From Haematococcus lacustris (lineage: Eukaryota > Chlorophyta > Chlorophyceae > Chlamydomonadales > Haematococcaceae): a DNA stretch of 64,000 bases. The stretch lies in NCBI GenBank assembly GCA_030144725.1, contig JASKMD010000025.1:744001-808000 (forward strand). Reading direction: 5' to 3'. Shown piece after piece: positions 1-64,000 of the stretch. Positions within the stretch are counted from its first letter, which is position 1, and each line of letters starts with the position of its first letter. Made by a program: the position numbers and the translations under genes. Under the pieces are notes generated by a model. It was not told the DNA's origin and made no database searches. It saw nothing but the letters and a program-made list of their open reading frames with translations.

Positions 1-305
1 AATGCCCATTTTACAGGGTCCTGTGACCCTGCGCAGGGTCCTGGTGACCCTGTGCAGGGTCCTGCCGACCATTTTACAGGGTCCTACTGACCATTTTACA
101 GGGTCCTGTGACCCTGCGCAGGGTCCTGGTGACCCTGTGCAGGGTCCTGGTGACCCTGTGCAGGGTCCTGCCGACCATTTTACAGGGTCCTACTGAACAT
201 TTTACAGGGTCCTGCAACCCTGTGCGGGGTTCTGGTGACCCTGCACAGGGTCCTACCAACCTCGTTTGCAGGGTCCTGCTACACGTTTGCAGGGTCCTGC
301 CGGTC
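1..305. repeat. AGGACCCTG palindrome array (F, left block)
   Basis: Tandem units of about 21 bp are built from the near-palindrome AGGACCCTGYRCAGGGTCCT with short spacers (GGT, CCGACCATTTTA). This is probably the left subterminal array of F, continuing out of the window. Open frames across it are repeat translations. Confidence 0.85.
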
Positions 306-825
306 AACATTAAAGTACATGTCTTAACGTCGCAACACCTCGCAACACGTCGCAAAGGACCTACATAAGACACGCAACTCAACGCTAAATCACCTTCCAC
401 AAACACCTCGCACACCTTGCTCAAACACCTCGCACAGGTTCCGCAGAGTACAAGTCGTTACGTCCATACACCTTGCAACACCACGCAACACCACTGCAAA
501 ATGTATGCATCGTCGCCTGAATACCTCGCAGCACCACTACACAACGTATGCAACGACGCCCGAACACCTCGCAACACCACTACAAACGACATGTATTGCT
601 GATGCTAAGCACATGCATTGATGCAAGGTGACAACACCACACAACAACACAACACAACATCACAACAGCAACAACACAGCGACTCATGCCTTACACACCA
701 CTTATGCCATGTGCACAACCACAAGGACTGGCTGCACCTCCTTGCTGTGGGCTCACACCTTATCACTTATCACCTTAAGCACTTTGCCTTGCTGCCTATG
801 CCCCATGGCACCAAATCAGGTTGGG
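306..825. repeat. CAACACCTCGCAACAC dispersed repeat
   Basis: Degenerate tandem repeat of CGCAACACCTCGCAACAC followed by (ACAACACC)n. The same order (this repeat, then a CAACAACAC tract, then a G-rich block) recurs at 40093-40960 inside element D. No gene is supported. Confidence 0.65.
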
Positions 826-2600
826 CTAGGCTGGGCTAGGCTAGGCTAGGCTGGGCTGGGCTGGGCTGGGCTGGGCTGGGCTAGGTTAGGCTGGGCTGGT
901 CTAGGCTTGGCTCCAGGTTGCCCGCTCCAGGCTGCCCGCTCCAAGCTGTTACGCCAAGGGCTGCTGGGTGCCATGGGGTGGGGGGAAGGACAGGGGAGGG
1001 GAGGAGGGTAGGTAGGTGGCAGACTCGGAAGTGGTGGTGGTGGGATGGGGCAGGGATGGGAGAAGGGGGCAATGGGCAGCAGTGTGACCATCAGACCTGC
1101 GGCAGCAAGAGGCATCCTTGCAATTAGGCTTGGCGTTGGGGACAACTCATGTGCAGGGACTGGCCACTTACAGTTATGCTCCATGTGACGCCGCTACCGC
1201 CTTGCTTGGAATCACCAAGCTATGCTACACCTGTCATGCTCCAGCTGTCAACAACTGCAAGCAAACATCAGCCAACACGCAGATGAATAAGGACATGCAT
1301 GACCAGAACTGGGCTGGGTAGGCTGACACCACCAGAGCATGTGCACTCACCTGAAGTCCTGGCTGCCGCTCCAAGCGCCTCCTATCTGCTGCTCTTGGCT
1401 GCTGCTCTTGCTTACTGCTCATGGCTGCAGGGGAGGAGAGGGGAGGGAGTAGGGAGTAGGGGAGGGGAGGACCTGCAGCAAGCAAGGGGTCACAAACACA
1501 TTGGGTGGGGGCTCGCCGCTCATTAGGTTTGTGAGTGGGACTAGAGCATACTAAGCTTCTTACCTGAGTGGTTCCTCCCGGCGTTGGGCAAGAGATAGGG
1601 GTGGCAGTGGTGGGCGTACCTTTGTTGATGGGGGAGGGGGAGTGGGAGTGGGAGAGGGGAAGGTGGAGGTGGAGGGGATGGTTCCAGGTTGCAAGGTAGG
1701 ATAGGGAGGGGGTGGGTCTCCTGGCTACTGGGTAGGGTAGGGTAGGGAGGTTAGGGGGAGGGGGAAGTGCGGGGTAGGGAGACGTGGTGGTGGTGGTGGT
1801 GGTGGTGGCACAGGGTAGGGAAGTGGGAAGGAGGCAAGGGCAGGAGTGTAGGCATCAGACCTGCAGCAAGCAAGGAACGTGCTTACATTGAGGCTGGCAT
1901 AACATCATGGCAAGCTGGCTGTCATGTGTTGCATGACGAAGGCACTTACCTGGCATAGGGGTATGGTCTTTATTGTCTTCATTGTGCCATGTTGTTCTTA
2001 TCTTGAGTTCTTGGCATTCCACCTGCAAGCAACCCGAGCCACATGAGAAGCACATCGATGATCTTCGCTATGACCTTTCCCTCACGTCGCACCTTTCCCT
2101 GGCTAGCAATCTCGCTACATCTTGGCCCCTTCGCTCATCCTGGTCGCATGGCTGGCAGGCTCGCAGCTAAGCTTTTGGCTATGATATGCTCCTAGCTGCT
2201 GGCTGATCCTGGCTGCAACCGCTATGCCGCTCCTGGCTGTTGGTGACTGCGTCGTGTCCGCTTGTGTTGTTGTCCGCTACCTTTTGTGGCGAACCGCTGA
2301 TGTTGTGCGGTTGCTGGGTAAATGGCTGGCTGGCTAGTGGCTACGGTGTGTTCGTGGCTAGCATCTACATCATCGCCCCTGGTGGTGAGAGATGCTGCCG
2401 GCCCTGTTGGCTGCTCCTGGCCGCTCCTGGCTGTTATTGCCAGCTTGGCGGGGCAGTCCTAATTCTTGCGCGATGCCTTTGCTTCCTTCGCAGTTCCTTT
2501 GCGAGAACTTCATGCAGCCTCCATGCTGCCGAATTATTTTGTAACATGTTGGCTTCGTTGTTAGGGCTTGGCTGTACTGTGTAACTTAATGGTCAAGTCT
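826..2600. repeat. G-rich dispersed repeat with intron-like cassettes
   Basis: Begins with (GGGCT)n, followed by G-rich tracts. It contains two minus-strand intron-like cassettes, 1097-1171 and 1861-1949, bounded by GTAAGT and CTTGCTGCMGCAG. The block is related to 40960-41660, 19000-20330 and 21470-22530. From 2150 to 2560 it holds CTCCTGGCTGC-type repeats that match, inverted, 39520-39650. No protein with recognisable domains is seen. Confidence 0.55.
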
Positions 2601-2631
2601 AAGATGATATGAATCAATGAGCACGGTCGGT

Positions 2632-3059
2632 AGGACCCTGCACAGGGTCCTAGCACACAGGGTCAACAGGACCCTGCACAGGGTTTTCAGGACCCTGCAC
2701 AGGGTCCTAGGGTCACCATGGTCGTAGGACCCTGCACGGGGTCCTGGCACACAGGGTCAGCAGGACCCTGCACAGGGTTTCCAGGACCCTGCACAGGGTC
2801 AGTAGGACCCGGCACAGGGTCCTAGGGTCATCATGGTCGTAGGACCCTGCACAGGGTCCTGGCACCAAGGGTTGGAAAGAGGCCAAACAGGGTCTGCAGG
2901 ACCAAGAACAGGGTCTGCAGGAAGCCCAACAGGGTCCTGGCACACAAGGCCGTAAGGATGCCTAACAAGGTCTTGTCAGTAGGACCCTGCACAGGGTCGC
3001 CAGGACCCTGCACCGGGTCCTGCGACCATGGTGACGCAAGGACCCGGCGCAGGGTCCTA
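2632..3059. repeat. AGGACCCTG palindrome array (F, right block)
   Basis: About 16 copies of AGGACCCTGCACAGGGTCCT or one-base variants, separated by AGCGTCATCATGGTCGT-like spacers. It lies about 310 bp inside the F terminus at 3373, the same position as the array of F' (39053-39375) relative to its terminus at 38740. Confidence 0.85.
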
Positions 3060-3373
3060 GGACACGGGCCATAGCTCATCACTGGCTTGGACGTTTTGCA
3101 TGCCACTTACTAGGTTGGGCAGCTGTAACCACCCTCTACAATCGCTCATACTCACATTTAATGGAAAGTCACTTTGGTCACACGGTGCCAACTCCCTTAG
3201 CCAAAATCAGGGTCTCAGCCCCACACCTGGCCCAGCAACTCGACACCGAGTGAGAATTACACTTTGGCCCAAGAGAGTCTTGTCATCCCCTAGGTCACAG
3301 CAGCCCACATACCAAGTTTCAAACCCCAACTCTCAGGTTTTTCAAGCCAGCCAGGCCTTAATTTGCACGAGTG

Positions 3374-3800
3374 TACAGATAGGCTGGTGTTTTTCTGTAC
3401 AGATGGCAAGCGAAAGCATCTGTACAGATTGTCTGGTGTCAATCTGTACAGATACAAATTGCTGTCATCTGTACAGATACCTGGGGTTTCGTCTGTACAG
3501 ATGAACAAGAGAACATCTGTACAGACAGTGGAAAGGTACTATCTGTACAGATGCGCTGATCACATCTGAACAGATAGCATAAGAGAGCATCTGAACAGAT
3601 AAATTAGATTGTATCTGTACAGATAGTGATATAAAGCATCTGTACAGATAGCTATAGGGATTATCTGTTCAGATAGCCATAGCTACGTCTGTACAGATAG
3701 CGCAAGGAAGCATCTGTACAGATTCGTATAGGTGCGTCTGTACTGATTGAGAAGAAGAGTATCTGTACAGATACTTAGAGGTTCGTCTGTACAGATAACA
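3374..3800. repeat. ATCTGTACAGAT palindrome array 1
   Basis: About 18 units of the perfect 12-bp palindrome ATCTGTACAGAT (rare variants such as ATCTGAACAGAT) with 10-12 bp variable spacers, period about 23 bp. The first unit is cut in half by the right end of element F. The array ends 10 bp before the ATG at 3811, so it also occupies the promoter position of that gene. Confidence 0.9.
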
Positions 3801-3810
3801 ATTACGAAGA

Positions 3811-4524
3811 GTGGCTTGCATCGTAAAGTATGCTTGCATTTGTGCTGGATGTGTTGGACTTGTTACATATGTGTTGCTGATGTCGACTTCTAACGGGAGC
3901 TCTTCCGTGGCAACTACCGTCGATTTGCAGCGATTGGCTCAGCAACAGGAGGCCGTCGTCACTCCCGTACAGCCTCCACGCGAGGCTCCTCTGCGACGTG
4001 CACCATCACCATGTGATGTCGTGTCACCAAGTGACTTGCAGCAGTACTTGGACCAACATCCGCCCAGCCTGGTAGCTCAACTACGACTGCAACGCACCCA
4101 CGACTACCTGGAGCAACAAATGCAGCTGTTGGTCACCAATTTACTGACATCCCTCCTGCCATTCTTGGTCGCTACTACCTGGTTCCTCAACATGATGACT
4201 CTTATTGCCTGTCTAGTTGGTCATGCGCTTCGTATGAGTGGAGAAGCTCATCAGCTACCACATCCGTCCATGGTACCGCCACTGGAGGCCTCCTCTGAAC
4301 TGGACGAGGTTGATATGGTGCCTGCCACCCAACCATACCCTGATGTCCCAACTACACAGCCCATTACACCGCACGATGATGCAGGGGTTGGTCTGGATGA
4401 CCTGTCCACTCCTCCTTTGCTTGGTGATTGGCCTGTGCTGATGATAGATTCTCATGAGCAAGGAGGCCATGATGATGCCCTGGTACTGCAACATGACTCA
4501 CCTACCAAGAAGGCACGGCATTAG
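3811..4524 (+). CDS. Unknown protein, 237 aa
   Basis: An uninterrupted frame of 237 codons with non-repetitive composition. A hydrophobic N-terminal stretch covers about residues 8-23 and a second covers about 108-137. A Gln-rich region lies between them. The C-terminal half is acidic and Pro-rich and ends in a basic SPTKKARH tail. If translation starts at Met24, the first hydrophobic segment is lost and the protein could be soluble. I recognise no family. It lies directly downstream of an ATCTGTACAGAT array and upstream of the F-box-like cluster, so it may be cargo of the same element. Introns cannot be excluded. Confidence 0.5.
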   Translation: MACIVKYACICAGCVGLVTYVLLMSTSNGSSSVATTVDLQRLAQQQEAVVTPVQPPREAPLRRAPSPCDVVSPSDLQQYLDQHPPSLVAQLRLQRTHDYLEQQMQLLVTNLLTSLLPFLVATTWFLNMMTLIACLVGHALRMSGEAHQLPHPSMVPPLEASSELDEVDMVPATQPYPDVPTTQPITPHDDAGVGLDDLSTPPLLGDWPVLMIDSHEQGGHDDALVLQHDSPTKKARH

Positions 4525-4967
4525 GCTCACGAGGAGACATTAGACATTGTACAGCATGGTCAGGAAGATGGTGCTGCGAGTGCCTTTTGCTGCGAGTGTT
4601 CCAATGTCTATGATGTAAGAGATGGTTGAACTATTGCTTGCGTGTCATAGGTGAACCTCTGATGTGGGTGTACTGCACCACATGTAATTCCATGTACGCT
4701 CCAGACTAGGGTCAGAGTCAGGGTCAATGTTAGGGATAGGGTTAGGGTTAGGGCCAGGGATAACTTCGATGTATGCCAATTTGCATTAACAGTAGTCTAT
4801 TAACCTTGAAATCAGCTATGATATTGGAAACCAGTGTCGTGTTACTCAATGAACCATGGCACTCATATGACTGACAAACCAGCTGCTCATGCATTCATTG
4901 TCTCGTTCATGCAAGGTCACACTATGTAGTGTATGTCATCATGAATGTTGTAGCCAGGTGATGCAGT
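4525..4967. other. Intergenic, no gene seen
   Basis: Nothing coding is seen. A short degenerate telomere-like tract (GGGTTAGGGTTAGGG with GGGTCA and GGGATA variants) lies at about 4708-4762. Confidence 0.5.
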
Positions 4968-6224
4968 TTAGATCTGCCACTTCACACGCAATGGAAACAC
5001 ACCCTCCATGAGGCGCTCCTCCCCCCCTATGTGCGTGGTGTCGATGAAGATGGACACCCAATTGCAATCATTTTCTTCCACAGCTTGCTTTATGTGCAAA
5101 GCAACATCATCATAATGGCACCCCGTGCACCGAGCCAGCCACACGGCGCTGAGCCTGGGAAGGCCTACTATGACGGCCTTCCACAGCTCAACGGATGAGA
5201 GGATGTGGGCATTCTCAATACGCAAATAATGGCACGTGCCACCAAAACCTGCCAAGGCTTTTAAATCACTGGCAGCCACGGGAGATCGGTAGACGCTGCT
5301 GCCACACTCCACTTGCACCTCCTTGAAGCAGCCTTGCAAGGGACGCAAGGCAGCCACTACCTCTGGAGGGTAGCTTCCCACACTCATGCGCAACTTATCG
5401 ACCACCAGCTTGTGACCGGCATGCGCAGCATAAAAGCCCTCCATGGAAGAGCCCTCACCACCCCAGGACCCATCCAAGCGCTTAATGTGTATTGCCACCA
5501 AACCATTCAGGGTTGGCAGCTTGCTCAATGTGGCCCAGTGCATGGTGTCCACATGTAAGGTCTCCCACATGCTGACCTGCTCAGCAAGGGAGTCCTCCAG
5601 GTCGTCCACAGTTGGGACATGTAGGGAACGAAGGTCGAGGGTGGACTTGACAAAGGCTGACAGGCCGCTGTTATTGTCGCCCGTCCAGCTGGTTGTGGTG
5701 AGGTCCAGGTGGGTCAGCCGCTGAGCTATGGCTGGGTGGGACAGGAGCCTGGTCAAATCTTGGATGTCGACGAGATGCACGCTGATCTTCAAGGCTGTGC
5801 AGTTTGGCAGGTTGATGGACAGCAAGTCCTGCCAGCTCTCAAGGTCCGTGTTGCGCAGGAAATTGAGCTCTCCCTTGAGATGCACTGTGTGGACAGTTGG
5901 GCAGATGCCAAAGTCTTCGACCATCTTGGCCAGGCGTTCTGAGAAATCGGTCTTGGGCCAGAGACCCCGCCGCTTCAAGACCAACACGACTGGTTCCTCC
6001 CTTGTCCTGAATGCCTCCGCGGCCGGCAGCCCCAGGAAGCCCGAGTATGCGTCGATGTACAACACCAATGTCTTGCAATTGACCAAGCAGGCGCTGAGGG
6101 TTTTCGTGCTGCAGCGGCTGAAAAGACGAGCTATGGGAAGCGCCGTCACCAACTTGACAATTTTAGTAAGTATGTCATTCGGCATATCGCTGAGGCGCTT
6201 AGGGCGGTCCGTGGGTTGCGACAT
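4968..6224 (-). CDS. F-box/LRR-like protein, 418 aa
   Basis: The N-terminus fits a divergent F-box: LSDMPNDILTKIVKLV at residues 11-26, then a cysteine- and leucine-rich helix. After it come degenerate leucine-rich repeats, with segments such as RLTHLDLTTT, LRSLHVPTV and WETLHVDTM (about residues 170-250). F-box proteins are substrate receptors of SCF ubiquitin ligases, and LRRs usually bind the substrate; that role here is inference from family. The protein aligns throughout with the products at 6357-7646 and 11929-13251 (shared RxLTHLDL, WxTLHVDxM and LSKLPxL blocks). The gene is a single open frame with its ATG at 6224, 132 bp from the divergent ATG at 6357. Confidence 0.75.
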   Translation of the reverse strand: MSQPTDRPKRLSDMPNDILTKIVKLVTALPIARLFSRCSTKTLSACLVNCKTLVLYIDAYSGFLGLPAAEAFRTREEPVVLVLKRRGLWPKTDFSERLAKMVEDFGICPTVHTVHLKGELNFLRNTDLESWQDLLSINLPNCTALKISVHLVDIQDLTRLLSHPAIAQRLTHLDLTTTSWTGDNNSGLSAFVKSTLDLRSLHVPTVDDLEDSLAEQVSMWETLHVDTMHWATLSKLPTLNGLVAIHIKRLDGSWGGEGSSMEGFYAAHAGHKLVVDKLRMSVGSYPPEVVAALRPLQGCFKEVQVECGSSVYRSPVAASDLKALAGFGGTCHYLRIENAHILSSVELWKAVIVGLPRLSAVWLARCTGCHYDDVALHIKQAVEENDCNWVSIFIDTTHIGGEERLMEGVFPLRVKWQI

Positions 6225-6356
6225 CGTGGGACGCTATTGCTGCTGTGTGCGATGTACTGGGTGATGCACATGTCCCTTGCGGTTGTACTGGTTGGACTTG
6301 CAATGATTGGTGCAAGTGTTGTGCCGTGCAATCGTCGCGATTCCAATTCGCCAACT
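6225..6356. promoter_or_regulatory. Bidirectional promoter region between F-box-like genes
   Basis: This 132-bp gap separates the head-to-head F-box-like starts at 6224 (-) and 6357 (+). It contains TTGCAATGATTGGTGCAAG, which resembles the TGCAAGTGCATGATGCAAG motif in the leaders of other members (10700-10730 and 13450-13480). No TATA box is obvious. Confidence 0.35.
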
Positions 6357-7646
6357 ATGGCCGCCCCCACCTTGCTCTGCCACCTGCCCACAGAAGTCTT
6401 GTCCAACATTGCCTCGCGCTTGTTGTCGAAGGCTGATGTAATGGCGTTCAGTCGCACCTGTGGCGCAATCCTGGCAGCACGCCTAGCGACCTGCTCGACT
6501 CTCACCCTCTACTTGGACCGCGTAGAAGTGAAGCGATTCGTGAAGCTGCCAGCCGTGGCGGTGCTGCGCACAAGGACTGCGCCGCTGAAGCTGATATTCC
6601 GGCAACATGCCAACACGGACTCCACTTTCGATTCAGGCCTGTTGAGGGATGTGTTAAACGAGCTAGGTGCCTGCACAGCCGTCCGTGCCATGCAGCTGGA
6701 AGGAGTCAGGGGGATTCAGCTACAGCTGTGGCCGTGGCTGGCTGACAGCATGGTGGCGTGCTTCCCCAACCTCCAAGGCTTCCGCATCCAGGGGCTGGGC
6801 CTTCGCCTTGACCAGGCTGGCAGTGTGCTCACCAAACCTGCCTTCAGCAGCCAGCTCACCCATGTGGACATCAGCACAGCCCAGGTGCTACCAGCCAGCC
6901 CAACACAAGTCGCTGCCTTCGTCCAGGCCTCTCTTTCCCTCCACTACCTTCATGTCAGCAGCCTGGACCAGCTGCAGGTCTCTCTGCGTGACGCACCATG
7001 CAGCTGGCGCACGCTCCATGTGGACAACATGGAGAGCACCACCGTGAGCAAGCTGCCTCTCCATGCCGTCACTGAGGCTGTGCTTATTGGGTGCCTAACT
7101 GTGTCCACGGTGTACCACCCCTTGTCAGCTGTCACAGCCATGGCTACCAGCTTCGCTGATGGTGTGGCTGTGAGGCCACAGGTTCATGTGTTGAACCTCA
7201 GTGTCTTTGTAGCCACACGAAATGTGGATGCGTACATTGCCTCCCTGCTGCCTCTGAACGGTTTCTTCGATCAGCTGCAGGCTTGCTGGGGTGATGCATA
7301 CAACAACAAGCCCTTTGATGCCGCGGATGTGGCAGCTGTGGCTCCCTTGTGTGGAGAGATCCACACATTGAGGGTCAAGTATGCAGTGCTAAAATCATCC
7401 CCTCAGCTGTGGCTGTTGATTGTGGATAGCATGCCTTCCGTCACTGCAGTGTATATTATCCAGTGCAATCATGGCTGGGTGCCTGTGGCTGATGATCTGC
7501 GGGAAGTGGGCAGCCGTGAGGGGTGCAGGGCCATGGACATCTACGTAGAGTGTGGGCACATGGGTGCTCGTGATCGTGCTGTGCTTGCGAGGCGGACGGG
7601 TCAGCATGCCTTGCGTGTGCATTGGCTGCGTTCGATCGTCCTGTGA
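6357..7646 (+). CDS. F-box/LRR-like protein, 429 aa
   Basis: I place the start at ATG 6357. An in-frame ATG at 6216 would add 47 residues that do not align with paralogues and would overlap the divergent gene. Residues 6-45 read as a clear F-box (LCHLPTEVLSNIASRLL, then FSRTCGAILAARL). LRR-like segments follow, such as LTHVDISTAQV, LHYLHVSSLDQL, WRTLHVDNM and VTEAVLIGCL. Expected role: SCF-type substrate receptor acting with Skp1 and cullin, inferred from the domain. It is the closest match of the 11929-13251 product. It converges with the gene at 7908-9050. Confidence 0.78.
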   Translation: MAAPTLLCHLPTEVLSNIASRLLSKADVMAFSRTCGAILAARLATCSTLTLYLDRVEVKRFVKLPAVAVLRTRTAPLKLIFRQHANTDSTFDSGLLRDVLNELGACTAVRAMQLEGVRGIQLQLWPWLADSMVACFPNLQGFRIQGLGLRLDQAGSVLTKPAFSSQLTHVDISTAQVLPASPTQVAAFVQASLSLHYLHVSSLDQLQVSLRDAPCSWRTLHVDNMESTTVSKLPLHAVTEAVLIGCLTVSTVYHPLSAVTAMATSFADGVAVRPQVHVLNLSVFVATRNVDAYIASLLPLNGFFDQLQACWGDAYNNKPFDAADVAAVAPLCGEIHTLRVKYAVLKSSPQLWLLIVDSMPSVTAVYIIQCNHGWVPVADDLREVGSREGCRAMDIYVECGHMGARDRAVLARRTGQHALRVHWLRSIVL

Positions 7647-7907
7647 ACGTACATAGCCCACTCCTAATTAAACGACGTGTGGGCTTACATTGGCAACCTT
7701 GGCGCATGGCATGTCTGTTGTAATGCTAACATCTCATGGATTGGCTTCAACTATAAACATTGTACGGAACCTCGAGGGCAATGGCGCTTAATTGAGTCAT
7801 TAATTAACATTGTCACTCATGGCCACCCATCCTTGGAGTCTGTGCTGTCCAAACAGGCCCATACCTTGTCACTGTAACCCAGGACTAAGCAGCGTGGTGG
7901 CAGCATG

Positions 7908-9050
7908 TCAGTGCGCATAATGTATGCTGAACGACGCACCCGGAGCCATGGCATTCTTCACAGCCCACTCGTGCCATGAATACAGCGTGCACATGGCATT
8001 CCTGAACTGGACCCCAGCACACCCTTTCAACATTGGAATCACAGCATCCACCACAAGCGGCTGTATCAACTGCTTGCCATCATTGCCTGGCTCCCCCACC
8101 TCCACCAGGGCCTCCCTAAACCGTCCCACCAGGGGCTTCAGGGCTGCTACTTGTGCACATCCATCATTCCTTGTGAATGCCATGCTCAGCATCCCAATAT
8201 GCTGACGCTTAAACCGGCCTGAGCTGAGGTCTGCCACACCTCTGTTCAAGGCCGCCATATCCGGCTCTGGCAGGACGACGGTGAGGTCAGATATCAGTAG
8301 GGTTGTGACGGACTGTGGCAGGTTGCCCACGTCTGTTAGGCTCATCTCTGTGACGCTCAGCTTCACAAGGTTGCAGGTGCGGTCACGAAGGGAGATGGGG
8401 AGGGGGCCCAGGTAGGTGGCTATCAAGGTTGTCAGCCCCAAAGCTGGCACTACCCACTGATGAGGAACATCACTTGCCCTGTCTGTCAGGAGGGCAGTTT
8501 GGATGTCCACATGCTTGATCCGCCCCACAACCAGCTGGTGGCTGAGGAGTTCCAGCAGCTCTGAGTCCAGCATTATGAAAGGCTTGATACCCATCACCTG
8601 GCAATTGGGGAAGTTGGATATCAGCCTCTCCGCCAACCAGGCCCCCACTGGCAGGTGCTCGTAGGTGGGCTCCTCTGCCGTGTGCTCGTCCATGACGAGT
8701 CTGATCTCCACGCTGTGAACAGCCTCACAGTAGCCCAGGAACCCAATCACCCCCTCCACTCTGCACCTCATGGCGTGTGGCCCAAGTCGCTGCTCCAGGG
8801 TCAGCATTAGCGATAGACGCTGCCGACGTCCATACAGAGCCGCCAAGTGGCGAGGTGATAGATGCGTATAGATGGTTTCTGAGTCGATGCTAAGTGCTAG
8901 AAAGTCGCAAGTCGCCAGGCACGTCTCACGGAACTCATCGGTGATTGGGCTAGGATCGCTATCCTGACCGGGCCGTATAAAATCACCGCCGCTTGTTACA
9001 ACGACAGGCTCGACCCAGCTTTGCCCCATCACTGAGCGCTGCATTGTCAA
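7908..9050 (-). CDS. LRR-like F-box family protein, 380 aa (tandem paralogue 1)
   Basis: A single open frame, strongly similar over its full length to the product at 9539-10675. Shared blocks include SIDSETIY.HLSPRHLAAL, GRRQRL, EHLPVGAWLAERL, SNFPNC and GRFREA. A canonical F-box is not recognisable; the N-terminal 30 residues are unlike the 4968/6357/11929 group. The middle (FPNC, RIKHVDIQTALLT, LVKLSVTEMSLTDVGNLP) has the same LRR-like layout as that group, so I treat it as a divergent branch. Similarity to the next copy continues into both flanks, showing a segmental tandem duplication of about 1.3-1.5 kb. Function unknown beyond a likely protein-binding repeat. Confidence 0.7.
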   Translation of the reverse strand: MTMQRSVMGQSWVEPVVVTSGGDFIRPGQDSDPSPITDEFRETCLATCDFLALSIDSETIYTHLSPRHLAALYGRRQRLSLMLTLEQRLGPHAMRCRVEGVIGFLGYCEAVHSVEIRLVMDEHTAEEPTYEHLPVGAWLAERLISNFPNCQVMGIKPFIMLDSELLELLSHQLVVGRIKHVDIQTALLTDRASDVPHQWVVPALGLTTLIATYLGPLPISLRDRTCNLVKLSVTEMSLTDVGNLPQSVTTLLISDLTVVLPEPDMAALNRGVADLSSGRFKRQHIGMLSMAFTRNDGCAQVAALKPLVGRFREALVEVGEPGNDGKQLIQPLVVDAVIPMLKGCAGVQFRNAMCTLYSWHEWAVKNAMAPGASFSIHYAH

Positions 9051-9060
9051 ACGTTGTGCT

Positions 9061-9113
9061 TGTACTGCAAGCCGGGCGCACAGCTTGCATCATGCACTTG
9101 CACGCCCAACAAT
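9061..9113 (-). promoter_or_regulatory. Conserved 5' leader motif of F-box-like genes
   Basis: Just upstream of the ATG at 9050, on the minus strand, lies GGGCGTGCAAGTGCATGATG. The same string occurs upstream of the ATG at 10675 (about 10700-10735), and with one change in plus orientation at 13450-13470 upstream of ATG 13520. It is probably a shared promoter or leader element; it could also be only residual duplication. Confidence 0.45.
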
Positions 9114-9153
9114 TGTTCATGGCACGGTTCAGCATAGCGCGTCCTTAGGCCCG

Positions 9154-9484
9154 TATGAGTCTCTTTCGCATTTGAGGAGTGCTGTCGGGGAAGTCAGGGC
9201 TCTGTTACATGTACGGCTGGCTGGCCGTGGCACGCTGATATAGGTGACATTCACACACACACACACCACCACAACCCCGCTTCCACTATAAACACATTCA
9301 TATATTGCATGACACGTACCGCAAGGCCTTGTCCCCACGTTCAAGTCGAGTTGTACTGTCACGCCCAACTGACGTTGTAACCACCAGCCTCCCTCCAATA
9401 CTGTAGACCCCTACAGTACTGTACACATCTACAGTACTGTATACACCTACAGTACTGTAGACCTCTATGAGTCTCTTTCGCATT
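9154..9484. other. About 293-bp insertion flanked by 19-bp direct repeats
   Basis: TATGAGTCTCTTTCGCATT occurs at 9154-9172 and again at 9466-9484, bracketing about 293 bp that the paralogous intergenic region after 10738 does not match. The insert has a (CA)n stretch and three CTACAGTACTGTA palindromes at its right end (9404-9461). This may be a retroposed or other small element with a long target duplication, or a simple duplication. Confidence 0.4.
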
Positions 9485-9538
9485 AGAGGCCACATCATGT
9501 CATTGAAACACTGGACTAAGTAGCATGGGGGCAGCATG

Positions 9539-10675
9539 TCAGTCATAACGTACGCTCAACGATGCGCCAGGAGCCATGGCATTCTTCACTGCCCACTCCT
9601 GCCATAAATGCAGTGGATGCATGACATTCCTGAACTTGACCCCAGCACACCTTTTCAACAATGGAAGCACAGCCCGAACCACATCACATTGCACCAGCTG
9701 GACATTATGGCCTGGCTCCCCCACCTGCACCTCGGCCTCCCTAAACCGTCCCACCAGGGGCTGAAGGGCTGCTGCTGATGCACATCCTTCCTTCCTTGTG
9801 ATGGCCATGGCCAGCACCCCAATAACCTTACGCCCAAACCGGCCTGAGCTGAGGTCTGCCACACCTCTGTTCAAGGCCGCCATGTTCGGCTCGGGTAGGA
9901 CGACGTTTAGGTCAGATATCAGTAGGGTGGATACGGATTGTGGTAGGTTGCCCACGTCTGTTAGGTACATCTCTGTGACGCTCAACTTCACAAGGTTGCT
10001 GGGGCGGTCACGTAGTGAGACGGGGAGGGGGCCCAGGTAGGTGGCGTAGAAGGATGTCAGCCCCAAAGCTGGGTCCAACCACACAAAAGGATGAACCCTT
10101 TCCCTTCCAGTCAGGAGGGCAGTTTGGATGTCCAGATGCTTGATGCGTCCCACAACCAGGTGGTGGCGGAGGAGTTCTAGCAGCTCTGAGTGCAGCATTA
10201 AGAAAGGCTTGAACCCCAACACACGACAGTTGGGGAAGTTGGACATCAGCCGCTCCGCCAACCAGGCCCCCACTGGCAGGTGCTCATAGGTGGGCTCCTC
10301 TGCCGTGTGCTCGTCCATGATGAGTCTGATCTCCACGCCCCGAACTGCTTCACAGTGGCCCAGGAACCCAAGCACCCCCTCCACTCTGGCCCTCGTCATG
10401 CATGGACCAAGTCGCTGCTCCAGGGTCAGCATCAGCATCAGACGCTGCCGACGTCCACGCAGTGCCGCCAAGTGGCGAGGTGATAGTTGAGAGTAGATGG
10501 TTTCTGAGTCGATGCTGAGGACCAGGAAGTCGCAAGTCACCAGGCACGTCTCTCGGAACTCTTCGGTGATTGGAGTGGACTCGCTACCCCGACCGGGCCG
10601 CAGAAAATCACCGTCGCTGGTAATAACGATAGGCTCGGCCCAGCTTTGCCCCATCACAGACCGCTGCATCGTCAA
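9539..10675 (-). CDS. LRR-like F-box family protein, 378 aa (tandem paralogue 2)
   Basis: Tandem paralogue of 7908-9050. The start (MTMQRSVMGQSW) is identical and most of the length matches, with changes concentrated around residues 190-215 and at the C-terminus. The frame is intact, so the copy may be functional. About 80 bp upstream of its ATG begins an ATCTGTACAGAT array (10756-11062), which replaces the flank that the first copy has. LRR-like segments are at RIKHLDIQTALLT and LVKLSVTEMYLTDVGNLP. No enzymatic motif is seen. Confidence 0.7.
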   Translation of the reverse strand: MTMQRSVMGQSWAEPIVITSDGDFLRPGRGSESTPITEEFRETCLVTCDFLVLSIDSETIYSQLSPRHLAALRGRRQRLMLMLTLEQRLGPCMTRARVEGVLGFLGHCEAVRGVEIRLIMDEHTAEEPTYEHLPVGAWLAERLMSNFPNCRVLGFKPFLMLHSELLELLRHHLVVGRIKHLDIQTALLTGRERVHPFVWLDPALGLTSFYATYLGPLPVSLRDRPSNLVKLSVTEMYLTDVGNLPQSVSTLLISDLNVVLPEPNMAALNRGVADLSSGRFGRKVIGVLAMAITRKEGCASAAALQPLVGRFREAEVQVGEPGHNVQLVQCDVVRAVLPLLKRCAGVKFRNVMHPLHLWQEWAVKNAMAPGASLSVRYD

Positions 10676-10755
10676 ACGATGTGCCTGTACTGCAGGCTGG
10701 GCGCACGGCTTGCATCATGCACTTGCACGCCCAACAAAGATGCAGACTAGTCGTT

Positions 10756-11062
10756 ATCTGTACAGATGCTGTAGTCGTTATCTGTACAGATGCTCGAGCG
10801 TCGCGTCTGCATAGGCTCTCTCTCAGTATCTGTACAGATAGAAGCTTCTCCGTCTGTGCAGATCTGTATACATTGAATCTGTACAGATTTATCTGTGGTA
10901 TCTGTACAGAAAGCAGCTTTTCCTAATCTGTACAGATGCTATCTTTAATATCTGTACAGATAACAGCTTGTCTCTATCTGTTCAGATGGCTCTCTTACTA
11001 TCTGTACAGATCGCAGCATCTCTCTATCTGTACAGATACTACTCGCACTATCTGTACAGATT
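10756..11062. repeat. ATCTGTACAGAT palindrome array 2
   Basis: About 13 units of ATCTGTACAGAT or one-base variants with variable 10-12 bp spacers. It lies in the upstream region of the 9539-10675 gene. No CACTCACGATAAA terminus is found next to it, so it is either an internal array or the remnant of an element end. Confidence 0.88.
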
Positions 11063-11928
11063 CTAACTTGTGAAGGTGGAAACATCTCCCCACCACGGGG
11101 TCGGCGGAATGGATGGAGATCCTCTCAGCAATGTAGGCATGATGGGGTTTACTCTGCTTGTCTCCATATCCGATATGTAATGGATAATCGGCGGGCCGAG
11201 TACATTATGCGAAAATAATGGACGAGTCCGAGTCGGCGCGGACATATACACCGAGGCGCAGCCGAGGTGTATATGGCCGCGGAGACGAGGACGAGTCCAT
11301 TAGATTCGCGTAATGAGCGAGGTAGAGGCGATTATCTGGTATATCTGAGGTCCGCGGCCCGTCAATTATACAAAAGCGTACCCCGCGGCCCGGCAAATAT
11401 GCAAAAGCGTACCCCGCGGCCCGGCAATTATACAAAAGCGCAGTCAACGCCGGGTCAATTATGTCGAGTTTTATACATCCAAACGGCTTAGCGGCTAATG
11501 CGGTACGCTTGCCTTGTTCATCCCGAGCAAACCAAGCCTGCCCGGAGCCCAAAGCTCGGTGTTTACATGCCAGCCTGGCATATATAAGCACACTTGCCAG
11601 CGTGGCATCACCTCTAAGCTAAGCTTCCGCGCTTAGTCGTATTGATGAGGTGCTATCGCGCAAGTCGCGGAACGTGTTGTTTGACTCGCGACTTGCAACT
11701 TGCAACGTGCAAGCCATACTTGCAAGTTTCGAAAAGCTGCAGAGTACGCGTAGCTAGCTATCGGGGGGGTCCTCATGGCTGGAGTGCGACTGAGATCGGT
11801 AGCATAGTTGCTCCGTCCACCCCCGAGTTATGGGAAATTCTTTGATCCTATATTTTGCATACACCTCAGATATTACCAGCTGTTTATCATGGTGACAGGG
11901 CTTACAATTAGATGAAGACCAAGTGATT
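11063..11928. other. Non-coding region with a long imperfect palindrome and 34-bp repeats
   Basis: 11203-11312 forms an imperfect inverted repeat. The outer arms are CATTATGCGAAAATAATGGA and its counterpart; the inner stem is CATATACACC/GGTGTATATG around a 13-nt loop. At 11353-11445 a unit of about 34 bp containing ATACAAAAGCGTACCCCGCG is repeated almost three times. The frame at 11205-11591 (-) runs across these structures and is not supported as a gene. Confidence 0.5.
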
Positions 11929-13251
11929 TCACGGTCGATCAAAAACGCTGTTGTACCAGTCCATCTCCTCCATGCACACACGCAGTGGCCCAAACTGGTA
12001 ATGAGACAGATCAATGTCACTCAGATCCTCCTGGGTCCCCATTTGGGACGTCAGGAAGTAATCGATTTGTATGTCGATGGCCCTACCACCATGCTCCTCC
12101 ACAAACTCCTCCATGGACAATAGCACATCCTCATGAAGGTCGTAGCATTGGTGGATGTGCACCTTTGCAATGGAGGGGACCTCAATCACAATGGCCTGCC
12201 ACAACTCAGGGCTGGGCTGCAGTGAAGCCATCCTGATGCGCAACTCACTGCAGCCCTGGCACACCGGGAGCAAGGCCTCCATGACATCTACATCAAACTC
12301 TTGAATGTCATCTTCATCATTCCAATCACCACACACAACATCCACCACGCGGATGCACCCTGCCAAGGGTTGCAATGCAGCCAGAACAGCCAGATCCTCC
12401 TCTGACGTGTCAACAATCTCGACACGCAGAATATCTACCTGGGGCCTGACAGACACACCCTCTGCAAAGCATGAGGCACCGGCTGCGATTTTAGCCAGTT
12501 CGTCAGCTCTGGCAACCACGTGCAGCCTGCCAATGTGCACCACTTCTCTCACAGCATGCAGGGGCAACTTGCTGAAATCGTCAATGTCTGCCTTGCCCAC
12601 ACGCAACGTGCGCCACTGGCATGGCAGATCATGCAGAGACTCCCCAGGGCTGTCCATGTGCTCCATCTGCAGCGAGTGGAGGCTGACAGCTTCCCTGTAG
12701 AACGCTGACTTCCCAGGGCTGTGGAGAAACGCCCGCCTGATGTCTACATGGCGCAGCTGTGCCTTCAATGCTGTGTCCGACAGGAGGCGGGCTAGCGCTT
12801 CATAGGTCATGCCGAAAGCCAGGGTGAGGGAGTCGAGGTTGGGGAAGCTGTTTGCCAAGGTGGCTCCTAGCCAGGCACCCAGCTGTGCATCTCCAAAAGC
12901 ATGGCCGTCCAGCACCACCTCATGCACGGCCGTGCATCCCCGCAGCAGCCCGATCACAAACCGCAGCATGTCGGGTATGCTGTGTTGCTGCCCCACCACG
13001 TTCCATAGCAGCTGCAGCTGTAGCCGCTGCTCCCTTGCTCGCAAGACCGCGAGGACAGCTGGCGAAAGGAACCGGCTGACTTTTGTGCTGTCCAGCCGCA
13101 GGACTAGCGTGGGGCAGGTTTCTAGACTCGCGAGTAGAGTGGCTTTACAGGCTAGACGAAATGCTGGCGCGGCAGGGGCTGAAGTGACGGATCGTGCTAT
13201 GAGCGCTAGGACAGCGCTAGGCAAATCGAGGAGCTGGGTGTGGTGAGACAT
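11929..13251 (-). CDS. F-box/LRR-like protein, 440 aa
   Basis: The N-terminal F-box reads LDLPSAVLALIARSVTS...FRLACKATLLASLETC (residues 8-45). Degenerate LRR blocks follow, such as LRHVDIRRAFL, LHSLQMEHMD and WRTLRVGKADIDDFSKLPLHAV. This last block is the direct counterpart of the WRTLHVDNM...VSKLPLHAV block in the 6357-7646 product. The C-terminus is acidic. Expected to be a ubiquitin-ligase substrate receptor by family, but no partner is shown. It is divergent from the degenerate member starting at 13520. Confidence 0.77.
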   Translation of the reverse strand: MSHHTQLLDLPSAVLALIARSVTSAPAAPAFRLACKATLLASLETCPTLVLRLDSTKVSRFLSPAVLAVLRAREQRLQLQLLWNVVGQQHSIPDMLRFVIGLLRGCTAVHEVVLDGHAFGDAQLGAWLGATLANSFPNLDSLTLAFGMTYEALARLLSDTALKAQLRHVDIRRAFLHSPGKSAFYREAVSLHSLQMEHMDSPGESLHDLPCQWRTLRVGKADIDDFSKLPLHAVREVVHIGRLHVVARADELAKIAAGASCFAEGVSVRPQVDILRVEIVDTSEEDLAVLAALQPLAGCIRVVDVVCGDWNDEDDIQEFDVDVMEALLPVCQGCSELRIRMASLQPSPELWQAIVIEVPSIAKVHIHQCYDLHEDVLLSMEEFVEEHGGRAIDIQIDYFLTSQMGTQEDLSDIDLSHYQFGPLRVCMEEMDWYNSVFDRP

Positions 13252-13519
13252 TGCTGTCGGGCGAAAACACGTGGAGCGAGTAGTTAAGATAGCATCACTG
13301 ATGGCATGAAGGCGTATTCATGTTATCACACGCCTAATCTCAACATTATCTCCTCATTTGGCCCTACTGCAGTGGTTGGGTCGGCTGCATATCTTGCGTG
13401 GGCGATGCTGTGATATGATGTGCCATATTAAGAGGTTGAGATGTTTGGTGGGCGTGCAAGTGCATGGTGCAAGCGCTCGTCAAGGCTCCCTCCGTGAAGT
13501 ACAACCCCTACAATACACG

Positions 13520-14374
13520 ATGCTCCAATCATCTCAGCGCCAAAGCCTTCCCGATAACTTGATCCCTACGCTGGCTGTACACTTCATCCGAGCCGGGGCG
13601 GGTCGCGTGTTCAGCCGCCTCAGCAAGAAGTGCTGGGAGGCGTGCTTCCTATACTGCGATACCTTCAGCATCGACATCACCAGCGAAATCATCACCACCC
13701 ACCTGTCTCCTGACGTGCTCGCGCTATTGCGTGGGCGTCAACATCCCCTGTGGCTAAGGATCCAAATTCATTCACCACTCGGAGCGGCGCTTCATCGGTG
13801 CCGAGTGGACTGGGTGATTGGGCTGCTGGGGCGATGTGAGGCCGTACAGAAGGTCTCAATCGGGTTCGGTCCCAAAACAGCGAAGGTGGAGCCATTTTGG
13901 AAGAGGCACTACGAGCAGCTACCAATTGGGGCTTGGTTGGGGGAGAGGCTGATGGCCAACTTCCCCAATTGCCACCTGCTCACTTTCCCCGGCTTCATCT
14001 TCAGATCTGCACAACTGGAGGCATTCATGCGCCACAGTCTAATCGCAGAGCGCATCACCCACCTTAACCTTGCTGGTGCCCCTGACCTCACTGCCGCAGG
14101 TGCTGCTATGGCTGCCGCATATGAGACTGGCGGTGAGCGTAGGGAGGCTGTTACACGGGTGGGGGATGCTGACGATGTCGCTGGGTTGGGTGGAGGGAGT
14201 GACGGAAGTGGGGCTGCCGCTGGAGGTGCCGCTGACACACTTCGTGCGCCCAGAGTGGAAGCCGTTGCCGCAGCGTGCCCACTGGAAGCAGGCGTCCGTG
14301 ATGACTGGCAGCGCTGTGTACCAGGGCATAGAATATCGTTCATCTGCAGCCACGCATGCAGTGCATGCTCATGA
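13520..14374 (+). pseudogene. Degenerate F-box/LRR-like family member
   Basis: From Met at 13520 (just after the conserved leader motif at 13450-13480) the protein aligns with the 7908/9539 pair: ITTHLSPDVLALLRGRQ, RVDWVIGLLGRCEAV, YEQLPIGAWLGERLMANFPNC, ERITHLNLAGA. After about codon 195 (near 14100) the frame turns into low-complexity Gly/Ala and stops at 14374. The neighbouring frame at 14070-14489 has better family-like composition, so a frameshift near 14080-14110 is likely. It lacks the C-terminal third of its relatives. Confidence 0.6.
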
Positions 14375-14375
14375 A

Positions 14376-14930
14376 TCATGTGACTGCTGTGCGTTTGATG
14401 TCACATGTCCAACAACAACGCTGCACGATGCAACCTGCAAAGTTTACCTCCTCAGCCAACTGCAGCAGATCCACCTCCCCATCGCGTAGGCGGGTGCCAT
14501 CTGCACGACCTAGAACCATGTAATGATTGTTATTTATTAGGAGCATGTACATGGCCTCACCCTCCAGGCCAGGCTGGTAACCTTGTGGCCTACAGCTGGC
14601 CACCTGCTCAGGTGACAGTCCAAACTGGTACGTGAAGTCCTGGACGTACCAGGGCCGATTGGCACTAGTGCCCTTATCCAACACGTACACAGGTGTGCCT
14701 CTGAGCAGGCTGTACAGCGCCAGGACAGTGGGGTGCGTCCATGCACCAAGTTCAGCCAGGTGAGCCTGATACCACAGGCCCAACGGTATCCCCTCTGTCT
14801 CGTTGTGAGGGTGGACAGACATCAACTCCTCCAAGTCATGCGGGACCTGATTAGCTGCCACCAGCTTCTTGTGCATTTCCACTAGATTCTCAGTGAACTG
14901 CGCCGTCGCCTCACGCTCTCTGGCATGTGC
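14376..14930 (-). CDS. OTU-like cysteine protease, C-terminal exon
   Basis: The exon begins after a TTGACAG acceptor at 14930 and ends at a stop at 14376. It contains the second half of an OTU fold, including GEAMYMLLINNNHYMVL, where the His is the expected catalytic histidine. The first half, with the catalytic Asp/Cys, is on the same strand at 24440-25720. The intron between them holds element B. OTU proteins are deubiquitinases or related peptidases. Because 5' and 3' halves keep strand and order, the gene may still be spliced across an intron of about 9.5 kb; otherwise it was inactivated by the insertion. Confidence 0.7.
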   Translation of the reverse strand, partial: AHAREREATAQFTENLVEMHKKLVAANQVPHDLEELMSVHPHNETEGIPLGLWYQAHLAELGAWTHPTVLALYSLLRGTPVYVLDKGTSANRPWYVQDFTYQFGLSPEQVASCRPQGYQPGLEGEAMYMLLINNNHYMVLGRADGTRLRDGEVDLLQLAEEVNFAGCIVQRCCWTCDIKRTAVT

Positions 14931-15084
14931 CTGTCAACAAAACACGCATGCAGTGTAACAGGACGCCATGTCACATCGGTGTCTATCAGCACACCAGCAT
15001 GTGACAGCATCGATAAAAGCAGGACATGTGCCAATCAGGCCAATACCATATCAGCTCACTCACAGGAATTAGCAGCGATAACTG

Positions 15085-15695
15085 CGCAGTATCCATGGTA
15101 ACTGCGCTGTTTTTTATGATACTGCGCTGCTTATCATGGATACTGCGCTGCTTATCATGGATACTGCGCTGTAATCCATGGATACTGCTCAGTCAACCAT
15201 GGATACTGCTCAGTCAACCATAGATACTGCTCAGTTTACCATGGATACTGCTCAGTTTACCATGGATACTGCTCAGTCAACCATGGATACTGCTCAGTCA
15301 ACCATGGATACTGCTCAGTCAACCATGGATACTGCTCTGTCAACTATAGATACTGCTCAGTCAACCATGGATACTGCGCAGTCAACCATGGATACTGCGC
15401 TGTCAACCATAGATACTGCTCAGTCAACCATGGATACTGCTCAGTCAACCATGGATACTGCTCAGTCAACCATAGATACTGCTCAGTCAACCATGGATAC
15501 TGCTCAGTCAACCATGGATACTGCTCAGTCAACTATAGATACTGCTCAGTCAACCATGGATACTGCTCAGTCAACCATAAATACTGCTCAGTCAACCATG
15601 GATACTGCTCAGTCAACCATGGATACTGCTCAGTCAACCATGGATACTGCGCTGTCGTCTATGGATACCTCGTTGTCGACTAAGGATACTGCTCA
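15085..15695. repeat. TACTGCTCAGT array, 21-bp units (B, left)
   Basis: About 29 units of 21 bp, each TACTGCTCAGTCAACCATGGA with TACTGCGC variants. Since 21 is a multiple of three, one frame stays open as a heptapeptide repeat (MDTAQST); this is a by-product and not a gene. The array starts 28 bp inside the terminus. Confidence 0.9.
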
Positions 15696-16370
15696 GGTGG
15701 CGACATCATTTGCTATTGTGTCCCTGCAACGCCATTATGGTTATGCGCGTGTGTACCATGCTCTGGCGCAACTCTGTTGCACAACTTCCTTCTTTTCTAA
15801 GACAAGCTACAGACTCAGGGCTACCAAAGGGGGGGGAGGGTAGGGGGGACGCCACTTCTTTGGCTTGATGGTGGGAGCAGGCCGCTCTCACTTAATGCAC
15901 GCCAGTGAATACCGGAGTAGTCTTCTTCTTCTTCTTCTTCTTTCTTTTCTCTACTGTGTGTTGTGTGGGTTGGTGTGACAGCGGCTGATGATGATGGTTA
16001 ACCTCCTGTTGATGCCGCAAGCCTATTCCTGCCCTTGATGAAGTCCGTGTAAACCTTAACCCATGTTGCCTGGGTCTAGATGATGGGATACTTACTATTA
16101 CTGTTGGATGGGCTCTTTCACTGTGTGGCTCTTACACACGTCATCAGGCTCAATTACTAGCATCAATAACATGAACAACGACAACATATGAGAGGCAACG
16201 ACATCATGACCAGCTGCCCTTTCACCACCACACCAACATCACCAACATGAAGGCAACATGAGCAGCAACAACAACATGACGCACACTTGCATTGGCCCCA
16301 TGTGTACCTTGTGGTGCAAGGTGTGATGATGTGTAATGGCTATTGATCTGCTGGCGCCATACACAACCCC
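15696..16370. other. 3' flank of the deleted accessory gene
   Basis: No gene. From about 16000 to 16370 the sequence matches, in inverted orientation, 56500-56900 of element C (shared TTGATGAAGTCCGTGTAAACC and CACCACACCAACATCACCAA). That places it as the 3' region of the accessory gene. Confidence 0.6.
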
Positions 16371-17123
16371 CTAATACTGTCGCTTGTGGCGCTTAGCCGG
16401 TGGAGCCTCCCCCCCACCCCCTTCCCCAGCACCCTTCTGCCTGTTGCCCCTGCCTCCGCCCCTGGCCCCGCCTCTGCCCCTGCCACCGCCACTGCCGCTG
16501 CCCCTGCCCCTGCCTCTGCCCCCCTGCCTGCCCTGGCTTCCGCCCCCTCTTGCAGCTGGCTTGACCACCTTCTTGGCCCCAACCGACTCCTCTCCCGCAG
16601 CTGGACCACCCTGGACCGCTGCTGCTGGTACCGCCGTGGCAGCCCCCCCCTGGGCCACCTTTGCTGCAGCTTTGGCTGCCTTAGCAGCCCTGGCCTCAAA
16701 GACCGAGAATCAGGACTTCCGGGATATCTGCACACACATTGCATCACAGTCTTTACAGTCATGTCTGAGCTAAATTGGGCTGGTATTGGTGGCACCTCTA
16801 TTCACCACTGCTATACCTGGCCTCCTGCCTCACCTGCTGTGTCACCGAGAAGGCCACCAGCAGCTGCTCCGGCACCTTCGACACCTTGGCTCTGCACAAC
16901 AACACCACATTACATGTGCTTGCCATGCAACGATTTCAGCAGGGTATATAACTTGCCATTCGATAACTGCCCATTTCACCTTTGCTTTGGCCCTGCGGGA
17001 CATCGTGCTCTTGTGTTGGGCTGAGCTGAACAAGGAGGGGCGCGCCTTGGTTGGTGGGGCTGTGGCCTTAGCAGGCGGGGCTGTAGTGTCCAGCTGACGC
17101 TTGGTCCCACGTTGGTCACCCTG
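16371..17123 (-). pseudogene. Internally deleted copy of the element C accessory gene
   Basis: The 5' part (17123 to about 16710) matches exons of the accessory gene of element C: QRGTK(R)QLDT, then the short exon beginning DIP. At about 16700 it jumps directly to the C-terminal Ala-rich and RGG-like tail, which ends APPAKRHKRQY at 16371. Compared with element C, the sequence between about 53285 and 56150 (roughly 2.9 kb) is missing. The reading frame after the junction does not join cleanly. Confidence 0.7.
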
Positions 17124-17225
17124 CAGAAATTACACATGGCAGGGATTGCAGGGATTGTAGGGACCACCAAGTTACACATGACTACTGCTTTGTAGCTTTG
17201 TAGCTATGTCAACGTCCTGTGATCT

Positions 17226-18392
17226 CTGTAGCCACATGGTACTGCTCTGTAGTCATATGGATACTGCTCAATAGTCACTAAATACTGCGTAGTAGGCAAG
17301 TGAGTTCTGCTCTGAAGTCATATGGATACTGCTAAGAAGCTATATGGATACTGCTCAGTAGTCATGTATATACTGCTCAGTTGTCATGTATATACTGCTC
17401 AGCAGGCATGTGGATACTGCTCAGTAGGCATGTGGATACTGCTCTGTAGTCATTCGGATACTGCTCAGTAGGCATGTGGATACTGCTCTGTAGTCATGCG
17501 GATACTGCTCAGTAGGCATGTGGGTTCTGCTCAGTAGTTATAAGGATACTGCTCAGTAGGCATGTGGATACTGCTCTGTAGTCTTGTGGATACTGCTCAG
17601 TAGGCATGTGGATACTGCTCAGTAGGCATGTGGATACTGCTCTGTAGTCATGTGGATACTGCTCAATAGTCATGTGGATACTGCTCTGTAGGCATGTGGA
17701 TACTGCTCAGTAGGCATGTGGATACTGCTCAGTAGGCATGTGGATACTGCTCTGTAGGCATGTGGATACTGCTCAGTAGTCATGTGATACTGCTCAGTAG
17801 GCATATGGATACTGCTCAGTATGCATGTGGGTACTGCTCTGTAGTCTTGTGGATACTGCTCAGTAGGCATGTGGATACTGCTCAGTAGTCATGTGGATAC
17901 TGCTCTGTAGGCATGTGGATACTGCTCAGTAGGCATGTGGATACTGCTCAGTAGGCATGTGGATACTGCTCTGTAGGCATGTGGATACTGCGCAGTAGGC
18001 ATGTGGATACTGCTCTGTAGTCATGTGGATACTGCTCAGTAGGCATGTGGATACTGCTCAGTAGTCATGTGGATACTGCTCAGTAGGCTTGTGGATACTG
18101 CTCAGTAGTCTTGTGGATACTGCTCAGTAGGCATGTGGATACTGCTCAGTAGGCATGTGGATACTGCTCAGTAGTCATGTGGATACTGCTCAATAGGCAT
18201 GTGGATACTGCTCTGTAGGCATATGGATACTGCTCTGTAGGCATGTGGATACTGCGCAGTAGGCATGTGGATACTGCTCTGTAGTCTTGTGGATACTGCT
18301 CTGTAGGCATATGGATACTGCTCTGTAGTTATGTGGATACTGCTCTGTATCCATTAGTTACTGCGCAGTATGCAAGTTGATACTGCTCAGTA
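17226..18392. repeat. TACTGCTCAGTA array, 22-bp units (B, internal)
   Basis: About 53 units of 22 bp: GGATACTGCTCAGTAGGCAT with TCAGTAGT, TCTGTAGG and GCAGTAGG variants. The perfect palindrome TACTGCGCAGTA appears in some units. Spacer differs from the left array although the core is the same. Confidence 0.92.
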
Positions 18393-18552
18393 GTTATAAG
18401 GACGCTGATTGGGCTGCAACCAACACAGAGGATTACCACCAACATCATCATGAGGCTCACAGCTACGCTTACACATGTGCCTGGGTGCAGCGAAAGGGGG
18501 TATCACACATCAGACCTATGACTGGTTACTGCCTTGCTCTTGGGTTAGTGGG

Positions 18553-18911
18553 TGTGCACTCACTGCTCCGCCGCCACCACATCCTGTGGGGCATCCGTTC
18601 CAGCCCCCTCTACCACCGTTGGCTCCATGTCATCAGCGTTGCTGGCTTGGGCAGGGACGGCACCTGGTGTAATGAAGTCGATTCTGCATGGGCACATGTC
18701 TTACATTAGTTGTCATCTAAAAGCATGATTGAATGTGCATCAACACATACCTTGCTCTTCTATCATCCTCTGCGAGCATGCAACAACAGGCCTGTCAGTG
18801 GCGGAACCAGAGAGCCTACATGCACTGCCAGCAACACCTAGCGCCCCAATTCCTCACCTGTACGGTCACCTCCAAGTAAGGTTTGAGCCAAATCCGTCGT
18901 TGGGACGCCAT
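18553..18911 (-). pseudogene. Remnant of 5' exons of an element gene
   Basis: A start at 18911 gives MASQRRIWLKPYLEVTVQ, ending at a GTGAGG donor (18858). A short Cys-containing exon follows, ending at a GTATGT donor near 18750. A third acidic exon lies between an ACACCAG acceptor and a GTGAGT donor (about 18652-18553). Small acidic exons after a basic start are also seen at the beginning of the element A transposase (29348-29740), so this may be the start of a lost transposase gene. Evidence is splice-site pattern only. Confidence 0.35.
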
Positions 18912-21900
18912 GTTAATGTGCGCCAAGTCAATGGCACGCCAATACCGCCTGCAAATGCCACAGCACATGGTGCCGGTCATCACCTGCATCATGTGTATGG
19001 TCAACTCAATATGGCAATCTTACACGTCTGCAGCCTGAAGGGGGAAATAGGATAGGAGGAGGGTGTGGTGGGGTGGGGTGGGGGATGGGGGGAAGGGAAG
19101 GGAGAGGGGGAAAGGTGAGGTACTGAGAGTTACCATCGGACCTGCAACAAACACAGTGCACGCTATTGGTTAGGCTGGATAACAGTGGACATTGTAAGGC
19201 AAGGGCAAACCACTCACCGCTTACGCCTTGGTGCTCCGTGCTGCGCAATGCGCCTTGCTGGCTCCTTGTATTGGCTCTGCACCACCTGCCATATGGCAGC
19301 TAGCTCCTGACAACTCATGCCTTGCACCACATGCCTCCTAGCTGCCTCTCCTGGCTGCTGCTCTGGCTGCTAGTATTGGCTTGGGAGGTGGTGGTTGTGG
19401 TGGTGGGGGGAAGGGTGGTGGGCTTGCTCCAAATTGCAAGGCATGGTAGGGATGGTGAGTGGCGAGGGGCATGGGGTGGGGTGGGGTCCTGGTGGGGTGG
19501 GGTGGGGTGGGGTGGGGTGTTCCCTTTGGCTGCTCCTGGCTGCTCGCCTTTGTTGCGCCTCCTGGCTGCGCCTCCTGGCTGCGCCTCCTGGCTGCGCCTC
19601 CTGGCTGCGCCTCCTGGCTGCGCCTCCTGGCTGCGCCTCCTAACCGCGCCTGGCTGCTAGCTCCTGGCACCATGCCAGTAGCTGTGCACATCAGCAGCGC
19701 ACAAGGGACGGTCAAGGAGTCATGGCGGTAGTGGAGGTGGTGGTCCGGGATGGAGAGGAGGGTGAGAGGGAGGGAGGTAGGGGGTATAGGAAAGGAAAAG
19801 GAGGATGGTGATGGTGGGTGGGGGGAAGGAGCACTAAGTGCGACCGTCAGACCTGCAGCAAACACATGGCAAAGCAGAGGTGAGACTAGGTAATCAGGGC
19901 CACTAATCAGCAAGGGGGTCAGCACTCACCGCTCACTCCATGCTGCTCCATGATCACTTATTGGTGGCTCTTGCCTTGCTCTTACCGTGCTCGTACTAAC
20001 CTCCGAAGCTGGTCTCCTACCTGCTCACACCTTGGGCTAGCTGCCTCCTCGCTGCTCACGGAGAGGCAGGAGGGGAGGGGAGGGGGAGGGGGAGGGGGGG
20101 CAACAAGGGAGGGGAGGGGTGGGGAGGCAATAGGGGAGGGGAGGCAACTCTTGACTTTGTTCACTGGCTGCCGCTCATGGCTGCTCCTCCTAGCCGCTGC
20201 TCCTGAGAGGGGAGGGAAGAAGTAGACCACCAGACCTGGTGTGATCACCAGACCTGCAGAAAGAGCCATGCTATTGATAGAGTTGTACTCAGGGCACTTA
20301 TTGGCAGGGGGCTATCCACTCACCATTTGACCCTTGCTCTTCCTCCCCCTCCTTGCTCCTTGCTGTGTTCTTACATGTTACTGCTCTATGCCTATGCAAC
20401 CACCTTGTTAGTACAAGGCAACACAACCCACCTGCAGGGGAAGGTAACGAGGTGGTGGTCGTCATCATTGCACTGCCGCACCTGCACAAGCAGAGTAAGT
20501 TGCATGGCTGCATTGGTGACGCTGGCGGCGAGGGTGGCTGCGTAGCGCTGCGGGGCTGCGCTGGCTATGAAGCTATATGTGTGGCTGCGAGGTTGGCTGA
20601 GACATTGGTTGCAAGTCAAGATCATCCTGAAAGGATGCTTTGCGTTGTGCCTGCAAGGTTGGGCAGCTGCGGGGATGCAAGGCTGGGCAGCTGCGGGGAT
20701 GCCTTGCCGCGAGGCGCTCGATGGCTAGTCGAGGCTGTGTGGTCTATGGGCCGTGGCCCCAGGCAAGACTGCGGCGAGCTAGCTGTGTTGCGGGCATGCC
20801 GCGATTCTAAATGGTTGCAGGCCGCGATTCTCAGGAAAGTTATTCATAACTCCATGATGCCGTTTTTGAAGCGCGCAAAGAAAGGTGTGCTAGGTACCAG
20901 CGTCCCAGCCAGCCTCGCAGCCAGCCTCGCAGCTAGCCTCTCAGCCGCCCAACAATGCAGCCGCAATCTAGCCTGAAGCTCCGAGCCAGGTAACCCCGTA
21001 GCTGCCTCGCTACCCAGCCACACACCAACTCGCCACTCAGCAAAACTCCGCCAGCCTGCTTCGCAACAATGCAGCCCTGCAGTATGGCCTAAAGCTCCTA
21101 GCCGGCAGCCCCGTAGCTGCCTCGCAACCTAGCCACGTAGCCAAGCAATCTAGCCACAACAATACTCCGCCAACGCGGCCTGGCAATCTTGCGAGGTGTA
21201 GTCGCGTGCGTGCAAGCCGCGTGCACACAGCGCCACGCAGCTGCCTCTTGCTGATCATTGGCGTTGTCCCACTCCATTATCTGCTCCATTGTCTCATTAT
21301 TTAGCCCTCCTTCATTGACACCCCTTCATTGACTCTCCTTCATTGTCCCACCCTTGCCGCAGATATTGCCCAGCCCCTCCCCTCCCAGCCCTTCCCCTCC
21401 CCAGCCCCTCCCCTCCCAGCTGCGCATCAAGTTAGGTCGGGTCTATATACTGCCTGCCTGCTGCCCCATCACGGTGAGTACCTTGCCTGTTCCTAGCCGG
21501 TGAGTAGCGAGCTCCCTGCTAGTGTGTTGCAGCTAATAGTCCCGACTAAAATGTCACCACGCCCCTTGCTTGCCGCAGGTCTAATGGTTCCACCTTTCCT
21601 TCCCGCCTCCTCCTTATCAATAACCCCGCCCTCTGCCTGTCTCCCAGCAACAGCCATGAGCGGTAGCTAGGGATTAGCTAGTGCTAGGGCCCTAGAAACA
21701 GGAGCAGCAAGGAGCAACATGGAGTGAGCGGTGAGTGCTGACCCCTTGCTGAATAGTGATCACTGATCACCTAGCCTCACCTCTGGTTTGCCATGTGTTT
21801 GCTGCAGGTCTGACGGTCGCACTTAGTGCTCCTTCCCCCCACCCACCATCACCATCCTCCTTTTTCTTTCCTATACCCACCACCACCATCTACTACCACC

Positions 21901-22805
21901 ATCCAGTCTATCACCCTCCCCTCCCCTCTCCACACCTCTCCTCGCGCCATGCCCCGCCCACCCTCCCGCCACCACCACCCACCACCACCTCCACCCCCCT
22001 TCCCTCCTCCACACTAACCATTACATGCACACTAACCATTACATATGTTTATAGCAAGCGCATGAGCCAATGGACAATGGCAGTGGGCATCATCATCACA
22101 TGCAGTGGCGTTTGGAGGTTAGTAAGAGCATGGTAAGAGCCATTAAGAAGTCATCATGGAGCAGCATGGAGTGAGCGGTGAGTGGCCCTAATCACCCAGC
22201 CTTATCGCCTTATCGCCTCCCCTCACCGTTGGCATACCGTGTGTTTGCTGCAGGTTTTACAGTCACACCTACCTCCCTTCTCCCTCCCCCCCACCCCCCT
22301 TCTACCTTCCCATACCCACCGGTCGCTACCACCATCTACTACCACCATCCAGTCTATCACCCTCCCCTCCTTTCTCCACATCCTTCCTCGCGCCATGCCC
22401 CGCCCGCCATCCTGCCACCACCACCCCCCAATCCCCCCAATCCCCCCTACTCCCCCCAATACCCCCTCCTCCCCTCGCCTTGCCTCCCCACCTACCCCAC
22501 CCCACCCCACCCCTCTGCCTTGGAAGGAAGCGCAGGAGTCACCCTTTGCACACCTAGCTGCCACATGCCAATGGATAATGGCAGTGGCATTATCACCACA
22601 CATGAATTGAGCATTGCCGCAGCACAAGTCAAGCCAAAGTCCAAGATGGTTTGAAAAGCACGAAATTGAAAGTACTAAGTTGTCAGCTATATTTTGTAAA
22701 GCATGATGTTGTCAGCTTAAGATAAACTGTAGTACAAACGTTGTAATTGTAAGAGAGCAGGTGCCACATGGTACCTGCGTTGTAGCCACGTGGCCACAGA
22801 GATGG
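18912..22805. repeat. Interior of element B: G-rich dispersed repeats
   Basis: Contains several intron-like cassettes (19142-19217 -, 19853-19929 -, 20254-20323 -, 21500-21578 +, 21731-21807 +, 22178-22253 +). A large inverted repeat pairs about 19790-19945 with 21720-21880. Tracts of CTGCGCCTCCTGG (19555-19645) and GCCAGCCTCGCA (20900-21130) also occur. The 207-codon frame at 20353-20976 crosses such repeats and shows no domain. I see no convincing gene. Confidence 0.5.
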
Positions 22806-24385
22806 CTACAGAGCAGTATCCACATGACTACAGAGCAGTATCCACATGACTACAGAGCAGTATCCCCATGACAACAGAGCAGTATCCACATGACTACAGA
22901 GCAGTATCCACATGACTACAGAGCAGTATACACATGACTACAGAGCAGTATTCACATGGCTACAGAGCAGTATCCACATGACTACAGAGCAGTATCCAAT
23001 GACTACAGAGCAGTATCCACATGACTACAGAGCAGTATCCACATGACTACAGAGCAGTATCCACATGACTACAGAGCAGTATCCACATGACTACAAAGCA
23101 TTATCCCCATGACTACAGAGCAGTATCCACATGACTACAGAGCAGTATCCACATGACTACAGAGCAGTATCCACATGACTACAGAGCAGTATCCACATGA
23201 CTACAAAGCATTATCCACATGACTACAGAGCAGTATTTACATGCTTACTGCGCAGTATCCCCATGACTACAGAGCAGTATCCACATGACTACAGAGCAGT
23301 ATTTACATGCTTACTGCGCAGTATCCCCATGACTACAGAGCAGTATCCACATGACTACAGAGCAGTATTCACATGGCTACAGAGCAGTATCCACATGACT
23401 ACAGAGCAGTATCCAATGACTACAGAGCAGTATCCACATGACTACAGAGCAGTATGCACATGACTACAGAGCAGTATCCACATGACTACAGAGCAGTATT
23501 TACATGCTTACTGCGCAGTATCCCCATGACTACAGAGCAGTATACACATGACTACAGAGCAGTATTCACATGGCTACAGAGCAGTATCCACATGACTACA
23601 GAGCAGTATCCAATGACTACAGAGCAGTATCCACATGACTACAGAGCAGTATGCACATGACTACAGAGCAGTATCCACATGACTACAGAGCAGTATCCAC
23701 ATGACTACAGAGCAGTATCCGAATGACTACAGAGCAGTATCCAATTCATACTGCGCAGTATCCCCATGACTACAGAGCAGTATTTAATGACTACAGAGCA
23801 GTATCCACATGACTACAGAGCAGTATCCGAGTGACTACAGAGCAGTATCCAATTCATACTGCACAGTATCCACATGACCACAGAGCAGTATACAATGACT
23901 ACAGAGCAGTATCCACATGACTACTGCACAGTATCCACATGGCTACAGAGCAGTATCCACATGACTACAAAGCAGTATCTAATGACTACAGAGCAGTATT
24001 CACATGATTACAGAGCAGTATTCAATAGCTACAGAGCAGTATCTATATTAATACAGAGCAGTATCCACATAATTACAGAGCGGTATCCACATGCCTACTG
24101 CGCAGTATGCAATGGCTACAGAGCAGTATCCACATGACTACAGAGCAATATGCAATGACTACAGAGCAGTATGCACATACATACAGAGCAGTATCCATAA
24201 ACTACAAAGCAGTATCCTTATGCCTACTGCGCTACATCTACATGCCTACTGCGCAGTATTTAAGGGCTACAGAGCAGTATCCACATAACTACAGAGCAGT
24301 ATCCACATGCCTACAGAGCAGTATCCTTATGGATACTGCGCAGGTGACACTAGCTACTGAGCAGGTGACCATGGATACTGCGCAG
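22806..24385. repeat. TACTGCTCAGTA array, inverted orientation (B, right)
   Basis: About 70 units of 22 bp, GAGCAGTATCCACATGACTA, the reverse complement of the internal array unit. Many units carry TACTGCGCAGTA. Larger blocks (about 160 bp) are repeated almost exactly at 23220-23380 and 23480-23640, showing recent local amplification. It ends 25 bp before the terminus. Confidence 0.92.
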
Positions 24386-24439
24386 GTGACGCTGCTAATT
24401 TGTGTGAGTGAGGCCACCAGCAAATCTCCATTACCTAAC

Positions 24440-25720
24440 CAGTGCTGTAGTCACTCGCCTGTGGGTGGTAGGTGCCTTGCCACACGCATGCGGCGTGGAA
24501 GAAGCAGTTCCCGTCGCCAAGCACGTTGTACAGGCTGAGCCCTTTATTGGCCAAGTGCCTGATAGGGATAGCACGAAAGTGTGCGTAAGTCAACTCCACT
24601 GGAGACCACAATTTGGGCCTGAAGTCCTGCTGGGGGCGAGGCTGCTGAGGGCGAGGCTGCAGGGGGCGGGGCTGCTGGGGGCGAGGCTGCTGGGGGCGAG
24701 GCTGTTGGGGGCGAGGCTGCTGAAGGTGAGGCTGCTGGGGGTGAGGCTGCTGCGGGTGAGGCTGCTGCTGGTGTGGCGGCTGTAGGAGAGGCTGTTGCTG
24801 CAGGGATGGAGATTGGGGGCTAGGCGCTCGCTTGCTGGTAGGTGACTGAGCAGGTGAGCTACGGGCTGTGGGCAGGCGAGGGGGGCTGGGAGGGGCTGTG
24901 GGCAGGCGAGGGGGGCTGGGAGGGGCTGTGGGCAGGCGAGGGGGGCTGGGAGGGGCTGTGGACAGGCGAGGGGGGCTGGGAGGGGCTGTGGGCAGGCGAG
25001 GGGGGCTGAGGGAGACTGTGGGCAGGCGAGGGGCGCAGGGTCCTGCAGGGGTTTTGGGGCTGGTGGTAGGGGCGGGTGCAGGCAGGTGTGCCAAATGCGC
25101 TTTGGGAGCCTGGATGGGTGAACGCCGCTGAGTGTATGAAGCCATGCACTGTTTGGCCTCATTCAACATGCGCAAGACCCCCTGGCCATCAGGGGTATTC
25201 AACAGGGGCATGGTTGTGCCGTCCTTGTCTGCAAGGCAGTAAATCATGTTGTAAAAACAATGCATAGCGATAACCTGTGCAATGGACGGTTTGGACTCAC
25301 AATTGGCATAGGTCCTGTACAGCCTGATGAGCGGCATCACAGCCATCCTGCGGTCTTCGACTAGTGGAGCTCCATCATCAGGTAGCTGAGCCCTGCGTGC
25401 GTTCATGGGCCTCTCTAGTAATGGCCAGTAATGGACCAGCCCGCAGTGGACGAATGGACTCACTCCTGGATCCACAGCCGCAGCTGCTGTAAGGTCCACC
25501 CTTTCTTCAGCTTCACTTCCTTTTTCGCCACAGATTTCAGGATAAGGGCCCCCATCAGGGCCTGGGATTCAGTATCCCATTCCCCCTGCAAGGCAACCGC
25601 CACCACTCCTGATATCTCCCATGTTCAACAGCCACGAGAGCTCGCATCACCCACGTAGCGATACCCAGGTCGCCACATTGCCTTGATGAAGGCGATGACA
25701 TCTCTTTGCGGCTGGTTCAT
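24440..25720 (-). CDS. OTU-like cysteine protease, N-terminal exons
   Basis: Start ATG at 25720 (MNQPQRDVIAFIKAMW...). Splice patterns suggest a donor near 25450 (GTGAGT) and an acceptor near 25344. A long exon follows with a Pro-rich region in two tandem sets: RLPTAPPSPP-type (42 bp, about 24860-25030) and PQQPRPQQP-type (about 24625-24780). It ends in the OTU signature LSLYNVLGDGNCFFHAA, where Asp and Cys are the expected catalytic residues. The exon ends at a GTTAGG donor at 24440. The His-containing half is at 14376-14930. ATG 25720 lies 100 bp from an ATCTGTACAGAT array. The frame starting at 25499 in the same strand is probably an alternative frame for its first part. Confidence 0.68.
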
Positions 25721-25819
25721 TTTAAGCAGGCAGCGCGACAGATAGCGACTCAGACGATGTTGTAATCAGTCGGACTGCTGGTCCGAGTTACACAAGCAAT
25801 ATCCGTTGCATCGACCATC

Positions 25820-26166
25820 ATCTGTACAGATAAAAGCTTCAGGAATCTGTACAGATGCCTAACCAAATATCTGTACAGATTTCTGACTAATTCTGTACAG
25901 ATAGCAGCCTAAGGCATCTGTACAGATGCCCTATTCACTATCTGTACAGATGCTTAGGTAAATCTGTACAGATAGGACCTGTTTTATTTGTACAGATTAC
26001 GTCTTAGCGTATCTGTACAGATGGTGATTCTACAATCTGTACAGATAAGTTATGCTATAATCTGTACAGATAAAACAGGTCCTATCTGTACAGATTTACC
26101 TAAGCATCTGTACAGATAGTGAATAGGGCATCTGTACAGATGCCTTAGGCTGCTATCTGAACAGAT
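25820..26166. repeat. ATCTGTACAGAT array 3 with an 87-bp perfect inverted repeat
   Basis: About 15 units. In contrast to the other arrays, the spacers are also mirrored: 25901-25987 is the exact reverse complement of 26070-26156 (87 bp), around an 82-bp centre. The array lies between the OTU gene start (25720, -) and the small gene at 26275 (+). Confidence 0.92.
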
Positions 26167-26274
26167 GCACCACCCGACGCCTATCTGGCCATCCATTGAG
26201 ATTCACACCAACAGCCACCACAGCACAGCACAGCACGACACAGTTCACGACCAAGCGGACACCCGTCGGTAAAC

Positions 26275-26610
26275 ATGAGCAGCGACATGTCCAGCGAAGA
26301 CAGCGCTACATCTCCATACACGCCCCTGTCTCCTGACATTCAGAGCGACCCAACATTGCCAGAGGAGCTGAACTCGCGTGTAGCGCGCGAGGCTTACGAA
26401 AGGAACAAGCACATAATGTGGAGGCCGGGACAACATTGCCGAACATTGTTGCACTTGATCAAGAGCGGCGAATGGGATTGGGCTATGAGTGGCGTGACAG
26501 TGGATGAATCGAGGGGGGCCAATGTTGTCCCCGGGGCGACAGTGCCTACATTGGCCGGCATGTATAATGTGGCATCAGAGAACTCAACACAACAGTCAGT
26601 TGTATCCTAG
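26275..26610 (+). CDS. Small unknown protein, 111 aa
   Basis: The frame has a Ser/Thr/Pro-rich N-terminus (residues 1-32) and a helical basic middle (RVAREAYERNKH), then RTLLHLIKSGEWDWAMSGV. Composition is non-repetitive, and the frame starts just after the array and a CAGCACAGCACAGCAC tract. No known family is recognised. It may be a third gene of element A or the first exon of a longer gene. Confidence 0.45.
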   Translation: MSSDMSSEDSATSPYTPLSPDIQSDPTLPEELNSRVAREAYERNKHIMWRPGQHCRTLLHLIKSGEWDWAMSGVTVDESRGANVVPGATVPTLAGMYNVASENSTQQSVVS

Positions 26611-26846
26611 ACATAGTCAGTTGTTGTGACACTTGATTGGCCATCGAACCATGTAACACGCAGGCGTCAAGGTCGGGATGTCAACCCCATACTACACATG
26701 AAGCGAGAGGCAGCAGATGATGTTACCAGACACAAAGCAAAACTGCACCACGCAAGTCATGATTCATGAACCCATTCATAGCCCAGACGTTCATGACAAA
26801 CAGGCCAGAGAATAGCCTGATCAATAGGAGGGCTCAGCACACCAAT
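26611..26846. other. Intergenic
   Basis: Between the small plus-strand gene and the stop of the accessory gene. No feature is recognised. Confidence 0.4.
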
Positions 26847-28777
26847 TCATGGGCCAGTGGCATCATCACCGGCAACCTTATCCTCTTCTTCCTGCAAGGC
26901 CTTCATCTGCGCCTCAAACGCTGCTTTTGCTTTAGCCATCTCAGCAGCTATCTTGGCGCGCTTGGCCTCCGGTGTCTCAGGTAATAGGGCTGCTGCTGCC
27001 TCTGCTGCCGCTGCTGCTGCCTCTTCTGCTGCTACTGCTGCCTCTGCAGCAATCCTTGTCTCCTCGGCAGCAGCGGCTGCTGCCTGTTGGCGTTGAAGCT
27101 CCTCATAGTCATGAGCACTCTGGGCTTCCTCAAATGCAATGTTGAAGGTCTTGGTGAACTCCAGGATGGCAGCCTACAGTCGATTGCAGGCGATGAACGC
27201 CAGGATGTTGGATTGGGCTAATGATGAATAACTCAAAGACGCATGTTAATGGCTCAGGTCTTACATCAGGTAATGGCTGGTTGAAACGATAAAAGCACAA
27301 TGACCCTCACCTGTGCGGTGATACAAGGCTCTGCTGCTGTATCAGAGGACTGCGATGCACCACCATAAGGCACCTCCTGTGGAGACATGATTCATGAGGT
27401 TAGTATGATAGACAGAGCATGGCCAAGAATGCATGAACCATACATGCAGCGATGCCATAACCCAGGTGCGTAGGACTCACCCGGTTGGCGAGTAAGTCAG
27501 CATCAATAGTGTCTCGCAATTGGGCCGGCTGCAAATGCAACAGCGCGGAAGACATGCACACGTCATCCAAGGAGCATGGCAATACAACGACCAGCATGTT
27601 GCATGTGCAGCACATAAGCACACCTTCAGGGTGATGGCCTTGTCCGCCACAAGCTGTTTGAACCCTTCGTCAATGTGCTTGGCCATGGCGTCGGTCACAT
27701 ACTGTGACTTCACTGTGAAGTACTGTGGGTCAGGTAGGATGCCTACAAGCAAAGACACCGTGAAACAGTCTTGAAACATGAGCACCAGCGGTACCACTAT
27801 AAGGACCAAAATCAATGAATGCATGAGCAACTACATGCTTACCCTCCTTGAACTTCAAGGCCAGGGCAATGAGCTTCTCCCAGCTGCTGGGCCGCTTTTC
27901 AGCAGTGAAGAACTTGCCCCACACGGCTTCCCACTGGGAGTACTTGTCTTCATTTTCCTTTTTCACTGAAGACGGGGCTGCTTCATTGGAGCTGCGTGTC
28001 TTCTTGCTCACGGTGTTGTGACCGCACCTAGCAACAAGCGAGCAACATGCACGCAAATGGACAACAACTCATCGTGTTTTCAAGGAAGCAGCCACCTTAC
28101 TTGTGGATTTTAACCACGATGTCGTCGTACTTGAGGTTCTTAGACACATACCCCAGGACCTCCAACAGCCCCATGAGGACAGCACCGACGATGGCGTCGG
28201 TAGCATCCTGCCATCTGGCATATTTGCACCCCGTCACCTGGGCACCATGACAAACAACGCACACACCAGGTAAGAGGAGGGATGAAAACCTGTGAAGGCA
28301 GGGATGCAGCACTAACCCCGTCGGTCTTTCGCCCTGCCAGTAGCATCACGTAGTGTGCAATGAGCACTGTAACCACGCTGTCCGTGACGTCATGGGCGGT
28401 GATGGGCACTTCGGGTGCAAACCACTCATCAACCACTTCCCTGTCAGTGGTGAGCACCGTGCCCTGCACATCAAACATAACCTAATTGACCTATTGCACA
28501 CCCGCACAAAATACCCTGTGGGAGCATGTTCAGCAACTCACAACACTGCCACTGGCGCCAGGGGAAGTGCAAGCAGCCGGCGCAACCAGGCGCCTGGATT
28601 TCTGCACAAACAGTAGCATGCCAGATGAGAAGCACGCTGGCGACAAACAATAACCATGCAACGCACCGGAAGCTCACGGCTCTTAAACGCGGGGGTAGAG
28701 CCTGTGTCACTATCGGACAAAGACCTGGAATGCTTGGTGCCAGCTTTCTTGTCAGACCCGGACTGCTTTGGGGGCAT
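26847..28777 (-). CDS. Accessory gene of element A, about seven or more exons
   Basis: Start ATG 28777 (MPPKQSGSDKKAGTK, basic and Ser-rich). Exons inferred from GT-AG boundaries: about 28777-28667, 28478-28315, 28240-28100, 28026-27842, 27747-27628, 27535-27481, 27376-27312 and 27175-26847. The middle is helical (VTVLIAHYVMLLAG, DAIVGAVLMGLLEVLGYV). The last exon is an Ala/Glu/Lys-rich coiled coil. Stop at 26847. The layout resembles the accessory gene of element C: basic start, helical core, FxxA/E...ILP-like segment and Ala-rich coiled coil, suggesting remote homology. In CACTA systems a second protein binds subterminal repeats; that role is inference here. Confidence 0.55.
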
Positions 28778-28919
28778 TATCAATTAGGTGAGGAGTGGAG
28801 TGCGATGGAGGTAGTGGAGTGCGATGCTAGCATCAAAGCCGCCCGCGAGCTCGTATAACCATACTAACAACCACCCCGGAAATGTCGCTTGTAGCCACAA
28901 CAATACAGCGGGAACCATC
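28778..28919. promoter_or_regulatory. Divergent promoter between accessory and transposase genes
   Basis: This 142-bp gap separates the ATG of the accessory gene (28777, -) and the transposase (28920, +). It includes an imperfect repeat GGAGTGCGATGGAGGTAGTG / GGAGTGCGATGCTAGC at 28797-28830. The same divergent arrangement occurs in element C. Confidence 0.45.
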
Positions 28920-31900
28920 ATGACGACAGGCGTCAAGAAGCGAGTGAAGGAAAGAACCACCAGCAAATACCGCAACATCATCGCAAGGAGCCAGGGGGAT
29001 CAAAAGTGGCGATGCATTGTTTCGAGTTGTAACAGATGTAGGAATGGATGCAGTTACGAAGCGGCAACAAAGCACGCGAATAAATACCACAGCACCCTTA
29101 TACCGGCGAATAGCAGCCAGGACTCACAGGAGCCATCGCAGTCACCCACAGAGGGTGCAGGACCCTCTACAGCCGCCAATGAGGCGATGGATGTAAATCG
29201 CTGGGTACCCAACACTGGGTTGCAAGCGTCGCCGGGTGATGCTGCGGAGGTCGTCAAGGAACCGGCAGCTGAGGTAGGGAGTTCAGTCTGACTCGTTGCC
29301 ATGTCGCCCACACATACGCCGCTGTGCATTGTCGCATGTATTGACAGGAGTCACCAAACCAAGAAGCGGAAGCCGAAGAGATCCCAGAAGCCAACACCCA
29401 ACCAGTAGGCTTGGCTCAGATTACACCCTTCATTGCCCATAACCCAGCGCTGGCCCACATGATCTGTGGGTTTGCTGTTTGTATTTCAGGAGGGACCAGA
29501 GGCTGAGTTGCCTGTTTATGACGAAATTGAGGCGTTGGAAGCCTGGTCCATGGGCTCCTACAACACTGATGCGGAGGTGAGGTAGCATACACTGGCAATT
29601 GGACACAACACTGCCACTAACTGGTGGTGTCTTGCTGCTTGTACACAGGCGGAGGAGGACGTTGAAGAGCACAATGAGCACCACTCGCAGCAACAACAAC
29701 CCATGGAGGAGGATGAGGCAAGCAACCCAGAGATGATACATGCAACAGACCCATAGGTCAAGCATAGCTACACATACGTGAATACAAGAAATGGCAGCGC
29801 TTGTTGCCTTGTGTTGCAGGACGGAGTGGACCCCCAGTCCGACATAGCGAAGGACGCTGCTGAATTTGAGGAAACCCTGCGCAAACATGCTGAAGCACAG
29901 ACCAAGGCTGCTGCAAAGGAGGCCGGGGATGGACCCCAGCACCGGCACAGCAAGACTGACACAATTCGATCCAAGTGGAATGACCAATGCGTTCTTGACC
30001 GCAGCTTCACAACCAAGTGGTTGATGCTGACCCTTGTGATGCTCATGAAGAAGCGCAAGTGGTTGAGGGCGGACATGGAGGTCATCATCAACCTGTGTTG
30101 TGTGCTACTGGGCCCGGTCCACAACTTCCCAGTCTCGTGGTACCTATTCCAGGAGGTCATGAACCACGAGGACAACCTGGAGGCAGAGAAGATCCTGCAT
30201 GTCTGCAATGGGCTGCATTGCCGTGGGTACACATATCCACACCTACGGAGGTAATAGTAACCCTACCCCTACCCTTACCCCTAACCCTAGCCCTAGCCCT
30301 AGCCCTAGCCCTAGCCCTAACCCTAGCCTAAACCCTAGCCCTAACCCTACCCCTAACCTAGCCCTAACCCTAACCCTAACCCAACCCCATCCTCACGTCA
30401 TGTCAAGCCCTAGCCCTAGCCCTAGCCCTGCCACTAACCCTAACCCTAGCCCTAGCCCTAGCCCTAGCCCTAGCCCTAACCCTATCCCAAGCCCTAGCCC
30501 TAGCCCTAGACCTAGCCCTAGCCCTAGCCCTAGACCTAGCCCTAGCCCTAGCCCTACCCCAACCCTAACCCTAACCCTAACCCTAACCCTACTCATACCT
30601 ATACCACTGACCCCTACCCCTGACCCAACACTCCCATACACTGCCATGCACCATGCATTTGTGCACAGAGATCAGTACGAGCAACACAAGGATCAGAGGT
30701 GTCCACTGTGCGAGGAACGTCGTTTCTCGGCCAAGGAAGTGAAGGGTAAGGATGAACCGGGTACATATTCCCATACATATCAAAGGCAGGATTGTTGTAA
30801 TTGTCGTGGCATGACTTGGCTCCCATGGTGTGTGCCTTCAGGTTCATGTGGCCTGCTGACCCGGTGGCATGTCGTGCCTCGGTGGTCCATGTACTACTTC
30901 GGGCTTAAGTCTACCATCCAGGCCTTGTTCGACCGTCCATCATTCCTGGAGTTCTTCAACATGGGCCTCAACAGGGACACTTCCCAAGGCAGCTACCGCG
31001 CTAGTAAGTACAGTTATTCCACACAAGACAAGCATTGCATAGATATAACACAGAACAATCCATGCAATGTCATGAGATGGGTGTCATGTTGGGGATGGTG
31101 CTGGCATGTTGCGTGGCGATACAGGTGCGGCAGCAGAGAAGACCCGGAGCAAGTTGAAGGAAAAGGTACCAGGCAGCAACATCTTTAATGACATCACGTC
31201 TTTCTTGTTTGACCTAGGCATGGACTTTCTGACGGTCAACGGCCAGTCTGTGGGTGTGCTTGGTCTCCGCGCCCGTGACGTGCCACGTCATGTGCAAGGC
31301 CGTGATGCCTGCATTGCCATGCTGGCCATCTTCTTGAAGAGTGAGCCAGCCAAGTACGTTCATGGCTTCATGGACCAACCGCTGAGAGACATCAAAGGTA
31401 CGACACATGTTAGCCTGTGATGCAGTACCAACATTTGCTTGTGCATGAGGGGGGAGTAACCCCCAGCATCATGTGTTCTGTGCTGCAGCCGCCATCTACA
31501 ACAAGGTCAGCATCACTGTCAACAAGATTGAACATTTCTTTGTGCCCATCTTCACCACCTTCATGGCTGACTTGCCGGCAAGGTGGGTGAGACATCAGGA
31601 AGGGCCAGCACACTTGACACAGCAGGTGCATGGCTGTTGAGGCTAGCTTGTTGTATGGTTGCAGGATGAAGCTGACCAGATGCCTTGGGCACTCCAGTGG
31701 CTGTCCTTGCATGGCGTGCAAGTGGCACACTCCAGGCCAAAACCCCAAGCACAAAGGGTACCACAAGCAGCAGGTGAGCAGCCATGTAATGCATGGACAT
31801 TCCAGGGTGCTGTTATGAACATGGCATCATGACATATATGCAGGAGATCGAGTGGACAGACCCGGTGACTCTTATCACATCAATCTACATCGGCCACCCC

Positions 31901-34058
31901 CACCAGGACCACATGCAGTTGACGGATGAGCAGTACGATGCCCGTGGGTTGCTTGCTCAGCAAGAGGTGGAGGCAGCTCTTGCGGCTGCACATGCCGCTA
32001 ACAAGCCACTGAAGGACGGCAGCATTGTGTACAGCGCAGCATGCCGTGGTGCCCGAGGGGTGTGTGTGGTCACGCAACACTTGAGCGACTTCGCTTCCTC
32101 CCTGGATGCCTTTGTGATGCCCACCTACCATACCTTTTGCCTGGGCGTGCTGAGGGACTTCATTGACTACCTGCTGTCCACAGCCAGCAGCTTGTCAGCC
32201 CCGGCCAAGACAACCATCCGTGAGCGCCAGGCGGCCTTGCACATCCCTACCGACTATGGACGCAAGCCAACGTGCTGCATTGACGACAGGTTAGAGCTGG
32301 AAAGGCAAGCTCAGCACGTAGGGGTCCCCTCTGAGTGCGTTACATATACTGGTTGCAGGGGGCATTGGATCATTGAGGACTACCTGCACTTCATCTTCAC
32401 CACCTGTACCATGCTGTTTGCTGGACTGTTGGACACCAAGCAGAGCCGTTTGCTCGGTTACCTTCGCACTGCAGCCCTCCACTACTTGCGCCCAGGCAAG
32501 GCTAATGCAAGTTGCAAAGGGTAGTAATCAATGCAATGCCCCATATAATGCCTGCGTTTCAATTGATGATGCACGCACGGCAATTGATAGTTGATCACAA
32601 TGTGATGGCCACTCAGGGTATATGCAATGTGTGCACGTTGTATATGCAATGTGAGCCACAATGCCATGTGCAGGGGATGATAAGCAGGGCACTCAGCAGG
32701 CCATGGATGCTGCCCACATGGCGATATGCAAGTACGCCTACTTCATGGAAGAGTGGAGCGTCGACATGAAGGTATGCTGATACGGGTTGTTGCCACGCAT
32801 CACAGCTACAGAATGCAACATGAGATAAAGAGGCATGGTGCTGATGATGTGCCTGCAGATTACGGAGGACATGTACAAACCGAACCTCCACATCCTGGAA
32901 TGCCAGTGAGATCTGCTGGGTGACCATTGGGACACAACCCACCACCTTCCAGTCCTTTACTCTTGGCCTCTGATTCGACCCCTCACCCGTCATTCGCAGT
33001 CACCATACCATACACATGGAGATGGGTGATGGCATACCAAGACAAACACTTGGGTGTGTTGTGTGCGTGAGTGCAGGAGCGGGAAGCAGGAGCAGCGGCG
33101 TGGCCTGATGCACTTGGATTTGGAGGTGTGGGTGGAGCGGCTGATGCAGTACTTCAAGTCGTGGGTGGGCACCCACGCCGTCCCCATGAACCTTGAGCTC
33201 AGCGTGGCCATGAAGGAGGAGCTTGTGCGGAAGGGCCGAGCAGAGCATACCAGGGGTGACTATGCGGACGGCGTGGGTGCGCCGGGTCTGGACTCGGTTC
33301 GTGGGGATGATGAGCCTGCAGATGATGTGGTGCTGGGCCCCACTCAGCGCTGTGTGCTGAAAGGCTGCCGCATGCCCCAGCCCTCAACTCTGGCAGGACA
33401 GCACAGCAAGACCCTGAAGGCAGCAGTGTTGACGTATGTGAAGTCGCAGCTCAGCATGAACGAAGACTTCCCCTGGACAGAGCAGCACGTCCACATGATC
33501 TTCCCCAGCATCTCAGGCGTTGCTCCAGACTACGATGACCATGTGCTGTTCTTCCGTCGGGCAGAGTGCAATGAGGAGGTGATCCACAGCAGCGAGTACA
33601 AGCGTGTCAAAGTGCGCAACAGCACCTGGATCCAGGCAGATTACGACTTGGGGGATGGCAAGACTGAGCACAACGCCGCCCATGTGCTGTTCTGGGTTCG
33701 GCTGCAGCACCCAGCACCTCCACAGCCCTCGCAGTCTGACAGTGGCAGCAGCGAGCCTATGTACCTGCGGCTGGCCGCTGCTCGGCTGTTCAACATGTCA
33801 AAGTCAGCTGCGGAGCCAGAAGCCAGCATTGCTTGCTACCACAACTATGGCCTTCCAGCCACTGACAGCAACGGCGAGGCAGTGGTGGTGCCCAAGGGCA
33901 AGAAGTCGTGCTTGGTCCGAGGTGTGGGTCCCAACAACCTGTACATGGTGGATGGCGAGACCATCCGCTACAAGCTGGTCTGCTGCTTCCCCCATGGTGA
34001 GGAGCATGGTCACATGATGTTCCAGCAGTATGTCAGCCCTACCGTGCGTGATGCATGA
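28920..34058 (+). CDS. Transposase of element A (CACTA/Plavaka-like), multi-exon
   Basis: Exons inferred from splice sites: 28920-29273, 29348-29404, 29490-29577, 29649-about 29718, 29820-30250, 30669-30746, 30840-31001, 31124-31396, 31489-31581, 31664-31772, 31843-32290, 32359-32493, 32672-32771, 32859-32907, 33077-34058. Features in order: an N-terminal Cys/His cluster (WRCIVSSCNRCRNGC...HANKYH, BED/zinc-finger-like); acidic exons; CPLCEERRF; LGMDFLTVNGQSVGVLGL; GHSSGCPCMACKW; MPTYHTFCLGVLRDFIDYL; HWIIEDYLHFI; NLHILECQ; LEVWVERLMQY. The order matches tnp2/Plavaka-type DDE transposases of CACTA elements. The same blocks occur in element C. A telomere-like tract fills the intron 30251-30668. 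The exon model is by eye and individual junctions may be off. Confidence 0.72.
30254..30600. repeat. Telomere-like (CCCTAA/CCCTAG)n inside a transposase intron
   Basis: A tract of CCCTAA, CCCTAG and CCCTAC hexamers about 347 bp long in the intron 30251-30668, C-rich strand on the sense strand of the gene. It ends about 70 nt before the acceptor at 30668. Confidence 0.9.
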
Positions 34059-34288
34059 ATGCAAGCAGGCATCCACCATGCCAGACATGACAATGCCAAG
34101 CATGGCATGACAATATCATGCCATAGATGCAGTATGGGGTAGGACACGTACTAGACAGCAACAGTGGAGTGCATTTAGATACATGCATCATGATGGATGG
34201 TGGCAAGGGCAGACCTGTTACACATTAGCAAAAGCGCATGAGGACACCTGTCGGCCTGGTATTGATTATGTAAGCATTGAAACAAGCA

Positions 34289-35340
34289 TCTGTACAGATT
34301 GTGAGTGCGCGTCTGTACAGGTTTGACAGATTTGCATCTGTGCAGATATCAATGATGCATCTGTACAGATAGCTGCGATGCATCTGTACAGATATAAATA
34401 GGGCATCTGAACAGATAGTAGGAAGGCATCTGTACAGATAGCAGTGAGGCATCTGTACAGATACAAAACAGGCATCTGTACAGATAATATGCTTGCATCT
34501 GTACAGATGGGAGCAAGGCGTCTGTACAGATACCAGCAAGGCAACTGTACAGATAGAAGTGAGGCATCTGTACAGATAGAGACGAGGCATCTGTACAGAT
34601 CGCAACATACTGTCTGTACAGATAGCAGCATAGCGTCTGTACAGATAGCAGCGAGGAATCTGTACAGACATGAGCAAAGCATCTGTACAGATAGGAGCAG
34701 AGTATCTGTACAGATAGAAGCAAAGCATCTGTACAGATAGGGGCGAAGCGTCTGTACAGATAAGAGCGAGGAATCTGTACAGATAGGAGCAAAGCATCTG
34801 TACAGATAGGGGCGAGGCATTTGTACAGATAACAGCGAGGCATCTGTACAGATAGGAGCAAAGCATCTGTACAGATAGTAGCAAGCATCTGTACAGATAA
34901 CAGCGAAGCATCTGTACAGATACAAATGAGGCATCTGTACAGATACCAGCAATGAATCTGTACAGATAACAGCGAAGCATCTGTACAGCAAAATGTAAAG
35001 CATCTGTACAGATAAGAAAGAGGCATCTGTACAGATAGGTGCAGGGCATCTGTACAGATAGGCGGCAAGGCATCTGTACAGATAAGAGTAAGCCATCTGT
35101 ACAGATAGCAGTGAGGCATCTGTACAGATAAAAGCGAGGCATCTGTACAGATAGTATTGAAGGATCTGTACAGATACCTCTAGCTTCTGTACAGATAGTA
35201 TGCATGCATCTGTACAGATAAACTTAAGGCGCATCTGTACAGATAGTATTAAGCTATCTGTACAGATAGCTAATGACCATCTGTACAGATAGCTTTGCAG
35301 ACATCTGTACAGATACCTACCTAGCGTATCTGTACAGATA
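34289..35340. repeat. ATCTGTACAGAT array 4 (A, right subterminal)
   Basis: About 45 units, period about 23 bp; spacers are variants of AGCAGYGAGGC. Three frames stay open for long distances (for example 34225-35205 on the minus strand), coding ICTD and LYRC repeats; these are by-products. The array ends 145 bp before the terminus. Confidence 0.95.
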
Positions 35341-35485
35341 CGTGGTTAGGAAAATCGCGGCCAAATTACGTCGCAACGGATGCACGGAGTTACGTAAGAC
35401 TTAGACCGTTCGAACGGCCTTCTACTCCTCTTTCCAATGAGCTATGGTTGGTCCAATCGCGACCGGTCCTTGTTTATCGTGAGTG
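35341..35485. other. Right terminal region of element A
   Basis: These 145 bp are the inverted counterpart of 39651-39795 at the left end of D: both contain CGACCGGTCC, GAGCTATGG, GGCCGTTCGAACGG and TTGCGACGTAA with few differences. The terminus is TTTATCGTGAGTG. The strong identity of the end sequence in A and D shows that D is a derivative mobilisable by the same enzyme. Confidence 0.85.
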
Positions 35486-38400
35486 TTAGGCATGTGTGGA
35501 AGGTTGCGGTGTCCTGGATCGTGGAGTTAAGCCACGCCCTCTTTGCTCTGTTGCCTTCCAGGTCTGGCTCTTCTCGCTGGGTGGCGCCCGTCTTGAGTGT
35601 GAAGCGGTCAATGGCATTGGGCTGCTCCCAAGGTGCCTTTCTAGGGCAGTGTTCCGGCAGGTATGTCCCTGATTTGCTACCTGTGGCGGCCCACGTTCGC
35701 GTAAAGTAGCGGTCCACTACCTGGACGAGTTGTGTGGGGTCTGTTGCCAGCGCACCAGTTCTGTCATCGTGTAGGGCTGTGATGGTGTGGCGTTTGCTCG
35801 ATGGTTGGAAGATGGCCTTGTTTGCTAGCCTTGGTTTGGTGTGAATGAGCTTCTGGGCAGCTGCTCTGTGTCTGTCAGCATGGATAGCTGACTGCTCTTT
35901 GTCATAGGAATGTAGGTCTGTTTTTGTGTGTTTGTAGGCTAGTTTTAGGGCAGTGTGGAAAGGGGTACCGTCTTTGTGGTACATCCGTATGATGTCTAGT
36001 GCTGTCTGCTTGGCCGCTGTAGGTACTTTGCAGGAGGGGAGGGGAGGCACATGTGTTAGTGCGTCGGTGATGGTGCTTCCCCTGTAGTCACTCAGGTGGT
36101 GCTGTGCATGCTTGATCCATAGGTGGGTGTGCCGCTTGTGGCTTCTGAGTTTGTTGCAGCCTCGCAGCCGGTAGTGTTGACCTGTGGCATTATGGGTTTT
36201 GGTTTGGCAGTTTTCTATTGCCACCTTGAGGCATTTGTCCAGGAGATTGTGCATATGGGTGGCCAGCTCATTCACAACTATTGGTGCACTGGTTCCATCG
36301 ATGTGGGTTAGTTGCTGAATAGATTTGGCGCAACTGTTGGTGATGGCTGCATAGTGTGCTTGTGCCGCTGTTTTAGCAGGTCTCAGGGTCGATTGCAGGC
36401 GTGCTAGGAGTTGTGGAATGTTGTTGTTCGTGTCTTGGCAGGCTTGCTTGAACTTCTCCTGGTCTTCTTTGCTGACTGGAGTTGTGAGCGCTTTTTTGCA
36501 GGTCTGTCTTAAGGTCGGCGATGTGGGTATGGCAGGTATGGTGAGCCAGTGGACGTGATATCTAGGGCCATAGTAAGGGGTAGGTGGTCGCTGAGCCCGC
36601 CTCCCCATTTGCTTGCGCAGGCTAGCAGCCGTAGTTTTGCGGGGCTGTTGCGTGTGAGGATGTCATCGATGCGGCTGTCCGTACTTTGTGGCTGGCCTGT
36701 TTCGTCTGCCTCCTTCCATTGCCTGTGTGTGGCTTTTCTATCTTCTTGTTGCACTGGCTGCAGGTTCTGGGAGTGCAAGAAGGCCCTGTACTCCATGTCC
36801 TGCGGGTAGGTGGTGTTGCTGCTCCTGTCATTGGGCCGCCAGGTGGCATTCATGTCTCCTATCATTAGGGTCTGTGTGCATTTAGGAGTGTTGTTATGAT
36901 TCTTGCATGGCGTGGCGGGCTGAGGACGCTGCTGCGTTGTGTCCTGATGGCCAGTAGGTACCTATCAGGATGACTGGCGTGGAGTTTGTGGGCTGCAGGG
37001 TGGCTGTGACCAGTCTCCCAGTAGTGTCAGCGGTGTTTGCTTTGGCTGTGGTTGCCACAGCTATAGAGCGCTTGACAGCTAGGATGGTACCTGCGGTGTG
37101 GTGGTGGCTGTGCCACCAGGTGTAGTCACGTAACATTGTTTGCAGCCATCTTGGGGCCATCTTGCTCTTCCTGCCTATCTTGGTCTCTGTGAGTACTAAA
37201 ATGTCTGGGTTGTCGTCCAGAATCAGCACTATGACGTCTTGTCTCTTTGTGTAGAGGCCTTGTGTGTTGAGTGTGCTGATTGTGAGGTTGCTGAGGATGG
37301 GTATGGGGTCAAGTGTGGTTGTTGGGTCTGTTGTGATGGCAGGCTGGCCTATACAGGCGTTGTTGTGGGGGTTGGTGCTGGGCGTGGGACCTGGCTCGGA
37401 GGGAGTCTTCGGGAAGAGGAAGTTGGTAATGCGAATTTGGCGCTTGGTGCTGTGGTCGTGGGTGGTAACTCTGGTTGGGCGGCGCTTCTTTGTCATGGGG
37501 GGCACTTGTTGCATGGGCCTGCTGGGGGGGGGTGGCTCTGCTGCCAGGGGTGGGGATGGGTTGAGGCGAAGGGTTGGGGTTGGGGTTGGGGTTGGGGTTG
37601 GGGTTGGGGTTGGGGTTGGGGTTGGGGTTGGGGTTGGGGTTGGGGCTGGGGCTGGGGCTGGGGCTGGGGCTGGGGCTGGGGCTAGGGCTGGAGCTGGGGG
37701 TGGGGGTGCCTGTCTGCGTTTGGTATGTTTGGTTGTAGGGTTCGCGGGGATGGTTCTCTTGGATCTATGGTTCAGGGCGGTATTAGGAGCAGGCATTGCT
37801 CTGGTCTGATGTGCTTCTGTGAGGTCTATAGGGGTCGTGTGATCGGCAAGGTGTGCGGCTAGGTCTTGAGGTGTGAAGCCTGCCTGGGGGTCTGCTAGCC
37901 ATATCTCTCTACGGACAAATGTTGTGTGCTCTACGTTGCCTGTAGTGATGGTCAGCAGGCTGCCCTGTAGGCGATGCCAGTCGAGGGGCGTGTTGAGCGG
38001 TTGTGGTGCGTGGCGTAGCGAGTTCAGCCAGAGCCATCCTTGTGAGGTGTGCCTTATAGCAGTCGCATGGCCGATGTCTTTGCCATCGCTACAAGAGAGG
38101 AGGATGATTGCGCTTGTGCATGTTGCACCTGTGTCTGTTATTGCACCAAGGATATTACCGGGTGTGATGCTGCCTCGGGGGAGGGGTTGGGTGGCGGGGT
38201 GTAGATAGGTATTATGATGTGTGCGGTGGAGGTAGTGGTTCAGTGTGACTAGTGAGAACTTGCCTTCTTTGTCGTAGATATGGCTTGTGTGCAATGCTCT
38301 CACTGCAAGCCCCATGCCTCGGGCTTGTTGTGCTAGTTGTTGCATGTGGTCCGCCAGGTATTTACAATGTCTAATGACTGCTTGATGGTCTATCAGCTTG

Positions 38401-38660
38401 ACTCCCATGGCCATGTTGAAGGCATGTACAAGGCAACAGTTATCATGCTGACACTCCATGTATGGGGGCTGGGGTCGGTTTGGCAATGTGTACCTGGGTA
38501 TGTTGTCTTCCTTATGACTTATGATGTGGCATACACCTTCTCGTCTTAGGGCTATGGTTTGTGTCGGTGTGGCTGCTGGGTCTGGTGAAATGACGAATAC
38601 CTCGTGGAAGGTTGTTTTGCGAAGAGGAGACAGCTCGTGAATTGGTATAGCTGCTTTACT
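35486..38660 (-). pseudogene. LINE1: non-LTR retrotransposon with Josephin-like protease and AP-endonuclease
   Basis: Reading on the minus strand from about 38660: a cysteine-protease domain with MECQHDNCCLVHAFNMAMG (Gln, then Cys five residues later), GHATAIRH (His) and WLWLNSLRHAPQPL (Asn). This Q-C-H-N set and spacing is as in Josephin proteases. Then a Pro-rich linker (AP and TP repeats), an AP-endonuclease-like domain (STLNTQGL, LVLTETKIG, GDMNATW, GLSDHLPL) and a linker. The frame shifts near 36870-36890 and again near 36540-36600, so the copy is inactive. It stops at 35485 where element A begins, just before the expected reverse transcriptase. Protease plus AP-endonuclease is the composition known from Dualen elements of Chlamydomonas. 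Confidence 0.72.
37573..37697. repeat. (GGGGTT)n/(GGGGCT)n minisatellite inside the LINE1 frame
   Basis: About 12 hexamers GGGGTT followed by about 8 GGGGCT. On the minus strand it is in frame and codes (TP)n and (AP)n, the linker between protease and endonuclease. Confidence 0.85.
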
Positions 38661-38739
38661 TTTTTAGTCTAGGAGCTTCCAATGGCCGCCAAGTTTTCTA
38701 ATTGCCATGCTGTGACCGTTCGTTTTACATAAGAAGTTA

Positions 38740-39650
38740 CACTCGTGCAAATTAGCGGCTGGCTGGCTGGTAAAACTTCAGAGTTAAGGTCTGAAACTTG
38801 GTATGTAGGTTGCTGTGATCTTGGGGAGGACAAGACTCTCTTGGGCCAAAGTGTAATTCTCAGTCGTTGGGGAGTTGTTTGACCAGGTGTAGGGCTGTGA
38901 CCCTGAATTTGGCTAAGGGAGTTGGCACCGTGTGACCAAAGTGACTTTTCATGAAATGTGAGTATGAGCGATTGTAAAGGGTGGTTACAGCTGCCCAACC
39001 TAGTAGGTGGCATGCAAAAAGTCCCAGCCAGTGATGAGATATGGCCCGTGTCCTAGGACCCTGCACAGGGTCCTAGCGTCATCATGGTCTTAGGACCCTG
39101 CACAGGGTCCTAGCGACCCTGTGCAGGGTCCTGCTGACCCTGGTTTTGGCCAAGGGAGTTGGCACCAAGTGACCAAAGTGACTTTTCATGACATGTGAAT
39201 ATGAGCGATTGAAGAGGATGGTTACAGCTGCCCAACCCAGTAGGTGGCATGCTAAATGTCTCAACCAGTAATGAGCTATGGCCCGTGTCCTAGGACCCTG
39301 CACAGGGTCCTAGCGTCATCATGGTCGTAGGACCCTGTGCAGGGTCCTGGAGACCCTGTGCAGGGTCCTGCTGACCCTGATTTTGTCTAAGGGAGTTGGC
39401 ACTGAGTGACCAAGGCGACCTTTCATGGAATGTGAGTATGGTCGATTTTAAACACTGTAGGTGGTTACAGCTGCCCAACTTAGTAGGTGGCATGCTAAAT
39501 GTCTCAACCTAAGGTTACAAAATAATCCGGCTGCATGGAGGCTGCATGAAGGTTTCGCAGAGGGATTGCGAAGGAGGCAAAGGAATTGCGAGGGAGTTCA
39601 GACTGCCCCGCCACGCTGGCATTCTGCATAATGGCAGCCAGGAGCAGCCA
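38740..39650. mobile_element. Element F' left part (AGGACCCTG family), interrupted by D
   Basis: The left terminus is CACTCGTGCAAATTAGCGGC at 38740. The following 910 bp match, inverted, 2400-3373 of element F, including the palindrome array and the CTGCATGAAGGTTTCGCAGAGG-type segment. The match breaks at 39650, exactly where element D begins, and may resume after 43183 (CAGGAGCAGC repeats). The right terminus is not found. Left flank is LINE1 upstream sequence. Confidence 0.7.
39053..39375. repeat. AGGACCCTG palindrome array (F')
   Basis: Pairs of AGGACCCTGCACAGGGTCCT units, repeated in two longer blocks (39053-39140 and 39290-39375) separated by a duplicated segment of about 150 bp that also occurs at 39400-39510. 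The block duplication shows that array and spacer are amplified together. Confidence 0.85.
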
Positions 39651-39796
39651 CACTCACGATAAACAAGGACCGGTCGCGATTGGATCGACCATAGCTCATT
39701 GGAAAGAGGAGTAGAAGGCCGTTCGAACGGTACAAGTCTTACGTGAATCCGTGCATCCGTTGCGACGTAAATGGGCCGCGAATTTGTCAACCACGC

Positions 39797-40092
39797 ATCT
39801 GTACAGATTCCTAAGGGTAGCTATCTGTACAGATGTCTGCAAAGCTATCTGTACAGATAGTCAATAGCATCTGTACAGATTCCTCCTTAGCTATCTGTAC
39901 AGATGCCCCTTTCAGCTATCTGTACAGATGCCTCTGAGCTATCTGTACAGATGCCTCGCTGCTGTTTGTACAGATGCCTCTCTTCTATCTGTACAGATGC
40001 TTCTTTGCTATCTGTACAAATGTTGGCTTCGCTATCTGTACAGACGCTTGTTTTGTTATCTGTACAGACGCTTGTTTGAGTATCTGTTCAGA
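39797..40092. repeat. ATCTGTACAGAT array 5 (D, left)
   Basis: About 13 units, period 22-24 bp, with spacers of the GCCTCTTTGCT type. The last units are variant (ATCTGTTCAGAC). Distance to the terminus is 146 bp, as in A. Confidence 0.92.
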
Positions 40093-42393
40093 CGCTTGTT
40101 ACATATCTCCTTGTCCAAACACCCCGCAACACCTCGCTACACCCCCGCAAAACACATGCATTGACGCTCAAACACCTCGCAACACCTCGCTACACCCCCG
40201 CAAAACACATGTATCGACGCTCAAACACCTCGCAACACCCCCGCAAAACACATGTATTGACACCCAAACACCCCGCAACACCTCGCAACACCCCCGCAAA
40301 ACACATGTATTGACACCCAAACACCCCGCAACACCTCGCAACACCTCCGCAAAACACATGTATTGACACCCAAACACCCCGCAACACCTCGCAACACCTC
40401 CGCAAAACACATGTATTGACACCCAAACACCCCGCAACACCTCACTCCGCTACTCCTAGACACATGTCTTAGTGCGCCATCACCCCGAGACACCTCCCTA
40501 TGGGAATGCTAAGCATATGCATTGATGCATCAACGACATGCAACACCTCCGCATAAGGTGACAAGGTGACAACACCATACAACACCAACAATGACATCAC
40601 CAACAACACCAACAACAACACCAACAACAACACCACACCACACCATGGTGACAACACAAGAACACAACGACACACCACACCACACCACAATGACAACACA
40701 ACAACATTGCAACAAGGCGGCAAGATGACAACGAGTATGGACGATACAACAAGGGTGATGCTACACTCTCCTTGGTAATGTACTACACCGGGTGCAACTC
40801 CATAGGCTCCTCTTACGTGCTCCCGCTATCCTTGACCCACCACGCTACCATTGACGCCCACCTACCACACCTACACCTATGCCATGTCGCACAACAAGCA
40901 CGGGCTGACAACCACCCAAGTGCTCCACCATCCAGCTATCGTCCCCTTTGGAGAGGGATGGGTAGGGTCATTGCGGTGTGTGTCCATGGCATGGCCAGGG
41001 TGGGCTGGGTGGGCTGCTACTACGGGATCCCACTCCAAGCTGCCCGCTCCGTGTTGCCCGCTCCAGATTGCTACGCCAAGGGTAGGGTAGGGAGAGGGCT
41101 GCTACGCCAAGGGTAGGGTAGGGAGAGGGCTGCAGCGTCGTGCGTGCGTTGTGGGGCGGGGGGTGGGAAAGGGGGGAGGTAGGTGGGGTGGCAAACTTGG
41201 AGGTGGTGGGACAGGGATGGGAAGGGGGAAAGGGGGGGAAGGGGGGTAGGGGGAAGGGGGAAGGGGGAAGGGGGGAGAAGGGGGGAGGGCTGACCATGGG
41301 ACCTGCAGTAAACAAGGAGCAACTTTGCGGTTAGGCTGGGCATCGGACCACTCATGTGCAAGGGCTGGCCACTCACACTTTGCTAGCGCCACTTCTATAC
41401 CTACCTGGCAGCGCCTCCATGGCTGCAGCTCCTGGCTGCTCCTGCGCTCCATGCGCCTGCTTCTTGTGGTAGGGTGATGAAGGAGGTGGTGGTGGGGGAG
41501 GGGAGGAGAGGGGCTGGGCTGGGCTGGGCTGGGCTGGGCTGGGTAGGGAAGGGGCTTTTTGTCTTGGCTACTACTCTTGGCAGCTGCTCATGGCTGCAGC
41601 CACAAGCTACTTATGCACACCTGCGCAACGCAATTACTCAACACCAAGACAAGGGACAGTAATAGAAGGGTGGAAATTAGAGCGGTGCTTAGACTCACCC
41701 ATTCTTTCTTGTTGCTTGCTACGCCTCCTAGTTGTGCCTCGCCATCGGTGCCAGCTGCTCCTCGCTGTTGCTCTTGGCTTCAGCTTGTGGCTTTTGCCCC
41801 TTGCAGCTGCTGATGGCTGTGGCCTCTAGCTGTTGAGAGCTCCTAATCACTCTTGGCTAATGCTCATGGTTGCACCGCAAGGCTGTTGCTCACAGCTACC
41901 TTTCCAAGTTTGCACTCCTTGCGGTGCTTACTTTGCACTGCACATGCACACGCAACGCAGCGCATGCCACATATGATGCACCCCCGATTGGGATGCGCTG
42001 ATCGCACCTTTGTCGTCGTTGTTCGTGCCCCCCTTGCTTTTCTTGTTCATCCGCTCCGCTGCTCCAGGCTGTTCTTGCTGCGCCTCCTGGCTACGACTCC
42101 TGCATAATTCCTGTAGCTAGTAGCTGCGCCTCCTTGTTGTGACTATTCGCGTATGGCTGTGAGGCCAAGGCGAGGGACCACATCGCGAAATCGCGAGTCA
42201 CAGCGCTTGATGTAGGCTAGTTGTTGCTGATCGTGGCCACTTATTAGGTCGAACGCTATGAGACGCGTGAGGCTGCATGGCGTGAGGCTGCATGGCGGTT
42301 TGCTACGGATTACGATGTCCAAGCAAGGCCATCGTTGAAGTTCTCAATGTGATCGCGTGGGCGTGATATGGTAAGACATTCAAACCCCCGGGT
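40093..42393. repeat. Interior of element D: dispersed repeats, no gene
   Basis: 40093-40450: tandem unit of about 59 bp, CAAACACCCCGCAACACCTC plus AAAACACATGTATTGACACC. 40560-40720: CAACAACACC tracts. 40960-41660: G-rich block with an intron-like cassette at 41303-41376 (-). 41700-42130: CTCCTGGCTGCT-type repeats. Order and content follow 306-2160 in element F, so both elements have picked up the same composite. No coding feature is supported. Confidence 0.55.
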
Positions 42394-43007
42394 ATCTGTA
42401 CAGATGCTCCTTGCTATCTGTACAGATACACCTCTTGCCATCTGTACAGATACAATTTGTCGACATCTGTACAGATTTAACCCTTGCTATAAGTACAGAT
42501 TGAATCTAGGGGCATCTGTACAGATAATTATAGGCATATCTGTACAGATACTTATTATCGCCATCTGTACAGATAACTACCCCCGGTATCTGTACAGATA
42601 CACCTATCGCCATCTGTACAGATACGATTTGTCAATATCTGTACAGATTTTACCCTTGCTATCTGAACAGATTTACTTTAGGGGCATCTGTACAGATAAT
42701 TATAGGTGTATCTGTACAGATGCTTTAAATCGCCATCTGTACAGATAAATACCCCCGGCATCTGTACAGATAACCTCTCAAAATCTGTACAGATGCTACC
42801 TTAACGCTATCTGTACAGATTTACCTTTAAATATCTGTACAGATTCACGTATCTGTACAGATATTCCAAAATAATCTGTACAGATGACAACAAGTGGTAT
42901 CTGTACAGATGCAAGGAAGGAATCTGTACAGATGCCGCATATCCTTGGGGCCATCGACAAGCATCTGAACAGATGGCGGGCCCATTAGACGGGCATCTAT
43001 ACAGATT
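42394..43007. repeat. ATCTGTACAGAT array 6 (D, right)
   Basis: About 26 units, period about 24 bp. A block of about 230 bp (42394-42625) is repeated with few changes at 42600-42780, so spacers recur in order (ACCTCTTGCC, ACAATTTGTCGAC, TTAACCCTTGCT, TAATTATAGGC). Terminus 176 bp further right. Confidence 0.92.
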
Positions 43008-43183
43008 CCCAAAAAGGGGGGGGTACCTCGCGCGCGGATCGTTGTATCTCCGCAACCGCTGCGAGTTAGGACTTCATTCAAGAGCGAGGTCCCCCTTAAA
43101 CTCAACGCTCTATCGTTCTATCGGAGCAGAAAGTCCTTCCGATGCAAAAAAGGCCCCCGCGTCGGCCTTATTTATCGTGAGTG

Positions 43184-43543
43184 CAGGAGCAGCAAACAGC
43201 AAATCGTCGCATAATGGCAGCCAGGAGCAGCCAGGAGCAGCCAAGTCGCAGCCAGGAGCCTTAGAGCATTCGCGACCAGCCATAGCGTTCAGGTCAGGCG
43301 ATAGGATCAAGAGGCAGCGATAGAAAAGTCCAGGAGGTGCAGCAATGCATCGACGCAGCGATGTAGCAATATAAGTGCAGGAGGTGTAGCTAGGAGGCGC
43401 AACCAGGACCGGAGGCGCAACCAGGACCGTAGCCTGGAGCGAGCGTAGCCTGGAGCCTTTGTGACGGAGCGGAGGAGTGGACAGGGGGAGTAGAGGAGGA
43501 GTGGAGGAGCCCGGATAGGCGGTCGGGAGCAGTGAAGAAGACT
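43184..43543. other. Repeat-rich flank, no gene
   Basis: Degenerate CAGCCAGGAGCAGCCAGGAG and GGAGGCGCAACCAGGACCG repeats, probably the continuation of element F'. Nothing coding is seen. Confidence 0.4.
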
Positions 43544-44526
43544 ACCGTACTATCCCTTTTGATTCCCGAGGCCTCGGAAACTATAATTAAAATATTATTC
43601 CCGAGCCATATTTTTCATTGTTTCAAATTCCCCGATGGCCAAAGTACGTCTAAAGTTGGTTTTGAGAACGTCTTCGTGCATAGAAATAATTAAGCCTCCC
43701 ACCCCATTAATCTCGCATCTAAATTATATGATCCACATAGTCACCCGTCGTGGCCTCTCTTATAGTGGACTTATCACCTGACCACGTCACATGGGGCACT
43801 GGACCTCGCTAAGACAGTCGTGGTCCTCCTGCCGCTGCTGGCAGTGGCGGCATATCTCATCATCTGCCTTGGAACACCCCCCCATTCTGCTGCCTTGGCC
43901 AAAGCAAGCACCCCGCCTTGGCCGGCTGCCCGTGTATGACCAGCCGCCTCCCCCCTTGACATGATTGCCAGCCTGGTTGCCACCCTTGCCTGTCCTGTGA
44001 CCCCAGCCTTTGCCCCAGCCTGGCTCACCTCCCTCGACATTGCCCGGGGCATAGCAGCCACCCTGGTTGCCACCCCGGCCTGGCCCGCCGCACTAGCCTT
44101 TGCCCCAGCCTGGCCCGCCTCCCCCTGGCCCAGCCCAGGGTGGGCTGAATCCTAGCAGGTTGCCACCAGTTCTCATACGCCTTGCCGGTGCGTGCGAGAG
44201 CAGGAGGTGTGCTGGGCGATGCGGCAAGATTGAGGCGTGGAGAAGGCCCAAAGTTAGACAACTTGCGAGGTCTCCCAGGTAGTCGATCAAGAGATATTTG
44301 GAAGCGTTGTTCATCGTGCAAAGGAGCTCGCGGTGCAGATTATCAGCTGCGTCGGCGGCACTGATGCCCCGGAGCACAAACTGGTCCATTGCTGGCACTT
44401 TCGTCAAGGTCAACTAATTGTTTGACTACTTCCCGAAAGACCAGAAAAATACATTGTTTAATCATTCCCGGTTTCCCGAAGGACAAAGAACGATTCGGGA
44501 TAGGGAATCAAAAGGGAGAGTACGGT
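43544..44526. mobile_element. Element G, 983-bp TIR element
   Basis: Terminal inverted repeats of 25 bp with one mismatch: TACCGTACTATCCCTTTTG at the left and its complement (TACCGTACTCTCCCTTTTG read inward) at the right. The outermost TA could be a target duplication. The interior is Gly/Pro-rich in several minus-strand frames (43774-44413) and ends with a Cys-rich stretch (CRHCQQRQEDHDC), but no complete transposase is recognised. The ends do not start with CACTC, so this belongs to another superfamily. Confidence 0.6.
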
Positions 44527-44790
44527 AAGCTGGGCGCAGAAACAGAAGACGAAGCTGGGCGCAGAAGCCAGGAGCTAAATGCATGAACTTAGAGCAGCTA
44601 GGAAGCGCACCCCATGGTGCTAGCAGCAATGAGCGAGCAGAAGCGGAGCGTGAGTGGCATCGTCCCCTCCCATTCTCCCCTAAATAGCAAATGGTGAGTG
44701 GTTTATCTTGCAGTTATGTGGCTCCAGATTCCTTGCCTGACCACTTGCATACCACTTATTTGCTGCAGGTTCAACCTCCCCAACCTCCCC
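44527..44790. other. Short repeat with intron-like cassette next to LINE2
   Basis: Contains an intron-like cassette at 44694-44768 (+) (GTGAGTGG ... TTTGCTGCAG). It joins the truncated 3' side of LINE2 at about 44790-44825; the LINE2 frame reads into it antisense to the cassette. Confidence 0.45.
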
Positions 44791-45188
44791 TTCCTTACAC
44801 GCCCCACTTCCCCACCCCCGTGCTTATATATGCTTATAAGGGTGGCGTACATTATCGCCAATGCGTCAAACTTGTCGTCGCTCCAGTCCTCTGCGGTGTG
44901 TAGTTGGGCGACGCTTGTAAGAGTGAGGCCGTGTGTCTGAAGATAGAGGTGGATGACCTCGTCGCTAAGTGCACCTCCGTCGCCACGTGCAATCGTCCAC
45001 GCCTTCCTGTCGCCTTCGTCGTAAAGTCTGTCTCGCCGGGCTTTCCAAAAAGTGTGAAGGTCATTAGGTTTCACCCAATGCTTGCCAGCTGCATTGTTAA
45101 GGGAGTGGGCTTGGCAATTGCGACCTATTTGTACTTCGAAATAAAGGGGGTTAGGGTTGGCTCCTAAGTGATGCTCCTCACAGTGGGC

Positions 45189-45212
45189 TGGGCCGGGGTT
45201 AGCTTCAACATC
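45189..45212 (-). other. 2A self-cleaving peptide motif (DVEANPGP)
   Basis: Codons for D-V-E-A-N-P-G-P in frame with LINE2, residue 21 onward from the Met at 45272. 2A sequences cause the ribosome to skip the Gly-Pro bond. They are known from viruses and from several non-LTR retrotransposons, sometimes at the protein N-terminus, where they can double as a signal-like sequence. Confidence 0.88.
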
Positions 45213-45919
45213 CCCAGCGGCTAGCAGTAGCCAGGCCACGTAGACAGCCCGGGCAGCAGAGAAGGGGTCCATGGTGCATGGGGTATTGTCTCTTCCATTT
45301 CTGTTGGCTGCTATCTGGTAGGTGCAGTATACATGCAGTGTGCTGTTAAACTGGCTAACTGTGTAAGGATGGCTGCTGTTGGCTCCATGCGTAGAGAGGT
45401 GAAACCTGTCGGCCGGCTTAAAGAGGGCACAAGAGGATGCTTGGGTGCCGTCTATCCCTGCCATGAGATTGTAACAAGTGGTCCTAACCGTCGCTCTGAT
45501 ACGGGCGATTAGTTTCTTGTGTTTCCTAAAGCAACGTTTGGAATCCTTGATTGTGGGCTGCAAGGGGTGGCTTATGCGTTGGTAGAGTGTGTTCAGCAGG
45601 TGGGTGCATATAGCATAGAGCATGAGCATGTTCATTAGCCTGTTATGTTGTTTAATGGTTGTCCCAATGTGTGTGGGTTGTGGTTGCTGGTGAACAGAGG
45701 GTTGTGGCTCTTGGTGGTGTGGGTTGTGGTTGTGGTGATGTGGGTTGTGGTTGTTGGTGATGTGGGTTGTGGTTGTTGGTGAACAGAGGGTATTGGGTAT
45801 GACAGTCAGAGCTGGCAGGTGGTGGTGAGGCTTTGCAGGTGGTGGTGGTAAGGCTTTGCAAGTGGTGGTGGTAATGCTTTGCAGGTGGTGGTAAGGCTTT
45901 TGCGCATCAGCATGTGTAG

Positions 45920-46805
45920 CTAGCATGGCTGTGTCATTAGGCTGCATGTCAGCATGGTTGGTTGGCATCTCTGTGACAGCCAGTTGGTCATGCATGGCTG
46001 TAGCGGTTGGGGTTGGCAGGTGGTAGTGAGGCTGGGCGCCATGTCTATTTTCAGCCTGCGTGTCAGCATGGTTAGTTAGCATCTCTGTGACAGCCAGCTG
46101 GTCCTGCAAGGCTGGAGTGGTCGGGGCTGGCAGGTGGTAGTGAGGCTGGGCGCCATGTCTATTGTCAGCTTGCATGTCAGCATGGTTGGTTGGCATCTCT
46201 GTGACAGCCAGTTGGTCATGCATGGCTGTAGCGGTTGGGGCTGGCAGGTGGTAGTGAGGCTGGGCGCCATGTCTATTGTCAGCCTGCATGTCAGCATGGT
46301 TGGTTGGCATCTCCGTGACAGCCAATTGGTCATGCATGGCTGTAGCGGTTGGGGCTGGCAGGTGGTAGTGAGGCTGGGCGCCATGTCTATTTTCAGCCTG
46401 CATGTCAGCATGGTTAGTTAGCATCTCTGTGACAGCCAGCTGGTCATGCAAGGCTGTAGCGGTCAGGGCTGGCAGGTGGTGGTGGGGCTGGGCGCCATGT
46501 CTATCGTCAGCCTGCATGTCAGCATGGTTGGTTGGCATCTCTGTGACAGCCAGTTGGTCATGCATGGCTGTAGCGGTTGGGGCTGGCAGGTGGTAGTGAG
46601 GCTGGGCGCCATGTCTATTGTCAGCCTGCATGTCAGCATGGTTGGTTGGCATCTCCGTGACAACCAATTGGTCATGCATGGCTGTAGCGGTTGGGGCTGG
46701 CAGGTGGTAGTGAGGCTGGGCGCCATGTCTATTTTCAGCCTGCATGTCAGCATGGTTAGTTAGCATCTCTGTGACAGCCAGCTGGTCCTGCAAGGCTGTA
46801 GCGGT
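45920..46805. repeat. 114-bp tandem repeat in LINE2 coding frame
   Basis: About eight units of 114 bp (38 codons); unit carries GCTGGGCGCCATGTCTATT and GTCAGCATGGTTGGTTGGCA. Period is a multiple of three and the frame is kept, so it is a coding repeat. The same unit continues at 57999-58480. Confidence 0.88.
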
Positions 46806-46829
46806 CACTCACACGAATTAGCAGCGTCA

Positions 46830-47850
46830 CCTGCGCGGGAGGCATGGGCTTCTGCGCAGGAGCCAGTGTCACCTGCGCTGGAGCCAAGTGCCACCTGCCA
46901 TGTGGCTCCCGCGCTGCAGCCGTGGCTCCCGCGCTGCAGTTATGTGGCTCCGGCGCTGCCGGTATGTGGCTCCCGCGCTGGAGCTATGCTGCTCCCGCGC
47001 TGCAGCTATGCTGCTCCCGCGCTGCAGCCATGCGGCTCCCGCGCTGCAGGTAGGTTGCTCCCGCGCTGGAGCTATACGGCTCCCGCGCTGCAGCAATGTG
47101 GCTCCCGCGCTGCAGCTATGTAGCTCCCGCGCTGCAGCAAAGCGGCTCCCGCGCTGCAGCTATGTGGCTCCCGCGCTGCAGCCTTGTGGCTCCCGCGCTG
47201 CAGCTTTATGGCTCCCGCGCTGCCGCTATACGGCTCCCGCGCTGCAAGTATGCGGCTCCCGCGCTGTAGCTCTATAGCTCCCGCGCTGCAGCTATGTAGC
47301 TACCGCGCTGCAGGTATGTAGCTCCCGCGCTGCAGCGTTATGGCTCCCGCGCTGCAGATATGCGGCTCCCGCGGCGAGCTATGTAGCTCCCGCGCTGCAG
47401 CTATGCGGCTCCCGCGCTGCAGCAATGCGGCTCCCGCGCTGTAGCTATATTGCTCCCGCGCTGCAGCTATGTAGCTCCCGCGCATCAGCATCGTATCTCC
47501 CGCGCTGCAGCGTTATGGCTCCCGCGCTGCAGCTATACGGCTCCCGGGCTGCAGCCAAGCGGCTCCCGCGCTGCAGCTATGTTGCTCCAGCGCTTCAGCA
47601 TTGTATCTCCCTCGCTGCAGCTATGTGGCTCCCGCGCTGCAGCCTTGTGGCTCCCGCGCTGCAGCTTTACGGCTCCCGCGCTGCAGGTATGTGTTCACGC
47701 ACTGCAGCCATGTTGCTCCCGCGCTGCAGCCCTGTGGGTTCAGCGCTGCAGCCTTGTGGCTCCAACGCTGTAGCAACTGTTACCTTCTCTGCAGCTATTT
47801 AGCTCCAGCGCTGCAGCTATGTGGCACCTGCGCTGGAGCACCTGTTACCT
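46830..47850. repeat. GCTCCCGCGCTGCAG array, 22-bp units (C, left)
   Basis: About 45 units GCTCCCGCGCTGCAGCTATG with all units in the same orientation. At both edges GCGCTGGAGC variants appear. Long open frames (for example 46888-47277) are repeat translations. Confidence 0.92.
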
Positions 47851-48112
47851 GCTCTGCATCCATGTGGCTCCATCGCTGGAGTACCTGGTACCTTCTGTGC
47901 TGGATGCAACATTGATACAATATGGATGCAGCATTGACAATTATAGTGTTTCATTTCTTGTTTAATTCATAACTTTAAAATCAAGGGCACCGTCGTTCAT
48001 TAGTTGTCACCCCGACTCTGCTAGTACCCATTTGCTACATGTCATATGTGCGTGCCTAGGTAGGTGCATTTGGTGTCACCATAAGCTATGCATGATACAT
48101 TCTAGACCCTCA
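47851..48112. other. 3' flank of the transposase gene
   Basis: AT-richer stretch between the array and the transposase stop, with GATGCARCATTGA repeats (47905-47940). Probable 3' untranslated region; no gene. Confidence 0.4.
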
Positions 48113-51100
48113 TCATGCCTTGCTGAGGCTGTTGTAGGGCACAAAGTACATGTCACCCACGCCTTCGCCATCTGGGAAGGCGCAAACCAACATGGTGTGC
48201 AGCAGCTCGCCATCAATGCCGTACCACTGATCAGGGTTGACATCCGACACCATCTGCTTGCGCTTTGGAGGTGGGGCGGCCGCAGTGGGGGCAGCAGGGC
48301 GAGGGGCGGGAGCAGCCTGCTGGGAGGCCAGCCGTGATGAACGGCGGTGACCTCCCTGTGCTGCGTCTGCCCCACCAAGCTGGACACCATTGGCCCCCTG
48401 GATGGGCATGGCCGCGGTCTGGTCTGCGGTTCCACTGGGCCATCCCGTTGCTGGCGTTCTGGCTCAGGCTCAGGCACATCCTCAGGCACAGGCTCATGCT
48501 TGATATCACCCACACCATGGAGCAACTCTGCCAGGCCTCTCACCGGGTGCAAACGGACCAGCCGAGCGATAGCCAAGCGAAGGAAGTGGCCAGGATGGTC
48601 AGGGTGTTCCAACCTGACCCAGAACTCGATGTGGGCTGCATACTTGTTGATCTTCTCGGTGCTGCCCCCGTGAAAGTACTGAGCCAACACCCAGGTGCTG
48701 GGCCGCTTCACGGCACGCCTGTAAGCCACACTGTTCATCTTCTGCTGGGTGCACATAGCACGTGTGTAGTACCGCACCAAGCCTGGTCGGGCTGGAGGGA
48801 CAGCTGCCTCACCGGGTACATTGGAAGCTGTGGGGAAGAGGGCGTTGACGTCTGCCGGCTCCCACCCACTGTGCTGCTCACGCCCCCGGTTCATCTCCCC
48901 AACCGTGATGCAGCAGGCCTGACGCACACGCTCCTCACTGTCAGGGACAGGGCATCGTAGGGACCCCGCGCCCACCAGTTGGCATTGCTGTCCCTCCTGC
49001 ACCTGTGCATCTGCCACGCTGATGGGGTCCCGGCCAGGACCAACCAGCCGTGCCCGCTTGGGGCCTGCCCGCTGCTCCTCAGCATCCGCTGCATCTGGTC
49101 GCATAGCTGCAAAACGCTTCACCCCGCGGTGCACCTGATCACGCAGGCAGGATATCAGCCCCTTGCTGCAGCCTGGAGAATGCTTGCCAGCCCACAGCTT
49201 GACGTACTGCATGAGCCGCTCCACCCAGAACTCCGCGTCACGGAAGCTGCGTCCCCGCTCCAGCTCTTGAAGGTACAGCCTGCACCCAACAAGCATGCCA
49301 GGATCCTGGCTTACTTGGTGACTGCAGCTATGTGGCTCCAGCGCAGGAGCCATGTATCACCTGCGGTGCAGCTATGTTGCTCCTGCGCTGGAGCTATGTG
49401 GCAAAATGGCTCCACCGCTGGAGCTATGCGGCTCCCGCGTTGTAGCCTTACGCTCCCGCGCTGGAGCAAATCGGCTCCAGCGCTGTAGCCATATGGCTCC
49501 CGCGCTGGAGCAGAGCGGCTCCAGCGCTGTAGCCACATGGCACCCGCGCTGGACAAAACGGCTCCAGCGCGGTATCCAAATGGCACCCGCGCTGGAGCAA
49601 AGCTGCTCCAGCGCTGTAGCCATATGGCTCCCGCGCTGGAGCAAAGCGGCTCCAGCGCGGTATCTAAATGGCACCCGCGCTGGAGCAAATCGGCTCCAGC
49701 GCGGTAGCAACATGGCTCCCGCGCTGGAGCAAAGCGGCTCCAGCGCTGTAGCCATATGGCACCCGCGCTGGAGCAAATCGGCTCCAGCGCGGTAGCCATA
49801 TGGCTACAGCGCTGGAGAAATGCGGCTCCATCGCTGTAGCCACATGGCACCCGCGCTGGACAAAACGGCTCCAGCGCGGTATCAAAATGGCTCCCGCGCT
49901 GGAGCAAAGCTGCTCCAGCGCTGTAGCCCTATGGCTCCCGCGCTGGAGCAAAGCTGCTCCAGCGCTGTAGCCATATGGCTCCCGCGCTGGAGCAAAGCGG
50001 CTCCAGCGCTGTAGCCATATGGCTCCCGCGCTGGAGCAAAGCAGCTCCAGCGCGGTAGCCATATGGCTACAGCGCTGGAGCAAAACGGCTCCAGCGCGGT
50101 AGCAGAATGGCTCCCGCGCTGGAAGTATGCGGCACCAGCGCTGTAGCTGTATGGCTACCGCGCTGGAGCCAAGCGGCAGCAGCGCTGAAGCTATATGGCT
50201 ACCGTGCTGGAGCTATGCGGCTCCAGCGCCATAGCTATATGGCTCCCGCGCTGGAGCTAAGCGGCTCTAGCGCTGTAGCCATATGGAACATGCGCTGAAG
50301 CTATGTGGCACCTGCGCTGGAGCCATGTGGCATCTGCGCTGGAGCTATAGTGCTCCTGCGCTGGAGCCCTATGGCACGTGTGCTGGAGCTATGATGCTCC
50401 TGCGCTGGAGCCATGTGGCTCCTATGCTGCAGCCTGTTGTTACCTGCGGCCATGTCTGAGCAAGCTTCTTACCGGCATATCAACATATGTAGATTCGGCG
50501 AGAACGTTGTGTCCGGAGCTTTCAACTCCTCCTGGAACTCTTGCATGCCAACAGCGTACTTCTTCAAGTTAGCGTAAGCAGTCTCGATGTTCTCCAGCAC
50601 CGTCTCAGGCGTGTCAGCACCTACAGCACCAATCACCAAAACACCAGCGTGCTTTATGCTGCATCAATGTTGCTGCTATGCTTCTTTGGGTTATAGGGTT
50701 AGGGTTAGGGTTAGGGTTAGGGACAGGGACAGGGACAGGGACAGGGATAGGGTTAAGGTTAGGGTTAGGGGTTAGGGTTAGGGTTAGGGTTAGGGTTAGG
50801 GTTAGGGTTAGGGTTAGGGTTAGGGTTAGGGTTAGGGTTAGGGTTAGGGTTAGGGTTAGGGTTAGGGTTAGGGATAGGGTAACCCTAACTCTGCTCCTGG
50901 GGTTAGGTAATGCAATGATGCATGATGATGTCACCTGGGGTTAGGTAGTGCAATGATGCCGACACCAAGCAGCGCCATAGCTCCAGGTGCTTCGCGTGCT
51001 CAGGTTTGGTCATGATGCCCTTGAAGACATATGCCCACTCGTGCTTGATGAAATGCATGAAGCTCTCCATGATCCAGCCACTGGGATGCAACAGCAGGCA

Positions 51101-52350
51101 CGACCGACATCTGAGGAGGTTGAAGAGGATTGCAAACGCCCGAGCTCGACTGTGGGATCAAGGGGACCAAGGCTGGGATGGGTCTGGGTTAGGTTGCAGG
51201 TGGGGTTGTAAGCTGAAGAGCTGGTTAAGATGTTAGGCATGTTATCTACCTGCATTTGTTGTGGTGGTAAGGCTTGCGGCCGTACTCTGTGGGCACCATC
51301 AGATGGCCAAAGCGAGCCTTCATCAGCCGCCTCTCTCGTGCCCGGAAGGGGCTGCCAGGCGCAAACACCCACTTGAGGTGGGACTTCACCAACCCAAACA
51401 GCAGGCTGTGGCCGGTGGGCACCACATGGGCCCAGCTGGGCTGCACGTGCTCGAAGTACTTGCACACGATGGGCACACCAATGCAGCCAGCATCCGACTG
51501 AGTCAAGTGGCCAGACTCCACCAGCTCGCCACGCAACCTCATCTCCTCGTTGGTCACCCGGCACACAGGTTCCCACATGTGCACATGACTGGGCGCAGGC
51601 GGAGCTGCCTCGCCCGGCTCTTGAACCACTGGAGGCCGGACCAAGGCTGGTACCACCGGGGTTGGCACTGGCGTAGCGTAGCCCTTGGGGTGAATCGCGT
51701 TGTCCTCCTTGGCTGTTTTCAACCAGCACCAGAAGCAGCCCATGCCGGCCATGTGGGGGAGCCCCTTGGTCATGGTGGCCCTGCACACATGAAGCCATGA
51801 TACCCATTAGTTACAGTTGCAACCGGTCATGGTAAGCTCTTATCTACCTTACGTCACCACTGCTACCTACCTGGCAGGCGTGTCTGCAACCAAGCTGATG
51901 AGGATGGGGATCAGCCGGGGCTCAGCGTGTGGGCGGCCATCGTTGGGGCCCTGGTACCGCAAGAACATGTGACCGCGAGGGTCGTCACCAAGGGCAGCCT
52001 GGAGATCCTGGAACATCGGCATCAGGTAGCCGTCCATGCTGGTAGGCTTGTCACCTCCCATGATGACACCCAAGATGGCCCAGGTGTCACTCTTGCCCCG
52101 GTGCGCATCAGGCACGTCCAATATCTGCACACAGTGGAGGAGGGTTTAAGCGAAGCGCTGTATGTTGGCTAACATGGTGCTCTCTGTCAGCTGCGATGGT
52201 TGTAGGCATCAAATCATACCTGCAGTCCGATCACTCCCACCGATGTACCGCCCAAGTCCACCCAGTCCAAGCCAATGCCCACACGTACGCTCCAAGGGTC
52301 GTCATACAGGGCATCACCCAAGACTGAGCGCACATGCTGGCATGCTGGGC
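48113..52350 (-). CDS. Transposase of element C (CACTA/Plavaka-like), 5'-incomplete
   Basis: Minus-strand exons by splice sites: 52350-52220, 52124-51871, 51780-51250, 51080-50935, 50620-50473, 49279-48113. Blocks match the element A transposase in order: IGLDWVDLGGTSVGVIGLQ; DAHRGKSDTWAILGVIMGG; GMGCFWCW; HVVPTGHSLLFGLVKSHLKWV; VPTEYGRKP; GWIMESFMHFIKHEWAYVF; NLHMLICR; AEFWVERLMQY; IEFWVRLEHP; WYGIDGELLHTMLVCAFPDGE. The zinc-finger and CPLC exons of A are absent upstream of 52350, where array debris and a MITE are found. In the last exon the frame changes near 48405-48425, so a frameshift or an unseen small intron is present; the copy at 62079 has the same change. Confidence 0.7.
49318..50445. 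repeat. GCTCCAGCGC/GCGCTGGAGC array in a transposase intron (C)
   Basis: Units alternate in orientation: GCGCTGGAGCAAAGCGGCTC then CAGCGCTGTAGCC and so on, so neighbouring units form inverted pairs with 4-7 nt loops. It lies in the intron between the exons 50620-50473 and 49279-48113. The left array (46830-47850) uses one orientation only. Confidence 0.9.
50692..50880. repeat. Telomere-like (TTAGGG)n inside a transposase intron (C)
   Basis: Long almost perfect (TTAGGG)n with a (GGGACA)n block at 50722-50750, in the intron between exons 51080-50935 and 50620-50473 of the minus-strand gene; the sense strand is therefore CCCTAA. Just right of it, about 20 bp of the exon end (CTGGGGTTAGGTARTGCAAT) are duplicated. 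Confidence 0.92.
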
Positions 52351-52532
52351 CTGCATGTGGCACAGAGCACCACTGTTGTATTGGCTGAGGTTATGGGTTG
52401 TGACATGCATGAGCTGTGTTGCTTACTCCAGCGCTGTCCCTATAAGGCTTCAGCGCAGGTGCCACATGAATCCTGCGCTGAAATCACACAGCAGCTACGC
52501 AGGTGCCATATGGCTACAGCGCTGGAGTCATG

Positions 52533-52771
52533 CACTCCTACAAATTAATCCCTGCGTTCTTCCCTGCGTTTTTGGCCAACCTTGTCCGATTGGGCTGAAA
52601 ATTTGATAGATGGTGTTTTGCAGAAAATAAAACATATTGTTTTTTGAGACAAAAATTCAAAACACCATATGTTTTATTTTCTGCAAAACACCATCTATCA
52701 AATTTTCAGCTCAATCGGACAAGGTTGGCCAAAAACGCAGGGAAGAACGCAGGGATTAATTTGTAGGAGTG
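52533..52771. mobile_element. MITE, 239 bp, near-perfect palindrome with CACTC ends
   Basis: Two arms of 105 bp (52533-52637 and 52667-52771) are reverse complements with about one mismatch, around a 29-bp loop. Ends are CACTCCTACAAATTAATCCC. The motif CACTC...AATTA is shared with the ends of B, C, E and F. Flanked by TG on both sides. Located between the 5'-truncated transposase and the accessory gene. Confidence 0.88.
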
Positions 52772-52848
52772 TGTGGCTGCAGCGCATGTGTTACTTGGTG
52801 ATCCATGCAATCCCTGCAATCCCAGCAGTCCCTGCCATGTGTGGTTTA

Positions 52849-55116
52849 TGCAGGTTGACCAACGTGGGACCAAGCGCCAGCTGGACACTGCAGCCCCGCC
52901 TGCTGAAGCCACAGCCCCACCAGCCAAGGCACGCCCCTCCCTGTTTGGCTCAGCCCGGCCCAAGATCACGATGTCCTGCAGGGCCAGGGCAAAGGTGAAA
53001 AGGACAGTTATCAAACGGCAAGTTATGTACCCTGCTGACTAATCTGTTATGCCTGCTGATGATATCTGATATATACGCCACAGCACATGTAATCTGTTGT
53101 TGTTGTGCAGAGCCACGGCGTTGAAGGTGCGGGAGCAGCTGCTGGTGGCCAACTCAGTGACACAGCAGGTGAGACAGGAGGGACGGAATAGCAGGGGTGA
53201 GGCAGAGGTGCCACCAATACCAGCGCATTGTAGCTCAGACACGACGGTAAAGACTGTGATGCAATGTGTGTGCAGATATCCCGGACGGCCTGAAGAGGTT
53301 TTTGAATGAGCACTTCAGCGTGAGTCATGTGATGTCGCCGCCACTAATTGTCACCTTACCAGCTGTCCACCAGGCTCAGAAGTTGAGGGTCAGTTAATGG
53401 TACATGCAGAACACAGACAAGGCATTGAAGGCTTTGGCAGAGCGGTTGCCCCCGGCAGATGCACGGAAGGAGGCGGAGGAGCAGCGACCACTGAAGGTAA
53501 CACATCAGGACAAGCATGTCAACTACAGTACACGGAGAGGGACAGCCTACTACTATTGCATGTGTTGTAGGACCGACCAACCAGCCGTCTCAGGTCAAGG
53601 CCCGTGGTGCCCAAGGAGCCTGAGCTGGTGTACAAGAACCCTGGGTACCGCAAGCCAGAGCAGGTGATCTTCAGGCCTGATCAGGTCAAGGAGTTCCAGC
53701 AGTACGTGCTGACACACGGCTTTGGCATCATTCAGCTGGATCAGAAGTACGTGGCTGGCGAGCTGGAGGTGTGGGCCATGGTGACGCTGAAGGACTACGG
53801 AGCTGTCATCTTCGAGAAGAGCAAGGTGGACGCCCATGGAGAATTTGTCCGTGATGGCGACAGCTACGTAAGTACACGGCACTGCAGATAATGTGCCACA
53901 GAGCAGCGGCATCTGCATCAATGCATCACAATATTGTGTTTCTAATAAGAGCGTGAAAGGCTGCCGTGCAGCCCCTGATCCACATGGCAATCTTCATACT
54001 GACTATATGTGTTTGTTTGCAGGTAGGCACAGACTTTGGCACTGGCCAGCGCCTCCAGCTTTACTTCACCACTCCCAATGCGGATGGCACCCTGCCTGAC
54101 GAGGTGACCATGGCGGCCTTGAACGACGCGTTCTGCTGGGCGCACTTCGACAAACTGACAGAGGAAGACAAGACACGCCACCTGCTGGCAATAGAAGTGA
54201 CCAAGAAGTACTTGACAAAGCTCCAGGTAAACTTGACGTTGGGATAACCGTGCCCACCCAACATGCTGACTTTGCTGAAGCCATGCTGCATGCGCCGACC
54301 CTATCCCTATCCCTATCCCTATCCCTATCCTTACCCCTATCCCTATCCCTATCCCTATCCTTATCCCTAACCCCGACCCTATCCCTATCCCTATCCCTAT
54401 GCCTAACCCCAGCCCTAGCCCTAACCCTAACCCTAACCCTAACCCTAACCCTAACCCTAACCCTAACCCTAACCCTAACCCTAACCCTAACCCTAACCCT
54501 AACCCTACCACTGTCACCAGAGCTAGCACACGCGTCACTAGAGCAGGTGGCACATATCTCCTGTGCGGTGATCACCTGTGTGGGGTCACTTGCTACATCA
54601 TAAGGGTCTGAGCATGTGTAGTGTCACTTACATTCTTTACAGGTGTGCGCCCAGCAGCTATCTCCTTGCCCACTGCGTGGCGGCACCATCTTGGCCAATG
54701 ACTACCTGAACTCAAGGGTTGTCACGCCAGGGGGGTACAAGCTGGACCCAAAGGGGCCCAAAGGGTTGGTACGGCCTCAAGCCTTGCATGTGGATGTGAG
54801 CCCCAAGGAGATCGCCACTCCCTGGGTAAGGAAACAGCCGCCCTGATGGCTGCCCGGCTGCCCTGCTGCTGCCCTTCCCTGACCGGCTGCCCTGATGCCC
54901 TGCTACTGCCCTACCTCGATAGGCTGCCCTGATGCCCTGCTGCAGCCCTACCCGGATGCCTGCCCGGCCGCCCTGCTGCTGCCCTACCCTGCCCAGCCCA
55001 GGGTGAGACCACAACAACAGGATTGCCTGGTGCTGCGCAGGTGCCAACCATGGCTCAGCCCCTATGGAGCACCCCAACAGCAACCTCGCCGACGGATGCA
55101 TTGGAAGCTCTTGCAT

Positions 55117-55147
<31 letters not shown>

Positions 55148-56489
55148 CTCATCTGCAGGTGTCGCCATACCTACCCCAATCCCTGCAGCAGCGGCAGCGG
55201 CAGCAGCAGCAGCACCGGTGGAAGCAGAAGCATCAGCAGCAGCAGCAGCAGCACCAGTGGAGGCACCAGCAGCAGCAGGGGCAGCAGCAGCAGGGGCAGC
55301 AGCGGGGACAGCAGCAGCAGCAACGACAGCAGCAGGAGCAGCAGCAGCGGGAGCAGCAGGCATTCCCCACGCCCCCTCTTCCGCAGCGGCCACATCTGTG
55401 GCCGAGGGGGCAGCTGGTGCACCCCGCCCTACCGCAGCAGCCCCCACAGCCCCCTCCTACACTCCAGACCCTGCTGGCACATCCTCAAGGCAGGCACCCC
55501 CCCATGCCCCAACACCCGGGTTCAAGGTGTTTGGGCGTGAGGGCATGGTGCTCATCATTGCCATGCAGCTGGTCAGCATCCTCCTCATCCCTGGCAGCCA
55601 CGAGCTGGTGAAGCTGCTCGCCCAGTATTGGAACGCTGTCATGCCAGACGATGAGGGGCATGTGAACGAGGCTCTGCTGCCAGCGCTGGAGAAGGCGTTG
55701 TGCACGCTGACCCTTCTGGAGGTGATAGAGGTTGAGCTGCAGCCGGGTCAGGCGCTGGGTATGACGGGGGTGACCATTCACGCTGGCGCTCAGGGCCGAC
55801 CAGGCACAGCCTCTGCCCGTGCCCACTTCTATGGCAGTGTGTGCTTTGTGGAGAACACCACCACATTGGTCAGGCAGATGGGCAAGATCATTGACGGCGC
55901 AGCCATGCCTACAACAGAGGCCGACTTCAAGAATAAGAACAAGTGGCCAATCTGGAAGACCGAAGCAGGTGGCAGCATGGTGCCCCCTGAGCCATACGTG
56001 CCTGAGGCCCAGTTGGAGACGGACAGGCTGTGGCAGGACCGCTTCAACTGCTTTTTGGACGACACCAGGAAGAGGCAACCCCAGCTGATAGCTGCTTGGA
56101 AGGCAGCATTAGAGGCCAAGGCGGCGAAGTTGAAGGAGCAGAAAGCGGCTGAGGCCAGGGCTGCTAGGGCAGCCAAAGCTGCAGCAAAGGTGGCCCAGGG
56201 GGGGGCTGCCACGGCAGCACCAGCAGCAGCGGTCCAGAGTGGTCCAGCTGCGGAAGAGGCAAAGGGTGGGGCCAAGAAGGTGACCAAGCCAGCTGCAAGC
56301 AGGAGCGGAGGCCAGGCCAGGACGGGGGGCAGGGGCAGCGGCAGTGGCACTGGCGGTGGCAGAGGCAGGGGCGGTGGCAGGGGCAGAAGCGGGGGCAGGG
56401 GCAGAGGCAGGGCCAACGGGCAGAAGGGTGCTGGGGAAGGGGGTGGGGGGGAGGCTCCACCGGCTAAGCGCCGGAAGGGACCAAAGTAG
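52849..56489 (+). CDS. Accessory gene of element C, multi-exon, RGG-like tail
   Basis: First visible exon from 52849 or 52854 (QRGTKRQLDTAAPPAEA). Further exons by splice sites: 53111-53168, 53276-53321, 53374-53388, 53409-53496, 53571-53868, 54022-54225, 54643-54824, about 55041-56489. The middle has a compact domain (VIFRPDQVKEFQQYVLTHGFG, AGELEVWAMVTLKDYGAVIF). Then come Ala-rich and Gln-codon-like repeats (GCA)n, a helical domain (GREGMVLIIAMQLVSILLIPG ... LPALEKALCTLTLLEVIEV) and an Ala/Lys coiled coil. The tail is GRGRGGGRGRSGGRGR, likely nucleic-acid binding, and ends APPAKRRKGPK. It is the parent of the deleted copy in element B (16371-17123). By analogy with CACTA systems it may bind subterminal arrays; this is inference. 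Confidence 0.6.
54299..54508. repeat. Telomere-like (CCCTAT)n/(CCCTAA)n in an accessory-gene intron
   Basis: (CCCTAT)n followed by (CCCTAA)n, about 210 bp, in the intron 54226-54642. C-rich strand is again on the sense strand. The acceptor follows about 130 nt later. Confidence 0.92.
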
Positions 56490-57019
56490 GGAGTTGTGTA
56501 GGGCGCCAGCTGAGGAACAGCCATTGCACATCATCACGCCTTGCACCACAAGGTACACATAGGGCCAATGCGTCATGCTGTTGTTGCTGCTGAAGTTGCC
56601 TGCATGTTGGTGATGTTGGTGTGGTGGTGCCAGGCCAGCTTGTCATAATGTCATTGCCGCTCATGATGTTGTCGTTGTTCATGTCTCTGGTGCTGGTACA
56701 TGAGCATGATGACGAGTGTGAGGTCCACACACAGTGTAAGAGCCCGGCCTACAGTAATAGTCAGTATCCTATCATCCATATTTGATTACATTGATCAAGA
56801 TGGGCCATTGAGATGAGCCATAGACACAGGCAACATGAGTTAAGGTTTACACGGACTTCATCAAGGATAAACATAGGCTTGAGACATCAACCTGGCCTTG
56901 CATCAACAGAGCAACCTTCAACCAATAACATCAGCAATAACCGCAACAACCCACACAACAAACGATAGAAAAATGAAGGGAACAGAGCAACAACGTTGCT
57001 CCAGAGCATGGTACACATG
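56490..57019. other. 3' flank of accessory gene
   Basis: No gene. Homologous, inverted, to 16000-16370 in element B, which fixes the 3' end of the accessory transcription unit. Confidence 0.5.
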
Positions 57020-57975
57020 TCACCAGCGCGGTAGCCATTTGCTCCAGCACGGTAGTCATTGGCTCCAGCGCGGTAGCAGTTTGCTCCAGCGCGGTAGCCA
57101 TTTGCTCCAGCGCGGTTGCCATTATCTCCAGCGCGGTAGCCATAAGCTCCAGCGCGGTAGACTTAGCTCCAGCGCGGTAGCTATTTGCTCCAGCGCGGTA
57201 GGTATTTGCTCCAGCGCGGTTGCAGTTTGCTCCAGCGCGGTAGTTATTTGCTCCAGCGCGGTAGCAATTTGCTCCAGCGCGGTAGTCTTAGCTCCAGCGC
57301 GGTAGCTATCTGCTCCAGCGCGGTAGCCATTATCTCCAGCGCGGTAGCATTTTGCTCCAGCGCGGTAGCCAATTGCACCAGCGCGGTAGCCATTTGCACC
57401 AGCGCGGTAGCAATTTGCTCCAGCGCGGTAGCCATTATCTCCAGCGCGGTAGGTATTTGCTCCAGCGCGGTAGCCATTATCTCCAGCGCGGTAGGTATCT
57501 GCTCCAGCGCGGTAGGTATTTGCTCCAGCGCGGTAGCCATCATCTCCAGCGCGGTAGCATTTTGCTCCAGCGCGGTAGCCAATTGCACCAGCGCGGTAGC
57601 CATTTGCACCAGCGCGGTAGCAATTTGCTCCAGCGCGGTAGCCATTATCTCCAGCGCGGTAGGTATTTGCTCCAGCGCGGTAGCAGTTTCCTCCAGCGCG
57701 GAAGCTATTTGCTCCAGCGCGGTTGCCATTATCTCCAGCGCGGTAGCCTTAGCTCCAGCGCGGTAGCTATTAACTCCAGCGCGGTAGCCATTTGATCCAG
57801 CGCGGTAGCCATAGGCTCCAGCGCGGTAAACATTGGCTCCAGCGCAGTAGCATTTGCCTCCCGCGCGGTACCTAATGGCTCCAGCGCAGAAACCACAGGC
57901 TCCAGCGCAGAAAATACTAGCTCCAGCGCAGAAGCCACCGGCTCCAGCGCAGTTGCCCATGGCTCCCGCGCAGGT
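57020..57975. repeat. GCTCCAGCGCGGTAG array, 21-bp units (C, right)
   Basis: About 45 units GCTCCAGCGCGGTAGCCATT in one orientation; the core differs from the left array (GCGGTAG instead of GCTGCAG) and matches part of the intron array. A block of about 190 bp is repeated (57340-57430 and 57545-57640). Confidence 0.92.
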
Positions 57976-57998
57976 GACGCTGCTAATTCGTGTGAGTG

Positions 57999-58627
57999 AT
58001 GGTTAGTTAGTATCTCTGTGACAGCCAGCTGGTCCTGCAAGGCTGAAGTGGTTGGGGCTGGCAGGTGGTAGTGAGGCTGGGCGCCATGTCTATTGTCAGC
58101 CTGCATGTCAGCATGGTTAGTTAGTATCTCTGTGACAGCCAGCTGGTCCTGCAAGGCTGAAGTGGTTGGGGCTGGCAGGTGGTAGTGAGGCTGGGCGCCA
58201 TGTCTATTGTCAGCCTGCATGTCAGCATGGTTTGTTGGCATCTCTGTGACAGCCAGCTGGTCATGCAAGGCTGTAGCGGTCAGGGCTGGCAGGTGGTGGT
58301 GGGGCTGGGCGCCATGTCTATCGTCAGCCTGCATGTCAGCATGGTTTGTTGGCATCTCTGTGACAGCCAGTTGGTCATGCAAGGCTGTGTCGGTTGGGGC
58401 TAGCAGGTGGTGGGGGGGCTGGGCGCCATGTCTATTGTCACCCTGCATGTCAGCTTGCATTGTTGTGTCAAGTGGTTGGTCATGCCGGGCTGTAGCAGCT
58501 GAGGCTGGCAGGTGGTGGTAATGCTGAGCATCATGTTTAACGTCAGCCTGCGCATCAGCGTGTATAGCTTGCGTAACTGTGTCACAGGTTTGGTCATGCA
58601 AGGCTACATGAGAGAAGGCTGGGAGGT
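57999..58627 (-). pseudogene. LINE2 upstream coding part, split off by element C
   Basis: Minus-strand frame with the same 38-residue repeat as 45920-46805 (DQLAVTEMPTNHADMQADDR...), then more diverged units (HADAQADVKHDAQHYHHLP). It is bounded on the right by the element E terminus at 58628 and on the left by element C. This is the 5' side of LINE2. Confidence 0.65.
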
Positions 58628-58771
58628 CACTCGTAGGAATTAGCAGCCAGGCCCCCAGACCGACTTTGGCCGTTTGGGCTAAAATTTTGCCCACAAGTAG
58701 CTTGTGATGTAAGCAAGTCAACCCAAAAGAAATCAGGCCAAAAATATCAAAGGCTGGGGCTGGGGGGTATT

Positions 58772-59805
58772 GTTCAGTGCGTTCAGTGCACGGTTCAGTG
58801 CGTTCAGTGCAAGGTTCAGTGCGTTCAGTGCAAGGTTCAGTGCGTTCAGTGCAACGTTCAGTGCGTTCAGTGCAACGTTCAGTGCGTTCAGTGTAATGTT
58901 CAGTGCGTTCAGTCCAAGGTTTAGTGCGTTCAGTGCACAATTCAGTGCGTTCAGTGCACGCTTCAGTGCGTTCAGTGCACGATTCAGTGCGTTCAGTGCA
59001 ACGTTCAGTGCGTTCAGTGCACAATTCAGTGCGTTCAGTGCACGATTCAGTGCGATCAGTGCAAGGTTCAGTGCGTTCAGTGCACGATTCAGTGCGATCA
59101 GTGCAAGGTTCAGTGCGTTCAATGCTAGGTTCAGTGCGTTCAGTGCACGGTTCAGTGCGTTCAGTGCAACGTTCAGTGCGTTCAGTGCATTGTTCAGTGC
59201 GTTCAGTGCTAGGTTCAGTGCGTTCAGTGCACGGTTCAGTGCGTTTAGTGCACGGTTCAGTGCGTTGAGTGCACGATTCAGTGCGGTCAGTGCACAATTC
59301 AGCGCGTTCAGTGCTAGGTTCAGTGCGGTCAGTGCACGGTTCAGTGCGTTCAGTGCACGATTCAGTGCGTTCAGTGCAAGGTTTAGTGCGTTTAGTGCAA
59401 CGTTCAGTGCGTTCAGTGCACGGTTCAGTGCGTTCAGTGCACGGTTCAGTGCGTTCAGTGCACGATTCAGTGCGTTCAGTGCAAGGTTCAGTGCGTTCAG
59501 TGCAACGTTCAGTGCGTTCAGTGCATTGTTTACTGCGTTCAGTGCTAGGTTCAGTGCGTTCAGTGCACGGTTCAGTGCGTTCAGTGCAATGCTCAGTGCG
59601 GTCAGTGCACAATTCAGCGCGTTCAGTGCTAGGTTCAGTGCGGTCAGTGCACGATTCAGTGCGTTCAGTCCAATGTTCCGTGCGTTCAGTGCAAAGTTCA
59701 GTGCGTTCAGTGCACGGTCCAGTGCGTTCAGTGCAAGGTTTAGTGCGTTTAGTGCATGTTTCAGTGTGTTCAGTGCATGTTTCAGTGCGTTCTGTTTAGG
59801 TATTT
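58772..59805. repeat. TTCAGTGCGTTCAGTGCA array, 21-bp units (E)
   Basis: About 49 units; each is a direct dimer of GTTCAGTGC plus CAC, CAA or TAG. Unlike the other families the unit is not palindromic beyond TGCA. Period 21 keeps several frames open on both strands (for example 58770-59807 + and 57729-59612 -); these are not genes. Confidence 0.93.
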
Positions 59806-60279
59806 AGTGCTCATCAAACACCAAATATGAGTGTCATGTTTTCATGAATCCATGTCAAGGACATTACATAACACCAAATCATTGTCATGTTGTTCAGCAT
59901 TGCATCATTTTGCTCCAACTTCAACTCCCCTATCCCACTACACACGCTTGTTTTTTATAGGATGTTTGATGTACTGTTTGAGCTCCTAATAGATGTGTAC
60001 ATGACGTGTTGCTACATGTTTAGGCAATTGGAGCCCACGCTCACCGATACACCATGCTTCCACGCCACTTCAGCTGCTTTGGCGCTCAACAAATGCTCAA
60101 TGCAGGTGGACACTGATGGCTGGGTGCCTGGCGCATTGCTGGGCTGGTCACGTGTCTTGGCTGCAGGGCTGCGCTTCACGGGCGTTCCCCCTGCAGATCA
60201 CGCTGCACAAGAGGTTAAATCACTGCATTGGATGTGATCTCCCACGTGTGCCCTCTCCTCCTTGACCAGCCTGCTCACC
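59806..60279 (+). other. Possible exon of an element E gene
   Basis: A frame runs through 60025-60237. It could start after a TGTTTAG acceptor at 60024 and would contain LTDTPCFHATSAALALNKC and DTDGWVPGALLGWSRVLAAG. No domain is recognised and the gap follows, so the call is weak. Confidence 0.25.
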
Positions 60280-60779
60280 NNNNNNNNNNNNNNNNNNNNN
60301 NNNNNNNNNNNNNNNNNNNNNNNNNNNNNNNNNNNNNNNNNNNNNNNNNNNNNNNNNNNNNNNNNNNNNNNNNNNNNNNNNNNNNNNNNNNNNNNNNNNN
60401 NNNNNNNNNNNNNNNNNNNNNNNNNNNNNNNNNNNNNNNNNNNNNNNNNNNNNNNNNNNNNNNNNNNNNNNNNNNNNNNNNNNNNNNNNNNNNNNNNNNN
60501 NNNNNNNNNNNNNNNNNNNNNNNNNNNNNNNNNNNNNNNNNNNNNNNNNNNNNNNNNNNNNNNNNNNNNNNNNNNNNNNNNNNNNNNNNNNNNNNNNNNN
60601 NNNNNNNNNNNNNNNNNNNNNNNNNNNNNNNNNNNNNNNNNNNNNNNNNNNNNNNNNNNNNNNNNNNNNNNNNNNNNNNNNNNNNNNNNNNNNNNNNNNN
60701 NNNNNNNNNNNNNNNNNNNNNNNNNNNNNNNNNNNNNNNNNNNNNNNNNNNNNNNNNNNNNNNNNNNNNNNNNNNNNNN
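60280..60779. other. Assembly gap, exactly 500 N
   Basis: Placeholder-sized run of N. Frames crossing it are artefacts. Confidence 0.99.
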
Positions 60780-60795
60780 CGAATTAGCAGCGTCA

Positions 60796-61816
60796 CCTGC
60801 GCGGGAGGCATGGGCTTCTGCGCAGGAGCCAGTGTCACCTGCGCTGGAGCCAAGTGCCACCTGCCATGTGGCTCCCGCGCTGCAGCCGTGGCTCCCGCGC
60901 TGCAGTTATGTGGCTCCGGCGCTGCCGGTATGTGGCTCCCGCGCTGGAGCTATGCTGCTCCCGCGCTGCAGCTATGCTGCTCCCGCGCTGCAGCCATGCG
61001 GCTCCCGCGCTGCAGGTAGGTTGCTCCCGCGCTGGAGCTATACGGCTCCCGCGCTGCAGCAATGTGGCTCCCGCGCTGCAGCTATGTAGCTCCCGCGCTG
61101 CAGCAAAGCGGCTCCCGCGCTGCAGCTATGTGGCTCCCGCGCTGCAGCCTTGTGGCTCCCGCGCTGCAGCTTTATGGCTCCCGCGCTGCCGCTATACGGC
61201 TCCCGCGCTGCAAGTATGCGGCTCCCGCGCTGTAGCTCTATAGCTCCCGCGCTGCAGCTATGTAGCTACCGCGCTGCAGGTATGTAGCTCCCGCGCTGCA
61301 GCGTTATGGCTCCCGCGCTGCAGATATGCGGCTCCCGCGGCGAGCTATGTAGCTCCCGCGCTGCAGCTATGCGGCTCCCGCGCTGCAGCAATGCGGCTCC
61401 CGCGCTGTAGCTATATTGCTCCCGCGCTGCAGCTATGTAGCTCCCGCGCATCAGCATCGTATCTCCCGCGCTGCAGCGTTATGGCTCCCGCGCTGCAGCT
61501 ATACGGCTCCCGGGCTGCAGCCAAGCGGCTCCCGCGCTGCAGCTATGTTGCTCCAGCGCTTCAGCATTGTATCTCCCTCGCTGCAGCTATGTGGCTCCCG
61601 CGCTGCAGCCTTGTGGCTCCCGCGCTGCAGCTTTACGGCTCCCGCGCTGCAGGTATGTGTTCACGCACTGCAGCCATGTTGCTCCCGCGCTGCAGCCCTG
61701 TGGGTTCAGCGCTGCAGCCTTGTGGCTCCAACGCTGTAGCAACTGTTACCTTCTCTGCAGCTATTTAGCTCCAGCGCTGCAGCTATGTGGCACCTGCGCT
61801 GGAGCACCTGTTACCT
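60796..61816. repeat. GCTCCCGCGCTGCAG array (second C copy)
   Basis: Identical to 46830-47850 at offset 13966. Confidence 0.92.
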
Positions 61817-62078
61817 GCTCTGCATCCATGTGGCTCCATCGCTGGAGTACCTGGTACCTTCTGTGCTGGATGCAACATTGATACAATATGGATGCAGCAT
61901 TGACAATTATAGTGTTTCATTTCTTGTTTAATTCATAACTTTAAAATCAAGGGCACCGTCGTTCATTAGTTGTCACCCCGACTCTGCTAGTACCCATTTG
62001 CTACATGTCATATGTGCGTGCCTAGGTAGGTGCATTTGGTGTCACCATAAGCTATGCATGATACATTCTAGACCCTCA

Positions 62079-63245
62079 TCATGCCTTGCTGAGGCTGTTG
62101 TAGGGCACAAAGTACATGTCACCCACGCCTTCGCCATCTGGGAAGGCGCAAACCAACATGGTGTGCAGCAGCTCGCCATCAATGCCGTACCACTGATCAG
62201 GGTTGACATCCGACACCATCTGCTTGCGCTTTGGAGGTGGGGCGGCCGCAGTGGGGGCAGCAGGGCGAGGGGCGGGAGCAGCCTGCTGGGAGGCCAGCCG
62301 TGATGAACGGCGGTGACCTCCCTGTGCTGCGTCTGCCCCACCAAGCTGGACACCATTGGCCCCCTGGATGGGCATGGCCGCGGTCTGGTCTGCGGTTCCA
62401 CTGGGCCATCCCGTTGCTGGCGTTCTGGCTCAGGCTCAGGCACATCCTCAGGCACAGGCTCATGCTTGATATCACCCACACCATGGAGCAACTCTGCCAG
62501 GCCTCTCACCGGGTGCAAACGGACCAGCCGAGCGATAGCCAAGCGAAGGAAGTGGCCAGGATGGTCAGGGTGTTCCAACCTGACCCAGAACTCGATGTGG
62601 GCTGCATACTTGTTGATCTTCTCGGTGCTGCCCCCGTGAAAGTACTGAGCCAACACCCAGGTGCTGGGCCGCTTCACGGCACGCCTGTAAGCCACACTGT
62701 TCATCTTCTGCTGGGTGCACATAGCACGTGTGTAGTACCGCACCAAGCCTGGTCGGGCTGGAGGGACAGCTGCCTCACCGGGTACATTGGAAGCTGTGGG
62801 GAAGAGGGCGTTGACGTCTGCCGGCTCCCACCCACTGTGCTGCTCACGCCCCCGGTTCATCTCCCCAACCGTGATGCAGCAGGCCTGACGCACACGCTCC
62901 TCACTGTCAGGGACAGGGCATCGTAGGGACCCCGCGCCCACCAGTTGGCATTGCTGTCCCTCCTGCACCTGTGCATCTGCCACGCTGATGGGGTCCCGGC
63001 CAGGACCAACCAGCCGTGCCCGCTTGGGGCCTGCCCGCTGCTCCTCAGCATCCGCTGCATCTGGTCGCATAGCTGCAAAACGCTTCACCCCGCGGTGCAC
63101 CTGATCACGCAGGCAGGATATCAGCCCCTTGCTGCAGCCTGGAGAATGCTTGCCAGCCCACAGCTTGACGTACTGCATGAGCCGCTCCACCCAGAACTCC
63201 GCGTCACGGAAGCTGCGTCCCCGCTCCAGCTCTTGAAGGTACAGC
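62079..63245 (-). CDS. Transposase 3' exon, second C copy
   Basis: Same protein blocks as 48113-49279: AEFWVERLMQY, IEFWVRLEHP and, in the second frame, WYGIDGELLHTMLVCAFPDGE. It has the same apparent frameshift, here near 62371-62391. Upstream exons lie beyond the window. Confidence 0.7.
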
Positions 63246-63283
63246 CTGCACCCAACAAGCATGCCAGGATCCTGGCTTACTTG

Positions 63284-64000
63284 GTGACTGCAGCTATGTG
63301 GCTCCAGCGCAGGAGCCATGTATCACCTGCGGTGCAGCTATGTTGCTCCTGCGCTGGAGCTATGTGGCAAAATGGCTCCACCGCTGGAGCTATGCGGCTC
63401 CCGCGTTGTAGCCTTACGCTCCCGCGCTGGAGCAAATCGGCTCCAGCGCTGTAGCCATATGGCTCCCGCGCTGGAGCAGAGCGGCTCCAGCGCTGTAGCC
63501 ACATGGCACCCGCGCTGGACAAAACGGCTCCAGCGCGGTATCCAAATGGCACCCGCGCTGGAGCAAAGCTGCTCCAGCGCTGTAGCCATATGGCTCCCGC
63601 GCTGGAGCAAAGCGGCTCCAGCGCGGTATCTAAATGGCACCCGCGCTGGAGCAAATCGGCTCCAGCGCGGTAGCAACATGGCTCCCGCGCTGGAGCAAAG
63701 CGGCTCCAGCGCTGTAGCCATATGGCACCCGCGCTGGAGCAAATCGGCTCCAGCGCGGTAGCCATATGGCTACAGCGCTGGAGAAATGCGGCTCCATCGC
63801 TGTAGCCACATGGCACCCGCGCTGGACAAAACGGCTCCAGCGCGGTATCAAAATGGCTCCCGCGCTGGAGCAAAGCTGCTCCAGCGCTGTAGCCCTATGG
63901 CTCCCGCGCTGGAGCAAAGCTGCTCCAGCGCTGTAGCCATATGGCTCCCGCGCTGGAGCAAAGCGGCTCCAGCGCTGTAGCCATATGGCTCCCGCGCTGG
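63284..64000. repeat. GCTCCAGCGC/GCGCTGGAGC array (second C copy)
   Basis: Identical to 49318-50034; runs out of the window. Confidence 0.92.

Follow-up and report, generated by a model that had tools for sequence, protein, structure and literature searches.

Family-specific tandem arrays inside the ends of divergent CACTA-like transposons in Haematococcus

In Haematococcus pluvialis/lacustris, sister transposon families with CACTC ends carry long subterminal arrays of short repeat units, and the code of the array goes with the element end; in the one family tested it goes with the transposase as well. We favour, with modest confidence, the explanation that these families belong to one divergent CACTA-like clan (CACTA/Mirage/Chapaev group) and that their arrays are putative docking platforms for an element-encoded protein. 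Judged from sequence, the arrays are probably docking platforms for proteins made by the elements themselves; the best reading by analogy is of family-specific putative binding platforms, TnpA/VANC-like in logic, which perhaps guide anti-silencing. The logic resembles that of known plant systems, and the scale and combination of parts look new. The observations come from the window, i.e. the whole 64-kb stretch analysed here and covered by a preliminary description, and from genome-wide searches.

Ends and elements in the window and the genome

The 5-mer CACTC is not enriched in the window (118 occurrences vs 171 expected); the signal there resides in longer ends. Two classes of CACTC end had been distinguished in the preliminary description, and both were recovered: ends with AATTA at bases 11-15 (15057+, 24410-, 46806+, 57998-, 38740+, 3373-, 58628+ and 52533+/52771-) and ends with GATAAA (39651+, 43183- and 35485-). 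Genome-wide, both lie far above their reversed-pattern controls, with 4,090 CACTC-N5-AATTA ends (2036+2054) vs 106 (51+55) and 880 CACTCACGATAAA ends (443+437) vs 3 (3+0). Neighbouring ATCTGTACAGAT pairs number 5630 per strand vs 0 for the reversed pattern, both strands counting the same places because the pair pattern is palindromic. The association of CACTC ends with arrays, described earlier from the window, recurs across the genome, arrays beginning at family-typical offsets inside the ends. These searches asked for CACTC ends, and the families studied all read CACTC, not CACTA. Target duplications were of 2 bp in 16 of 22 end pairs and of 3 bp in one of the 22.

All five array units previously listed are present in the window: ATCTGTACAGAT in six arrays with 129 sites (≤2 mismatches), three of which have an intact end beside them; TACTGCKCAGTA in three arrays; the GCTCCAGCGC type in three, leaving out a scaffold duplicate; AGGACCCTGCACAGGGTCCT; and the TTCAGTGC dimer, with 9+12 spacing and 97 sites (≤1 mismatch). 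Arrays measure 0.3-1.6 kb and hold as many as about 80 units.

The GATAAA family is represented by two elements. Element D (39651..43183, + strand, 3533 bp) is flanked by the 2-bp target duplication CA and carries ATCTGTACAGAT arrays on its left (39797..40093, 13 sites) and right (42394..43006, 25 sites) sides. Element A (25820..35485, +), whose left terminus was not recognised, consists of an array (25820..26166, 15 sites, no recognised end beside it), a transposase gene, and an array (34288..35339, 46 sites) lying 146 bp inside the right end at 35485. The transposase gene (28815..34058, +) has several exons of approximate limits (29757-30254, 30613-31188, 31076-31417, 31790-32524 and 33030-34058) and a zinc-finger-like part seen by eye (28815-29291). 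Further ATCTGTACAGAT arrays abut the E end at 3373 (3393..3796, 17 sites) or stand without a recognised end (10756..11061, 13 sites).

Among the AATTA-type elements, B (15057..24410, +) contains TACTGCKCAGTA arrays at 15135-15696, 17240-18393 and 22802-24397, and C (46806..57998, +), with a 22/22 terminal match, contains arrays at 46900-47839, 49404-50422 and 57023-57971; target duplications were absent at the B and C end pairs. The C transposase is encoded on the - strand (48079..52390; exons 52217-52390, 51249-51806, 50906-51157 and 48079-49356), and the array at 49404-50422 sits between its last two exons, in a probable intron. Nested in C is a 239-bp MITE with CACTCCTACAAATTA ends and the target duplication TG (52533..52771, +). 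An E element has its right end at 3373 with AGGACCCTGCACAGGGTCCT sites (2656..3373, -), further such sites lying at 14-299, and a second E element, with its left end at 38740 (38740..39509, +), carries its AGGACCCTGCACAGGGTCCT-type sites within a tandem repeat of 237 bp. The left part of element F, with a GTAGG end (58628..60279, +; array 58772-59792), is cut by an assembly gap. Because positions 60780-64000 are identical to 46814-50034 (0/3221 differences) across a 500-N gap, they are probably a scaffold duplicate.

Conservation and segregation of the array code

The ATCTGTACAGAT sites look selected, since conservation is seen in their 12-bp palindrome and does not extend to the spacers. Majority-base agreement in the six window arrays was 0.93-0.98 in the core vs 0.38-0.62 in the spacer, a comparison slightly biased towards the core, which served to find the units; NNCAGAT was kept at 101 of 111 ATCTG half-sites, and spacers between exact cores were 49% identical. 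The core/spacer contrast is small in several arrays, and the AGGCA_3900 and 51-bp ATCTGTGCAGAT arrays are homogeneous across the entire unit. The design first proposed for the arrays, palindromic units repeated every two helical turns so that all sites share one face of the DNA, survives in part. Palindromy holds for ATCTGTACAGAT, and helical phasing holds for the 21-bp arrays of the window and, only at 10.9-11.0 bp per turn, for the 22-bp arrays. As a general design, phasing is ruled out for the ATCTGTACAGAT arrays, whose spacing is mostly 21-26 bp and which are unphased in six of six cases in the window (R at 10.5 bp, 0.04-0.18). Nor are palindromes and two-turn periods general, because repeat periods elsewhere in the genome also include 10, 12 and 18 bp, and some units there are direct repeats. 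One B array compared with phage records gave no match.

Array units segregate with element families, as had been proposed. In 9 of 12 elements the left and right arrays share repeated 9-mers (2 to 40 words); no words are shared in the other three (CGG and two AGGCA elements), since on one side repeated words are scarce or absent at the threshold used. The 9-mer matrix of the 12 elements is near block-diagonal, its cross-family overlap being two cells of 2 words. On contig C1, 12 of 14 ATCTGTGCAGAT clusters, taken from the first 100 of 665+669 pairs among the matches listed, sit 249-300 bp inside a CACTCACGATAAA end, vs a mean of 0.05 and a maximum of 2 under random placement. Sister codes seldom adjoin: there are 5630 pairs of the TA code (ATCTGTACAGAT), 665+669 of the TG code (ATCTGTGCAGAT) and 54+32 mixed pairs, the last searched in one order. 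All five GTAGG loci have pure arrays. Codes change array-wide while ends remain alike, and the 15-bp end resolves families less finely than the code does, since CACTCACACAAATTA ends carry either GCTCCAGCGC-type or TACTGCTC-type code.

Whether arrays lie mostly outside CACTC elements was checked for part of the GATAAA family. Solo arrays exist, as a minority (2 of 14) for the TG code; in the corresponding check of the TA code on C1, three of five were unread. A generic comparison at 29 of the first 30 loci (L029 was dropped as identical to L025) found arrays of period 17-26 or 34-52 inside the ends in 20 cases and outside in 13. This comparison carries little information, since elements sit inside one another and, in short MITEs, the inside stretch runs past the far end; family-specific offset tests took its place.

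In some elements there is a gene for a divergent CACTA-like transposase. The cognate transposase exon (query 33030-34058) has 25 close copies on contigs covered by the end list; nine of these have a CACTCACGATAAA end and exact ATCTGTACAGAT 0.9-1.45 kb downstream, vs none of 49 transposase copies from other families; the remaining 16 lack the end plus unit in the exact form demanded. Neither the exons nor the joined reading matched Pfam. Tnp2-like blocks were seen by eye only, as were candidate DDE, C(2)C and H(3-4)H motifs (window 51249-51806 and 31790-32524). No transposase match was obtained by tblastn in B, D, GTAGG_C1_307, ACACA_C1_1767, CGG_C1_2065, C2_213 or two AGGCA elements. The suggestion that transposase and array unit co-diversify is partly borne out, at the level of families and for the one family tested; a second element protein does not track the code.

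A dioxygenase-like second gene

Several families contain a second gene, missed by the preliminary description, which we read as a 2-oxoglutarate/Fe(II) dioxygenase. It adjoins arrays in at least four families (CTACA, C, GTAGG and AGGCA), stopping 104-382 bp before an array at the 10 loci looked at, and is accompanied by a transposase in the C and CTACA families. In C it spans 53972..56489 (+) in pieces at 53972-54232, 54628-about 54810 and 54933-56489, with LHVDV in the second piece and IPGSH, TIHAG and SARAHFY in the third. In a 19-row alignment (A1), HxD is present in 13 of the 13 rows with that stretch aligned (the window row, with LHVDV on a different piece, is excluded), HAG in 18 of 18 rows, and an Arg before HFY in 16 of 18, L036 and P0004 being the exceptions. 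By its motifs, an HxD...H metal site with a downstream Arg, the protein is a putative 2OG-Fe(II) dioxygenase, for which a double-stranded beta-helix fold would be expected. PhyH matches were sub-threshold in three of five proteins and absent in the window ORF, L036 and L052. An AlphaFold model from the 19-row alignment had a mean pLDDT of 41 and was not used. Identity with TET/JBP is unsupported, with no TET/JBP match in Pfam at E up to 10 and no TET chain in PDB sequence searches. A search of element A by tblastn with two relatives found no such gene. Wider searches gave 1, 4 and 3 protein relatives among the candidates scored, all from Haematococcus lacustris; the last two scored roughly 8000 candidates sharing most words. 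The dioxygenase-like protein was rejected as the code reader, in that copies 88-96% identical at the five GTAGG loci bear different codes.

Possible roles of the arrays and relation to known systems

In the favoured explanation, the array would dock an element-encoded protein that reads its own family's code; this reader would more plausibly be the transposase, or a TnpA-like product not seen here, than the dioxygenase. The docked protein may label its element as self, both for transposition and to relieve silencing, and, less certainly, the dioxygenase might strip silencing marks at the labelled copies. Codes would diversify as a subterminal site duplicates in tandem and is replaced array-wide, with the end and its array travelling as a single module. 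Supporting this explanation are the end and unit counts vs reversed controls, the fixed offsets on C1 (12/14), the code matrix, the conserved cores vs spacers, the transposase association, the pure GTAGG arrays, the seldom-adjoining codes, the dioxygenase-like motifs with sub-threshold PhyH, and the VANC and TNPA precedents. Counted against it are a code that does not track the dioxygenase, the missing dioxygenase in A and missing transposase in several elements, a transposase without a Pfam match, the low pLDDT and weak PhyH match of the dioxygenase, the 16 of 25 copies without exact end and unit, the flat core/spacer arrays, and the lack of target duplications in B and C. We entertain more tentatively, as rather unlikely, a multi-family, sequence-addressed anti-silencing system in which the arrays act as self-recognition addresses, an element protein reads them, and a shared, code-blind, element-encoded 2OG-Fe(II) dioxygenase erases silencing marks at the copies so addressed. 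End-plus-array address modules would then be exchanged without regard to the effector gene, and array-wide code replacement would create new addresses, of which this one genome would hold about a dozen.

The arrays might instead serve the classical CACTA role only, as extreme subterminal repeats bound by TnpA or transposase and required in cis for excision and insertion, with the dioxygenase-like gene a passenger. We regard this as possible but somewhat doubtful. Subterminal repeats are a standard CACTA part, according to the excerpted literature, and the arrays sit at ends and, in the single family where this was tested, go with the transposase; however, there are short elements that multiplied with few units or none, and the dioxygenase-like gene recurs beside arrays in at least four families. 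Such short elements include at least nine same-15-mer pairs (CACTC-N5-AATTA) of ≤354 bp among the first 100 places listed, with TSDs in most where read. It is improbable, in our estimation, that the readers lie on the host side, the arrays attracting a host repressor, activator or small-RNA pathway and code changes representing escape from the host. Palindromic arrays could yield structured transcripts, array-wide code change with like ends resembles an arms race, arrays occur also inside the probable intron of the C transposase, and binding by an element protein is itself putative, but a cognate element protein is suggested by the code common to both ends and by the association with one transposase family. 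That the arrays are passive, functionless minisatellites grown by slippage near transposon ends appears highly improbable: the genome is rich in minisatellites and the homogeneous AGGCA_3900 and ATCTGTGCAGAT arrays fit such growth, yet the core is kept as spacers vary in sequence and length in all six ATCTGTACAGAT window arrays, and the shared code of both ends and the fixed offsets disfavour slippage for the GATAAA family.

Some classifications allow target duplications of 2-3 bp for CACTA elements. Excerpts of one report (PMC8978399) give 3 bp for the superfamily, and the CACTA terminus and, in all but one of the 22 end pairs, the 3-bp duplication are not what we found. Termini of the form 5'-CA..TG-3' with 2-bp duplications do fit the wide CACTA/Mirage/Chapaev/Transib group, which excerpts of PMC12730594 define by such termini, duplications of 2-5 bp, and DDE catalytic residues with C(2)C and H(3-4)H motifs. 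In CACTA/EnSpm elements (En/Spm, soybean Tgmt*), subterminal repeats can form palindromes and differ between families, and their coevolution with a TNPA-like protein has been proposed (PMC2613891, excerpts). As in that excerpted account, the Haematococcus elements have CACTA-like termini and family-differing subterminal repeats, the arrays lying inside the TIRs; unlike CACTA/EnSpm, they have CACTC ends, 2-bp duplications, 0.3-1.6 kb arrays, a dioxygenase-like gene, and a transposase without a Pfam-detectable tnp2 domain. Fungal EnSpm, Plavaka and ESTA elements are likewise CACTA-group DNA transposons with a dioxygenase gene (PMC12730594, excerpts). That gene is TET/JBP in the fungal elements, whereas the sole match in Haematococcus is a sub-threshold PhyH, and the word "subterminal" is absent from PMC12730594 on the fungal elements.

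VANDALs are Mutator-like, whereas the Haematococcus elements are CACTA-like, and an anti-silencing role of the latter is proposed by analogy. The VANDAL/VANC system of Arabidopsis is an anti-silencing system whose motif, in excerpts of PMC10398659, is a 9-base direct repeat, whereas many Haematococcus units are palindromic; the two have in common a tandem short motif that differs between related families. In the VANC-type system, an element protein binds the motif and brings about a loss of DNA methylation. Few natural series exist for the open questions of how mobile elements come to differ in DNA-binding specificity and what keeps one family from activating another. This one genome holds many sister families whose codes can be read, together with thousands of sites and two candidate proteins, and by comparing or swapping modules one can therefore look for the code reader. 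Should the second gene prove to be an eraser, CACTA-type elements, transposon-borne dioxygenases and VANC-type addressing would be joined in one testable system. With a joint P of 9e-5 that is optimistic because sister units are not independent, we noticed after looking that CAG/CTG occurs in 13 of 13 unit consensuses.

Ends, arrays and target duplications

The CACTC ends and all five array units reported in the preliminary description were found at its positions in the window, and genome-wide searches (assembly of 307.9 Mb, 597 contigs; the window is C136:744001-808000) placed them in a large population. CACTC-N5-AATTA occurred 2036+2054 times versus 51+55 for the reversed pattern, CACTCACGATAAA 443+437 times versus 3+0 for its reversed control, and adjacent exact ATCTGTACAGAT sites (the TA code) with 9-14 bp spacers 5630 times, the same places on both strands, versus 0 for the control. 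The GATAAA family, to which elements A and D belong, has two end kinds, continuing as CAAGGACCGG or TAAGGCCGACG. Transposable elements make up 50.8% of a Haematococcus pluvialis assembly, and the accessible part of that paper contains no description of CACTC elements (PMC10400597).

That the arrays belong to such elements held for most clusters of the TG code, the sister code of the GATAAA family. The first 100 listed ATCTGTGCAGAT pairs on contig C1 formed 14 clusters, 12 of which, among the matches listed, lay inside a correctly oriented CACTCACGATAAA end at offsets of 249 bp (8), 254 bp (1) or 300 bp (3); random placement gave a mean of 0.05 and a maximum of 2. Exact ATCTGTACAGAT was present 118-148 bp inside 90+73 of 880 GATAAA ends (control 0), a gap that fits mainly one of the two end kinds, and GTTCAGTG gave 62+87 matches 115-145 bp inside GTAGG ends (control 0), with some ends counted twice because two units fit. 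Two counts speak against it: an intact end accompanied three of the six ATCTGTACAGAT arrays of the window, and five listed TA-code clusters on C1 had one exact 13-mer end, one mutated end and three unread flanks.

A 2-bp target duplication flanked 16 of 22 end pairs (chance P 2.8e-15), a 3-bp duplication one and a 4-bp duplication none, in a sample of 4 window pairs, 10 pairs from fetched regions and 8 from the initial 30 loci, where L026/L027 and L028/L029 had been dropped because they nearly duplicate other listed pairs. For CACTA elements, excerpts of PMC8978399 give a duplication of 3 bp and subterminal repeats that extend over several hundred nucleotides. Target duplications were absent from window elements B (15057-24410) and C (46806-57998), both AGGCA elements, and the pairs L016/L017 and L022/L023. 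Elements B and C may be rearranged; both flanks of C fall within a single 114-bp minisatellite, in copies that are out of register. Across a 500-N gap (60280-60779), positions 60780-64000 repeat 46814-50034 exactly, with 0 differences in 3221, and are probably a scaffold duplicate, so that the window would hold one C element, not two. On C1 (4221724-4227898), four GATAAA ends recur at exact 2,054-bp steps, and at C476:17895694-17904894 (G000) four dioxygenase-like gene copies, all of them containing one TAG, recur at intervals of exactly 2,621 bp; both are tandem duplications of element pieces.

Segregation and geometry of the array code

The proposal that units segregate with element families was borne out by repeated 9-mers from the arrays at the two ends of 12 elements, which formed blocks for GATAAA, C/ACACA, B/ACA, GTAGG and CTACA (three copies), with cross-family overlap in two cells of 2 words each. 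Left and right arrays had no common words in three of the 12, because one side had few or zero repeated words. The code divides elements more finely than the TIR. Ends with CACTCACACAAATTA carry a GCTCCAGCGC-type code in C1_1767 and a TACTGCTC-type code in C2_213, and in a nested GATAAA element whose end is of the same right type the half-site centres are TG 30, CA 4, CG 1 and TA 0, in contrast to the window, where 92 of 101 are TA. Sister codes are seldom adjacent (TA pairs 5630, TG pairs 665+669, mixed pairs 54+32, the last searched in one order only), and arrays were pure in all five GTAGG loci, two having CACTGAAC 49 and 75 times and CCTGAAC 0, and three having CCTGAAC 46, 82 and 147 times and CACTGAAC 0.

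The ATCTGTACAGAT sites appear to be under selection. In the six window arrays, mean majority was 0.93-0.98 in the core vs 0.38-0.62 in the spacer, with a slight bias favouring the core through which units were located; NNCAGAT was present at 101 of 111 half-sites when anchored on ATCTG alone, and equal-length spacers between exact cores were 49% identical within an array. The contrast was weaker in 21- and 22-bp arrays and almost nil in AGGCA_3900 and 51-bp arrays. The suggested helical phasing was recovered in the 21-bp arrays (15135, 57023, 58772; phase vector 0.84-1.00) and, with 10.9-11.0 bp per turn, in those of 22 bp (0.64-0.98). A same-face filament as a common rule was not, since ATCTGTACAGAT sites mostly recur every 21-26 bp, with a phase vector at 10.5 bp (0.04-0.18 in 6/6 arrays) that is not above random expectation, and other periods are 18 bp (AGGCA), 12 bp (loci L008 and L052) and 10 bp (L053). 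CAG/CTG occurs in all 13 unit consensuses, which represent as many families or subfamilies from the window and the loci, and the runner-up trinucleotide in nine, a post hoc observation; it may be a shared contact or methylation site.

Element genes and the putative reader of the code

The multi-exon transposases of elements A (28815-34058, + strand) and C (52390-48079, - strand) are homologous (28-43% per exon), and that of C is matched by three CTACA elements (42-58% per exon). By eye their blocks look like CACTA Tnp2, and a Pfam search of both returned zero matches; the last exon of one transposase shares 92% identity with a protein of Haematococcus lacustris. A 1-kb C-code array (49404-50422), probably intronic, lies between two transposase exons of C, and long CCCTAG/TAGGGT hexamer runs lie between exons of the A transposase (30261-30591) and of the C genes (50694-50880, 54298-54507).

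The second gene of C (53972-56489, in pieces) has at least 94 matches (94 of 26398 candidates scored); none was found in element A. We read its product as a 2OG-Fe(II) dioxygenase, judging from motifs in a 19-row protein alignment: HxD is kept in the 13 of 13 rows aligned at that stretch, a count without the window row, whose LHVDV sits in a separate piece, HAG in 18/18 and the Arg before HFY in 16/18. PhyH matched three of five proteins, below its cut-off (E 0.0015-0.0032), a further one reached E 0.07, L052 had none, and the structure model was too poor for confirming the fold. An array starts 104-382 bp past the stop in all ten fetched loci, picked from the 94 to span identity and including a weak, 45-bp array (L051) and two loci (L059, L060) in which just the later portion of the frame is present; a CACTC-N5-AATTA end lay downstream within the fetched piece in four of the ten.

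The dioxygenase is not a likely reader of the code. GTAGG dioxygenases group L054/L055/L056 (95-98% identical) and L057/L058 (92%), whereas the codes group L054/L058 and L055/L056/L057, and copies that differ in code share 88-96% identity. The terminal 150 bp tracks the code: identity is 91% and 97% among loci of one code and 81-86% across codes, leaving out L055, whose piece lacks an end. End and array thus act as a module. Exclusion leaves the transposase as the best candidate, as also suggested by the last A exon (at least 130 matches; 118 of 669 candidates scored): for close copies, counted on the contigs that a list of 100 ends covers, family end and unit lie 939-1449 bp downstream in 9 of 25, vs none of 49 more distant copies, a set that takes in three copies at 63-64% as well as the scaffold duplicate.

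The arrays may have a role in transposition, like the TnpA sites of En/Spm, or in relief from silencing, like the sites of the Arabidopsis VANDAL protein VANC, whose bound motifs occur in tandem repeats (excerpts of PMC5735166 and PMC10398659). In soybean Tgmt*, subterminal repeats are capable of palindromes, and their coevolution with TNPA-like proteins has been proposed (PMC2613891, in part). Among the first 100 listed places of CACTC-N5-AATTA, nine short pairs (239-354 bp) with the same 15-mer show that multiplication has occurred in elements lacking kilobase arrays, from which we infer that mobility in trans does not require long arrays. Because a putative eraser gene adjoins the arrays, anti-silencing is preferred as an added but unproven function. 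Fungal EnSpm elements carry TET/JBP (excerpts of PMC12730594). Titles listed from the mainly open literature included none on such arrays in algal elements.

Other open reading frames

Several long ORFs on both strands (4968-14374) are F-box/LRR-like in appearance, but only 5943-7646 gave an F-box-like hit, which stayed under the cut-off (E 6e-4); in public model P0008, transposase sequence is fused to sequence resembling these ORFs, by either capture or mis-annotation. The ORF at 36894-38663, LINE-like by eye, has sub-threshold Josephin (E 3e-5, 24.4 bits vs 26) and endonuclease/exonuclease matches, and that at 44703-46808 contains a 2A-like peptide, GDVEANPGP.
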